Assembly (NCBI GenBank): GCA_023512835.1
Contig: CM042090.1
Coordinates: forward strand, 49,954,996 to 50,018,995
Reading direction: 5' to 3'
Source: Taxillus chinensis
Taxonomy: Eukaryota; Streptophyta; Magnoliopsida; Santalales; Loranthaceae
Length of the DNA stretch: 64,000 nucleotides
Position 1 is the stretch's first letter. The number at the start of each line of letters is the position of its first letter. Shown here piece after piece: positions 1 to 64,000 of the stretch. The position numbers and the translations under genes were made by a program. The notes below the pieces were generated by a model. The model was not told where the DNA came from and made no database searches. It was given only the letters and a program-made list of their open reading frames with translations.

Positions 1-804
1 ACCCTCCTTAGATCTGGCATGAAACGTTTCTCTTCCTTGTTCCTTTATTTTTAAAAAACAAGGACTTCCAAATATTCTGAAGTATTTGGCTGTTGGCTTC
101 CTCCCACACTATAATTCATAGGGTGTGCAGTCTGTTCTTGGTCTTAGTGTTACTCTATTCAGTAAATTTACTGCTCTTCTGGTTGCCTCTGTCCAAAACC
201 TTGCATGTAGATTAGCTTCCAGCAGTAAGGTTCTACCCATTTCAATGACTGCCCTATTCTTCCTTTCAACAACTCCATTTTGTTTGTTGTGGAGTTCTTG
301 CTGCTAATAGTTGATGCTGAATCTCATGTTTATTCAAGTACCTTTCAAAGGCATCATTAGTAAACTCAATACCCTAATCAGATCTCAAGATTTTAATTCT
401 TCGACCTCAGTCATTCTCAGCCATTCTTTTGTACTTCTTGAAGCAATCCAGAGCTTCTGTTTTGTGCTTTAAATACATAATATAGGTCCTCCTGGTGAAA
501 TCATCCACAAACAGAATGAAGTATCTTTCACCGTTGAGTCCCTTGTTCTTCATAGGTCCACATAAATCAGTATGCACAACGTCTAGAGCTGCTTCTGAAC
601 TATACTCTTTCGCCTTATAATGAATCCTAGTCTGCTTTCTGTGTAAGCATGCTGAGCAAACATGATCTCTGTCTCTTTTAATATCTAAGATGTCTTTAAT
701 AGCCTTGCAATTTATAAGTCTTCTTATATTCTTCTGATTGAGATGTCCAGTCTTCTATACCAGAGTTCATTCTCTTCTACCTTTGTTATATGACAGGTAT
801 GGGT
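1..804 (-). pseudogene. Outer copia element O: integrase core fragment
   Basis: This is the degenerate integrase core of a Ty1/copia polyprotein, read leftward, with the RT part beyond the left edge. The minus strand near 500-580 reads DVVHTDLCGPM, which contains the first catalytic Asp (codon 566-568). A second Asp lies in ILRSD (codon 377-379) and is followed at once by a stop codon. The third acidic residue lies in a VVERKNRA-like stretch near 240-270, after a small insertion that shifts the frame. The pre-integrase end around 700-800 shows RRLGHLNQKN-like spacing. The 5-bp TSD of element I (TGGGT) closes the fragment at 800-804, and the protein continues at 12455 on the far side of that insertion. 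Several stops and indels mean it cannot be functional. The family call is secure; exact domain edges are approximate. Confidence 0.85.
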
Positions 805-2075
805 TGTTGGATCAAACCCAGAATTTGGATAATGCTGATAAAGCCTTATGTAATTTGATCTGAGATCTTTTGTGTTTATTTGATCATTGCAGAAGGTATG
901 TCACTAATCCAAAGATGCACTCGTGAGAGCAAAGCTAAGGACAGGATACATAATCCTGATCCGGACAAGAGTTAGTGTCGTCAAACACTTGGTAAATAAC
1001 CAAGTAACAAATACATATGGAATAAGGAACAATCCTATGGACTAAGAACTTAAAGGATAAGTGCGGAGTAAGGAAAATAAGTGCGGAGTAAGGAAAATAG
1101 ATGCGGAGTAAAGAAACCAGATGCGGAGTAAGGAATCCGGACTTATTACTCGCCCGGAGTAAGGAACTTACATACGGAGTAAGGAACTTACATGCGGAGT
1201 AAGGAACTTACATACGGAGTAAGGAACTTACATGCGGAGTAAGGAACTTACATACGGAGTAAGGAACTTACATGCGGGTAAGGAACTTACATGCGGAGTA
1301 AGGAACTTACATGCGGAGTAAGGAACCTACATGCGGAGTAAGGAACTTACATGCGGAGTAAGGAAGCGGCGACACGGACTAAGGATTCCGATGCTTGAAT
1401 AGATACGGAGTAAGCAACCACGACACGGAGTAAGGTTCCGAGCTTCATTAACTACGGAGTAAGGAAAATTACACCGGACCAAGAAGACACTGCTCCAACA
1501 AAACCGCATTTAAAGTTATCAGCTCGTCTTTGTCCCGATGTAAGACGAATGCATTTAGAACAAGAAGAATCTTACACGTGGATCATCCGGATATGTGGAC
1601 ACAACCTTAATTGTATCTCGGAACTCACAAAGACACTTATACTCTTCAAATCCAAGATCTTGAGCTCCAAAATCCGCAGCAGTCAAGGCAGACAGATTAC
1701 CGAGGGATAGTTAGTGCAGAACGCATTCTGGAACTTCAAGTTCCAAGGTTGTCTCTTAGGGATGTTTTGTATAAATATTCATACTTATACTTCATGTAAA
1801 TGTGTGCTGAGGCGGGCAAAAAAAATAGAAAAGGAACTTGGCTAGTGTGTGAGTTCATTGTTGTAAACAGAGTGTAAGAGAGTGTTTGCTTCTATTTTGT
1901 TGTAATCACCTTGTGATAATAAAACAAAATACTTCCACTATCCTGGTTATCTTCCGCGGTGATTCTATCACTTAAACTAGATAAGTCTTTGTGTCTTGAG
2001 AGAAAAGAAAGAGTTCGAATAAGAGCCTATTCACCCCCCCCCCCCCCCCCCCCTTTAGGCTCCAAGGGACCATCA
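805..2075 (+). repeat. 5' LTR of element I
   Basis: The LTR is 1271 bp, TGTTGG...CCATCA. It contains a tandem array of a 20-bp unit (1061-1366) and, near the right end, a run of 20 C residues (2034-2053). The 3' LTR has only 11 C at the same place and the related solo LTR at 15953 has 6. Outside these tracts the two LTRs of element I are almost identical by eye. Confidence 0.93.
1061..1366 (+). repeat. 20-bp minisatellite in 5' LTR of element I
   Basis: About 15 head-to-tail copies of a 20-bp unit, ATGCGGAGTAAGGAACTTAC, with diverged copies at both ends. In the middle the variants ATACGG and ATGCGG alternate for about six units, giving a 40-bp higher-order period. One unit has lost three bases (ATGCGGGTAAGG). 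The array lies in the left part of the LTR. Confidence 0.9.
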
Positions 2076-2077
2076 AG

Positions 2078-2089
2078 TGGTATCGAGCA
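2078..2089 (+). other. Primer binding site of element I
   Basis: TGGTATCGAGCA starts two bases after the 5' LTR. It matches the plant initiator-Met tRNA 3' end (usual form TGGTATCAGAGC) except for one missing base. Confidence 0.75.
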
Positions 2090-2136
2090 AGTTCTACTTC
2101 GTTCTAAGTAGAGATCCCACTCTTTCAATCTCGAAA

Positions 2137-4435
2137 ATGGCCGAAGAAAGCGGTATGCTATTCAACACTCGCCTTAACTCCGAAGGTGCACAGGAGCCCA
2201 TCCCGAATCGAAGCGGCGGTGAAAATGTCGACCCACCACAACCTGCTGCTGCCGCCGCTTCTCAACCACGGAGTTACGGGTTTACTCTAACGAAACCGCC
2301 CAAATTCACACCTGAGCTTTTCTCCCGGTGGAAAGCTCGCATGAAGATGTTTATGGTTTGCCATGATCATCTTATGTGGCCATGTCTTCATCGGGGAGAT
2401 TCCAATTCCGATGACTATCGGAGAACATGGCGTAAGGAGGCCAAAGACCGATCTTGAACTTACCAACGATGAAAGAGCCTGGCAATGCGCTAGTGAAAAG
2501 GCTCTGAGCTTATGTTACATCGTCTTTGGATTCCGAGGCTTTCCACGGACGTCCAGGGCTGCACGACAACAAAAGCTGTTTGGGACAAGCGACAATCCTC
2601 TATGAGGGGAGTCGGTCCCAGGATGCGAGAATGTGATCTGTACTCTCCAGACGAACTTTGAGAGTTTTAATCATAAACCGGGCGAATCACTTGAAAGCAT
2701 CTATCGGAGATTCGGCAAGCTCATACTTGAGCCGAAGACCGTCAATGAGCATTACTCTCAATCCCGGATCAATGACAAGTTCTTTCGCTCCTTGCCGGAT
2801 CGCTACTACTCCAAACAACTCCGGATGCAATCGGACAAAAACGCGGTATGTTCCCCTTGAAGAACTATATGGAGAGCTGCGGACTCACGAAGTCGGGTTT
2901 AAGTACTCGACGAGAGATGAGAAAATAGCTCGGAAAGAAAAGGGGGTAGCTCTCAAAGCTACGGAATGTCTAAACATATCGAGGAATGATGATACGGACG
3001 TATCCGACAATTCGATTCTCGACGAGGAGGAGGAGATAGCCCTTCTTGTCAAATCTTTTGAGCGATTCCTACGGAAAAGCAGAAAAGGGATCGAAGACGC
3101 TCATCATCATCGTTCCAACGGAAGGAGCGACCGGAGTCAAGTTCCCAGGAATATTTCAACCGTGGGAAAACTGGTCACTGGGCCAAGGAATGCAAGTCCA
3201 AAGCAAAGGTGGCCGAGAAAAGTGACAAGGTAAATCCTCGCCGCTCCACCTCGGATAACGGCAAGAGCAAGAGAAAGGCGCTCGTGACAAAATACATGAG
3301 TGGCTCGGAAGAAGAGGAGGAATCCTCGGATGATGAGCCGACCATTAAGCCGAACGTCCGCCTCATGGCAAATCTTGAGGTACCTTCTATCTCCGAGCTC
3401 CTGAGTAAATTAGAATCTCTTACTATTGCATGTGATCATGAAAAGAATGAGAGCTAATAATTACTCAAATGTACAAAGATATGGAAAGTCGGAATAAACG
3501 TCTCGAATTTACTATTAATAGACTCGAAAAGGACGTCGCGACTTCAAGAGGAAAGGAAGCTTGGTATCATGATCTAAGAGCTGAAAATCATTTGTTAAAT
3601 ACCAATCTCTCGGGCCTAAAAGTTATAGTGAAAAGACTCGAAAATGACCTGGAACAGGAAAAGGAAATAAATCGTAAGTGGCTAAAATCCGGGAAATAGC
3701 CTCTACCTTTAGGACCGACCCTGACGACATTCGAGTCAAACCTGGCCTAGGTTCCAACCATCAACCTCCATAGCTCAAGCTCGAGTGTCCTCCGGATTTC
3801 ACTCCTAAACTAACCAACTTATATCCTGTTAGTACATCTAAACCGTTGGATGGTTTCATTTCAGGTGGCACCATAGTATATGGTTGTGGAGCAGAGGGTC
3901 TTCGCACTTCCCGAAGCAAGAGCACCCGTAACTAAAGATGAAGGGAAAGGCTGCTGCGAGTTAAAGCCAAAATCGTAGCACCCAAAAAGAAAGACAAGGC
4001 TAAGGCCGACGCATTTAGGGCCAAGAGCGCGTCACCCAAACGTAATGGATTAGGCCACCAGGGACAAGAGTAGAAAAACCGTAAAATCTAAGAGACCTGT
4101 ATCCCCTTTTGTACTTCACATTATAGTGCCTGTTCCATCTGTAGGGAAATGGGTCATTATCACTATGAATGTTGGAGTCTATCGATAGCTGGCTTTGTAA
4201 TCAATTTCAATCAAATAAAGATCAGTTTAATAAAAGGGGTTCTTCGAGCAAAACAAGATCTAAATCTAAAAGGAGTGTCTCTCCCAAGAAAACCCAAACA
4301 AAAGAAGCAGCCGAAACTAACAAGTTAATGTCAACGTGGAAAGCTAAGAGTCCTAACAAAATCAAATCCGTAAATGTTGACAATACTGCTGCTCACTCTA
4401 ACCGCCCGAAACAAGTTTGGGCACCAAAAGTGTAA
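2137..4435 (+). pseudogene. Element I gag, frameshifted
   Basis: A broken copia gag. The likely start is the ATG at 2137 (protein begins MAEESGMLFNTR) after a short leader. The capsid part contains KPPKFTPELFSRWKARMKMF (about 2299-2358), an FxxWK-like gag signature. It then jumps frame at least three times before 3233. A first zinc knuckle at 3152-3193 has its first two Cys changed to Tyr and Arg but keeps GHWAKEC. Next come an acidic stretch (SGSEEEEESSDDE, about 3300-3339) and a heptad-rich coiled coil (3469-3699). A second CCHC knuckle at 4131-4172 (CSICREMGHYHYEC) is intact. A Lys/Ser-rich tail runs from 4169 to 4435. The long C-terminal extension is typical of Sirevirus gag. Stops and frameshifts make it non-functional. 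Confidence 0.8.
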
Positions 4436-4507
4436 ACTGTTGTCTTTCGGGAGCATCTCTAGAATGAATTGCCGGATCACTTGAAGTTAAAGATCAATCA
4501 AAGCAAG

Positions 4508-4620
4508 TGGATCCTTGATAGTGGATGCTCCAGGACATATGACGGGTGACCGATCTGCTTGTAGAAGTTAATGATAAACAAGGTCCATCCGTTTCATATG
4601 GCGACAACAGCAAAGGTCAT
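4508..4620 (+). pseudogene. Element I protease remnant
   Basis: WILDSGCS at 4508-4531 is the active-site block of the copia aspartic protease (D-S/T-G). One base too many just downstream throws HMTG-type residues out of frame. A GPSVSYGDNSKG-like segment follows near 4585-4620. After this, homology to pre-integrase and integrase is absent, and sequence typical of the spacer before RT begins. I infer a deletion of the whole integrase core, because only about 0.5 kb separates this block from the RT start. Confidence 0.75.
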
Positions 4621-5076
4621 GGACAGCAACGTCGATTACTCGAAGTTTATGAATATCCCTGTTACACATCCTGACTGGTATCCTAACCAACCACGTGGCA
4701 TCAGCGAGACACAACGAAATTTTATGGATGATGCTACGGATGATTCTGACTCCGGACTACCACTTAGCTCCGGACAAACTCCTACGGATACACAAATTCC
4801 CGGGGCCCCTTCAAGTTCATCCGGACTAGTTAACACCGGAAGAAACAGTGTTGCGAGAACCAACTAGTTCATCCGTACCTCTAATTACGGGCGAAGCTCA
4901 ATCGGTTGATACAAGCCGAACCACCCAATCTGGAAGAGCTTCAAATTGTTCAAGATCAACCAACACATGCACAGAATTATAGATGGACCCGAAACCATCC
5001 CTCAGATCAAGTGATTGGTGATCCTACTGTTGGTGTAAGAACAAGAGCAGCCACCTCAAACATGAGTCTTTACTCA

Positions 5077-6619
5077 TGCTTTCTATCTCAAATAGAACCA
5101 AAGGTGGTAGATGAAGCTCTTCAAGATTCAAACTGGATAGAGGCCATGCAAGAAGAGCTGAATCAATTTAAGAGAAATAATGTGTGGACCTTAGTACCAA
5201 GGCCTAAGTCTCGGCAAGTCATTGGCGTTAAATGGGTGTTCAGGAACAAGCTTGATACGGATGGAATAGTAATCCGGAACAAAGCCAGCTGGTAGCCAAA
5301 GGATATCGTCAAGAAGAAGGAATAGATTATGATGAAACCTTTGCTCCGGTCGCAAGACTTGAGGCAATCCGAATGTTTACGCGTATGCTTCATATGAAAA
5401 CTTCATAGTTTATCAAATGGACGTCAAGAGCGCATTCTCGAATGGAGACCTTCAAGAGGAGGTGTATGTTGAACAACCTCCCGGCTTCATTGAACCTAAG
5501 GCAGGACATCTTGTCTACAAACTTCAGAAAGCTCTATATGGTTTGAAGCAAGCTCCAAGAGCCTGGTACGACACCTTGTCGAATTCCTACTTGCTCATAA
5601 CTTCCAAAAAGGGAAGATAGACACCACCCTATTTCTACGACAAGAGAAAGGACACACTCGATCGTACAAATATACGTGGACGATATCATTTTCGGATCAA
5701 CGAATCCGAAGCTTTGTGAAGAGTTTGCTAAGTTGATGACAGGCAAGTTTGAAATGAGCATGATGGGAGAACCGTCCTACTTCCTTGGAATTGAAGTCAA
5801 ACAATTAAAGGAAGGAATCTTTATCAATCAGGCTAAGTACACTCGCGATCTTATTAAGAAGTTTGGTATGGAAGGTTCATCTCCCGTCAAAACTCCAATG
5901 CTGTCGGTGCCAAGTTAGATCCGGATGTGGACGGCATATCGATAAATGTGACCGACTACGGAGGGATGATCGGATCCTTGCTTTATCTTACGACAAGTCG
6001 CCCGGACATTATGTTTGCAACTTGCATTTGTGCACGATATCGAGCAAATCCCAAGGAGTCACATATGCTTCATGTAAAACGGATATTAAGGTATCTCAAA
6101 GGGACGATGAATTTGGGCCTCTGGTACCCAAAGGAGTCCAACTTCACCTTATCCGGGTACTCGATGCCGACTTCGCTGGATGTCGCATCGACAAGGAAAA
6201 GCACAAGCGGTACGTGTCGGTTTCTTGGAAATAGATTAATTTCATGGTTCGAAGAAGCAGAATTCCGTATCAACTTCTACTGCTGAGGCGGAATATATAG
6301 TCTCTTTGGAAGTTCTTGCGCACGACTACTTTGGATGCAAAGTCAACTTACGACTACGGATTCACCATGTCCTCTACTCCACTTTCTTGTGACAACACTA
6401 GTGCAATTGCCATCAGCAACAATCCTGTCATGCATCCTAAGACGAAGCACATTGAGGTCCGGTATCACTTCATACGCGATCATGTTCTCAAAAACCATAT
6501 TTCAACTGGAACATGTTGCCACTGAAGATCAATTAGCAGACATATTTACAAAGCCTCTACCTGATGCGAGGTTTTCCGAACTACTCTTCCGATTAGGTAT
6601 GCTCGACTTCTCTGCATAG
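5077..6619 (+). pseudogene. Element I reverse transcriptase-RNase H (copia type), broken
   Basis: RT begins near 5077 with SLYSCFLSQIEPK and continues through EALQDSNWIEAMQEELNQF and [13 protein letters not shown]. Later blocks in other frames are MDVKSAFSNGDLQEEVYVEQ (5417-5476), ALYGLKQAPRAWYDTLS and the catalytic YVDDIIFGS near 5668-5700. RNase H follows with a DADFAGCR segment (about 6165-6190), SCDNTSAIAISNNPVMHPKT (6389-6448) and the end block DIFTKPLPDARF before the stop at 6619. At least six frame changes or stops occur (for example after 5295, 5620 and 5918). The family assignment is certain. The gene cannot give an intact enzyme. Confidence 0.9.
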
Positions 6620-8291
6620 TTTCTCATTTGAGTTACCCAACAGGATATTTACTCACAGACCATGCATTATATGTTTACCGAAAGTAGTAGAAACTCTCTG
6701 CTGTATTGCTGATCATACTTACTGTTCAACGGTTTCATGCTTCGATATTAATCTCAACCTCATTATGGGAGGATGCTTGCGTTTCCCGGCTGAAGTCGTT
6801 TAAAGCTAACATAATTACGGTTTATATGATTTACCTCGGTCGGATTCATGATCTTCACATCCATTAATCACCACATGACCAAAGCATGTTCATTTAGATT
6901 ACTCTATTAACGTGCATAGTTGAAGAAGTGAAATGGGCTAGCTTGGAATGCCTGGTGGATGAATACACAAACGCATTCCGATCGACTTCGAAGTATAGTT
7001 TTCTAATAAGATAGACAGTCTTTGAACTACAAATTGGAACGGTCAACCAAGAGGATTGCACAATCTACGGGGGAGAAAATGCTTTATATTTTATTCGGTA
7101 ATACCCCCGTATATGTCTCATGACCTTTTTCCTTGATTTGTCTATCCGAGGGGGAGCTTTTCATTGAGAGGATTAAATGATCTACGGGGGAGCAGCAATG
7201 AACCCCTAATATGTCTCGGATTCTCCCTCCTCTAAGCTTTTACTTCGGATCTGACTGGACATGCTATTTTAAATCGGAAAAGTGGCATGTTTGGATGTAT
7301 TTTCTTTCTTCAACCATGCATTTTAATCGACTAATCATCTGCATTCTTTTGACATGTGTTCACCTTATCATTTCACACTCATGAATCCTAATGAAGCCAA
7401 ATCATATGATCTTTAATTAATCTTAGCTACGCTGTTCGGCAAGACGGTTTCGCTATGTTGACCTATATGAACCTGTGTATTGCTATCGACATATGCCCTG
7501 ATTCGGTAATATTGATCACTTTCACATTGCGTACGTCTACTACATTCTTAGCCATGCATGAGTTCCGTTTCTTATTAGTTTGGATTATGTTGTTTTTCAC
7601 TGATTATCTTCTCTAATCCGTACTAATCCTTGCCTGTTAAGCTTTTGTATTTTCGGTATATCTTTATTTAGCTACCAGGTTCAGATTTTCTTTGCAACCA
7701 TATTGATAAATCCAGTCCATAGTCTCGGATTTGAAGTGTTGTGGTACTTCTCTTCTCTTCGACTTATTGACCGCAAAGGGATCTACTCTCCATTCTCACC
7801 AAACTACTGTTTATGACGGACGAGGTCTATTATTCATCCGGATACTCTTTCACGAATATTATTAACTCCGGATGAGTGTCGGCTCTTTCCTCCAGGACTC
7901 CGACTTTGTTCAATTGTGACAATTCACGTATACTCTTATGTCGCATGCTTTTGAGGAGGAATAATGATGATTCATTAAATGCCTATCTCGGGTTGCACAC
8001 ACACTTCTCTGGATGGCAACCGGTTGTAATCTCTACTTGGTCATGCGGTCTCCACGACATCGTTTTATTCGGAGACGCCTCGATATCCGGACAAATGACA
8101 TCGGCATGTCGCACGGGTCCCCACCTCACTCCCACATTCCTAGACCCGCTGACATTTGCGGACTCGGTCTTATATGTTACGATCATTCTGCGAAGCACGA
8201 GTATTGCTCATTTCAAATCCCTAACCCTCTCGTTGCTCCTTCTACTTGTCAAGACCTCACCTTTCCTCTTTTCCTTCCCATCAAATCTGCC
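6620..8291 (+). other. Gene-poor gap in element I with repeated polypurine motifs
   Basis: No convincing coding region lies in these 1.7 kb. Three G-rich purine tracts resemble a copia PPT: near 7068 (CTACGGGGGAGAAAATG), near 7148 (CGAGGGGGAGC) and near 7184 (CTACGGGGGAGCAGC). The true PPT is about 4 kb further on, at the 3' LTR. I recall extra PPT copies being described in the non-coding regions of Sireviruses; that is memory, not a search. A weak TATA-like TCTTATATGT at 8168-8177 lies about 120 bp before the accessory ATG. Confidence 0.55.
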
Positions 8292-11034
8292 ATGGCACCC
8301 AGAATCTTTCTTTCCGGCGTTACTCCCGGCCATCTAGTTGATTGGAATGCTGTTTCCTGATCCTCCGGATTGGTTTCTCCAGCTTCGCCCTCTTCTTGAA
8401 GCCTCGCACATACTCAACCTGGTCTCCAATCCCATCGATCTTCTTATCGATGACATTCTTGAGTATTACCAACGGATTCGCCGCACCAAAGATTCCATAA
8501 CCTCTTATGTCCGCGGTGAATCCATCGTCATCACTCCGGCTGTTCTCCGCGCTGCTCTCCACCTTCCTCTTGGTGAACCACAGCGTCCGGATGCCGATCC
8601 GATGGCGGCTTCTATGGGGTGCACGACCAAAGGAAAGGAATACAAGGTGAAATCCTTCCAGGGTCGCTATCGATGTATGGCGACTATTCTAAGTCGATGC
8701 CTACCTGGCTCGCACATCCGCCCTGGACTCGATTCCGTATGATCTTCTACCTGGCCATGTACGGCGTCTTTGAAGGTCTTCCAATGGATTGGGGGATGTT
8801 CTTATTTCGCTTGTTACAGAATGGTCACAAAAACCATTCCTTCGGGCGCATCCTCAGCATTGTCTTCCGGCATCTTCGTCCAGACCATTTCGCCCGAGTT
8901 GATGCTGTCTCGTTTCCCTCGGCTCTTTACCTTCGTCACCTTACGCCGGACGGAAACATGACCGCCCGCCGACCCACTGTAGCTCTCCGCGCTCTCCCTG
9001 CCCCGGAACAACAAGGCAACTCTGTTGGTGACCCCTCCGACAGCCAAGCCCACGAGGTCGGTTACTGCACACCGATCCTCCCGGATTCGGTCCGTTCTTG
9101 CGCCCTCCCACTCACGGGCCTCCCAGCCAAGCATCCGTGCTGAACCGTCCGAGGTTGCGGGGCCCTCTCAGCGCAGTGCGTCTAAAGCTGTTTCCTCAGC
9201 CCCCTCTGCTGTTGGTGTCCCCACTCCCTCCACATCCGCTATAGCTGCTGCGGTTGATACCGCTATTGCCGTCGCCACCGCTGATGTCCCGGCTGCTTCT
9301 CCGGAAGCCCCCTTGCCTCCTCTACCTCAACCCCGAGATTACCTTGACCATCTCTCCGCCGTCACCTTAACGGACCTCTGGCTCCGTTTCAGCCTAGCCC
9401 ACACCTCTTCCATTCCCGACACCGATCTCCGGGTGTTTTACACCCGCAATACCCAATCCCCGGAGACTATGATCATCTGGAATCTGGACCACGGCTTTCT
9501 TACGCCGGCTGCCATTCCCGATGTGTCGTTCCCTACACCCTCCGGCCCAGTCCCTGCTACCCGAAGTCCCTCTGCTGCTAAGGCTGGACCCTCTTCTCCT
9601 GCCGCCGCGATTCCCGTGGTTGACTTGTCTGGTCAAAGCGGGTCTCTTGCTCCGGATGCCTCTCTTGCTCCGGATGCCTCCGACGCTCCGGATGCCTCTG
9701 ATGCTCCGGATGCTCCTGCTGCTGCTACTCCTGCGGACTCCTCTGCCCACCGCACTCCTGCTCCTGTTCATGCGGGGGAGTCCTCCAAAGCTCCCGAGTT
9801 AGCACTTGGGCGTGCCTCTTTTGGCACGGTCCACTCCGATCTTGTGCTTTCCGCTCGGTGGACCGCCATGCCCATGCTCAAAGCGCCCAAATTTCTGCCA
9901 TCGCTGTCAAAGTTGATGCCCTCGGCGCCCAACTACTCTCCGCCCTCACTGACTCCTCCACTTCCATTGAGCAGAAAATGGATCTTGTCGCCACCTCCGT
10001 TCATTCACTATCTACTTCCTTCGCGGATCTGGCGCATACGATGGCTCGTCCTCCCGTTGCTTCCCGGCGATCTGCCAAACCGGGGGAGAAAGTGTCATCC
10101 GATCCGTCTACTCCTTCGCGCCCCACAACCATCTTCCCCGGACCGAGAAGCGGCTTGCCACTTCGGTGCTTCAGGGAGTTCAAATTCCCAAACGAAGCCG
10201 CTTCTCTCAACCAAGCTCCTCTCGCACCTCGACCTCCTCCTCCATCCTCCTCATCCGCGGTGATACCTTCCTCCCATCCTATGCGGAGTTTGACCCGTCC
10301 GATGCGGATGGAAGCTTGCGCAAGGCAATGAAATCCTATCTTGCGTCTTCTCTGAGAGAAGATGTCTTTCGAAATGTATCCTTTCTCTCCGGCCGACATT
10401 CGGACTCTTTGTTCGGAGAAAGGACTCTTTACTACGAGAAGACATTGACAACTTCTCGAGGGCTGCTAAGATGGAGATGAGGCCGTTTCCATCTCTTTAC
10501 GAAGATGGGCACTTGTTTGAAGTTCTGCCATGTTGGAATGAGGGCTATCTTCCCGGTGTGGAGTTAATTCAGACTTACATTGACGGAACTGCTGAGGATA
10601 GCAAGCCATGGAAAACTCTCTCAACCATCCTCATTCCGTACCGGATCATGTCGCCACACTTCATGATGGCTGTCTTCATGATTCGGTCCAAGCGAGATGA
10701 TTCTCATCGATTCTCATCAGGTTGTGGAGCACTTCGTTAGGAAGAATCAATGGGAACCTAAGTGTCTCGGACTAACGAAGCCGTGAAGAAAGCCGGATTA
10801 TATGAAGAGTTGGGTATCACACCCCTGCGTTCGACCGAGAAACTCAAGGCGACATTCCGGGCAAGAAGCAAGTGCCACAACAACCGGATGGAGATAGGCT
10901 GCGGAGCCTTTGTTTGTCATTTCATCAAATCGTTCTTAACTGTGGACAAACATTGGAGCCAACACTCCACCTTTACGATGCGAGCAGACAATGGAGCTAA
11001 GAGAGAAGGCGGCAACTATGATCTTCAAGTATAG
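8292..11034 (+). pseudogene. Element I accessory gene: transposon-associated domain plus Ulp1-like protease, broken
   Basis: The gene starts at an ATG in a strong plant context (GCCATGGC). Its N-terminal domain shows ITPAVLRAALHLP (about 8530-8570), FQGRYRCMATILSRCL (8656-8705), MDWGMFLFRLL (about 8785-8815) and FPSALYLRHL (about 8913-8943), with a frameshift near 8700. A Pro/Ala/Ser-rich linker with repeated DASDAP units (9640-9720) and a helical, coiled-coil-like stretch (9858-10060) follow. The C-terminus shows the Ulp1/C48 pattern: His in IMSPHFMMAVF (codon 10657-10659), Asp in ILIDS (10709-10711), Gln in VPQQPDG (from 10872) and Cys in GCGAFVC (10900-10902), with frameshifts between blocks. 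Ulp1-type proteases cleave SUMO or related tags; the substrate here is unknown. Element V at 58007-60323 has the same architecture. This is not an envelope-type protein: I see no signal peptide or membrane segment. Confidence 0.72.
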
Positions 11035-11187
11035 TAAGCCTTATGTACCTTAGTGAAAAATCTGTGTTAAGGCTGATTTGTATTTAGTTGCTGATTAATG
11101 AAATTGGTTGTGTTGCGTATTCCGTATGATATTCTTTTGCATCGCTTACCGGATCGGATTACAAAGGGTTTGGGCATATCCATAATT

Positions 11188-11195
11188 GGGGGAGA
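11188..11195 (+). other. Polypurine tract of element I
   Basis: GGGGGAGA, followed by one T and then the 3' LTR at 11197. This is the usual copia plus-strand primer position and sequence type. Confidence 0.85.
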
Positions 11196-11196
11196 T

Positions 11197-12454
11197 TGTT
11201 GGATCAAACCCAGAATTTGGATAATCTTGATAAAGCCTTATGTAATTTGATCCGAGATCTTTTGTGTTTATTTGATCATTGCGAAGGTATGTCACTAATC
11301 CAAAGATGCACTCGTGAGAGCAAAGCTAAGGACAGGATACATAATCCTGATCCGGACAAGAGTTAGTGTCGTCAAACACTTGGTAAATAACCAAGTAACA
11401 AATACATACGGAATAAGGAACAATCCTACGGACTAAGAACTTAAAGGATAAGTGCGGAGTAAGGAAAATAAGTGCGGAGTAAGGAAAATAGATGCGGAGT
11501 AAAGAAACCAGATGCGGAGTAAGGAATCCGGACTTATTACTCGCCCGGAGTAAGGAACTTACATACGGAGTAAGGAACTTACATGCGGAGTAAGGAACTT
11601 ACATGCGGAGTAAGGAACTTACATGCGGAGTAAGGAACTTACATGCGGAGTAAGGAACTTACATGCGGAGTAAGGAACTTACATGCGGAGTAAGGAACTT
11701 ACATGCGGAGTAAGGAACCTACATGCGGAGTAAGGAACTTACATGCGGAGTAAGGAAGCGCTGACACGGACTAAGGATTCCATCTGAATAGATACGGAGT
11801 AAGCAACCACTGACACGGAGTAAGGTTCCGAGCTTCATCAACTACGGAGTAAGGAAAATTACACCGGACCAAGAAGACACTGCTCCAACAAAACCGCATT
11901 TAAAGTTATCAGCTCGTGCTGTCCCGATGTAAGACGAATGCATTTAGAACAAGAAGAATCTTACACGTGGATCATCCGGATATGTGGACACAACCTTAAT
12001 TGTATCTCGGAACTCACAAAGACACTTATACTCTTCAAATCCAAGATCTTGAGCTCCAAAATCCGCAGCAGTCAAGGCAGACAGATTACCGAGGGATAGT
12101 TAGTGCGGAACGCATTTCGGAACTTCAAGTTCCAAGGTTGTCTCTTAGGAATGTTTTGTATAAATATTCATACTTATACTTCATGTAAATGTGTGCTAAG
12201 GCGGACAAAAAAAATAGAAAAGGAACTTGGCTAGTGTGTGAGTTCATTGTTGTAAACAGAGTGTAAGAGAGTGTTTGCTTCTATTTTGTTGTAATCACCT
12301 TGTGATAATAAAACAAAATACTTCCACTATCTGGTTATCTTCCGCAGTGATTCTATCACTTAAACTAGATAAGTCTTTGTGTTTTGAGAGAAAAGAAAGA
12401 GTTCGAATAAGAGCCTATTCACCCCCCCCCCCTTTAGGCTCCAAGGGACCATCA
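11197..12454 (+). repeat. 3' LTR of element I
   Basis: The LTR is 1258 bp and matches the 5' LTR closely. It contains the same 20-bp minisatellite at 11452-11757, but here nearly all units are the ATGCGG form instead of alternating with ATACGG. The C-run near the end is 11 bases. It ends CCATCA at 12454 and is followed by the TSD TGGGT. Confidence 0.93.
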
Positions 12455-12514
12455 TGGGTCTTGTTTTCATCAATCACATATAGGTCCCCATTTGTCCTTC
12501 TTCCAGCTGCTACT
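12455..12514 (-). pseudogene. Outer copia O: pre-integrase fragment
   Basis: The minus strand reads VAAGRRTNGDLYVIDENKTH, the start of a copia GAG-pre-integrase domain. Removing element I and one TGGGT copy joins it in frame to the protein at 804. Its other side ends at CTACT (12510-12514), the TSD of the Ogre-type solo LTR. This short piece shows that the copia on both sides is one element. Confidence 0.85.
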
Positions 12515-15500
12515 TGTTGGACCCTATTTTGTCTGGGCTAGACATATTTTATCAAATTCAATTTTTCTCCATGCCGCCTCAATTTGTTAAAGTTTTACAG
12601 AACGACAGAGTCGTGACCACTGAACCGCAAATGCCCGATTTCAAGACATTATTCAAGAAAGGCCTCCAAATGCCAAAGAATCAGTCCTGGGCGATAGAAA
12701 ATCAAATTCGAGGATCAACGCCTTCGACTACGCTCGATTTTGAGGTCAAACGAAAAAGATATGGTCAAAACAGCGCTTAGGCCGCCAACGGGGGTCAAAA
12801 CAATAATTGAGTTTTCAAACGGTACTCCGAATCAGGTAACGAACCTCATCATCTAGTTCTACTCATCGTTCTGAGAATTTTGACGTATATATTGTATATA
12901 TTAGCTCCCGGGGCCTTTTTGGATAAAAATAAAAATAAAATCATTCTTTCGGTAATAAATAACATCAGTACAGGCTTGCCGTAAAAACGAGATCGTTTTC
13001 AAATAAAATTGATACGGGGTCACTCATCATGACGTCTAGAGTCCAAAATTAATTTTTTCGAAATGTTTTGAAGTCTGGGTCGTCCTACCGATCCCACAAA
13101 CTGAAAGACATTAGTTAAAAATCCAAAAGCAATAATTTTTTTGCTTTTCTTTTTCTTTTTCCCCCAATTGGTTGAAATTACACCAAAATACAAAATACAA
13201 AAAGCAAAAGCCAAAAAACAAAACAACAAATCCGATCGCCTTATCCTCTTCACCAACTTCTCTCGTCTTCTTCCTCTCTCACCCTCCTCTATCCTGTCGT
13301 CTTCGCCAGGGCCACACGATTGCCGGAGTACCACCGGAACCCCATACCGGCGCCAGCTCTCCAAACCCTACCTCTCAACCATGGTTCAACGACAGGTCTT
13401 CCCCTCTCTCCCAAACCAAACCAGGCCACTAACCCGCGACCGAGTCCACGCCGCTACTCCACCCCCACCTCAAACACTAGCACCTCGCCTATAAAACCCC
13501 AGCTCCCGGCTCGGCTTCGGTCGGCTCCCCAAAATCCTGACCTCTTTGGCTCTCTCTCTTCTTCTCTTGGCTCTACATTTCATCAAAAAAAAAGAAGAAA
13601 AAACCCATCTCTCTATTTGGTTCCCTGGCTCCCTTTCTCTTTGGTTCTCGGTCCTCTTGGACGCACAAGAAAAACCCATCGTTCTCTCTTCTTCCTCCAT
13701 GGTTCCTCTTCCTCCCTAAAAAAAAATCCCAATACCTAGAACCCAAACTCTCCATCCCCCTTCTTCTGGCCCAAAAATCCAATCACCACAACCGTTTCCT
13801 CATCTCCTCTTCTCCCTGAAAAATCAACTCGCCGCCCTCATCAGTCTCTCTGGCTCCAGAAACCCAAACTAGCCGCCTTCATCACTCTCTTTTTCTCCCC
13901 AAGAATCCCCCGAAAAAAAAAACCTCCCTCTGGTTTCTCGTTAGCTCCCTAAAAAAAACGATACCACACCTCTCCCTTTCTCCCGATCGAAATCCCAGAA
14001 AAAGCCTTCCCTCTCTTCCATCGGATCCACACAGAGCCCCTCCCCCCTCTCTGGCCAGGCCTCCTTTCTCCGACCAGTGAGGATATTGGCATCCCATCTT
14101 ATTCAAGGAGACCCGATGTCAAGCTCTCATCATCGATCGTAGCCTCCACGGATGTGAAAGGGTGGCGACCATTCCAGTAGGTTCCACACCAAGCTTCCAT
14201 AGTCGACCATTCTAAAGCTCTTGCAAGTGGGAAAACGGCTCGGTTGTCCAAAAGGATGTCTGCATTAGAAGAAAGGTACATTCTCTTCCTTTGATTGATA
14301 GGTTTCCTTCCCTTTGTGTGCTTTCGTGGTGCCTATTCGCTGGAAACGTCTCATGTTGTGACTATGGTGCCCCTGTGATGCTTATCCTTTAGCCACAGGG
14401 TGCTTTTGTGTCCATCTGTGCCTGTTTTTGTTTGTGTTTGTGTATGCTTTGTTAGATGGCCATGGCGTTTGTGGGTTTTGCACCTTGATGTGTAGTTCTC
14501 TTTTGTTATTCTTTTTGGGGTAAGCGTGCATCTCAAATCAGCATCAAACTAACCATGATTCTATTGCCTACGTGTATAACATTTATGGTTTAAGCAAGTG
14601 AAATGAAATACATCACTCTAGCTAAGGTTTTAAATATTTTCATTCAGATCTCGTGGATATGTTCTTCTGTGTCTTAATTTCTGGTTTTCATTTTTGTTGG
14701 CTAATCTTGTATATGTTTTTTATTTAGCTCTGTTTGCTTATGTTTTTGTTTATGTGTTTGCTTCTCTTTGTGTGTTCGATGGTGCTTGCTGGGTAATCTG
14801 GACCTGATGAGTTTTGTTACTGAGGGCTTAAGCCCATGTCCTGGATGGCTGCTAGCTTTGATGAATCCACTGAAGGATGAGTTGCCAACTGCTAAACTAT
14901 GATCTGGGTTAAATGTAATGGCTGTTTGCCTCTGTATATGATGCCATTTATTTTTGTTTTGTGTTTGTTTCTTTTATGTTGACGTTGATGTGGTTTTATT
15001 TTAATCAGCCATAGGAAGAGTCGTTAGCTTCAAGCTGTTTGTATTTTTACAATTGTGAACTATTACATGTAAATAGCTTAGTGAAAAAAAAAAAGAAATG
15101 AAAAAAAGAAAAAAAGAGAAAAAGAAAGAGAGAGAGCTTGTTAGATGACACTTTGACACACATCACACTTGTTTTAGTTATTTATGCATTTTTATTTTTA
15201 TTTTTATTTTTATTTTAAAAAAAGCTAAAAAAAGTTTACAAAAAAAAAAACAAAAACAAAAACAACAAAACAAAAAAAATCCTTCCTTTCAATTAATAAC
15301 GTTTTCAAAAAAAAAGTTTTCTAAAACAAAAAAAAACAAAAAATGTTTTAACTTGAGTTTTATTTCTTAAACACTAGGCTTTAGCATTGAGCCTTTTCTT
15401 TTTTTTTGATTTTTTAGTTTTCACTCTCAACGTCAATGTGCATATTTGGTTTTAAAAGTGTTAACATAGGACTTAGAAATAAAATCATTACTTTCTTTCG

Positions 15501-15947
15501 ATTTTTTAGATAACTTAGATTTAATTTTGAACCTTAAAACAAAACATAAAATTTTTAGGACTCCCTTTAGATGTTTAGGACAAATTGGACTTAATTTCAC
15601 TTCAACAAATGACTTAGGAAAATAAAAATGGTAGACTTTAGGCCATATGTGAAGTTTAATATCACCTTAGACTAGTTAACTTCAGTGTAAACAATTAAAA
15701 CAAATTAGAAACCTCCAACTCCTAAGATAGGTACCGAAAGGGCGTCGTGGGGGTGTTAGTCCTTCTTCACACATAACAAACTCCTGAGCCCATCCCCAAC
15801 GGTGTAGATAATTTCCTTTTAGGTGACCAACCGCACCCCAAAAATGGTTGGTGGCGACTCCATAATTTTCATCACCATTCAGATGAAGGTTGGGAGGAAC
15901 CGCACCCCAAAAGCGGTTTCCCTCCCGGATGAAATCTGGTGATGACA
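12515..15947 (+). mobile_element. Solo LTR of an Ogre/Tat-type gypsy element (plus)
   Basis: The left end TGTTGGACCCTATTTTGTC matches the start of the LTR of Ogre element IV in its own sense (TGTAGGACCCTATTTTGTC). The right end is GTGATGACA, like that LTR's end. The 3.4-kb length fits (about 3.0 kb in IV). CTACT flanks it at 12510-12514 and 15948-15952. Contents: a TATA box at 13488-13498 (CCTATAAAACC), a CT-rich leader about 13500-14060, A/T homopolymer-rich sequence 15060-15350, and near the right end the Ogre-LTR-like block with GGTACCGAAAGGGCG. No interior is left, so it is a solo LTR. ORFs inside it are low-complexity and I do not accept them. Confidence 0.82.
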
Positions 15948-15952
15948 CTACT

Positions 15953-17253
15953 TGTTGGATCAAACCTAGAATTTAGATGATGCGGATCAAACCCTATGTA
16001 ATTTGATTTAAGATGTTTCATGTTTATTCTAAGTCTGTGCAGAAGATAAAACTTTAATCTGAACGTACTCCTGTAAGAGCAAAGCAAATGACAGGATATA
16101 TAATCCTGATCTGGATTATTATGAGTGTCGTCAAACACTTGGTAAATAACCAAGTCTTCATCCGGAGTAAGGACTCTCCGTACGGACTAATCACTTGACA
16201 AAATGACTAAGGAATCCGCGCTTTTGTTGTTGATTGGACTAAGTCATTTTATGCGGAATGAGAATCCAAGTCTACACCTCATACAAAGTAAGAGAGATTT
16301 ATTGCAGAGAAAGAATTAAGTCTTTCACTCCAGCTGTCTAAGGAAAAGAAGATACGGACTAAAGAATCCGAGTCTTTCATTCAAGCGGAGTAAGAAATGA
16401 CTGATGCAGAGTAAGGACAACTGATGCGGAATAAGGAATCCGAATCATTACTCAAGCGGAGTAAGGAACTCACGCAGAGTAAGGAAGCATTGATGCAGAA
16501 TAAGGATTCCGCATAGCTACCTCATGCGGAATAAGGAAGCACTGACACGGAATAAGGATTTCAAGACTTCATGTACATGGAGTAAGCAATAATTGACACG
16601 AAGTAAAGATCCGAGCCTCGTTGATACGGAGTAAAGAAATCTACACCGGAATAAAAAGACGCTACTTCAACTTATCCATACCGCATTTATGATATCAGCT
16701 CGTTGTATTCTGATGTACGACAAACTCATTGAAGATCTAAACTGTCCTACACGTGGAGCACTCGGAGATGTGGATGCAGTCCCAAATGCAATTGGAATCA
16801 AGCAAAGTAATTCAATTCACTTATGCTTCCAATATTTTGAGCTCCATATCCGAAGTAGTTATAGTAGAAGCATTTTCCGATAAGAACTTAATGTTTTCAC
16901 AGTGCTCGGAAAATACAGTTCAAAGTTAGATTCTTAGGATGTCTATATATATTTGTAGTGTTGTACATTCAACAAACGCACATACAAAGGAAGAACTGAT
17001 ACGCGCATGAAGTAGGCTGTTGTACAAGAGCTCATAGAGATTATCAACGCCAGTGTGTGTAATGGTAAAACTAAGTGCTATTGTAATGATCTGTAATTGC
17101 TGCTTATTTTGTTGTAATTATCATCACATAATACAGCAAAATACTTCCACTATCTGATTTTACATCTTTTAACCGGATTGTGCTATACCTGTGAGAGCAA
17201 AAGAGTTTTGATTTGAGCCTATTCACCCCCCTCTAGGCTCCTAGGGACCAACA
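15953..17253 (+). mobile_element. Solo LTR of a copia element related to element I
   Basis: A 1301-bp LTR, TGTTGGATCAAACC...GGGACCAACA, flanked by CTACT at 15948-15952 and 17254-17258. It is clearly of the element I LTR family but much more diverged. The same GCGGAGTAAGGAA minisatellite is present in decayed form (about 16155-16650), and the C-run near the end is only 6. No internal sequence remains, so it arose by LTR-LTR recombination. Confidence 0.88.
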
Positions 17254-19082
17254 CTACTCTGTTGCCATTTTCTCTATTCACTTGGCAACCAGTTTAATAA
17301 AGGTCACTTCATGACCTGCATCATACAACTGACTGGCGGATGCTAGATTGTACTTCAATCCTTCAACGTGCAGAACGTCCTTCAGTTTATTCCTTCCCCA
17401 TTTGGAAGATTCTAGCCCCTTGATTTTGAAAGAACTATCATTGCCAAATCTTACCTTGCCAAACTTGTCTTTATTCTCATTTCACAGTTTCTTTAGGTCA
17501 CCAGTCATGTGACCTGATAAGCCATTATTAAGAATCTGCTGTCTATCCTTGATGTCTGCCTTCATTGTAATCTCAGCGATATGAGCTAATTTCTTCTCCT
17601 TAGCCATATAGACTTGTTTTACTTTAGACTTCAAACATTCTTCCTATTTTACTTTAGACTTGAAGCACCCCCCCCTCCTTTGGTGTAGGCTTCACAGTCT
17701 CTTGAGATGCTTTCTGTTTCCTTTTCTCTTGAACTTTCACAGTGTTCTTCTTCTTATTCTGCTCAGGAATAACCACTTTCCTTGTATTGTGACGTTCACT
17801 ACCACACTTATCACAAACTTCCAAGTCTACAAGTACAGCAAACTTGTTGTTCGTGGCAATGGGCTTTGATTTCCACCAGCATGAAGTCTCATCATGTCCT
17901 TATTTCTGACAATAAGTGCAGAAACTTCTTACTCGTTTCCTTCTTTCCGTAGGATACAATCTCCTTTTAGATGTCCTCATCTCTATTCTAGAAGCTTGTA
18001 TTGGATACCTCCACCAATAGAATCTAGCCATGTGACCCCATACCACACAGTAATAGCAATGACCCTGAAACTTGATGTTGCTAGACTTCTGAGTATCTGG
18101 GATCTTCTTAAGAACAGGCTTGACCTTGATGGTTGGCTTCATAGGCTTTCCTTCTTTCCTGAGGGGCACCCGTACACTTGTAGAAATGACATTTGCATTA
18201 GATTTCTTCACATTCTTGGAAAGCTCAGATTGCTAAACGCATTTGTTCAGTCCTGTAGTCCTAACCTCCTTCGGGTGTCTCTCCATCTTCTTATCATTTA
18301 CGCCACATTTCCCTTTCTTGTTGATTTGGGTCACAACAATGGTCTTCGTAGGATTGTCATGGAAATTTGAATTGATACTCTTCCAATCCACCTGCAGTGT
18401 TGCCCCGGTTTTCTAAGCTTCTTGTGGTGTGATGAGTGATGTGATCTGGGAACTTCCAGAGGTTAAGGCTTGACTAGCTCTGTCCTTCGAGATCTTCAGT
18501 TGAAGGCCAACCAGTTCTTCTTTGAACCATTGGATTGTGGTGTCTCTGGGGGTAAGTTCTATAGTAATGTTAACACATATCTTCATATGTTTCTTTAGTT
18601 TGAACTTTAGACTAATAATTTCTTCACAGAACTTTTTGGAGTCCTCTAGCACCTTATCCTTCTCTCCTCTAACTTCACCAAGCTTTCGCTTGGCTTGCTT
18701 AAACTCTCCCTTGAGCTGCTTAATCCTGCATTCTCTTATACGGATCTCTTCAGTTGCGAGCTCGAGCTCCTCCTCCAGATCAACTTCTCCTTCATCTGCC
18801 TCATCCTCCTCTCAGGCAATGCTGCCATTATTTGCCTTTATCTTGGCAACAAAGGCATAATCTGATGAGTTTCCAACTTCATCATCACATTCAGAAACCC
18901 AGCTCATATAGTTCTTGTGAGAGCCCTTCTTCTGTGGAGCTTCTAGTCTCCTTGTGGAACTGCTTCATCGGTATGATGACTTCTTCCATTTAGTGTCCTC
19001 TTCCTCTGAGGCTTCATCATCCGAGTCATTATCTTTCACCGTATTTGAGGGGTTCTTGGAGTTAGCCTTGAGTAAGAGGTCT
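17254..19082 (-). pseudogene. Outer copia O: gag C-terminal part and protease
   Basis: Read leftward from 19082: an acidic segment (DNDSDDEASEEED), then MSWVSECDDEVGNSSDYAF, a Glu/Lys-rich coiled coil (about 18750-18440), and two zinc knuckles. The first (CYYCVVWGHMARFY) has lost its last Cys. The second keeps its four ligands but has a stop inside it (17900). A protease remnant follows, with LSGHMTGD near 17500-17540 where the active-site Asp-Ser-Gly has become NNG. Next come LKDVLHVEGLKYNLASASQL and YDAGHEVTF, then the junction to the two solo LTRs. Joined across them it leads to the pre-integrase at 12455. It has multiple stops and is an old pseudogene. Confidence 0.8.
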
Positions 19083-19337
19083 TGTTTTAGAGAATGAACA
19101 TTAGCACAGTGATGTGCTCGTCAAATGGAGAATTTTGACTATGCTTGGGCTCGATTCGGAGTTCGAGGCCCTGAGGGGTATTTTGGGAATTTCACATAAA
19201 TTAAAATATCCCAAATTAATATATTTGAGAGTTTCATTTAAAATATGATTTGGGCTTAATTGTTGGGCTATAGAGCTTAATGAAGTGGACTAGAAAACCT
19301 TGGCCTTTGGACTTATAGATGCTGGGCTTTAAATTAA

Positions 19338-19380
19338 TCAAAACTACGTCGTTTTAATTATGTGGGAAAATATATAAAGG
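19338..19380 (+). promoter_or_regulatory. LTR D promoter: ACGT palindrome and TATA box
   Basis: TCAAAACTACGTCGTTTTAA (19338-19357) is a near-palindrome centred on ACGT. It lies 13 bp before TATATAAAGG (19371-19380). GA repeats begin about 60 bp after the TATA, as expected for a 5' leader. The same pair occurs in LTRs A, B and the Athila LTR. Confidence 0.7.
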
Positions 19381-19610
19381 AAAAAGGGTTCAAACTTTGG
19401 GGATCTTATTCCAAAACCCTAGCAGCCGTCACCCCTTGAGAGAGAGAGAAAGAGAGACACGGCCAGAGAGGGAGACTGCCGGAAAGAGGGAGACGGCCTG
19501 AGACGGCGAGGACGATCCAAGGCCGGCGATCCAAGGATTCCTGCAGTGGATGAGAGCCCAGAGACGTGATTGCTAGAATACAACGACCAGTTGTATTCTC
19601 TGATTTTGAG

Positions 19611-20896
19611 GTAGGGAATTCGTGTTCATATTCATGCCTTCTGAAAATTTTGGGTTTATACCCTTTTGTTGCGATTCCGAGTTTGCTGGGTACGGATCTG
19701 CTATGGTCCTATTCATGTTGATGTTGAGTTTATGCCCCCACATAAACTAATATGATGATTTATTGTGAGGTTTCCGGTATATCCGGATAGTTAAAAGTGA
19801 ATAAAATAATCCGGGATGGTCCGGATGGGTAGGTTGATATGAGGGACATAGTCTGGAGTTGAAACCAGGCTATGTACCCTAACTTTCGAGTCTAATAACT
19901 CACAATCTAAACATAATTTGAGAGAGGTCCTTTAGAGAAAAGTGAGTAAAACAATAAAACAAAGGTCTCTGTGCAAAATATGGTGCACGCCATATTGCAC
20001 GTGAAAAGCCCATTTCACGTGCAAGCCCATTTGGTCCGAAATTTTACCCTAGGCTTCCTTGAAAGGTGTAGAGCGAGGAGCCAAAAACCCTTGTGCACGT
20101 GAAAAGCCCATTTCACGTGCAAGCCCAATTGGTTTGAAATTTTACCCCAACGTTCCTGGAGTTGTGTAGAGGGCAGGGAGCCAAACATTCCCCTGCACGT
20201 CATATGACCCATATGACATGCACCCCCTTATTTTGCCTCCTCTGGCTTCCCCATTTAGCCAGAAGGTTCTTGAGTGGAAAATAATGTAATTGGCATGAAG
20301 TCCCGGAGTTAATTTACCTAAAAACTTACCAGAACGGTTAAGGAACACTGATATAGGAAAAGAGACGGATATCTTGGAATGTTACTTGAGATTGTGGTTG
20401 CACTACATGAACTGAGTGCATTGTAAATCATATTAATACGTGCTAAGTTGTATTATGCCTGTTGAGCATCTTGTATTGAAATAAATTATGCCTGCTGGGC
20501 ACCTTGTGCTGAGTTATGTGGTTGAATTTCACTGAGTTTTGTTTGAGTGCTAAATGTTGTATGCTACGGGACAGCTGTTGAGATGGAGCCTTTGATACAC
20601 GGGACAGCTACCAAGCTGGAACCCTTCTGATTACAGGACAGTCATTGGACTGGAGCCTTGGATACAGGACAGTCACTAGACTGGAACCTTGAGTATGGAA
20701 CAGTTATATCACTGGAAACCCCTCTTTGAATATGGGATGTGTTTGATGGTTTTTGTGTGTGGTTTCAACTAGTTCACTACACTAGCACAAGTATTCACTA
20801 AACATGCATTCCAGTAGTGTGGGATGGGCCCGGGGAGACTTGATCCCTACTGAGCTGTGGTTTGCTCACCCCTCCTTTGAATTGTTCACTTTGCAG
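19611..20896 (+). other. Predicted leader intron inside LTR D
   Basis: A donor TTTGAG|GTAGGG lies at 19611, about 210 nt after the presumed start site. A branch-point-like GCTCACC (A at 20868) and a T-rich stretch lead to the acceptor TTTGCAG|GG (20895-20896). The 1286-nt interval holds the CACGTG units and the minisatellite. The same three signals at similar spacing occur in LTRs A and C. Prediction only. Confidence 0.5.
20565..20715 (+). repeat. Minisatellite in LTR D
   Basis: About five degenerate copies of a roughly 30-bp unit built on GGGACAG...CTGGAGCCTT. LTRs A and B have arrays at the same relative position, but with unrelated sequence. Confidence 0.7.
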
Positions 20897-21309
20897 GGTC
20901 TAGCTGGCGATAGGTGACAGAGTTGAGGTGATTGGCCATAGATGCTATGGGACCCTCCTTATTTGATTGTTAATGTATCTATGGCTTTCTGTTTTGGTTT
21001 GAGCTATTTTGTAAACTGAATTTGGTATTGTGGGTTTAGTGGGAGCTTTTCCCCATTTGAGTTGTAATGGACTTGAGTCCTCTTTGAAGTGAAGTAAACT
21101 GTGATATGTTATTTTGACTGGATGATGATTGTGTGTATGGTTTGAAATTAGGGGCATGCCCTTTGGCATGTTAGCCCGGATGTGTAGTATTGGGACAGCA
21201 CCCGTTGTATAAGTCTAGCCTAGGTGCTTGCACCAACCCCTTGACCCTTCGGGTGCGGGCATGGGCAGTCACTAACCGTTTCCAGGTGTAAGGAAATTGG
21301 GGCGTGACA

Positions 21310-22151
21310 CCCTTTTACTCCAGCATGCTTTCCTGCTCCACCTCTTCTAAATTTTCTAATGAAGTAGGCTACCACCTCATCTTTACCTTCTTTGCTGTCA
21401 CTGTCCTCTTATTCTTATGAGGACTCAGCTTCTTTCTTTATTTTTAATTTTTTATAGCCTTAAAGGCTACTTCTTTTGATTCCCTGGCTGTGGGCTGGGA
21501 TGTTGATGTAGATGGCTATTCATAAGAGTGCAGCTTCATTTTGAATGTAGTTATACTGCACTACAGCTCTTGCAATGTCAACGTTTCCAAGTCTCGACTG
21601 TTTTCTAGAACTTCCACCCTTGGGATGAATCTCTTGGGCAAAACTCTCAGCATCTTCTTTACAATTGCATAGTTCTTCTTATTCTTGCCATGACTTCTCA
21701 TGTCATTGATAATCTTTGTCAAACATACAAAGAACTCAAGTACACTCTCCTACTCCTCCATTTTGAGAGCTTTGAATCTCTGGGTGTACAATTGCAGCCT
21801 GGTTTCCTTTAGTCTGTTATCTTCTTGATTGATGCTTTCTAGTCTATCCTATAAATCCTTCGCAACCTTGCAGTCCATGACCTTTGCATATTCAGAGTCT
21901 GTGAGTGCAGATGTAATAACACTCAAGGCTCTGCCATTTAGCTCATAGGTTCTCCTCTCAGCTTCTGTAGGTTCTCTATCATTGGCAGGTTCTATGTAAC
22001 CGTCTCTTATTACCCATTCAATATCCATATCCATGGACATGAATACGGTCTCCATCCTTGCTCTCCACATCTTTTAATTTGTGCCATCAAAGATGGGCAC
22101 CCTCTTTGCGTAGTTGGAGATGGTACTCAGTCTGCTGATAGGAATCTTCAT
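21310..22151 (-). pseudogene. Outer copia O: gag N-terminal part
   Basis: The likely start is the ATG at 22151, giving MKIPISRLSTISNYAKRVPI and then an FDGTN block directly followed by a stop codon. The frame continues with MWRARMETVFMSMDMDIEWV, a UBN2/copia-type gag N-terminus. Further blocks are ELNGRALSVITSALTDSEYA, RLQLYTQRFKALKMEE and RVLPKRFIPRVEVLENS. It has several stops (for example at 21849). Sequence ends at the right border of solo LTR D and the frame resumes at 19082. It encodes a capsid precursor remnant with no function left. Confidence 0.82.
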
Positions 22152-22281
22152 TATATGTATATACCCAATGAATTCTTCCTTGGTCACTAAACTGTTAAGC
22201 CACAGATCTCAATAACACAAACTTATCGATCTGTGAGATCACCTCTCCACAGAGTGATAGATCTGCCTCCAGTGAGAACTA

Positions 22282-22293
22282 GCTCTGATACCA
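22282..22293 (-). other. Primer binding site of outer copia O
   Basis: The minus strand reads TGGTATCAGAGC, the classic initiator-Met PBS, two bases from the LTR edge. It fixes the orientation of the outer element as minus. Confidence 0.88.
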
Positions 22294-22295
22294 AT

Positions 22296-23406
22296 TGATA
22301 TTCCCAAGATCCAAGCTAGATTGAATAGGTATATGGGTTTGTATACAAAGAGGGGGGTGAATCTATATACTTAAAACTATTTCCTTTTTAGTTTTAGAGT
22401 AGTATGATACTCAAAGGTATTCTACAGATGTAGATGGTGTTAGGGTGATGTCTTAGTATCTCATGCAATATTAGTTAATAGCAGGTATGTATGAGAAGAA
22501 AAAGACAAAGACACACGGATTACGTGGTTCAATCAATGTGATCTACTCCACGGTGGTGAGGGTGAACCTACACCGAGTCTAATCCACTATATACTTTTAG
22601 TACAGTAGGGTCTAGCCCTTATTAGAACAAGATTAACTCTCTCTTCTTTAAAATGCAAATACAAAACAGTATTACTCCAGTACTCACTCACTGTGAAGGA
22701 CTATCTAGCGTAATCTGCTCCTGCGCATTCAGCCATTTATGCTGCTTGACCTTCAACCACTCATTTGCCAAACTTACACTCTTTTCATCGAATGTATGAG
22801 AATGAATAACAGATTAACTCATTGTTGTCTTGCTTTCAATCTTCCTCTCTCTCTGTGTAAACTTGTACAAATTACTCTACATCTATCTTGTATCGCACCA
22901 GATACGTTTCTTGTATTCTGCAATAGTCGGACGCTTATCTGAAGTAAGGCATATTCCTTGCTTTTATAGGTCGGCCTCAGTAAGAAACCCTTCTGCTAGG
23001 GTTAAGCATGTTTCACCTTTTGATCTCCAACGTTGAAACATGTTAAACTAGCCCCAGATGTCATTCGTGTGTTTCCCGGTACTTAGCGTGCCCAAAAATG
23101 TCGTCAGAGTGATAACTTACTTAAATGCGGCCTTCAGTATGTTTCGCTCCTTCGACTAGCCACAACCTCATAGATATATGTGCCTCCTAGCTTTCACTGT
23201 TACTTCCCAAGCCACCTCCAAGACTTTACCTACAAATCTTTGAGTCTGAGTCTTCAAACTTTGAGAATTGTTCTTCCAATTCTTCTGCTCTCTGGCTTCG
23301 GAGCTAGGTTAGAACCAATGCTCAACTGACATTTCTCTCTATGACCTTTTGAACTCTACGAGTCTCTGACAGATAGATTTTTAGCCTCTCTAAAAGTGCT
23401 AGCTAA
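22296..23406 (-). repeat. 5' LTR (or its inner part) of outer copia O
   Basis: The inner edge is set by the PBS: in element sense the LTR ends CTTGGGAATATCA at 22296. A TATA box on the minus strand (CCTATAAAAGCAAGG, 22957-22970) lies about 0.65 kb from that edge. The outer edge is not resolved. The sequence runs into the 3' LTR of element V at 23407, whose left flank is GCTAA, so this LTR may itself be split by V with its remainder beyond the window. Confidence 0.6.
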
Positions 23407-24861
23407 TGTCGTTAAATCTCTCTTCAAGATAATAAATTCCCTAAGTTTGCACTAAAAGAATAGCAGCAAGCAAGGGGTCGAACCCACAGGGATTAGCCTA
23501 GTTTTCTAGTTCTCAAATCAAAGCACCCAATTACTCTTGTTCTATAAAATGTCTTAGCAAAAAGTTTTCTTTTTTAAACTAAAGATCTAATTTTTATGTG
23601 GTTTTCTGAATAAACAAAGAAAGTAAATTGATTTTAGGATTAAGATTCAAGGATTAAAAGCATCTAGGGTCACAATTTCACCTCCCTATGTTATCTCTAC
23701 TGGTTCATGGTATTAGGGTTATCTGATTGAAAACATGTTAAACATAAGCCAAGGACAACAAATGGTCATTGAGGTCCTTTTAAGAGTTGTATGCCAGAAT
23801 GGTCATCTAAACACACAAACATGCAAAGCCAATAAATCATACTTGCAAAAGGATAATGATCACACCAATTACAAATAAGTTATGAATCTCAATCCGCCCC
23901 AGACTAGGGCTAAAAATACCAAGGTGTACATCCAAAGATAGAACTTAAGAACAGATTCATAGAACATGCAAAACTCAATCGTCCAAACCCAATATTCATA
24001 AACACAGCAAAGCAACAAGGGGGCTACATTGCTCCCCTAGATTAAAAGACTACTCACGCATGATTACAAGCAAACACAAAGCAGAAAAGCTCAACATCTT
24101 CTTCTTAACCACGCGCACAGCAAAGCTTCAAATCCAGGCTCCAAAATCTGCGACGGCTGCAACGGCTGCTCTCCTAGGTCAAGGAGCAACCTCCAAGTCG
24201 TGGAGTCTCTCTCTCTCTCTAAAAATGTGTAGGGGGTCTAGGGATACATAGCAGAGGGCGTGGAGCTCTTATTTATAGAGTTTGGATGGGCTTTGAGGTG
24301 TGTACCCTAGCCCATTTATCAAAACGGCGTAGTTTTGATAAGTAACACTCGAAACTTTAAAATCTCTATCTTCCATCCACAATTTGGACTTGGGCCTTCA
24401 GGAACAAATGATCAGCATGGAAAAATGATAGGATCGGTCCAAAAACATCTCTGCACGCCAATTTGCACGTGATATGGTGAATTCACGTGCACCTCCAAAT
24501 CAGCTCAAACTTCTCCCCAAGCTTCCTTGCATCCTGTAGAGGCCTGAGAGGCAAAAATAGGCTTGCACGTGAAATGGGTGAATTCACGTGCAGCTCCAAA
24601 TGCTCTGAAATTTCTTTGGTAGGTAGAGGACATCATTCTAAGCAACTTTTGTTCTTGCACGCCAATTTTTTGAGGCCATCTACTATGTCAAAAGTGAGCT
24701 CCAAAATCTGCCAAAACAGCTTAAAAGCGCATGTATTTGCAAATAGCATCTTCCTAGGGGTAAAAGAAAATATATATGATATATGAAGCAATAAGGCTCT
24801 AATCATGCTCTTAAACATCCTAAATAAACACTAGAATAACGGCATAAAATGCACGTTATCA
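23407..24861 (-). repeat. 3' LTR of element V
   Basis: A 1455-bp LTR. In element sense it starts TGATAACGTGCATTTTATGCC (right edge) and ends GATTTAACGACA (left edge). The U3 side (about 24420-24700) carries CACGTG palindromes and a block very similar to the U3 of LTRs A and B. An ACGT palindrome lies at 24319-24338 and a TATA box (CTATAAATAAG) at 24269-24280. A GA repeat follows near 24205-24225. Confidence 0.8.
24269..24338 (-). promoter_or_regulatory. Promoter of element V LTR
   Basis: The palindrome TCAAAACTACGCCGTTTTGA (24319-24338) stands 39 bp upstream of CTATAAATAAG (24269-24280) on the minus strand, followed by a GA-rich leader. Confidence 0.65.
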
Positions 24862-26178
24862 AATACACCACACTTGAACCATTGCTTGTCCTCAAGCAAA
24901 AACCATACAAGCATGCAAAAAATAAAATAAACACGCAGTCAAACGGAAGAAAAATAAAATAACAATCAAGGAGAATCATGGTTTCCTAAGCATGCAACTC
25001 TATCATGATGAAATGGGAATTTAAGCATCAAAATGAGTCATAGCTTAGTTCATTCATGTCCATATCCCTAGTCCAACAACCATGCAATATCACCACTTAA
25101 ATTTCAAATATGAGCAACCAATCCATGATAAAATAGCACCTAGTTTCCCTTTAAGTTCTTACCAAGGATAAGCAGCCTCACTCAAATATAATAATTCTCA
25201 AGCCCAATACCTATCAATGAACAATGGATGGAAAACTCTATCTCTACACTCGCCATCAGCTATTGATTAAGGACTTGCCAAGCAATCATGAGAGTTCCCT
25301 ATTGTGCTCATCAAAGAAAACACACTCTCTATTCTACTTTATTTGAACTCACACTCTATTCTAATAACTAAATAAACAAAATCATGAGCTAAAGAATTGA
25401 GCTCAACACTCTCAAAACAAAACACAATTCAGCCAATGTGGCTTCACAACTAAATAATCACACATAAACATGAAGCCAGTGTGGCTTTTATTCTGATTTT
25501 TTTTTCTCTGTTTTTTTTAGTAATAACCTTACAAGGTTGCATTTTATGCTCTCCCTTGATGGATTATTCACTCTAAATAAGACATAACATAACACATAAA
25601 TAAGACTGATTTTTTTTAATGCATACCCCTTTTCAAAATGTGATGGGCTTTTTCCAAAATGTGCATCATAGCCTTTTCCAATAATATCACACAATAAAGA
25701 AAAGAATGCAAAGACAGTCACAATGACTTAGAGGTCTTGCATCCTAACTCCACACACCAAACACTGAGCACTAATAAGTAATCACATGCTTACTTGACTC
25801 CTACCATTAAATAACCAATGTTGAATGCAAGAAGAGTATCAAATCAAACTATTACCCAAAAACCATGAATGTCACTCAAGGGCTAAAAAGAAGCTGTTCT
25901 CATTTTTCATTTCTTTTTCACTCAACTTTAAGGGTTACTTAGGTCTATCATAGCATTTCATGCTCAACTAATATTCAAAACTCAGCTCCAAAAACATGGT
26001 GATATCATTCAAAAGATAAAGACATGATCAAACCAATTCAGAGCACATTTTAACTACTTTAACACCCTTATCACAACATGATACTAACGTGGCATAAAAA
26101 TTAAATTTTAAGCCAAAATTGTATACTTAATATCCATGTCTCTATATGCAAATCATTCAAGCAAACAACTCAAACAAT
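24862..26178 (-). other. Element V 3' UTR, left part
   Basis: 1.3 kb of AT-rich sequence with no credible ORF. A PPT-like purine stretch (in element sense AAGTGTGGTGTATT) touches the LTR at 24862-24875. It ends in ACAAT, the TSD of the Ogre insertion; the same UTR continues at 57852. Confidence 0.6.
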
Positions 26179-26539
26179 TGTCATCACTGGTTTTCGTCCG
26201 GGCTCTTTTGGGGTGAGCTCAAACTAAATCAATGGTGAGAAATTTTAGAGTCGCCACCTGTCACGCCCCGGATTTCCAACCCGAGGAAACCGGTACGTGA
26301 CTCCCCTTTTACCCACACGGAGGGCAAAGGGGTTAGGTTACAAACCAAGAACTGAATATTTTAAACTTTCACAACACATTCAAGAAAAGTAAAGTCCATC
26401 AACCAAATCAGTCTTTATTACAAAGTCCTCTTTTTCGATCCATCCCCATTGGGGTTACATCGGTTCCCATAAAAATAACATAAACAAGAAAGTAGATAAG
26501 GTCTTCCACCTTGGGGTCCCACCTAACGCCTGTAGGTTC

Positions 26540-27363
26540 CTGTAAAGAAAACAACATGGTAGGAGGGGTGAGCAACCACGGCCAGCATGGGATCATGTCT
26601 CCCCAACCCATCCCATGCACCTATTATCTACATGACTTGTGTACAAGTGCTGTGTCGTGATACAATTATTCCACCAGATATAGTTACAGGCTATAACAAG
26701 AAACACAATCATACATGGGCTGGTACATAAACACTCCCGGGCTTCCACAACCACCGGGTTTCAAGAACAGTCCCGGGCTTCCACAGCCACCGGGTTCCAC
26801 AAAACAGTCCCAGGGCTTCCACAACCACCGAGTTCCACAAAACAGTCCCGGGCTTCCACAGCCACCGGGTTCCACAAAACAGTCCCGGGCTTCCACAGCC
26901 ACCGGGTTCCACAAAATGGTCCCGGGCTTCCACGGCCACCGGGTGTACAAGCAAACACGCAGCACATAAGGCCATACGGGCATAACATCACACTTAATAT
27001 ACTTAGTCACACGGGAATAACGTCGAACACTTAGCATGCATATATTCACAAGCTCACAAACCCAGCCACACAGCAGTATTCCAAACACATAATACGTAGC
27101 CTCATAGGCATTATTTCAAACACGTTCTGAGCATACACACAGGCATATTCATACAGGCATATCCACACCGACATTTTATCAAACACTTAACATGCACTAA
27201 CCACCCAACCTCAGAAATCACACCAAAACGCCACTGAAGGCCAACATTCATATAGGAGGTCACACCTATATGAATTTACATATAAATAATATAACAGATA
27301 TAACTCATATTCTGCCCTAGGACCCTAGGCCAGAGGAGGACTTAGGAAGAACAGAATCCCTAC
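26540..27363 (-). other. Predicted leader intron inside solo LTR A
   Basis: On the minus strand a donor TTAAG|GTAGGGATT (27363) lies about 150 nt after the presumed start. GCTCACC (branch A at 26569) and a T-rich tract lead to TTTACAG|GAACC (AG at 26541-26540). The 824 nt between them contain the minisatellite. Prediction only. Confidence 0.5.
26730..26945. repeat. 37-bp minisatellite in solo LTR A
   Basis: About six copies of a unit close to CCCGGGCTTCCACAGCCACC plus GGGTTCCACAAAACAGT. It lies within the predicted LTR intron. The repetitive CGSPGLF-type peptides it encodes are a by-product. Confidence 0.85.
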
Positions 27364-27535
27364 CTTAAAACAGATCTTCCCTGCTCCCGCACTAAACGCC
27401 GTCCTTCCCACGCAAGATGCTCCGGCCCGCAAAGAACCAAGAACTCCCCTTCCTTCTCTCTCTCTAGCTCTCTCTCTCTACGACGGCCGCAAAGAATCGA
27501 AGAGAACCCTAAACCTAAAACAGAGGGCTTCTCCT

Positions 27536-27613
27536 CCTTATATAGCCAACACAACATCAAAACGACGTAGTTTTGATTAAGTGAATCCCAGCATCAAAAC
27601 GACGTAGTTTTGA
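27536..27613 (-). promoter_or_regulatory. Promoter of solo LTR A
   Basis: Two copies of TCAAAACGACGTAGTTTTGA or its reverse form (27557-27577, 27594-27613) precede CTATATAAGG (27536-27545) on the minus strand. The closer copy is about 12 bp from the TATA box. Confidence 0.7.
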
Positions 27614-30600
27614 TCACACAAGTTAGCACCTTTTCGCACCCCTATAGGCCAAAATACTCAGAATTTCAACATGGTCCTTTGGAGAAAGTTCCTTAGAATG
27701 TCAAAACCAAGGGAACCATGCAAAAATATGCCTGCACGCCAATTTGCACGTGAATTCCCCAATTCACGTGCAACTCCATATGCACTCCAAATGCTCTCAA
27801 ACTTCACCCCTAGCCTCCTTGCATCATTTAGAAGACAACCACACTTGCACGTGAACTGGACCCATATCACGTGCACCTCACATGCATGTCCATTTGGCCT
27901 GAAACTTCTGTGGTAGATAGAGGACATCATTCTAAGAATCTTTCCTTTTGCACGTGAATTCATTGGAGTCCATTTACTAGGTCAAAATCTAGAAAAACTC
28001 TACTCAGGAGGCAAAACTGACTAACTCAAGGTACGGGTCCTTACACCACCAACTATTTTTGGGGTACAGTTGGATACCCTCTACTTTGAGTAGTTTCAAG
28101 TGTGTGGTCTGCGTTATCAGAGATGGGTTCGGGAGTTGGTTACGTGTAGGGAAGGATTAGCACCCCTACAGCGCCCTTTCGGTATCTAATTTAGGAGGAG
28201 GAGGTTTTTCTTTTATTTGTACTGCTATGATCAAGTTAAATTTTCTAAAAGTCTATGATTTTTATCTGACTAAGTTATTTGTCAAAATTGATTTACCCTA
28301 AATTTCTAAAGGGAATCCTAAAAAATTTGGGTTTTTGTGTGAAGTGGAGAATGAGATCCTAGGGGTTGGTTTTGGCTTTTTTTGGTTTTACTTTTTGAAA
28401 TTGAAGTCCTAAAAATGGTTTTTATTTCCCCCTTTTTTTGTTTTTATTTTGTTTTGTTTTGTTTTGTTTTGTTTTGTTTTGTTCTTTTGTTTTTTTTGGG
28501 TTAGAAAACATACATTTGTACTTTTTTGTTTTTTTGTTTTTTTGTTTTTTTCGTTTTTTTTTGTTTGTTGTTTTTTTTTGTTTTAGAGATTGAAGTACCA
28601 ACTTTGGTTTTCTTCCTCTCTTTTCCTCTTTTTTTGTTTTTTTTAAAAGAACACGAAGACGTTTTTTGTTGTTTTTGTTTTTGTTTTTTTTGTTTTTGGA
28701 AACCTTTCTTTCTTTCCTTTTTTTTTGTTTTGTGAACCCAAAATCTTAAAGCCAATTTAGGAACATATACATGAAAATAAAAAACGTGGCGTGTGTGATT
28801 ATGGCATCCACAAACGAAAAAGAAAATCACTCTTTTTTTTTCTTTTTTTTTTTCATGTTCTCCCTCTGCTCTCTCCTTTTTTCTTTTTTGTTTTCCCTTT
28901 CTTTTTACTATACTTTACATATTACAACATACACATAGGAAGAAATACAGGAAAATACAATAAAAAAGGTTGAAAAGCAATTACATCAAATATAGATAAG
29001 CTAAAAAACGAAAATTAGAAAAATGCTAAAAAAAATTACACCAAATATAGATAAACTGAAAAAAAGTATTGAAAAGATAAGGGCTGAACCGACTTTAAGG
29101 CTTGCAACACCAATCTTCTGTTTGAACTCCTATCGGCGCTGATAATCACTTGCTTAGAACCAACAAAATCTGACAGGGAGGTTTGCGAGGGGGATTTCTT
29201 GGTATTTGAAGAGTGGAGTGATGTATTTTCTGGGTTTGAGTTTTTTGATGACTGGAAATAAGTAGGGTAGGCGTGAGAAATAGGGGATTGGAAAGGGATT
29301 GGTGTCTGTTATGTTTTTTGCTTGCTGAACACGCAGAAAAAATGGCTGAAGCTAGGGCTGTTTTTTTTGTGTTTTTCCTTGCTAAAAAAAAAGATGGCGT
29401 GAGAGGAGGGAAAGAGGATGAAGGGGTGATGTTGATTGCAGAAAACTGGGCGTTTAATCTGAGAAGATGAGGCTGGGGCGTTTCTCTCCTTTCTTTCTTC
29501 TTCAATGATCTCTCTCTTCTTTTTTCTCAATGATCTCTCTCCTTTTTTCTTTCTTTTGCTGTTTTTCTGCACTGGAATGATGGAGGGTTCCCTCTTCCTC
29601 TCTCTGTGTTTTTTTTTTCTTACGATGATGGCTCTCTCTTCTTTTTTCTTTGTTTTCTGTTTTTCTGCACTGGGATGATGGAGGGTTCCCTCTTCCTCTT
29701 TTTTTTTGATGGCTCTCTTCAACGAAAAACTCACTCTCCCCTGCGCAGGGAATGGATGACTGCATCTTAAGGGCTGCAGAAAAATTTTTTGGCTGGATTA
29801 TCATTAATTGCTGCATTTAATGCTCTATTATGAAGGCAGCGTTTTTAATTGCAGATTTTGTATTTTGTCTGGTGGACAGCTTGTGCAGGAAACAGGGGAG
29901 CTCATGATTGCCTTTTTGAATTTGTATTTTAGCAGCACTTGTGATTGACAGGTTGGTGACAAATGATTCTTTGTTAGGTGGCCAGCGCATAAAACAAGCC
30001 ACGTGAACAACCAGCGAGAGGAAGAAAGGAAACCCGTGAGAAAAAGCCGGCGCGGAAAGCCAACGAGAAAAAATCAGCGAAGGCAAAAAAAAAGGGTCGG
30101 AGGTTCGAAGTGTTGGCAGGTCGAAGCATCGGCAGGTCGAAGTGTCGGCAGCGAGGCTTTGAGGGTCGAAGGGTCGGAGGTGGAAGGCGTACGGGTGCCG
30201 CGGGTCGGCGTCGCAAGTCGGCGTCGTAAGTCGCGGGTCGAAGTGTCGGCAGCGAGGCTTCGAGGGTCGAAGGGTCGACGGTCAAAACTCAGCAGGTCAA
30301 TGGGGCTTCGAGGCTTCGAGCTTCGGGACTTCGGGGCTTCGAGCTTCGAGGCTTCGAGGCTTCGAGCTTCGGGGCTTCGAGGCTTCGGGGCTTCGAGGCT
30401 TTGAGCTTCGGGGCTTCGAGGCTTCGAGCTTCGAGGCTTCGAGCTTCGGGACTTCGGGGCTTCGAGCTTCGGGGCTTCGAGGCTTCGAGCTTCGGGGTCA
30501 ATGGGTCGAAGTGTCGGCAGGTCAACGGTCAACGGTCAACCTTTTTTTTTTAATTACCTTTTTACCCCCACCAAAAATGCAAAACTGGATAACCTTCCAG

Positions 30601-31031
30601 GAATTGTTTGGAGAGATCCGTATTCGCCTACATAGGCATTTTGAAGAGTTTCGCATGATCACTTTTGCGGGCAATTTGACCAGGGGCATTGACCGTCTTT
30701 TGGCAAGTTTGACTTTTTCCAACGAAAGTTGTTTTGGCCATAACTTCTTCATTTTAAGTCCAATTTGAGCTCGGTCAAGTGCTTTGGTCTCCAATTTTCA
30801 TCCTCCATCACCTGGTGTTGGTCTTGGGGTGCTTCAAGGACTTGTAGCAAAAGTCATTAATTTTGAACTCCCCCATCCGTGTCAATTGTATCCATCTCGT
30901 GCAGATTGGGGTAGACCATTCCTTGGAAGTATGGGATCATTGTCGACCTATTCAATAAGGTGTATGGCATGGGCCGAAAGGTATATCAAATGGGGTTAGT
31001 ATGTCCAACCCGGACAAAATAGGGTCCTACA

Positions 31032-31044
31032 GCTGCCCCTCTTT
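31032..31044 (-). other. Polypurine tract of Ogre element IV
   Basis: In element sense AAAGAGGGGCAGC lies directly before the 3' LTR start TGTAGG. The position and purine richness fit the plus-strand primer. Confidence 0.75.
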
Positions 31045-31239
31045 GTGCACTGTTTGTATACAAACAGCGTACAAAGATAAAAGGGAGTCATTTTGGACGG
31101 GTTGGAGCACTTACCTGACTTACCTAGAGGAAGAAGTGCGACGGTTGGGTTTGTCCTCGAGAGGGAAAAGGGGCTTCACAGGCCGGTATGCTTGGATAAT
31201 ACCTTGATGAGGCATCTAAGGCTGCTTGATACCGGAGAT

Positions 31240-31875
31240 TGAAAGCCTACCACAATGACAGGCTTGAGCTGAAAAAGAGAAAAGGCCCACAACAATGATG
31301 GGCGTGAACTAAAAGTTGAAAGGCCCACAGCAACGATAGGCTCGAATTGAAAAATGGAAAAAGGCCCACAACAATGATGGGCTTGAATTGAAAACTGAAA
31401 GGCCCACAACAACGATAGGCTCGAATTGAAAAATGGAAAAAGGCCCACAACAACGATGGGCTTGAATTGAAAACGGATAGCCCACAGCAACGATAGGCTT
31501 GAACTGAAAATGGATAGCCCACAGCAATGATAGGCTTAAAGTGAAAACGGGAAAGCCCACAGCAACGATAGGCTTAAAGTGAAAATGGAAAAGCCCACAG
31601 CAACGATAGGCTTAAACGGAAAAATGAAAGGCCCACTGCAACGATAGGCTTGAATTGAAAATGGAAAGCCCACAGCAACGATAGGCTTGAATTGAAAATG
31701 GAAAGTCCGCAGCAACGATAGGCTTAAATTAAAAATGGAAAAGCCCACAGCAATGTTAGGCTTAAACTGAAAAATGGAAAGCCCTACAGCAACGATAGGC
31801 TTGAATTGAGAATGGAAAGCCCACAACAACGATAGGCTTATATTGAAAATGGAAAGCCCACATCAACGATAGACT
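31240..31875 (-). repeat. 37-bp tandem array in Ogre 3' UTR
   Basis: About 17 monomers of 37-38 bp with the core GCCCACAGCAACGATAGGCTT followed by an A-rich half. The left five or six copies are a variant with GGCCCACAACAA and longer A tracts. It lies between integrase and the 3' LTR, the site from which Ogre elements are reported to give rise to satellite DNA. ORFs across it are repetitive by-products. Confidence 0.88.
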
Positions 31876-33071
31876 TATACTGGAAAGACTTGTTGGAGAC
31901 ATCAATTGGTATTTGGGGAAATGCTTTAAAGAATTGGTGAGTTTGGGAAGTAACCCAATTTAAGCTCCCTCTACGAGTTCACTCAAGGACATCGCTCTAC
32001 GAGGTGACCCAAAATGGGAAAAGGTTGTCGAGTGCCAAAAGGATGCGTTTAGACTTTGGGGAAATTGCAAGGAAAGAGTTGTACAGTTAAAGAAAGCTAG
32101 GATAGCCTGAAGAGAAGTTTGCCGAATATGAGCTCCTAGGATCTCTAGAGGCAGCAACATTCCTGCGATTACAGAGTATGTTGAATGTATGCTAATGATG
32201 CATGGAATGCAATGTGCTGTATGCGGGGATGCATAAACCTCAACTTGTGGTGAAATATGATGCAATGTGATGCCATGTGATGGTTTAACCAGGGCTAGAG
32301 ATCTATCTCAATGTTGTTGGAGTGGTTGGTTAACATTCAATTTGTTGGGGAACAATGTTCTCTTTGGATGGAGAATCCGTCCTGTCTTTGCTGGGGAACT
32401 CCCTGTTGTGCATGAAGGGTCTGTTAAATTTCGCTTCGCCATATTGAGGAGCTTGATTTGACGGCTTCTCTGGGGATAGTGATATCCCGTGGAGATATGA
32501 GTACTCCGAGTTGGGGGCCTTAAGTTGTTTAGGGATTTTGAGCTTGGCCCTACTCATAAGGCAATGCTAGAAGAGCTTACTGGGGATTTAAGATGTTCTA
32601 CTTAAATGTGAAATGAAGACGATGTAACATGATTAAAGAGATAAAAAGATTTTTGCTGGTTTAATTCCACAAAACATATTTATATCATAAAAAGTGTCCT
32701 ATTGTCATAATCTGATAAATAGAATCGCAAGTCTTTAAAAGCATAATGTACAAATTTGATTCGAGCGTGCTGCAGGTTTGACCAAGTCTTCCACTGTTTG
32801 CAGTCGTTGTTTTTGGATGATGTTGCCTCTACTGCTCGAACCCCATTTGTTGTGGTCCTGATCCTTTCAGATTCTGACTGATTTCACCCTTCAAGATTTA
32901 TTGTTGGCTTTGTATTTTACCCTTGGTGCCCTTTCGGGTTTTCACCAAGTCCGCTTTTGTTTTCTTTTTTTGTCTTTTGTTGGAGCTTTGTATTTTACCC
33001 TTGGTGCCCTTTTGGGTTTTCACCAATTCCACTCATTACAGGAATGAGAATCTTGTTGGGAGACATGAGAG
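31876..33071 (-). other. Ogre 3' UTR without recognisable genes
   Basis: About 1.2 kb between the tandem array and the integrase stop. I see no coding signal. A duplicated segment occurs twice near 32910-33020 (TTTGTATTTTACCCTTGGTG then CCCTT and GGGTTTTCACCA). Confidence 0.5.
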
Positions 33072-34559
33072 TTAAGCATAAAACTTTTTGATGGCGTCAC
33101 TATTTACTGGATTAGGAAGCTCATCTCCGTCCATTTTGGCAAGGATCAATGCGCCTCCCGAGAACGCTTTTTTCACAGCATATGGGCCTTCATAATTGGG
33201 AGTCCACTTTCCTCGATGGTCATGCTGGATTGGCAAGATCTTCTTAAGGACAAGATCACCCTCTTGAAAGCTTCTGGGCTTCACCTTTTTATTGTAATTG
33301 TTCATCATTCTCTATTGATACAGCTGTCCTCTGCAAACTGCTGCCAGGCGCTTGCCCTCAATTAAATTCAACTGCTCATAACAACTTTGGGCCCATTCTG
33401 CTTCTTCGAGCTGACTATCCTTAAGTACTCAGAGGGAAGGTATCTCCACTTCAACCGGTAGGACTGCTTCCATGCCATAGACCAAAGAAAATGGAGTTAC
33501 CCTAGTCGATGTACGCACTGAGGTACGATAAGCATGCAAAGCATAAGGTAGCTTCTCGTGCCAATCTTTGTACGTTTCGGTCATCTTTCTGATAATGTTC
33601 TTGATGTTCTTGTTGGCTGCCTCGACTGCTCCATTCATCTTTGGGCGATAAGGGGTCGAGTTGCGGTGTTGAATTTTGTATGTTTCACACAACCTCCCTA
33701 TCATCCGGCTGTTCAAATTGGCAGCATTATCCGTTATGATCTGCTCGGGAAGACCATATCGGCATATGATGTTATTCCGTATAAATCGAAGTACCATAGC
33801 CTGTTTGACATTAGCGTATGATGCTGCTTCTACCCACTTGGTGAAGTAATCAATGGCTACCAAAATGAAACGATGACCATTATACGCTTTTGGAGATATT
33901 GGTCCGATAACGTCAATGCCCCAAAGTGAGAACGGCCACGGGGAGACCATCACGTGTAGTTTGGACGGTGGTACTTGAATCTTGTTGCCATAGATTTGAC
34001 ACTTGAGGCATTTGCGTACATATTCAATGCAATCTTTTTCCATGGTAACCCAATAGTAGCCCATTCGCATGATTTGTCTTGTTAATGCATGTCCGTTTGC
34101 ATGTGAACCGCATTCCCCTTCGTGCACTTCTTTCATTATCTGTATTGACTCTTCTTTTGCCACACACCGCAATAGCACCATGTCATGGTTTCTCTTATAC
34201 AGAATTGAGCCATCAATATAATAATTGGATGCTGACCTTCGGATATTTCTCTTATTAGATTCAGTGGCCTCTGCTGGGTATTCTTGCTTAAGCAAATATT
34301 GTTTGACGTCCTCAAACCAAGGTTTTTCTTCAGTATGTCCTTCAATGGCCATGCAATGTGCAGGAGCATCTTGTATACGGATATCGAAAGACTGAACTTC
34401 CAACTTTGTATCTAGTCGAAGGAGGGAGGCTAGAGTTGCCAGTGCGTCAGGGAGCTGGTTGCATTCCCTGGGCATATGCTCAAATGTGATGTCTTCGAAT
34501 TGCTCGGCTAACTCTGCAACGTGCTTCCGGGGATTAATTTGTGGTTTCGAGTCTCCCAT
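33072..34559 (-). pseudogene. Ogre integrase and end of second RNase H, with stop codons
   Basis: The segment begins with the end of the second RNase H (HVAELAEQFEDITFEHMPRE). The integrase zinc domain follows (HEGECGSHANGHALTRQIM, then CLKCQ). The DDE core has Asp in WGIDVIGPI, Asp in ITDNAAN and Glu in GAVEAANKN, so all three acidic residues are present. The long frame ends at a TGA (33429-33431) where the family normally reads on. After a second stop near 33317, the tail 33308-33072 has the GPY/F-type block NYEGPYAVKKAFSGGALIL. It inserts cDNA when intact. No chromodomain is seen. The upstream RNase H frame (34508-35722) overlaps it in a different frame, so a frameshift separates the two. 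Confidence 0.9.
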
Positions 34560-36100
34560 TCACCCCTTACTTGAAAAATGATGAGTGCCGAATCACCGAA
34601 CACTCGTAATTTTTTGCTTTCTTTGTGAATGGCTTCTTGAAGTCCCATCACACAAGCCTCATACTCTGCCACATTGTTTGTACAAGGGAAGGTTAGCTTT
34701 GCTGCCATGGGGAAATGTTCGCCTTTTGGGGATATCAGGATGACCCCAACACCGTGACCTAAGAGACTAGAGGCTCCATCGAACCACATCGTCCATATGT
34801 CTGATACTTCGGCCGAAATGATGTTAATGTGCTTATCTGGGAAGCCAATAGTCATGGGCTCAGAGTCTTCCAGCGCTCTATCTGCCAGATAGTTGGCTAT
34901 CGCACTTCCTTTTATGGCCTTTTGAGGTACGTAGATGATATCGTACTCCGATAAGATCAACTGCCATTTGGCGATTCTTCCAGAAATGGATGGTTTTTCC
35001 AAGAGATATTTGAGCGGATCATGCCTTGAAATCAGCCATGTAGTATGATAAAGAGTGTATTGCCTCAATCTTCTCGTTATCCAAACAAGAGCACAGCACG
35101 TCTTCTCCAAGGGCATGTAGTTTTCTTCATTGATGGTGAACTTTTTGCTGAGGTAATAAATGGCCTTCTCCTTCTTGCCTGTAGAATCATGTTGCCCCAA
35201 GACACAACCCATCGCTGACTCCTGAACGGTCAAGTATAAGATCAGAGGTCTATCCGGTACTGGTGGGATCAAAATGGGTGGATTAGACAGATATTGTTTG
35301 ATCTTGTCAAAAGCTTCTTGACATTTGTCATTCCAAATTTCTGGGTTGTTCTTTCGTAAAGTCTTGAAAATGGGTTCATATGTGGCTGTCAGCTGGGAAA
35401 TAAATCGGGCAATATAATTCAGTCGCCCTAGGAATCCTCTAACCTCCTTGATGGTCCGTGGTGGCGGCATCTCTTGGATAGCTCGAACTTTATCTGGATC
35501 GATTTCCACTCCTTTTTGGCTCACAATGAAACCCAACAGTTTTCCTGACATGGCTCCGAAAGTGCACTTTTCGGGGTTCAATTTCAGTTGATATTTCCGT
35601 AGCCTGTTGAAGAGCTTGCGGAGTACTTCGATATGATCTTCAGTGCTTCGAGATTTGGCTATCATGTCATCCACATATACCTCGACTTCTTTATGCATCA
35701 TGTCATGGAATAGGGTCACCATGGCTCACTGATAGGTTGCCCTAGTGTTCCTCAGGCCAAAAGGCATCACATTATAGCAAAAGGTGCCCCAAAGTGTCGT
35801 GAATGTGGTCCTCTCTTTGTGTTCGGGGGCCATACGAATTTGATTATAGCCCGAGAAACCATCCATGAAGGAGAATAGGGCATGTTTTGCTGTATTATCT
35901 ACTAAGGTATCAATATGAGGAAGCGGGAAGTTGTCTTTCGGACTGGCCCAATTCAGATCTCTATAGTCGACACACATGCGTACTTTGCCTCCTTTCTTTG
36001 GTACCGGTACAACATTAGCGACCCATTCTGGATAGTGGGAGACACTTAGGAAACCTGCATCCCATTGCTTTTTGACTTCTTCTTTAATCTTTAGTATCAT
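34508..36100 (-). pseudogene. Ogre reverse transcriptase with two RNase H domains
   Basis: RT blocks in order are WVANVVPVPKKGGKVRMCVD, DNFPLPHIDTLVD, FMDGFSGYNQIRM, MPFGLRN and the catalytic YVDDMIAKS (about 35650-35677). A single TGA at 35723-35725 interrupts an otherwise continuous frame. The first RNase H starts near PLILYLTVQESAMGCVLGQ and includes EKTCCALVWITRRLRQYTL. After a linker, a second, archaeal-type RNase H follows: WFDGASSLLGHGVGVILISP, NNVAEYEACVMGLQEAI and FGDSALII. Two RNase H domains are a mark of the Tat/Ogre branch. Only one stop and one terminal frameshift separate it from intact. Confidence 0.92.
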
Positions 36101-36525
36101 CTCTGGCCTCAGTCTTCACAATTTCTGCTGTACTGGCTTGCACTCTGGCTTCACGGGTATGTGATGTTGCACTATATCTGTGTCTAACCCAGGCATATCT
36201 TGGTATGACCATGCAAAAATGTCGATGTAGCTTCTTAACAACTCGATTAACTTCCTCCCGATGTCGGTAGCTATCAAAGACCACCCTCAATTCTTTTGGT
36301 TCGGCTATCGTCCCCAAATTCACTGTTTCTACTGGGTCTTCACTTGGAACGGATAAACGGTCTTCCCTTCCCAATAGGCGTATAATCTCCCCTGGTAGCT
36401 CAGGTGTCTCTTCTATCTCATTCTCATCAGCTTCAAACACGGGCTGCTCCCAATTTGGACTTTGGTCAAACCTTTGGCATCTCGTTTCGCTTTCACATAC
36501 TATGTTTTGATTGACATTGTGATAC
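36101..36525 (-). pseudogene. Ogre RT N-terminal exon
   Basis: This is the exon after the predicted intron: NWEQPVFEADENE, ELPGEIIRLLGREDR and EDPVETVNLGTIAEPKELRV, typical of the RT N-terminal extension in this branch. A frameshift near 36230 moves the reading frame. The continuation with AWSYQDMPG-type sequence is visible in another frame and leads into RT at 36100. Confidence 0.8.
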
Positions 36526-36706
36526 CTGTTTATAAGAGAATGACAAGTTGGTAACCAAATATGATATGCATATGTGATGAATGGAATGCACCATGAAAGA
36601 TTTGAAAAACACATTTTATTGGAGGGTTTAAGGAAAAACAAATGTTCACAGCTTCAAAGTACATTAAAATAGAATACATTAGATCCCAGCGACCCGTAAG
36701 CATTAC
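36526..36706 (-). other. Predicted Ogre intron between protease and RT
   Basis: On the minus strand the donor is CATAAT|GTAATG (G at 36706). The acceptor is CTCTTATAAACAG|GTATCAC (AG at 36527-36526). The length is 181 nt (1 modulo 3), exactly the shift between the upstream and downstream frames, and the upstream stop TAA lies inside the intron. An intron at this place is a known Ogre feature. The match of frame arithmetic and splice signals makes this a good prediction. Confidence 0.8.
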
Positions 36707-37192
36707 ATTATGGGGAGGTCCAGGCTGGTCCAATTGTTCAAAGGCTGGTTGGGATCCTCTCGCACTAACTGAACCATCTCGCTCGGTGCATGCTCATTTA
36801 TGTCCAGTACGGCTACAGTCCCCGTCTTGGGCTCAGGTTGGCTCTTGTGGATAAACCCTCCACTTCGGAATGTAACATTCAAAGGGGGAAAGCTTCTCCT
36901 TTCTTCTTGTACTGGCCTTTTCTGCAATCTTGCCATTCTGACTTCCCTCTTTTTGATAGCTTCTCTCTGTCTGTCAGCTTTTGTAGGGACGTAGCCTAGC
37001 CCAAACTTTTCGGTATTTTCTCGGATGGTCGGGGTTTCGAATCCCCCGAGCTGTCAGGCCTAATCCTTGCCCCGGTTTGTACCCCTGTTTGATCATAGTG
37101 GCTGCAACCATTTTTGCTGCCTTCGAGAGACGATGGTCTGGGGCTGAAGCGACGTTCACCATCTTAAAAGCCCGATAGGAGCATTCTGGCAC
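36707..37192 (-). pseudogene. Ogre G-patch-like segment
   Basis: MIKQGYKPGQGLGLTARGI (about 37060-37115) resembles a G-patch RNA-binding motif (GxxxGxGLG) and follows the protease in the same frame. A one-base shift near 37030 is needed to reach the next block: FGLGYVPTKADRQ is in another frame, then MARLQKRPVQEERRSFPPL in the frame that ends at the intron donor. The role is probably RNA binding during assembly or reverse transcription. That is inference from the motif. Confidence 0.7.
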
Positions 37193-37219
37193 ATCTTCGT
37201 TGCTTTCAACATAAGGGAC

Positions 37220-38257
37220 TCATGCCGGTTTGGTGACGAGAAAACTTGTCTCTCCAGAGATGCAGATGAGCTGGTCCCCCATTACAAACTTCGTCTTTTG
37301 GTGGAGACTGGACGGCACTGCCCCTGCCATGTGGATCCAGGGTCTTCCCAGCAAACAGCTGTAATATGGAGTGATGTCCATTACCTGAAATTCCACCGTA
37401 AAAGTAGTTGGCCCAATCATGAGTGGAACATCCAGAGTTCCCACCACGTCACGCTTTCCTCCATCGAATGCCCGTACCTTCATCGTACAGGGACGCATAT
37501 AGGACGTGTCAATTGGAAGTTGCGGCAGTATATGCAAGGGCATAATGTTCAAGGCCGAGCCGTTGTCAATAAGTACACGGGCTATGGTGTGCTCCTTGCA
37601 TTTGACCGTGATGTGCAGAGCTTTTATGTGCCCCTTTCCTTCTTGGGGTAGCTCGTCATCTCCAAAGCTAATTACGTTATTCAGGATGAGGTTACTGGTG
37701 AGTCCATCCACATTCGCGACTGAGATGGTTGGAGGAACGTAGGCTTGGCTTAGAACCTTCAGCAGTGCTTCCCGGTGAGGTTGGGAATCCATCATTAATG
37801 AGAGCAAGGAGATGCGAGCCGGTTGCCGACTTAATTGATCCACAATATTATACTCGCTCTGCTTAGTTTCAGAAATTCTGTGGTTTCTTCTTTAGTGATT
37901 GGTGTTCCCTTCTTTGTTGCTTCCAGTGTAGGCTCAATGTCTTGTTCTACAGCTTTTTCTTTCCTTGCTTTGTCAACTATCTCAGGGGCGTAAGCCCGAC
38001 CGCTCCTGGTCTTCTTTTTCTGGCTACAAGCTCCCCGAACTACCTCACAATTATAGTTCCACGGACCGCATTATCCGTCTTGTAGGGGAAAGGGGCAGGC
38101 ACCCGTATGGTGAGAGGTGTGATTCCATGAGGCAGTAGCGGGATTTCTGGAGTCTTGACATTCAAGACAAGGGGGGTTGGCACCCATGATGGTGTGTATG
38201 ACATGTCTCTTTGAATCATGTGGCTTTGACTGCCTATCTCTTCCGTGGAGAATTCGA
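37220..38257 (-). pseudogene. Ogre aspartic protease and upstream linker
   Basis: The active-site block is ARVLIDNGSALNIMPL (about 37535-37585). The Asp-Asn-Gly variant is common in this branch in place of D-S/T-G. Further on, MDITPYYSCLLGRPWIHMA (about 37325-37385) is the C-terminal protease signature. Upstream lies SRQPARISLLSLMMDSQPHR (from about 37835), typical of the segment before the protease. A TGA at 37220-37222 ends the frame, but the same frame continues into the G-patch-like segment. At least one frameshift lies between this and the gag-side ORF ending at 38040. Confidence 0.88.
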
Positions 38258-40093
38258 TCATCCTTTGGTCCATGAGTTTTTGCACCACCTCAGAAAACTC
38301 GTACATTCTGTGATGTCATGTCCCCGTGACATCTTGTGATAAGGGCATTGTTTTTCCCCATCTGTTCCTTTCCCTGCCTTTGGGGTGTCTTTAGCCAGTA
38401 TATATCCATGCTCCTGTAACAGAGTAAACAAATACATTTTCTCCATTTGTACTTGAGAGAACCTTTCCCGCCGCCCTTCCTTCTCAATACTAGCAACATT
38501 ATTGGAGTGTTCTAGGAGAGGATTGTTGTTCACATTTGGTGTCCCAGCCAGTGCGGAAAAATCCAGCCACTTTGCATCCTTTAATGCCTGAACCTTCCTT
38601 TTGAAGGTGATACAGTTTTCGATATCATGTCCAGCTCCACCTGCATGATATTCACACCTGGCATCCGGCTTGTACCAGGCCGGGGGAGGAGTCTTTATTT
38701 CTCCCAAGGGTATAGGGGTTACCATCCTTGCCTCTAAAAGCTTGGGGTATAGTTCGGCATATGTCATTGGGATCGGGTCAAACTCTTGTCGTGGTCGACG
38801 AGAAGCCTGATTCGCTCCTGCTTGCTGGGTCGGGGCCCTTGGTTGCCCCTGTCCTTGGAATGCTGCTCCAGGTCCTTCCTGAGTTGCTGGCCTTGATTGC
38901 TCTGGGTATAGTGCTCTCGGTTGAAATGAGTTAGGTACCATTGAGTATGGAAATGAGACGCCACCTTGCGGCAGGTATGGCATGAATTGGGGAGATGGAG
39001 CAGGTGCAGCATAAGCAGCTACCGGTGACCCTTTGTAGCACACTGGCGCTTGGTAGAACATTGGTTGTATTGACTGGTGTGATGGGTATACCAAGTTGGT
39101 TTCATTTTCCTTCTTTTTCGCTGGTGGTTGAAACCGTTTTGATGCCTCAGCTGCATCTCCATTCAGCTTTCCTCCTTTAATTCCACTTTCTACACGTTCA
39201 CTAGATGCGACCAAGTCTGCAAAGCTGTTGGAGACGTTACCGATCAACTTCTCATAGTAGACACCTTTTAGTGTGTTGATAAAAAGAGTAGTGAGTTCTC
39301 TTTCGGTAAGGGGAGGTTGGACCTCCACAGCTGCCTCTCTCCATCTTCGTGCATAATCTTTGAAATTCTCTTTGGATCCCTTCTCCATAGACTGCAGGGT
39401 TAGTCGATCCAAGCCGGCTCGGTGACATGTTTGTACTGTGCCAAGAAGGAAGTAGCTAATTCCTTCCATGTCTTAATGCGGTTTCCATTCAGTTGAAAAT
39501 ACCAGCGAAGGGATGCCCCAGTTAGGCTTTCCTGGAAACAATGCATGAGGAGCTTGTCTTCACTAGCATAAGCGGCCATCTTTTGACAATACATGGCCAG
39601 ATGTGTCTTCGGACATCGTGTCCCGTTGAACTTTTCAAAATCTGGCATTTTGAATTTTGGCAGTAGCACTACTCCAGGGACTAAGCATAAGTCTTGCGGG
39701 CTGGTCATGCCATAGCTGTCCATGCCTTTTACAACTTTCAATCTTTCCTCGAGTCGGCGTAGAGCAGGAGACTCAATATTTTCCTGAGGAGCTGGGGAAC
39801 CCACCACTTCCATTACATTTGCTGGTGTGGGCATAGTGAAATGAGTTTGATTTGGGGTTGGAGGATGTGCCATAGCAGGATGGTATGTGGGTGCCTGGCT
39901 TGGAGCCAGGTTGGGTGACTGAACGGCCTCCTGTCCCTGCTCTTGGTGGTGATTGATAGTTCCCCCCCGTCGGGGTTCTTCCTCTTTCCTCGATCAATTT
40001 TGTGAGCATTTCCATAATTGCAGACATTTGCCCCCGTAGGTTTTGTTGTGACTGTTCCAACCCCATGAGTCTGTTCTCTGTTTCTTCCGCCAT
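38258..40093 (-). pseudogene. Ogre gag, one major frameshift
   Basis: The start chosen is the ATG at 40093 (MAEETENRLMGLEQSQQNLR), giving a short coiled coil with IMEMLTKLIEERG. After a proline-rich part comes the Retrotrans_gag domain: MPDFEKFNGTRCPKTHLAMY, SLTGASLRWYFQLNGNRIKT and LATSFLAQYKHVTE. A frameshift near 39400-39470 follows, then GSKENFKDYARRWREAAVEV and LTTLFINTLKGVYYEKLIGN. The C-terminal part is Pro/Gln-rich. It ends with two Cys/His motifs, CEYHAGGAGHDIENC and CPYHKMSRGHDITEC, in place of a standard zinc knuckle; these are usual for Ogre gag. Capsid/nucleocapsid function is inferred from family. Confidence 0.88.
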
Positions 40094-40373
40094 TGGGCGC
40101 GGTTGAGGTATTTGATTGCGCCGGGATCCGAGATTGTAAGAGTGCGCAACTCGGAGGGAGGCTGTTACCCACCTAGGTACAAGGGAACTTTTATTTGATT
40201 TTTCATTTGATATGCATGTATGCATGAATGTCTATGCAGAGGGTTAAAGAAACAAACAACTTTATTGCAAACAAAACACAATATAAGCACTCAATGCAAA
40301 TGTACAATGCTGAAATGCCATGTAAAATGAAAGTTATCACTACGTGATCTTAAGGCATTCTTCCAGTCATCTC

Positions 40374-41846
40374 CTAAGGAGCACGACGCCTCTTTCTCTG
40401 GGGTGGTCGTTTACCTGCTCCCTCCCTCTGCTTCATTATCGTCTCGATCTGTTTTTCCCTCAGCTGCAGCCTTTGAAGAGCTCCTTCTAGAGATGCTTCT
40501 AGCCCCTGAACCTGCTGCCTTAAAGTCTGATTCTCCTGGAGGATAGCCTTCATGTCTGAAGTTAGCTGTGGCTTGTGTTGTGCCCTCCAAGATATGTATG
40601 CTGGGAAAACACTAGGTTTTGAACTGTTGGGTTGAATCTTGTGTGGTGTGGACCATGCTTGATACATCTTCTTGCCTTCTTCTGTGAGCATGGTTCTGCT
40701 GTAAGTGAAGTCACACTCTTCCATGCCAAAGAGCACGGGAATAATCTGATGACGCCCCACTTGTCTTCCCACCTGCAGTGGTGCATATGCAGTTCTTCCC
40801 CAGAGACCTAAAAGTGGAACCCAATTGTAGTCCCTGCAGCTATATGTCATGGAGACCACCGGCATCCAAGGAGCAGTCCAGGTAATGTCAGCTCCTGTGA
40901 GGTTCCCCAACTTCTTTTTCCAGCTTTCAAAGTCTTTTGGTAGGCTCCACTTGCTGAGCAGAATATCTAGTAGTGTTGTGGCTGGTACTTGATAAACAAC
41001 AGTGAAACGATGAACACTACAGGGGAAATGACCTTGCAACCAAGTACATAGGAGAGGTAAGCACCCCATGAACTGCCCCGAGCCTTTACTCCTTAGGGAA
41101 GTAAGAGATCGGATGGTTTCAGCCAAGATAGCAGGAGTAGGGTCACATCCTTTAAGCACCTGCTGGACCAAATCTACAATTGCCCCATCAATGTGGGCCG
41201 GTATCCTCGGGAAAATGACTAGCCCATATATATCTAGTGTAAGCAATTTGTGTGCCTCCGCTTCCGTTGCAGTTTGTGTTATTTCTTTGATTGTTGCCCA
41301 TGGAAGATATTCGCGCCCACCATAAGTTGTGACCGCTGGTGAGTCCCATACTGGCTTTCCCATAATCACAGCAAAGGCCCTTCGGCATGACCTTCTGGGC
41401 TCTAGCAGATAGATTTTCATTTTGTTTTCCACGGGGATATCCAGTAATCGTCTGTATTCTTCTATTGTGGGAACAAGATCTAGGCTGTTGAAGTTGAAGC
41501 ACCGCCGTCGAGGTTCCCAGAAATAAATGGCTGCCCCTAGCATATCCGTATCGGCCAGTAGCTCAGTTACATGGAGTAAATCCCCAAACTGGTGTATGTA
41601 TATGCTTTTCCTTTCGTCTGACCACTGCTTCCATATTGTCTGTACCTCCTTAGTGTAGTCCAGCTGATCTTCTATGACAACATGTTTTGCTTTGTAGGCC
41701 TCTCCTGGCGGGAAATCTCCAAGGCGAAGTTGAATGTCTCCTGATGCTTGGGCCACTACTGTGACAGTCTCCTTGTCCTGAAGGCCTTTTAGGAGATGAC
41801 TGAAAGTTGCCATGCCTATATGAATGATGAATGTCATGTTATGCAT
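40374..41846 (-). CDS. Ogre ORF1, intact 490-residue protein (DUF7745-like)
   Basis: The longest uninterrupted gene in the window. It lies upstream of gag, where Ogre elements carry ORF1. The first ATG is at 41846; the second in-frame ATG at 41813 (MATFSHLLKGLQDK) is equally plausible because a cluster of upstream ATGs looks like leader. Residues about 95-135 read DMLGAAIYFWEPRRRCFNFN and LVPTIEEYRRLLDIP, the pattern of the plant DUF7745 / mobile-domain-like family. A coiled coil covers about residues 435-475 (ENQTLRQQVQGLEASLEGAL), and the C-terminus is strongly basic (GKRPPQRKRRRAP), suggesting nucleic-acid binding or nuclear import. No enzyme motif is visible and its role is unknown. It is open while its neighbours carry stops or frameshifts. 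Confidence 0.88.
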   Translation of the reverse strand: MHNMTFIIHIGMATFSHLLKGLQDKETVTVVAQASGDIQLRLGDFPPGEAYKAKHVVIEDQLDYTKEVQTIWKQWSDERKSIYIHQFGDLLHVTELLADTDMLGAAIYFWEPRRRCFNFNSLDLVPTIEEYRRLLDIPVENKMKIYLLEPRRSCRRAFAVIMGKPVWDSPAVTTYGGREYLPWATIKEITQTATEAEAHKLLTLDIYGLVIFPRIPAHIDGAIVDLVQQVLKGCDPTPAILAETIRSLTSLRSKGSGQFMGCLPLLCTWLQGHFPCSVHRFTVVYQVPATTLLDILLSKWSLPKDFESWKKKLGNLTGADITWTAPWMPVVSMTYSCRDYNWVPLLGLWGRTAYAPLQVGRQVGRHQIIPVLFGMEECDFTYSRTMLTEEGKKMYQAWSTPHKIQPNSSKPSVFPAYISWRAQHKPQLTSDMKAILQENQTLRQQVQGLEASLEGALQRLQLREKQIETIMKQREGAGKRPPQRKRRRAP

Positions 41847-42448
41847 GATGATAGGTTAGGATGACAAGTCAGGATAAAGAATAAACCAATAGTAAAGACA
41901 GTCAAATGTGCAGGGGGTGACTTAAAGACTACCCTACAAAACAAAGGTTAGCATGGCATGGAATGAGCAAACAAAATGTGGGTCAATACCCCTGATGGGC
42001 TTTTATTGCTACCCCTATCTTATTCATTGGTTCCCAAACTTCCTCAATAGAGGGCTCCGTACACCATGGGATTTACCGGAGGGGGATCTTAAAAGGACGT
42101 GCCTTAAAAGAACCTCAAGCTTGAGTGAGGAGTCCGAGGCCCCATTGCGGATAATGATCGACGCGCTGGGGACCGTACTGAACCTCGCTAACCTAAATTA
42201 TGCTAAACCCGGGTATAGGGTTATGCATGAATGCGACAAGTATGGAAAGCAGTAAATCACAACTATCATGGTAGTTAAAGCGCATAAATAAATCACAGTT
42301 TAAACGACAACTGTATTAAAAATAAATAAGTCATAATTATATCTAAAAATAAATTAGCATGACAGTTAAATATATACAACGACACAATTAAATATAACCT
42401 CCTAAGTCCTAGTTCTAGACCTAACTCTCTGAAGTGTTCATTCTTAAA
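41847..42448 (-). other. Ogre 5' leader between PBS and ORF1
   Basis: About 600 nt of untranslated leader with no accepted ORF. A plus-strand ORF of about 100 codons (41953-42255) is antisense to the element and has no recognisable features. Confidence 0.6.
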
Positions 42449-42466
42449 TCCCCAGCAGAGTCGCCA
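42449..42466 (-). other. Primer binding site of Ogre element IV
   Basis: The minus strand reads TGGCGACTCTGCTGGGGA, two bases after the LTR. It matches the 3' end expected for a plant tRNA-Arg, the primer known for Ogre. Confidence 0.85.
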
Positions 42467-45400
42467 GCCGTCATCACTGGTTTTCGTCCGGGCTCTTTTG
42501 GGGTGAGCTCAAACTAAACCAATGGTGAGAAATTTTAGAGTCGCCACCAACTATTTTTGGGGTACAGTTGGATACCCTCTACTTTGAGTAGTTTCAAGTG
42601 TGTGGTTTACGTTATCAGAGATGGGATCGGGAGTTGGTTACGTGTATGGAAGGATTAGCACCCCTACAGCGCCCTTTCGGTATCTAATTTAGGAGGAGAA
42701 GGTTTTTCTTTTATTTGTACTGCTATGACTAGGTTAAATTTTCTAAAAGTCTATGATTTTTATCTGACTAAGTTATTTGTCAAAATTGATTTACCCTAAA
42801 TTTCTAAAGGGAATCCTAAAAAATTTGGGTTTTTGTGTGAAGTGGAGAATGAGATCCTAGGGGTTGGTTTTGGCTTTTTTTGGTTTTACTTTTTGAAATT
42901 GAAGTCCTAAAAATGGTCTTTATTTCCCCCTTTTTTTGTTTTTATTTTGTTTTGTTTTGTTTTGTTTTGTTTTGTTTTGTTCTTTTGTTTTTTTTGGGTT
43001 AGAAAACATACATTTGTATGTTTTGTAAAAAACATTTTGGTCCTTTTTTTGTTTTTTTTGTTTTTTTTTGTTTTTTTTTGTTTGTTGTTTTTTTTTTTGT
43101 TTTAGAGATTGAAGTACCAACTTTGGTTTTGTTCCTCTCTTTTCCTCTTTTTTTTTTTAAAAGAACACGAAGACGTTTTTTGTTGTTTTTGTTTGTTTTT
43201 GTTTGTTTTTGGAAACCTTTCTTTCTTTCCTTTTTTTTTTTTGTTTTGTGAACCCAAAATCTTAAAGCCAATTTAGGAACATATACATGAAAATAAAAAT
43301 GTGGCGTGTGTGATTATGGCATCCACAAACGAAAAAGAAAATCACTCTTTTTTTTCTCTTTTTTTTCATGTTCTCCCTCTGCTCTCTCCTTTTTTTCTTT
43401 TTTGTTTTCCCTTTCTTTTTACTATACTTTACATATTACAACATACACATAGGAAGAAATACAGGAAAATACAATGAAAAAGGTTGAAAAGCAATTACAT
43501 CAAATATAGATAAGCTAAAAAATGAAAATTAGAAAAATGCTAAAAAAAATTACACCAAATATAGATAAACTGAAAAAAAGTATTGAAAAGATAAGGGCTG
43601 AATCGACTTTAAGGCTTGCAACACCAATCTTCTGTTTGAACTCCTATCGGTGCTAATAATCACTTGCTTAGAACCAACAAAATCTGATAGGGAGGTTTGC
43701 GAGGGGGATTTCTTGGTATTTGAAGAGTGGAGTGATGTATTTTCTGGGTTTGAGTTTTTTGATGACTGGAAATAAGTAGGGTAGGCGTGAGAAATAGGGG
43801 ATTGGAAATGGATTGGTGTCTGTTATGTTTTTTGCTTGCTGAACATGCAGAAAAAATGGCTGAAGCTAGGGCTGTTTTTTTGTGTTTTTCCTTGCTAAAA
43901 AAAAAGCTAGCGTGAGAGGAGGGAAAGAGGATGAAGGGGTGATGTTGATCGCAGAAAACTAGGCGTTTAATTTGAGAAGATGAGGCTGGGGCATTTCTCT
44001 CCTTTCTTTCCTCTTCAATGATCTCTCTCTTCTTTTTTCTCAATGATCTCTCTCCTTTTTTCTTTCTTTTGCTGTTTTTCTGCACTGGAATGATGGAGGG
44101 TTCCCTCTTCCTCTGTGTTTTTTTTTTCTTACGATGATGGCTCTCTCTTCTTTTTTCTTTGTTTTCTGTTTTTCTGCACTGGGATGATGGAGGGTTCCCT
44201 CTTCCTCTTTTTTTTTGATGGCTCTCTTCAACGAAAAACTCACTCTCCCCTGCGCAGGGAATGGATGACTGCATCTTAAGGGCTGCAGAAAATTTTTTTG
44301 GCTGGATTATCATTAATTGCTGCATTTAATGCTCTATTATGAAGGCAGCGTTTTTAACTGCAGATTTTGTATTTTGTCTGGTGGACAGCTTGTGCAGGAA
44401 ATAGGGGAGCTCATGATTGCCTTTTTGAATTTATATTTTAGCAGTACATGTGATTGACAGGTTGGTGAGAAATGATTCTTTGTTAGGTGGCCAGCGCATA
44501 AAACAAGCCCCGTGAACGACTAGCGAGAGGAAGAAAGGAAACCCGTGAGAAAAAGCCGGCGCGAAAAGCCAGCGAGAAAAAATCAGCGAAGGCAAAAAAA
44601 AAAAGGGTTGGAGGTTCGAAGTGTCGGCAGGTCGAAGTGTCAGCAGCGAGGCTTTGAGGGTCGAAGGGTCGGAGGTGGAAGGCGTACGGGTGCCACGGGT
44701 CGGCGTCGCAAGTCGGCGTCGTAAGTCGCGGGTCGAGGTGTCGGCAACGAGGCTTCGAGGGTCGAAGGGTCGACGGTCAGAACTCAGCAGGTCAACGGGG
44801 CTTCGAGGCTTCGAGCTTCGGGACTTCGGGGCTTCGAGCTTCGGGGCTTCGAGGCTTCGAGCTTCGGGGCTTCGAGGCTTCGAGCTTCGGGGCTTTGAGG
44901 CTTCGAGCTTCGAGGCTTCGAGCTTCGGGACTTCGGGGCTTCGAGCTTCGGGGTCAATGGGTCGAAGTGTCGGTAGGTCAACGGTCAACGGTCAACCCCT
45001 TTTTTTTTAATTACCTTTTTACCCCCACCAAAAATGCAAAAATGGATAACCTTCCAGGAATTGTTTGGGGAGATCCGTATTCGCCTATGTAAGGACCCGT
45101 ACCTTGAGTTAGTCAGTTTTACCCCCGGAGTAGAGTTTTTCTAGATTTTGACCTAGTAAATGGACTCCAATGAATTCACGTGCAAAAGGAAAGATGCTTA
45201 GAATGGTGTCCCTATCTACCACGAAGTTTCCAGGCCAAATGGACATGTATGTGAGGTGCACGTGATATGGGTCCAATTCACGTGCAAGTGTAATTGTCTT
45301 CTAAATGATGCAAGGAGGCTAGGGGTGAAGTTTGAGAGCATTTGGAGTCCATATGGAGGTGCACGTGAATTGGGGAATTCACGTGCAAATTGGCGTGCAG

Positions 45401-45518
45401 GCTTATTTTTGCATGGTTCCCTTGGTTTTGACATTCTAAGGAACTTTCTCCAAAGGACCATGTTGAAATTCTGAGTATTTTGGCCTATATGGGTGCGGAA
45501 AGGTGCTAACTTGTGTAA

Positions 45519-45597
45519 TCAAAACTACGTCGTTTTGATGCTTGGGATTCACTTAATCAAAACTACGTCGTTTTGATGTTGTGTTGTCTATATAAGG
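45519..45597 (+). promoter_or_regulatory. Promoter of solo LTR B
   Basis: Two TCAAAACTACGTCGTTTTGA palindromes (45519-45538, 45557-45576) are followed by CTATATAAGG (45588-45597) and then a GA repeat leader (45645-45665). Confidence 0.7.
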
Positions 45598-46189
45598 AGG
45601 AGAAGCCCTCTTTTTAGGGTTAGGGTTTGTTGCTCCACCAGCCGTCGCAGAGAGAGAGAGAGAGGGAAGGAGAGCTCCTGGTTGCTGCCGGGCGTCTTGC
45701 GTGGGTGGTCGGTGACTCGTGGGTGGACGGCGTTCGACGTGGGATCGGGACTTTGCTGTGTTGTTGCGTTTTACTTGAGGTAGGGATTTTGTTCTTCCTA
45801 AATCCTCCTCTCGTCCTAGGGTCCTAGGGCAGAATATTATATTATTTATATGTAAATTCATATAGGTGTGACCTCCTATATGAATGTTGGCCTTCAATGG
45901 CGATTTTGGTGTTTCTGGTGTTTGTGTGATGCATAAAACGTGTTTGATAAAATGCCTGCACGACATGCCTGCTACATGTTTGATGAAATGCCTGTGTGAA
46001 CTTAGCTGTGTGTATATGCCCATTAAGTGTTTGGTAATATGTCCGTGTGACTGGACTTGTGGTTTAGTGTATGTATGTATGCTGGATGTTTGCTCTATGG
46101 CCTGAATGGGTTTGTGCGCTTGTGAACGGGTGCTCACCAAGTGTTTGGTTGTATGCTTGAGTGACCTTGTGTGTTGTGTGCTTGACTGT

Positions 46190-46285
46190 GGTACTTGGCC
46201 TGAAGAGGCGGTTAAATTACTTGGCCTGAAGAGGCGGTTAAATCACTTGGCCTGAAGAGGCGGTTAAATCACTTGTGGTTAAAGT
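46190..46285 (+). repeat. 26-bp minisatellite in solo LTR B
   Basis: Three and a half copies of a 26-bp unit containing TTGGCCTGAAGAGGCGGTTA. It is at the same LTR position as the unrelated 37-bp array of solo LTR A. Confidence 0.85.
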
Positions 46286-46432
46286 GTTAGCCTGTGTGGC
46301 AGTGGAGGATTGTAAATTGCGGATGTGGTTGTTATTATGTTTGTTGAAATTATTGTAACACAACACTGCACTTGTACACATGGCATGTAGATGCTAGGAA
46401 CATGGGATGGGTTGGGAGACATGATCCCTTCT

Positions 46433-46515
46433 TTTTTGTTTTTTTTCTCTCTTCTTTTTTTTTTTTTTTTTTTTTTTTTGTTTGTTGGGTTGGTTTGTTT
46501 AAAAAAGAGGGGGGA

Positions 46516-46549
<34 letters not shown>

Positions 46550-46558
46550 GGGGAAGTT
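46433..46558 (+). repeat. Poly-T-rich junction between LTR B and element C
   Basis: Two long T runs (around 46457-46479 and 46519-46548) separated by G-rich words (GGGGGGAAG, GGGGGAAG). This stretch replaces the expected LTR B sequence and the left TSD of element C. It may be a real filler or an assembly error. Confidence 0.7.
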
Positions 46559-47115
46559 TTAAAGACTCGTATTTGGGTAGTTTTGAGAGAGTCATTCTGT
46601 GGGAATGTAACTATCTGGACGGTAGTGTAGCCGTCGATGCGAGCATTTTGACTGTACTTGGGCCCGATTTCGAGTCGGGGCCCCGTTTGACCCGATTGTT
46701 GACTTTTTGGGGTTTATTGGTTGACTTTGCGTTTGAGCGAGTATTTGAGTGTGATAATATCTAAACAGTGTTGTGCTCGTTATTTCGAGCGTTTTGACAA
46801 GAATTTGACTCAATTTGGAGTTCGTGACCTCGGGAGGTCAATTATTGCATTCGGGTCAATTATTGCTTTGGGAGGCCAATTATTTCCAATTATTCTTTGG
46901 GAGGCCAATTATTGGCAACGGTATATATATAATTAAGAACTGCCTTATCTCTTTAATTTCCAATTATTGGTGCGTGCGAGTAGAGAGAGAGAGAGAGAGG
47001 TGAAGAGCGTAAGTTGAGCAAGAGAGAGAGAGAGAGAGAGAAGGTGAAGAGCGTGAAGAGCTTTCTTGGTGATTTTGGGGCGATTGGAGCTCGTGGATCG
47101 CAAAGAATCTTCCAG

Positions 47116-48780
47116 GTAGGTGATTCTAACTCCTTATATGATTCATAGTAGGCTTAGCATGCTTAATTTGGGTGAAATCATGGAATTTGGGGGTGAACCT
47201 TAAGATTTGGGGGAAACCCAATTTTTGGTTGAATCTTCTGATTTAAATGCATAAAAGAGGTATTTCTGTTGATTACATGAAATTTAGAGTTATTTAAGAC
47301 GTGTAATGGGGTGTATATAAAAATAAATGTGTTTATGAGTGTTTGGGGTTGCTGGGTTGCCGTTCTAGCTGAGAAAATTGGCAAAAACGACGATGAACAG
47401 TGTTTTTCCGGGACTAAGTGAATAGTATTTCCGGGACTAAGTGAACAGTGTTTTTCCGGGACTAAGTGAATAGTGTTTTCTGGGACTAAGTGAATAGTTT
47501 TTTCCTAAGTGAATAAGTTGGGACTAAGTGAATAGTGTTTTTCCGGGACTAAGTGAATAGTGTTTCCTGGGACTAAGTGAATAGTGTTTTTCCGGGACTA
47601 AGTGAACTAGTCCGGATCGGCTAGTCTAAGTGAATTAGTCCGGATCGTAGTCCGGAGGAATTAGTCCGGATCGTAGTCCGGAGTAGTTAGTCCGGAGGAA
47701 TTAGTCCGGATCGTAGTCCTGGAGGAATTAGTCCGGATCGGAGTCCGGAGTAGTTAGTCCTGGAGGAATTGGTCCGGAGGATTGGTCCGGATCGGTAGTA
47801 GTCAGCAGGAGTGGAACAAGAGTTCCGTAGCATCGGTCCGCAGGAGTGGAACAAGAGTTCCGTAGTAGTCGGTCCCGCAAGAGTGGAACAAAGTAGTTCC
47901 GTAGCATTAGTCCGCAAAGATCAAATCCGTGGAAGTGAAACAAGAGTTCGTTCAGCAGGTAACCGCACCGCACCGGACATTTACATTGTAAACCATTATG
48001 CCTCTCCACATTTAATACTTAAGTTACAATGTAAATAACGAAATACCCCCCCATTTGGATTCAAAGAAAAATACTAGAAAAATTAATTCCCATTATTTCA
48101 AAATGTGAAATTTGGGATTTAGTGTAAAATCTCGGAAAAACCCAAAAGTTCGTAGTGGTGAATTTTTGGAAAGTGGGGTTAGACATCTCGGAAAAATCCC
48201 CAAAAATCAGATTATCTTATTTATGCTATGGGAACCCAATGCCGGGACTTTTGATTTCAAGAAAATAGCCGCTATGGGTACTTCCTTCATAAATCAAGGA
48301 TTGAGGATTTACTTGTGGAGACCGGCTACGGTTCCAAAGGAAATGTCGAGAATGACATGCCATACAAATGTTAGTATGTTGGTGTGAGGTATTGGGGCAT
48401 GGACTCCGTGACTTGTTTGGGTTCTCACCGTGATGCACCAATGGTGCTATGTGGTTGACGTGGCAGGCATATGCACCGATGGCGGGCCTGTGTGGGCGAC
48501 CGTGGGCCGGGCATATTGCGCCGTGGACAGGCTAAGGCCTGAGTTGAGCCGTTGAGCTCGTGGAGCTAGGGCTGAGTGCCCTGAGCCGGGATCCCATGGA
48601 GGATTGTGGACAAGTTGTCCCGATGTTTGTTGCGGCCGAGTCCCGATGATTGTGCACACTACACGGTGCACGAGTACACTGAGCATATAGTATAGACTTA
48701 TATGTGTTGCATGATGTGGAGTGTTAGGGTCACCTACCGAGCTTGTCGCTCACCCCCTACTTGTTGCTTACCCTTTTCAG
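47116..48780 (+). other. Predicted leader intron inside 5' LTR of element C
   Basis: A strong donor TTCCAG|GTAGGT (47116) lies about 165 nt after the presumed start. A branch-like GCTCACC (A at 48752) and a pyrimidine-rich tract lead to TTTTCAG|GTG (48779-48780). The 3' LTR has the same signals at 55198 and 56854-56855. In a transcript it would shorten the leader before the PBS by 1.67 kb. Prediction only. Confidence 0.5.
47398..47900 (+). repeat. Minisatellites in 5' LTR of element C
   Basis: The first array has a unit of about 25 bp built on GGGACTAAGTGAATAGTGTT, about 8-9 copies. A second array of short AGTCCGGA-based units (GGAATTAGTCCGGATCGTAG) follows, then a third with GGAGTGGAACAAGAGTTCCG. 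Copy numbers differ in the 3' LTR (55482-55990). Confidence 0.85.
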
Positions 48781-49142
48781 GTGTGACCCGAGACTAGTGG
48801 AGGACTTTCTTCCAGGAGGACGCCCACTACTCGATGTATGATACGATTATATTCTCGTATTGTTTTATGTGATATCCCGGACATGGGTCCGTGGACAGCT
48901 TGTATTTGCATACCGTATGATGTGAGGTCTCGTATGATTGTTTGACTCTTTGTATGCATGATGATATATGGGAAAGTACAAGATTACCCTTGATGTATGA
49001 TCGTACAGATTGCATATTTGAGACAAGACCAGCGGTGTAGTCTCTATTGGTGCTAGTCACCAACCCCTTGACCTTTCGGGTGCGGGCAAGGGGAAGTCAT
49101 GTACCCGGTTCCGGTTCCCTGGAATTCGGGGGCGTGACAAGT

Positions 49143-49154
49143 TGGTATCAGAGC
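49143..49154 (+). other. Primer binding site of element C
   Basis: TGGTATCAGAGC, a perfect initiator-Met PBS, three bases after the LTR end. Confidence 0.9.
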
Positions 49155-49588
49155 ATGGTCTAGTGGACCTAGGTTAGTGAAGGGTGGTTAATTGATTCCA
49201 TGTGACTTGGAAAACTGTAGGGAGGGCGCCTGATCAACGCAGTCTTTACATGTATTCTAGGTTATTTTGGTGTCAGTTAGATCATCCTAGGAGCATACAT
49301 GGGGATGGGGTGCATTGCTAGTGGTATGATTGTGTGCATATAGGGCACTAGCTTGTCTTTGTGTGTGATGTGCTTGTATGTGGTGCCAGGGATGGCACAT
49401 GGCCGTGAGAGCCAGGACTTGATTGTGGTGTACCCTGAGGGGTGACACGATGCTATATGCATGGTATGGACCTACGGGGGTCGTGTGGTGAGAACCTACA
49501 AGTCAGTTGTGCCTTTGATGGCTGTTTGTGCTAGCAGTGCTAGTATTGATTGTTTGTTCTTTGTTGTTTGTTGATTGTAGCCAGTGTG

Positions 49589-50406
49589 ATGGCACCACCG
49601 AGGAGGGTTGTCCGAGGCCAGGGTCCGGTAGAGGAGCCCACGATAGAGTCGGGGCACCAGGGGCAGCAGAGCCCGCAGCAGAAGTCATCAGCTCCCGTTG
49701 TGGGACCTGATTTGACGCAGGTGTTGATTCAGTTGCAGGAGGCCATGCAGGGTATGCAGGGCTCGATGAGGGATATGGCTAGAGAGGTGGATGAGTCGAA
49801 GAGGCAACAGGAGCCTCGGCGGCCACCACAGCCTCGAGAAGCAGGAGGCGAGGGTGGTGCAGGATGTGCACCAGCCAGGAGGTCGTGGTAGAGCCAGCAC
49901 GACGAGGGAGTGGACTGGGCCGCGCAGTTTTGAAACACGCACCCAGGACTTTTGAGGATGGTTCGCGGCCAGAGGTAGCCGAGGACTGGATTAGATGGAC
50001 AGAGGACATCTTTGAGATGATTGGGGTGCCAGATGAGGAGCGGGTGCGCGTGGCGACGCACTATTTGTTGGGTATCCCACGCAGTGGTGGGAATCCACTA
50101 GAGCTGTCCATGGCGACGATGAGCTGGAGAGAGTTTGTTGAGCGCTTCTTTGGGGAGTATTTTCCCAGCTCGTTGCAGTATGCTCGACGTAGAGAGTATT
50201 ATGAGCTTGTGCAGGGTAGCATGAGTGTGGGGGAGTATGTGCAGGCCTTCACCGATTTGGGGCGGTTTGCTCTGGAGTCTTGGGAAAAGGAAGGCCGGAA
50301 GACGCAGGACTTCATTCAGGGCTTGAGGCCATCTTTGAAAAGACAGCTTGAACCGATGCGGTTGACCGGCCTATCGGGAGGCGGTCGACAAGGCGATCAT
50401 TATTGA
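49589..50406 (+). pseudogene. Element C gag
   Basis: The start at 49589 gives MAPPRRVVRGQ, with a Gln-rich helical part to about 49830. A frameshift near 49870 leads to the Retrotrans_gag domain: PEVAEDWIRWTEDIFEMIGV, RVATHYLLG, SWREFVERFFGEYFPSSLQY and MSVGEYVQAFTDLGRF. It is a capsid precursor. It overlaps the next block by a frame change near 50390. Sequence 49155-49588 before it is leader without genes. Confidence 0.88.
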
Positions 50407-51408
50407 GCGAGGTCGGGATCGGGCGAGAGCCCGAGGCCGGGCGGTTCGGCAGGTCCGAGCAAGAAGAGGCAGAGTGGGGAGAGCAAGGCTCCTCGGCTGA
50501 GAGGAGGCAGGTGCAGAGGGTTTCCAGCCAGGCGGTGGGCCCCCGGGAGAGTTCAGCCAGCAGGAGGCCAGGGACCTGTTGGAGTTGTGGTTTGACCGGG
50601 CATGTCTCGAGAGACTGCCCAAGGAAAAAGATGACTTGCTTCCGATGCGGGAAAGTGGGGCATGGAGCTAGGGAATGTGTTACCCTTAGCTCAACCAGCA
50701 GTGTAGGCCCTCGTCCGAGAGATCACGGACAGAGGAGTGGGGCTCCGTCTCAGAGGTCAGTGCTGCCGGCACAGAGCACGCAGACGCGACCTGCGGCACA
50801 GGGCCTCGCCGGGAGGCACAGGGTCATGTTGATCGGCGGGGCAAGGCCCCAATGGGCCAGGCTAGTGGCAAGTGGACCACGAGGGAGGACTTTTGCCCTT
50901 ACCAGGAGAGAGGCGAGGTTCCACCAAGGGACGAGGCAGAGCAGGACCTTCGGTGGTGAGAGGTACCATTATCATTTCTCATACTATTTGTTCGGCTTTT
51001 GATTGATACTGGTGCTACCCATTCTTTTATTTCGTATGCTACGGTGGTTGGCTTGGAGTTAGCCCAGGAGACAGTGAGTCGGTCCGATGGTTGCTTCACC
51101 TTTGGGTGGAATTGTGATACTTGAGAGTATCCGTCGTGCTTGTCAGGTAACACTTGGGGGGTGTTAACCTGTTGTGTGATTTGTATATCATGGAGTTAGA
51201 TGATTTTGATGTTATCCTGGGTATGGACTGGTTGGTCTCCGTGGAGGCCAAGATTGATTGTTTTCGACGGCGTGTGACGTTCCTCACACCAGAGGGCACG
51301 CGGGGTGTCTTTGTGGGTGAGTGGACCGAGGAGGCATGCAGGTTGGGACCTTTGAGGCATGGGTGGGGTGATGTGACCCACCAGTTAGCCAGCCTTGACG
51401 TTGGTTGA
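50403..51408 (+). pseudogene. Element C nucleocapsid and protease
   Basis: Two intact CCHC zinc knuckles are encoded near 50570-50680: CWSCGLTGHVSRDC and CFRCGKVGHGAREC. After a Ser/Arg-rich linker, the aspartic protease active site LIDTGATHSFIS lies at about 51000-51035 in another frame. Its C-terminal signature FDVILGMDWL is at about 51200-51230. At least two frameshifts separate these blocks. The fragment has everything expected for the family but no single frame. Confidence 0.87.
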
Positions 51409-52735
51409 CAGGAGGAGAGAGGGGAAGGCTGTTTTGCCACCCATTGTAGATCAGTTCCCGGATGTGTTTCCCGAGGACTTGGTCAGTTTGCCACCCGTGA
51501 GGGAGGTAGAGTTTTCAATCGAGTTGTTGCCAGGGACAACACCGATCAGGTTAGCGGCCTACGGGATGGCACCGACAGAGCTTAGAGAGCTCAAGAGACA
51601 GATAGATGATCTATTGGCACGAGGCTTTATCAGGGGAGTAGCTCACCATGGGGCGCTCCAGTGGTGTTCGCCAAGAAGGCGGATGGTTCACTTCGGTTGT
51701 GTATAGACTACCGGAAGCCGAACCAGGTGACTGTGAAGAACAGTATCCATTGCCGAGGATCGATGACCTGTTTGATCGGTTTCGAGGTGCAAGATGGTTT
51801 TCCAAGATAGACTTGAGGTCCTGGATACCATCGCTTGAGGGTTAGGGAGGCAGATATCCCTAAGACCGCGTTCGGTTGTCGTTATGGGCATTATGAGTGG
51901 CTTGTGATGCCGTTTGGGCTCACGAATGCTCCAGCGAAGTGTTTATGGGATTGATGAACCAGGTGTTCGCTCCATATTTAGATATGTTCGTTGTGGTGTT
52001 CATCGACGATATCTTGGTCTATTCAGCGACCAAGAGGGAGCATGAGGAGCATTTGCAGGTGTGTTGCGGACCTTGCGGGAGCATCGGTTGTACGCGAAGT
52101 TCACGAAATGTGACTTCTGGTTGCAACAGTGCACTTCTTGGGGCATGTGGTGTCTTCAGAGGGTATCACGGTGGACCCCGAGAAGATTGAGGCGGTCATG
52201 TCGTGGAAGAGGCCTACGAATGTGTTTGAGATTCGTAGCTTCCTTGGTTTGGCAGGCTATTATCGGAGGTTCGTGGAGGATTTTTCCCGGTTGGCAGCTC
52301 CTATGACACACTTGACTAGGAAGGGAGTTCCTTTCATTTGGTCCGATGCATGTGAGAGTGCTTTCATGGAGTCGAAGGCACGATTGACCTCAACACCTAT
52401 CTTGATTCTCCCACAGGAGGGTGTGCCTTTTGAGGTGTATTGTGATGCTTCCAGGGGTGGGTCTTGGTTGTGTGTTGATGCAGACTCGGCAGGTGATTGC
52501 TTATGGATCTAGGCAATTGAGACCACATGAGCGAACTATCCCACGCATGATTTGGAGTTGGGCGCAGTGATCTTTGCTTTAAAGAGCTGGCAAGCATTAT
52601 CTCCTTGGGGGAGAAATTTGTGGTGTATACGGACCACAAGAGCTTGCAGATATCTTCTCTCGCGAGACCTGAACCTTAGGCAGAGACGGTGGGTGGAGTA
52701 CCTGCAACAGCTTTCGCTTTGATATGATGTATACC
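51395..52735 (+). pseudogene. Element C reverse transcriptase and RNase H
   Basis: RT starts with FPDVFPEDLVSLPPVREVEF. Blocks for CIDYRK (about 51700), [17 protein letters not shown] (about 51885-51935) and the catalytic FIDDILVYS (about 51997-52025) are in different frames. [20 protein letters not shown] and [15 protein letters not shown] (52129-52300) form the thumb/connection. RNase H is reduced to pieces: CDASRGG (about 52440), LGAVIFALKSW-like near 52560 and a YTPGKGNVVADA segment near 52730. Multiple stops are present. Confidence 0.88.
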
Positions 52736-52984
52736 CCTGGGAAGGGTAATGTGGTGGCAGATGCTCGAGTAGGAAGAGCAGGGGCCGTGGTGGCCCACTG
52801 TGCCATTAAAGAATGGGAGATGATGGGTCGGTTGGCGGCGATGAGGTTGCAAATGGTGACCAAAGGAGGGGCGAGGGACCCTCGGTGTTGTTGTCGCGGT
52901 CCCTGAGTTGCAGCGCAGGATCATAGAGGATCACTGGGGGACATTGATTGTGAGGTCATCAGAGACAAGATTCAGACGGGGCAG

Positions 52985-54375
52985 GCATCTTCTGATTGGA
53001 CTGAGGATGCTGAGCATATATTGAGGTATAGGGGTCGCCTGATAGTTCCCACTTCTCTTCAGGAGGAGGTTCTTCGGGAATTTCACCAGTCGAGGTTAGC
53101 TGTACATCCTGGTGGGACCAAGATGTACCATGCCGTGAGGAGGCAGTATTGGTGGCCAGGCCTGAAGAAGGCTGTTGCTGATTTTGTGAGGAGGTGTTTG
53201 ACCTGTCAGCAGGTCAAGGCAGCACCTGAGATCAGCTGGTGAGTTGCAGTCATTGCCAGTGCCAGAGTGGAAATGGGACCACGTGACCATGGATTTTGTC
53301 ACTGGACTTCCTCGTTCCAGGGGGACACGACACGATATGGGTAGTTGTCGACCGGTTGACCAAATCGGCACATTTTATTCCGATTCGAGAGACGGACCCA
53401 GGAGGACTTTGGGACAGAGGTATATTGATGTTATTGTGCGGTTGCATGGAGTCCCATTGTCTATTGTATCTGATCGGGATGCGAGGTTCACATCTCGCTT
53501 TTGGAGACAGTTCAGCAGAGCCTTGGGTACTAGGGTGAACCTCAGATAGCCTTTCACCCGCAGACGGATGGTCGATCGGAGCGGACGATTCGGACACTCG
53601 AGGATATGTTGCGTGCCTGTGTCCTAGATTTTGGAGGTTGTTGGGAGACTCACCTTCCTTTGGTGGAGTTCTCTTACAACAACAGTTATCAGGCCACGAT
53701 TGGGATGGCTCCATATGAGGCGCTGTATGGGCGGCCTTGTCGATCACCCTTGTGCTGGGCACAGACGGAGAGACAAGCAGTTCTCGGTCCCGATATGGTT
53801 CGAGAGACCACAGAGATAGTGCGGTTGATTCGGCAGCGCATGTTAACAACTAGCAGAGTAGCGTAAGTCCTACGCAGACCGCAGGCGTCGACCTTTGCGC
53901 TTTAGAGGTGGGTGACCGTGTATTTTTGCGGGTTTCACCGCGTAGAGGGCATCGGAGGTTTGGACGTGGATCCAAACTTTCCCCTCGTTTTGTGGGGCCA
54001 TTTGAGATTGTTACCACCGTGGGCGCAGTGGCTTATCGGTTAGCTTTGCCACCGGAGTTGGCTCGAGTACATGATGTGTTCCATGTGTCTCGGTTGCGAC
54101 GGTATCACCCAGATCCTTCTCATGTGTTGGACTATCGCGAGATAGACTTGGGCGATGATGGTGCCGTTGTTGAGATGCCGGCACAGATTTTGGACAAGGG
54201 GGACCAGGTCTTGCGAGGCAAGACGATCCCACTAGTTCGGGTGTTATGGCGACACCGAGGCATGGAGGAGCAGACTTGGGAAAAAGAGAGCCAGGATGCG
54301 GGTTCTTCATCCCGAGCTGTTCGAGGACGATCGGTCCGAGGTGGGGCGGATGTGAGGACCTTCCCCGAGGTATGA
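52985..54375 (+). pseudogene. Element C integrase with chromodomain
   Basis: The zinc domain is HQSRLAVHPGGTKMYHAVRR followed by CLTCQQVK (53090-53215). The core has the first Asp in [11 protein letters not shown] (about 53280-53310), the second in [14 protein letters not shown] (about 53460-53505) and the Glu in a [14 protein letters not shown] stretch near 53570-53595 in another frame. [20 protein letters not shown] and [15 protein letters not shown] follow. The tail has a GPF module ([20 protein letters not shown]) and [13 protein letters not shown]. It ends in a chromodomain-like region (about 54169-54310; [19 protein letters not shown], then TWEKES). Chromodomains bind histone marks and steer integration to heterochromatin. 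It is frameshifted at several points. Confidence 0.9.
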
Positions 54376-54616
54376 GTTATGTTTTATGCATTTGTTTTGC
54401 ATATGTTGTTTGAGATGTGGTTTAGCTTGTTGTTTGTTGGTTGGCATCCTGGCATCGTGTGAGCCTTTTTGGCTTGTTGTGAGTTGCATTGCACCTGTGT
54501 GGTTGGTGATCATGTTGATGATCATATTTTTTGTGTCTTGTTGTTGTGCGGTGCTTGAGCTTGGATTTTGCTATGTCTTTTGGGCTTGTGTTTTATTTTC
54601 GAGGACGAAAAGTCCT

Positions 54617-54629
54617 AAGGTGGGGAGGA
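54617..54629 (+). other. Polypurine tract of element C
   Basis: AAGGTGGGGAGGA directly precedes the 3' LTR at 54630. The 240 nt between the integrase stop and this tract hold no gene. Confidence 0.85.
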
Positions 54630-57214
54630 TGTAAAGACTCGTATTTGGGTAGTTTTGAGAGAGTCATTCTGTGGGAATGTAACTATCTGGACGGTAGTGT
54701 AGCCGTCGATGCGAGCATTTTGACTGTACTTGGGCCCGATTTCGAGTCGGGGCCCCGTTTGACCCGATTGTTGACTTTTTGGGGTTTATTGGTTGACTTT
54801 GCGTTTGAGCAGTCATTTGAGTGTGATAATATCTAAACAGTGTTGTGCTCGTTATTTCGAGCGTTTTGACAGTAATTTGACTCAATTTGGAGTTCGTGAC
54901 CTCGGGAGGTCAATTATTGCATTCGGGTCAATTATTGCTGGGAGGCCAATTATTTCCAATTATTGCTGGGAGGCCAATTATTGGCAACGGTATATATATA
55001 ATTAAGAACTGCCTTATCTCTTTAATTTCCAATTATTGGTGCGTGCGTGTTTGAGCAAGAGAGAGAGAGAGAGAGAGAAGGTGAAGAGCGTGAAGTTGAG
55101 CAAGAGAGAGAGAGAGAGAGAGAAGGTGAAGAGCGTGAAGAGCTTTCTTGGTGATTTTGGGGCGATTGGAGCTCGTGGATCGCAAAGAATCTTCCAGGTA
55201 GGTGATTCTAACTCCTTATATGATTCATAGTAGGCTTAGCATGCTTAATTTGGGTGAAATCATGGAATTTGGGGGTGAACCTTAAGATTTGGGGGAAACC
55301 CAATTTTTGGTTGAATCTTCTGATTTAAATGCATAAAAGAGGTATTTCTGTTGATTACATGAAATTTAGAGTTATTTAAGACGTGTAATGGGGTGTATAT
55401 AAAAATAAATGTGTTTATGAGTGTTTGGGGTTGCTGGGTTGCCGTTCTAGCCAGAAAAATTGGCAAAAACGACGATGAACAGTGTTTTTCCGGGACTAAG
55501 TGAATAGTATTTCCGGGACTAAGTGAACAGTGTTTTTCCGGGACTAAGTGAATAGTGTTTCCGGGACTAAGTGAACAGTGTTTTTCCGGGACTAAGTGAA
55601 TAGTGTTTCCGGGACTAAGTGAATAGTGTTTTTCGGGACTAAGTGAACAGTGTTTTCCGGGACTAAGTGAATAGTGTTTCCGGGACTAAGTGAACTAGTC
55701 CGGTCTGGGACTAAGTGAATTAGTCCGGATCGTAGTCCGGAGGAATTAGTCCGGATCGTAGTCCGGAGTAGTTAGTCCGGAGGAATTAGTCCGGATCGGT
55801 AGTCCGGAGGAATTAGTCCGGATCGCTAGTCCGGAGTAGTTAGTCCGGAGGAATTGGTCCGGATCGAAAGTCCGTAGTAGTCGGTCCCAGGAGTGGAACA
55901 AGAGTTCCGTAGCATCGGTCCGCAGGAGTGGAACAAGAGTTCCGTAGTAGTCGGTCCGCAAGAGTGGAACAAGAGTTCCGTAGCATTAGTCCGCAGCATC
56001 AAATCCGTGGAAGTGAAACAAGTGTTCATTGCGGGTGCAACTGCACTGCACTGGACATTTACATTGTAAACCATTATGCCTCTCCACATTTAATACTTAA
56101 GTTACAATGTAAATAACGAAATACCCCCCATTTGGATTCAAAGAAAAATACTAGAAAAATTAATTCCCATTATTTCAAAATGTGAAATTTGGGATTTAGT
56201 GTAAAATCTCGGAAAAACCCAAAAGTTCGTAGTGGTGAATTTTTGGAAAGTGGGGTTAGACATCTCGGAAAAATCCCCAAAAATCAGATTATCTTATTTA
56301 TGCTATGGGAACCCAATGCCGGGACTTTTGATTTCAAGAAAATAGCTGCTATGGGTACTTCCTTCATAAATCAAGGATTGAGGATTTACTTGTGGAGACT
56401 GGCTACAGTTCCAAAGGAAATGTCGAGAATGACATGCCATACAAATGTTAGTATGTTGGTGTGAGGTATTGGGGCATGGACTCCGTGACTTGTTTGGGTT
56501 CTCACCGTGATGCACCAATGGTGCTATGTGGTTGACGTGGCGGGCATATGCACCGATGGCAGGCCCGTGTGGCGACCGTGGCCGGGCATATTGCGCCGTG
56601 GACAGGCTAAGGCCCGAGTTGAGCCGTTGAGCTCGTGGAGCTAGGGCTGAGTGCCCTGAGCTGGGATCCCATGGAGGATTGTGGACAAGTTGTCCTGATG
56701 TTTGTTGCAGGCTGAGTCCTGATGATTGTGCACACTACACGGTGCACGAGTACACTGAGCATATAGTATAGACTTATATGTATTGCATGATGTGGAGTGT
56801 TAGGGTCACCTACTGAGCTTGTCGCTCACCCCTACTTGTTGCTTACCCTTTTCAGGTGTGACCCGAGACTAGTGGAGGACTTTCTTCCAGGAGGACGCCC
56901 ACTACTCTGATGTATGATACAGTTATATTCTGTATTGTTTTATGTGATATCCCGGACATGGGTCCGTGGACAGTTGTATTTGCATACTGTATGATGTGAG
57001 GTCTGTATGACTGTTTGACTCTTTGTATGCATGATGATATATGGGAAAGTACAAGATTACCCTTGATGTATGACTGTACAGGATTGCATATTTGAGACAG
57101 CACCCGCGGTGTAGTCTCTATTGGTGCTAGTCACCAACCCCTTGACCTTTCGGGTGCGGGCAAGGGGAAGTCATGTACCCGGTTCCGGGTTCCCTGGAAT
57201 TCGGGGGCGTGACA
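54630..57214 (+). repeat. 3' LTR of element C
   Basis: 2585 bp. Same signals as the 5' LTR: TATA near 54990-55000, donor at 55198, acceptor at 56854-56855. The GGGACTAAGTGAATAGTGTT array has about 10 copies. A GA-rich AGCAAGAG block in the leader is duplicated (55046-55125) in a different way from the 5' LTR. Confidence 0.9.
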
Positions 57215-57851
57215 ACTGATGTAACCCCAATGGGGATGGATTAAAAAGAGGACTTTGTAATAAAGACTGACTTTGTTATTGGTTTGTGGACAGATTTGAT
57301 GGACTATATTTTTCTTGAATGTGTTGTGAAAGTTTTAAAATGTTAAATTCTTGATTTGTATCCTTACCCCTTTGCCCTCCGTGTGGGTAAAAGGGAAGTC
57401 ACGTACCGGTTTCCTCGGGTTGGAAATCCGGGGCGTGACAGCCTACATAGGCATTTTGAAGAGTTTCGCATGATCACTTTTGCGGGCAGTTTGACCAGGG
57501 GCATTGACCGTCTTTTGGCAAGTTTGACTTTTTCCAACGAAAGTTGTTTTGGCCATAACTTCTTCATTTTAAGTCCGATTTGAGCTCGGTCAAGTGCGTT
57601 GGTCTCCAATTTTCATCCTCCATCACCTGGTGTTGGTCTTGGGGCGCTTCAAGGACTTGTAGCAAAAGTCATTAATTTTGAACTCCCCCATCCGTGTCAA
57701 TTGTATCCATCTCGTGCAGATTGGGGTAGACCATTCCTTGGAAGTATGGGATCATTGTGGACCTGTTCAATAAGGTGTATGGCATGGGCCGAAAGGTATA
57801 TCAAATGGGGTTAGTATGTCCGACCCGGACAAAATAGGGTCCTACAACAAT

Positions 57852-58006
57852 CATGAAACTAAAAACAAGTTGTTTTTTTTTAAATAATTATAAATAAAAC
57901 ATGCAATCACAACATAAAAGACAAGCAAGTGGCTCAAGTCACTCCCCATACACCACACTTAAATATGCTATGTCCTCATGGCATAAAATAGGGAGTAGGA
58001 AAATAC
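57852..58006 (-). other. Element V 3' UTR, right part, with a second PPT-like motif
   Basis: The plus strand carries CCATACACCACACTTAAATA followed by a TGTCCTCA word (57938-57977). It closely mirrors the PPT region at the 3' LTR (ATACACCACACTTGAACC and TGTCCTCA, 24864-24894). So the purine tract appears twice in the 3' UTR of V, once just after the accessory gene. Confidence 0.55.
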
Positions 58007-60323
58007 TTACCTCTCAGTTGGCAAGCTGTAATAGTAGATGACATTGGCCACCATTCGTCGCACCTGAGCCACAAAGTCAACCGACGTCTCGCCGCGCACT
58101 TCCCAAGTTTCCTTCCCTTGCAGAATAGCCATCATGTAGTAGCAAACAAAGATCCCACAGCTGAATTGGTCAGGCTGCTGAGGGATTTCCATTTCGTTGA
58201 GGTGAATAAGAGGGAGCTTATCCTGCAACAATCCTTCTTGTCTCATCGCATCCTTGATTCTTTTTATGAGCCCATGAACAAGCCGTCTCTTTCTTCTGGT
58301 GAACCCTTCGCCTTGGCTTGGATCATAAAGCACCGCATGCCCTGCACTCAAATCCACACGCACCAAGACATAGTGACGATCAATGTGCACAGGGATCAAC
58401 ACCTCGTGCATACCATGCCAAGGACGGTGCCCTTCATTCTGCCCATTTATACGCTGGCGCCACACACTTTCAGTCAAAGGTTGCTCATAAAGCTCGCACA
58501 AAGATAATAGAGGTATATTGGGACAGTGGGTAATTATGAGGTTCAGCCTCCACAACAAAACGCATAGTCCTGCAAAACAAGTCCACGTCATCTGAATATA
58601 GATATTCATCGCCTAAAATCCTTTGAAGGACAAACGAGGTGAAGAGGTCCATGTCCCTTGCAAATCGAGCCCTTAACACCTGAGAATTAATGAAGTCTTC
58701 AAATGCTGCTTGACTTTCGGCAGATGATAAGGCTGGATTAATGATTAAATAGATAGGAGGGCCAAGAAGGTCTTCAGGTTCAGCAGGCATGTATGTACCC
58801 CAAGAGACAGGATGTATAACAGGTACAATAGCCTGAGAATATGCAGGATCAGTAAAAGGCTAGAAGGGTGAATACCCTTTTGCTGGCTCTTTCTCCTCTT
58901 GAGGCTGATAGTAAGATGGCCTAGCTGAAGATTCTGGTTGAGGTGGATCCGCCTGGGCTGGATAAGAAACTTCAGGGGATGGAGAGGGTTCTTCATCAGA
59001 TATCTCCACTATAGGAGAACGTTTTGATGCTTTCCTCTTGCTCAAGGCCTTCCAGATATTGCCTAGGAGGCCTTTGACTTCTTTGTTGTCCTTCCTCAGG
59101 GCTTCCACCTCGCGCTGGGTTCTGGCATTTGCCTCCCTGAGATGCTGTGTTTCTTGCCTCCAAGCTTCGGTAGATGCAGCAGGAGGAGCTTCTGGGACTT
59201 CCCATGCTCTAGGAGATGCATGAGCAGCTACGTCTGGGGCCTCCCATGCTCTGGTTCTAGGTTGTGAAGTAGCTTGTTGGTCTCCAGAGATGAGGGCCAT
59301 TAATTCCTCAAATTGGGCACTAGTGATGTGCCCATTAGTGACTGCCCAATTGATGACCTCCACTTCGCTCACCACCTGCCCACTAATGCCTTGAAAGAAA
59401 TTGAAAATATCTTCTTTGTGTACATTGAACTGCATGTACATGGCAGTGAGTCTGTATAGAGTCTGCTTCCTTTGATCCAAATTAGGAGAGGTCTCCCTTA
59501 CAAAGTCAGTGGATCGCTCCACATGAACACTGTGCCTAGCGGGCTATGATGGAGGAGGAACATTGGTTGCCCAATGACCTCTGGTACTGATCCCCAAACC
59601 TCCTTCAGCATGCAATACTCTTAACACCCAGTGAGAAGGAAAAGTGATGGTATCCATGGAGGAAAAATGCAAAGTAGGCATGCTTTGAAATATCAAACAC
59701 AAAAATCTGCCATTTATCTGCTTTGATGAGTTTTTCTTCCACCATTTAAAAATGGTAGTGGCCCAATCCACATTTAGCATATGATCAATGCTATACATCA
59801 ACTCCAGGTGTGGCTTAGGCACACTATCTATCCCACTGGTTTGAATCAATAAGCATCTTCCTACCAGGTAAGCTAGGCATCTAAATCTTCCAACAAAACC
59901 ATTCTTGGTATACTGCCTTCTACTTTGAAATTTTCTAGCATAGTTGCATGCAGTACCAAATTCTCCTAGGCTTAGCTGAGGAAGGCTATCAATGGGTGCA
60001 GGGAGGTTAAAGCAATGTCTAATAATTTCAGGGGTTATTCTGACATAAACCCCTTGCACAACCCCTATTAGTTCATCCTCACTCACAGAGACAGATGCAT
60101 AAAATTCTTGTAGGGCAGAATAGGAAATAGCTGGCTAGGCAGATACTAACCTTTGTAAGCCCAGATTTTGAATTTTAAGAGCCACCTCTCTAGCCCAGCC
60201 CAGTTCTGAAGCCTCCAAAGTCTGCATATCAAGAGCATGCCCCAAGAGTATCTCCTCCTTAGGTTGGCTATCAGCGCTAGGTGAGTGCACCTCCTCCTGG
60301 CAAGTCCTCCTTGTGCGCACCAT
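58007..60323 (-). pseudogene. Element V accessory gene: transposon-associated domain, coiled coil, Ulp1-like protease
   Basis: The gene starts at the ATG at 60323 (context AAAGATGG; MVRTRRTCQEEVHSPSADSQ). One frame runs to about 58510, broken only by three TAG stops (60135, 59544, 58860). A single frameshift near 58510 leads to the C-terminal domain. Domains: an N-terminal plant transposon-associated domain with VRITPEIIRHCFNLPAP, FVGRFRCLAYLVGRCL, VDWATTIFKWW and ITFPSHWVLRVLH (60050-59580); a Trp/Pro/Ala-rich linker; a coiled coil (AWRQETQHLREANARTQREV, about 59170-59060); an acidic Pro-rich stretch; and a Ulp1/C48-like protease with His in RHYVLVRVD, Asp in AVLYDP, Gln in IPQQPDQ and Cys in FSCGIFVCYYM (about 58375-58120). 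It is probably a SUMO/ubiquitin-like protease. It occupies the Athila env-like position, but no membrane segment or signal peptide is visible. About 770 codons. Confidence 0.82.
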
Positions 60324-60900
60324 CTTTGAAATGAGAATTAAAGAGCAAAGAGCAGAAAACTGAAGAGCAAGAGAGCAAAAGAGCAGAGTTTCTCTAATAC
60401 TCAGATCTGGAGTGATTTTGGTGTGGAAGCCTTTGAAGATGGCCTCTCTTTATATAGCGTGCAGAAGGAAAGATACTCCAATTGGCGTGATACACGTGCC
60501 CCTAACTTTTCAGAGTGTTCTGACCAAAATAGCCCTTGCACGTGAATTGGTTGAATTGGCGTGCAGGTCAGAATCGTCCCAAACTTTGGTGGTGGGTCCA
60601 TCTTGAGCTGGCAAGCAATAGTCCCTTCTGCACGTGAATTGTTTGAAGCTTCTAGGAGGGCTAAAATCGGTATTTTGCATTTTTGAGACTCCATATGACA
60701 GCTAGCAATTCGCGTGCAAGAGTAAACGTGATTCACATGGTCTTCATCTACCATTCCAGAAAGGTACAGCTCAAAAGGAGGTGCACGTGAATTGGGCAAT
60801 TCACGTGCAAATTCACGTTCAGGCCCAAACTGGCCCAAATTTCTCCACTTTGTTGCTTGTGCATTATGGACCATCTTTAAGTCTTGCACGTGAATTGTTT
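60324..60900 (-). promoter_or_regulatory. Internal promoter region of the element V accessory gene
   Basis: On the minus strand a TATA box GCTATATAAAG (60448-60458) lies about 130 bp before the ATG, giving a leader of roughly 100 nt. The leader is CT-rich (repeats of GCTCTT). Upstream, 60480-60900 holds several TGCACGTGAATT and AATTCACGTGCA half-palindromes of the same type as in the LTRs of V, A, B and D. So the accessory gene seems to have its own LTR-like promoter. Confidence 0.6.
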
Positions 60901-61179
60901 GAGCCCATCTTCAAGCACTTTTGGGCTTCACTTGCTCCTTGCTCCTTGACTTTGACTTTAAAAATAATTCCACAAGTTCAGGACCCAATAATTTGCTCAT
61001 CCTGCACATGATTAGCTAAGAAAGGAACAAAGTCTCCTGCACAATGGTTAGCTTGCAAACAAATTTTATTGAATAAAATAAATAAAGAAAATAACATAAA
61101 ATAAAACATAGCAATGAACATTGGGTTGCCTCCCAACCAGCGCTTTATTTAAAGTCTGTAGCTAGACTTTCAGTTATGA
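60901..61179 (-). other. Spacer between element V pol and accessory promoter
   Basis: About 280 nt of AT-rich sequence after the integrase stop. No gene or repeat recognised. Confidence 0.5.
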
Positions 61180-64000
61180 TCATGCAATGGTGAAAGAGAG
61201 GGAATCAACTATCTCCCTCTGAGTTGAATCAAAGTATGGTTTCAGTCTGTTGCCATTCACCCAAAATTTCTTGCCATCTACAGCTTGGAGCTCAAAGCTC
61301 CCATATGGCTTCTTATCAACTATCACAAAAGGTCCCATCCACTTGGACCTTAATTTTCCAAGAAATAACCTCAACCTTGTGTTAAATAGAAGAACTTTCT
61401 ACCCTAAAGTTAAAGGTTCATTGTTGAGTTGCCTATCGTGCCATTTCTTAGTTCTTTCTTTGTAAAATTTAGCACTATCATAGGCATCCAGCCTAAGCTC
61501 ATTTAACTCAATTAATTGAGTCATCCTAAGCTCCTTGATCTCTTGTGGGTTAAAAGTTAACTTCTTCAAGGCCCAATGAGCCTTGTGTTCTAGTTCCACA
61601 GGCAAGTGACATGCCTTACCATATAGAATACGGTAAGGTGACATCCCAATGGGAGTTTTGTAAGCTGTCCTATATGCCCATAAGGCTTCATCAAGCCTTT
61701 GAGACCAATCTTTCCTATTGGCTCCAACAGTTTTCTCTAAAATGGCCTTAAACTCTCTGTTGGACACTTCTGCTTGTCCATTAGCTTGTGGGTGGTAGCT
61801 AAAGACTTCCTATGAGTGACACCATACTTGTTCAATAATTTGTCAAACAATTTGTTGCAGAAGTGACTACCCTCATCACTGATTATGGCCCTTGGTGTCC
61901 CAAAACGGCTAAAGATGTCCCTAGTAAGGAAGTGAGTCACAACCTTAGCATCATTCACTCTAGTAAGAATAGCTTCTATCCACTTAGACACATAATCCAC
62001 AGCAAGCAAAATGTATGAATACCCATCAGAATTGGGGAATGGCCCCATGAAGTCAATGCCCCAAATGTCAAAAATTTCAACTGGAAGGATTCCAGTTAAG
62101 GGCATCTCATTTTTCCTAGACAGACCATCTACCCTTTGACATCTATCACACTTTTTGATGTAGACATAGGTGTCTTTCACCATGTGAGGCCAATAAAAGC
62201 CACACTGCATGATCTTAGCCACAGTTCTTTGCACCCCAAAGTGGCCCCCATAATGTGATGCATGACAATGATGTATTATGTCATCTACCTCCTCCTCAAG
62301 GACACACTTTCTAATGATTTGGTCAGGACACCTCCTATAAAGAATTGGGTCTTCCCAAATGAATTTCTTAGCATCCACTACCAATTTCTTTCTCTTGGTG
62401 GTAGTCTAACCGCTTGGGTATGAACCCGGTGGCTAAATAATTTGCTATGTCAAGAAACCAAGGAAGATGATGCACCTCAAACAACTTCTCATCAGGAAAG
62501 TCATCTACAATGGGTAGAGACTTAGGTGCATTCTCCACACGGGAGAGGTGATCAGCCACAGAATTTAAGGCTCCCTTTGTGTCTCTAATTTCAAGGTCAA
62601 ATTCCGGTAAGAGGAGAACCCATCTAATCAAGCGTGGCTTAGCTTCTTTTTTAGCAAACAAATATTTCAATGCAGCATGATCAGTATAAACAATGACTTT
62701 AGACCCCAAAAGGTAGGGTCTAAACTTGTTACAGCCATAAACCATGGCTAGCAACTCTTTCTCAGTGGTGGTATAGTTCTGTTGAGCATCATCTAAGGTC
62801 TTACTAGCATAGTAAATGACCCTAAACACCTTTTCTCGCCTTTGCCCTAAGACTACCCCCACAAGCATAATCACTCACATCACACATTAGCTCAAAAGGC
62901 TGAGCCCAGTCGGGTGTGACTATAACAGTGCGATGACTAACTTACCCTTGAGGATGTTGAAAGCTTCTAAGCAATCTGCATTAAACTCAAAGCTTGTGTC
63001 TTTTTCTAACAACCTACTCATGGGTTTTGCAATTTTTGAGAAGTCCTTAATGAATCTCCTATAAAAGCCAGCATGGCCAAGGAAACTTCTCACTCCTTTT
63101 TCATTTGTTGGAGGTGGCAAAGTCTCAATAGTGGAGATTTTTGCCTTGTCTACCTCCAAACCATGTGCAGACACCTTGTGCCCTAGAACTATCCCCTCAG
63201 TTACCATGAAATGGCATTTCTCCCAATTTAGGACTAGTTCCTTCTCCTCACACCTCTCTAAGACCACATCTAGATTTTTCAAGCACTATTGGTAGAAGGA
63301 ACCAAACACAGAGAAGTCATCCATGAAGACCTCCATGATCTCCTCAACCAAACCCTGAAAAATAGCCATCATACACCTTTGAAAGGTGGCAGGGGCATTA
63401 CAAAGCCCAAATGGCATTCTCCTAAATGCAAAAGTGCCAAAAGGGCACGTGAAGGTGGTCTTTTCTTGGTCCTCGGGCTTAACCATGATCTGATTATACC
63501 CGGAATAGCCATCTAAAAAGCAGTAGTGACTATAGCCAGCTAACCTATCCAACATTTGATCAATGAAAGGAAGAGGAAAATGATCCTTCCTAGTAGCCTC
63601 TTTCAGCTTTCTTTAGTCAACACACACTCTCCACCCCGTCACAGTGCGAGATGGGATCAATTCATTTTTCTCATTTTTAATGACGGCCATGCCCCCTTTC
63701 TTGGGCACAACATGCAATGGACTCACCCACTCACTATCGGAGATAGCGTAAATTATACCCGCATTTTTCCATTTTAAAATTTCTTTTCTAACAACTTCTT
63801 TCATGGCAGGGTTTAATCTTCTTTATCTTTCAGCAGTGGGTTTAAAATCATCATTCATCAAAATTTTATGCATGCAAATCCTTGGACTAATACCCCTAAT
63901 GTCTTCAATGTTCCATCCTAGGGCCTTTTTGTGTTTCCTAAGGACTTCTAACAATTGAGTACACTCCACATCATTCAAATTAGAAGCAACAATGACAGGG
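61180..64000 (-). pseudogene. Element V pol: RT, RNase H, integrase (Athila type), partial
   Basis: The gene enters from the right edge with VIVASNLNDVECTQLLEVLR. RT blocks are WVSPLHVVPKKGG, DGYSGYNQIMVKPEDQEKTT, FRRMPFGLCNAPATFQRCMM and the catalytic FMDDFSVFGS (about 63290-63320). They are followed by NWEKCHFMVTEGIVLGHKVS and GVRSFLGHAGFYRRFIKDFS. RNase H has [20 protein letters not shown] and [11 protein letters not shown]. Integrase has the zinc domain (CHASHYGGHFGVQRTVAKIM, then CDRCQ), Asp in WGIDFMGPF and Asp in ISDEGSHFCN; after a frameshift near 61790, the Glu lies at NREFK. The tail has WMGPFVIVDKKPYGSFELQ and no chromodomain. Stops at about 63610, 63286 and 62920 and frameshifts near 62390 and 61790 break it. 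Confidence 0.9.

Follow-up and report, generated by a model that had tools for sequence, protein, structure and literature searches.

Two retrotransposons with an accessory gene downstream of pol

The window, that is, the whole 64-kb stretch of Taxillus chinensis DNA analysed here, contains a Ty1/copia element (element I) and a Ty3/gypsy element (element V), each with an accessory gene downstream of pol, as well as a second gypsy element (element III) inserted in element V. The features relevant to the accessory genes are the following:

804..12454, + strand: element I, Sirevirus-type Ty1/copia retrotransposon (LTR pair, target site duplication, RVT_2)
4885..6616, + strand: element I, reverse transcriptase and RNase H pieces (RVT_2, 8.9e-5 and 3.9e-18)
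8292..11034, + strand: element I, accessory gene, broken, in several frames (similarity to element V, motifs, profiles)
8338..8963, + strand: element I, N-terminal Transposase_32-like domain, two pieces (8338-8739 and 8754-8963) in different frames
10561..10980, + strand: element I, C48-like protease region, broken (match to the element V C48 domain and to a C48 profile)
26179..57846, - strand: element III, Ogre-like Ty3/gypsy, inserted in element V after the accessory gene (target site duplication, LTR parts, RVT_3)
58007..60323, - strand: element V, accessory gene, broken by in-frame stops and one frame change (Pfam, motifs)
58010..58612, - strand: element V, C48 (Ulp1-type) catalytic domain (PF02902; SENP1, 4.5e-5)
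58488..58859, - strand: element V, candidate N-terminal part of the C48 domain (by eye; frame of the N-terminal pieces)
58863..59543, - strand: element V, linker or coiled-coil-like piece (coiled coil read by eye)
59547..60134, - strand: element V, N-terminal Transposase_32-like domain (PF20167, below cut-off)
61402..63612, - strand: element V, pol pieces (reverse transcriptase, RNase H, integrase), Athila-type Ty3/gypsy (Pfam)

Element I is bounded by 97% identical LTRs (804-2075 and 11196-12454) and flanked by a 5-bp target duplication, TGGGT. The stronger of its two RVT_2 matches (Pfam) identifies a Ty1/copia reverse transcriptase; the RNase H piece at 5858-6283 had no Pfam match and has 65-71% identical relatives beside the reverse transcriptase in three other loci of the host genome (L031, L032 and L034). 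Sireviruses are characterized by a terminal PPT, AGGGGGAG, followed by AT/TG, and by several PPT copies in the linker (PMC2829016). The PPT of element I, TGGGGGAG, matches this motif at seven of eight positions and is likewise followed by AT/TG, and the linker holds six PPT-like octamers with at most one mismatch (0.5 in shuffled sequences), though only one of the six is exact and three precede the accessory gene. The PBS-like TATCGAGC is one base short of the Sirevirus PBS, TATCAGAGC, and poly-C, a Sirevirus integrase signal, lies close to the 3' ends of both LTRs.

The pol of element V matches RVT_1 (2.5e-17), RT_RNaseH (5.4e-30), Integrase_H2C2 (2.5e-15) and rve (6e-16) in Pfam. Its RNase H and integrase pieces abut, without a second RNase H between them, unlike in element III, where RVT_3 separates the two; 61402-61809 had no Pfam match. 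This Ty3/gypsy pol, lacking both aRH and a chromodomain, identifies element V as Athila-type. The accessory gene follows pol on the same strand, with the first in-frame Met at 60323. Element III begins 160 bp past the gene, is flanked by the target site duplication ACAAT (26174-26178 and 57847-57851) and contains LTR parts within 26179-31031 and 42470-57846; it also encodes a DUF7745 protein (2.2e-43), which showed no homology to the N-terminal domain of the accessory genes (hhalign probability 0.1). An earlier note, made from the sequence alone, had placed the gene between pol and the 3' LTR in both elements. This is the case in element I, where pol ends at about 6616; in element V, the gene does follow pol, but it is element III, rather than a 3' LTR, that lies next to it, and the LTRs of element V were not found in the window.

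The two genes share an N-terminal domain and a C48 protease domain

The domain order proposed in the same note, in which the N-terminal domain is followed by a linker and then by C48, was recovered in both genes, the pieces of element I being collinear with element V. The sharing of the N-terminal domain, also claimed there, is borne out by single BLASTP comparisons (E 4e-12 for 8338-8739 and 4e-11 for 8577-9140) and by Smith-Waterman scores of 111 and 101, shuffled sequences averaging 35 in both cases (500 shuffles per comparison). Pieces of element I rank first and second among the 818 ORFs of the window against both element V domains, and an N-domain profile built without element I detects its two N-domain pieces at 2.5e-14 and 1.1e-8. 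Between elements I and V, the gene retains about 30% identity. The Pfam family PF20167 (Transposase_32; gathering cut-off, 45 bits) scored 25.1 bits with element V (E 1.8e-5), 16.5 bits with the first N-domain piece of element I (E 0.0083) and 33.0 bits with the host-genome locus L029, and did not match the N-domain of locus L030 at E 0.1; because these scores are below the gathering cut-off, we refer to the domain only as Transposase_32-like. L009, from an Athila family considered below, scored 103.1 bits. The linkers, that of element I being rich in Pro/Ala/Ser, display no significant similarity to each other.

The C48 domain of element V scored 46.2 bits against PF02902 (cut-off, 20.7 bits), comparable to L029 (52.9 bits) and L030 (50.3 bits), and the catalytic His-Asp-Gln-Cys residues could be read from the alignments in all three. 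In element V, the corresponding motifs start at 58378 (RHY), 58327 (YDP), 58183 (PQQPD) and 58162 (SCG). The piece at 58488..58859, which had no Pfam match, is probably the N-terminal part of the domain, judging by eye. In element I, the claimed protease was recognized only through its match to element V (Smith-Waterman score 86, shuffles 34 +/- 4.6) and through a C48 profile built without element I (6e-7 and 2e-4). Its pieces had no Pfam C48 match even at E 10 and no protease match in the PDB, and its motifs are distributed over three frames, with His and CG-x-FVC in one, an Asp candidate in the second and PQQPD in the third.

A protein-database search with the N-domain and C48 pieces of element V returned 25 and 50 candidates, respectively, none at E 1e-3. 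Given that the same database yielded 4161 matches for the element V integrase and thus includes plant elements, these negatives are probably due to the word and length limits of the search. There was no match in plasmids (N-domain) or viral contigs (C48, N-domain and integrase), nothing relevant in NCBIfam, and nothing in the PDB at E 0.01 for the L029 ORF. A match between an element I piece and DnaJ (PDB, E 0.19; no Pfam match) was attributed to chance, and AlphaFold models of single gene pieces (pLDDT 36.5 and 36.9) were set aside.

Uninterrupted copies in the host genome

The host genome (520.9 Mb) contains multi-copy families with both domains. We examined ten C48 loci, five picked for the listed co-location of both domains and five only for a long C48 frame, the latter all belonging to one copia family. 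In all ten, the N-domain lies upstream of C48 on the same strand. The pol upstream is Athila-type in L029, L036 and L038 and copia of the element I type in L031, L032 and L034, with none found within the examined stretch in L030, L033, L035 and L037. L029 encodes both domains in an uninterrupted frame of 674 aa behind an Athila-type pol, and L030 does so in a frame of 1059 aa belonging to a copia family, being 91% like L031, which carries copia pol. Each superfamily includes a family in which both domains occupy one uninterrupted frame after pol on the same strand. The gene is broken in both window copies, but the uninterrupted frames at other loci suggest its retention into the recent past. 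In another Athila family (L009-L028), C48 matches were confined to two of 2477 pieces (E 4.7e-6 or better; L022 and L014), both beyond the end common to the copies and therefore belonging to neighbouring DNA.

The accessory gene does not follow pol

By the method that related the accessory genes, the pol sequences of elements I and V show no clear similarity (best z 2.5 among 35 pairs). In its reverse transcriptase, element V resembles Athila copies lacking C48 (up to 79%) as closely as it does those that have it (73-78%). The N-domain tree, by contrast, divides Athila elements by gene type: copia and Athila C48-type genes are separated, with 100/100 support, from 11 Athila genes that lack C48, all from one sampled family, which indicates that the gene does not follow pol. 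Trees of the N-terminal domain were among the checks suggested in the earlier note; in the present one, element V falls on the side of the copia genes (100/100). Part of this support stems from the sheer length of the branch (2.58), because the one gene type can hardly be aligned with the other: the local identities checked span only 36-38 columns, and when 2477 pieces were compared with the C48-type N profile, the best match to the other type had E 0.0036. Within the C48-type group, the tree gives no clear branching order, and the four copia rows may form one clade (p-AU 0.317). The C48 tree, built without element I (too short), places the sampled copia family on one side and the Athila rows on the other. 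Independent capture of a host gene would also be compatible with these trees, which cover genes of the elements.

Origin and putative function

The explanation that we favour, at a probability of about 0.5, is that elements I and V carry one accessory gene, composed of Transposase_32-like and C48 domains and located downstream of pol in Sirevirus-type copia and Athila-type gypsy elements, which likely moved as a whole from one superfamily to the other and whose predicted product is a protease that would remove SUMO-type modifiers from host silencing factors. Of the exchange or repeated capture envisaged in the earlier note, exchange appears to fit the sequence comparisons best, possibly via template switching between co-packaged RNAs. 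Repeated exchange left no sign in the C48 tree, which splits by superfamily; given this split and the possible single copia clade, one old event would suffice.

Independent capture of the composite gene by both superfamilies from one third source, either a host gene or a MULE/KIU-type DNA transposon, is a somewhat unlikely alternative. Capture of Ulp1 by MULEs is described in print (PMC13317346, PMC2836005), sources may be plentiful in a genome in which a first-pass search gave 4308 C48 candidates, and the split of the C48 tree agrees with this scenario. It is less readily reconciled with the identical domains, order and position in both superfamilies, and Pfam detected no DUF1985, PMD or MULE domain in the scanned pieces of elements I and V (DUF1985, none at E 10 in eight pieces). 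With no clear branching order among the C48-type genes and the copia rows perhaps forming one clade, exchange and capture from a common source look alike here.

Returning to a gene exchanged between superfamilies, its N-terminal domain would bring the protease to the chromatin or particle of the element itself, by analogy with VANC proteins, which bind their own transposon family. There, the protease would strip SUMO and thereby weaken silencing when the element is next copied; we infer this deSUMOylating, anti-silencing role from the analogy. It is unlikely that the C48 domain instead acts on the element's own proteins, in Gag or particle maturation, similar to adenovirus-type proteases of the same clan. 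LTR elements of this kind should already possess an aspartic protease for such maturation, and the solved relatives of the element V domain (PDB) are SENP/Ulp1 SUMO proteases in 13 of 13 sequences, even if Ulp1-like cysteine proteases are described as common to viruses and Polinton/Maverick-type elements (PMC10175614).

An envelope-like gene for cell-to-cell movement is very unlikely. The name has long been in use for SIRE and Athila (PMC3599292, PMC7264820) and accords with the position after pol and with a strongly hydrophobic stretch (2.31) just ahead of the first Met of the element V gene. However, this stretch is probably off frame, the highest 19-residue hydropathy mean in the other ten of the 11 gene pieces is 1.64, no transmembrane segment of the retroviral env type was recognized, and a C48 domain with catalytic residues was found instead. 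Apart from that stretch, the view that the genes are not env-like agrees with the scanned pieces. Vertical descent from a common copia/gypsy ancestor would account for presence in both superfamilies but is highly improbable, the earlier note having already called it unlikely: with the method applied here, the pol sequences of elements I and V are beyond recognition whereas the accessory gene is not, and related Athila copies hold another gene type. A fortuitous resemblance due to low complexity or frameshifts, conceivable for the badly broken element I with its biased linker, is refuted by the top-two ranks, collinearity and uninterrupted genomic copies.

Relationship to known systems

It has long been an open question what env-like genes do in plant retrotransposons. 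A catalytic domain common to copia and gypsy genes suggests an answer that can be tested, and it points to gene flow across superfamily borders; our literature search found no description of Ulp1 in such a gene. A 2005 study, as far as its account extends, reported env-like homology only between Calypso and Cyclops-2 (PMC1142308), and a 2019 survey proposed that env-like ORFs evolve very fast or stem from independent sources, the SIRE eORF-3'F falling into 19 groups that showed hardly any similarity to one another, if any, at 1e-10 (PMC6317226); in the present case, by contrast, a gene of SIRE type and one of Athila are homologous. Across 121 angiosperm genomes, 15 extra domains were reported, all in gypsy elements, and C48 is not among the nine named in the corresponding section (PMC9289625). 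The sunflower Athila 14 ORF(+), of 487 aa, is an Athila 3' ORF with Transposase_32, the Pfam family weakly matched here, but C48 is not named in the available part of its description, and it resembles the gene type of L009-L028 rather than that of element V (PMC11728184).

Among MULEs, Kaonashi/KIU (VANC with Ulp1) similarly represents an accessory transposon gene with a transduplicated Ulp1 domain, and some Ulp1 domains in MULEs are described as tied to hypomethylation of related copies (PMC13317346); these are DNA transposons, however, and VANC is reported to bear DUF1985 (PMC5735166), which Pfam did not detect in the pieces scanned here. More tentatively, and rather doubtfully, the 'env-like' genes of SIRE and Athila might include a travelling counter-silencing module, a deSUMOylating protease with a Transposase_32-like tether that would be shared by way of transfer from one superfamily to another and that MULEs would have invented anew on their own. 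Ginger1 transposases also contain an Ulp1 domain, but in animal DNA transposons and C-terminal to the transposase itself (PMC2836005). The bdelloid ORF3 genes belong to animals and are described as encoding a DEDDy nuclease and a GDSL esterase rather than a protease, but resemble the present case in that an enzymatic ORF is common to unrelated rotifer retroelements and is explained by exchange (PMC5408684).

Homology of the accessory genes

The accessory genes of element I (Ty1/copia) and element V (Athila-type Ty3/gypsy), each consisting of an N-terminal domain, a linker and a C48 (Ulp1-type) protease domain, are both broken, and both lie downstream of pol on the strand of pol. Two pieces of the element I N-terminal domain, in different frames yet collinear with V, matched that of V with BLASTP E-values of 4e-12 and 4e-11 (single comparisons) and Smith-Waterman scores of 111 and 101, against shuffle means of 35. 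When ranked against 818 other ORFs of the window (at least 40 aa), they came first and second (107 and 101), with the next ORF at 41. The C48 domain of V exceeds the Pfam cut-off (46.2 versus 20.7 bits) and aligns with SENP1 at 4.5e-5. Although the Pfam scan of the element I pieces gave no C48 match, the corresponding region scored 86 against the V domain (shuffles 34 +/- 4.6) and matched a C48 profile built without element I at 6e-7 and 2e-4 (E-values calculated over few pieces), upholding the C48 similarity proposed for both genes. The element I pieces again ranked first and second against the V domain (56 and 50), the second barely above the background, where the next ORF scored 48.

The same domain order, as claimed in the earlier note, is borne out for the two domains. 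The linkers show no significant match: for one V linker piece, the element I linker ranked third of 815 ORFs, and for the other, an out-of-order ORF from the element I region ranked second of 818. Comparison of the two pol regions gave no match beyond a z of 2.5, the best among 35 pairs. The N-terminal domain scored below the 45-bit PF20167 cut-off in V (25.1), I (16.5) and the host locus L029 (33.0 bits), and is therefore named Transposase_32-like only.

Elements carrying the genes

Features of the window
804-12454, plus strand: element I, Ty1/copia, RVT_2; LTRs 97% identical; target duplication TGGGT
63612 downward, minus strand: element V; gypsy RT, RNase H and integrase
26179-57846, minus strand: element III, Ogre-like, inserted in V; ACAAT on both flanks
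40377-41855, minus strand: ORF of III; DUF7745 (2.2e-43) and PMD (3.2e-9) in a single frame
26259-28045: first solo-LTR-like insertion, within one LTR of III; target duplication CCACC
45088-57440: second solo-LTR-like insertion, in the other LTR of III, split by element IV; target duplication GCCTA
about 46550-57215: element IV, interrupting the second solo-LTR-like insertion

Element I shows most of the Sirevirus marks described in PMC2829016, some of them inexactly. Its polypurine tract (PPT), TGGGGGAG, matches the Sirevirus motif at 7/8 positions and is followed by AT/TG, poly-C is present at the ends of both LTRs, and the linker contains six PPT-like octamers, one of them exact, versus 0.5 expected in shuffles; the primer site matches that of Sireviruses except for one missing base. 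Three of the PPT-like octamers (7068-7192) precede the accessory gene, whereas most upstream PPTs in Sireviruses follow it, according to PMC2829016. A second LTR-like stretch (15952-16774) is 67% identical to the element I LTR.

Element V fits Athila, because it encodes gypsy RT, RNase H and integrase and has no additional RNase H separating RH from IN. Element III has such a domain (RVT_3), as well as a tRNA-Arg-like primer site of the Ogre type. The LTRs of V were not found within the window, and V does not end at a nearby 3' LTR, as had been supposed: element III lies inserted 160 bp past the end of the V gene. The two solo-LTR-like insertions in III belong to one family, being 85% alike where compared, and lie in opposite orientations.

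Distribution in the host genome

The 520.9-Mb assembly, in which the window occupies C7:49954996-50018995, contains at least 147 PF20167 matches, at least 45 of them above the cut-off (150 scored of 869 candidates), and at least 150 C48 matches, with 150/150 of those scored, from 4308 first-look candidates, over the cut-off. C48 genes may thus form a very large repeat class in Taxillus chinensis. Ten C48 loci were fetched: L029 and L035-L038 are all the places where both lists, by eye, put the domains on one strand about 1.4-1.7 kb apart, and L030-L034 were picked solely for long open frames. In all ten, the N-terminal domain precedes C48 and shares its strand, although in L032 and L034 it matches in parts only. 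Athila-type pol is found in L029, L036 and L038, and copia pol of the element I type in L031, L032 and L034 (RT 54-61%, RH 65-71%); pol was not seen in the stretches fetched for L030, L033, L035 and L037. L030-L034 constitute one family (L030 and L031 are 91% identical across 5441 bp), and L029, L036, L037 and L038 a second (82-93%). Two loci retain single open frames: L029 of 674 aa (C48, 5.6e-14; Transposase_32, 7.1e-8) and L030 of 1059 aa (C48, 3.5e-13), the latter matching the V N-terminal domain at 2.5e-20 without reaching PF20167.

Another Athila gene type, without C48, is represented by the 20 best PF20167 places (L009-L028). In 18 of them gypsy pol precedes the gene on its own strand, including L016, the pol of which is only distantly V-like (38% in RT). 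Just 2 of 2477 pieces from these places match the C48 profile well, both past the end of the sequence common to the copies. At L014:9474-9596, a copy of this Athila family adjoins DNA matching the C-terminal end of the C48 gene of the copia type, as though the copy had integrated into that gene.

Gene and pol histories

The N-domain tree comprised 21 rows: 11 of the PF20167 places (the match was free of stops in 13/20, of which L012 and L028, with pol unseen, were omitted), six Athila or unplaced genes with C48 and four copia genes. L035 and L037 (pol unseen) were placed by gene, and L030 and L033 were set as copia by family. Genes with and without C48 are separated with 100/100 support, on long branches and with the bootstrap unsettled; within the C48 group, the copia rows may form one clade (p-AU 0.317). 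Alignment between the two types is confined to local stretches, of 36-38 columns in the pairs examined, and the best match of the C48-type N profile to the other type has an E-value of 0.0036. The RT of V is equally near to both sets (up to 79% to copies without C48, 73-78% to those with it) and, given the 100/100 split, gene type and pol therefore disagree. The C48 tree was built from 10 rows without an outgroup; element I, too short, and L037, a partial sequence, were omitted, and L034 was retained despite being partial. In this tree the superfamilies separate with 100/100 support, so that a single old transfer, or a single common source, would be enough to account for the gene in both. Exchange or repeated capture, as favoured previously, would fit the departure of gene type from pol; the C48 tree needs no more than a single old event and does not show frequent recent transfer. 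No paper listed in the literature searched, which took in few subscription journals or repeat databases, described a Ulp1/C48 domain for the 3' ORFs of copia or gypsy elements in plants, as judged from titles, abstract openings and passages.

Putative function

The catalytic set of C48 is present in V, L029 and L030. By analogy with the KIU/VANC group of MULEs, in which, according to PMC13317346, a Ulp1 domain forms part of proteins associated with hypomethylation of the family that encodes them, the accessory protein might have SUMO-type protease activity, act in the nucleus and play an anti-silencing role. A basic stretch noted by eye in the V linker, KRKASKRSP, could serve nuclear entry. 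The accessory-gene pieces scanned contain no strong membrane segment save one before the first Met of the V gene. This hydrophobic stretch (60330-60386, minus strand; Kyte-Doolittle 2.31) lies in frame directly ahead of that Met and would be relevant only with an upstream translation start.
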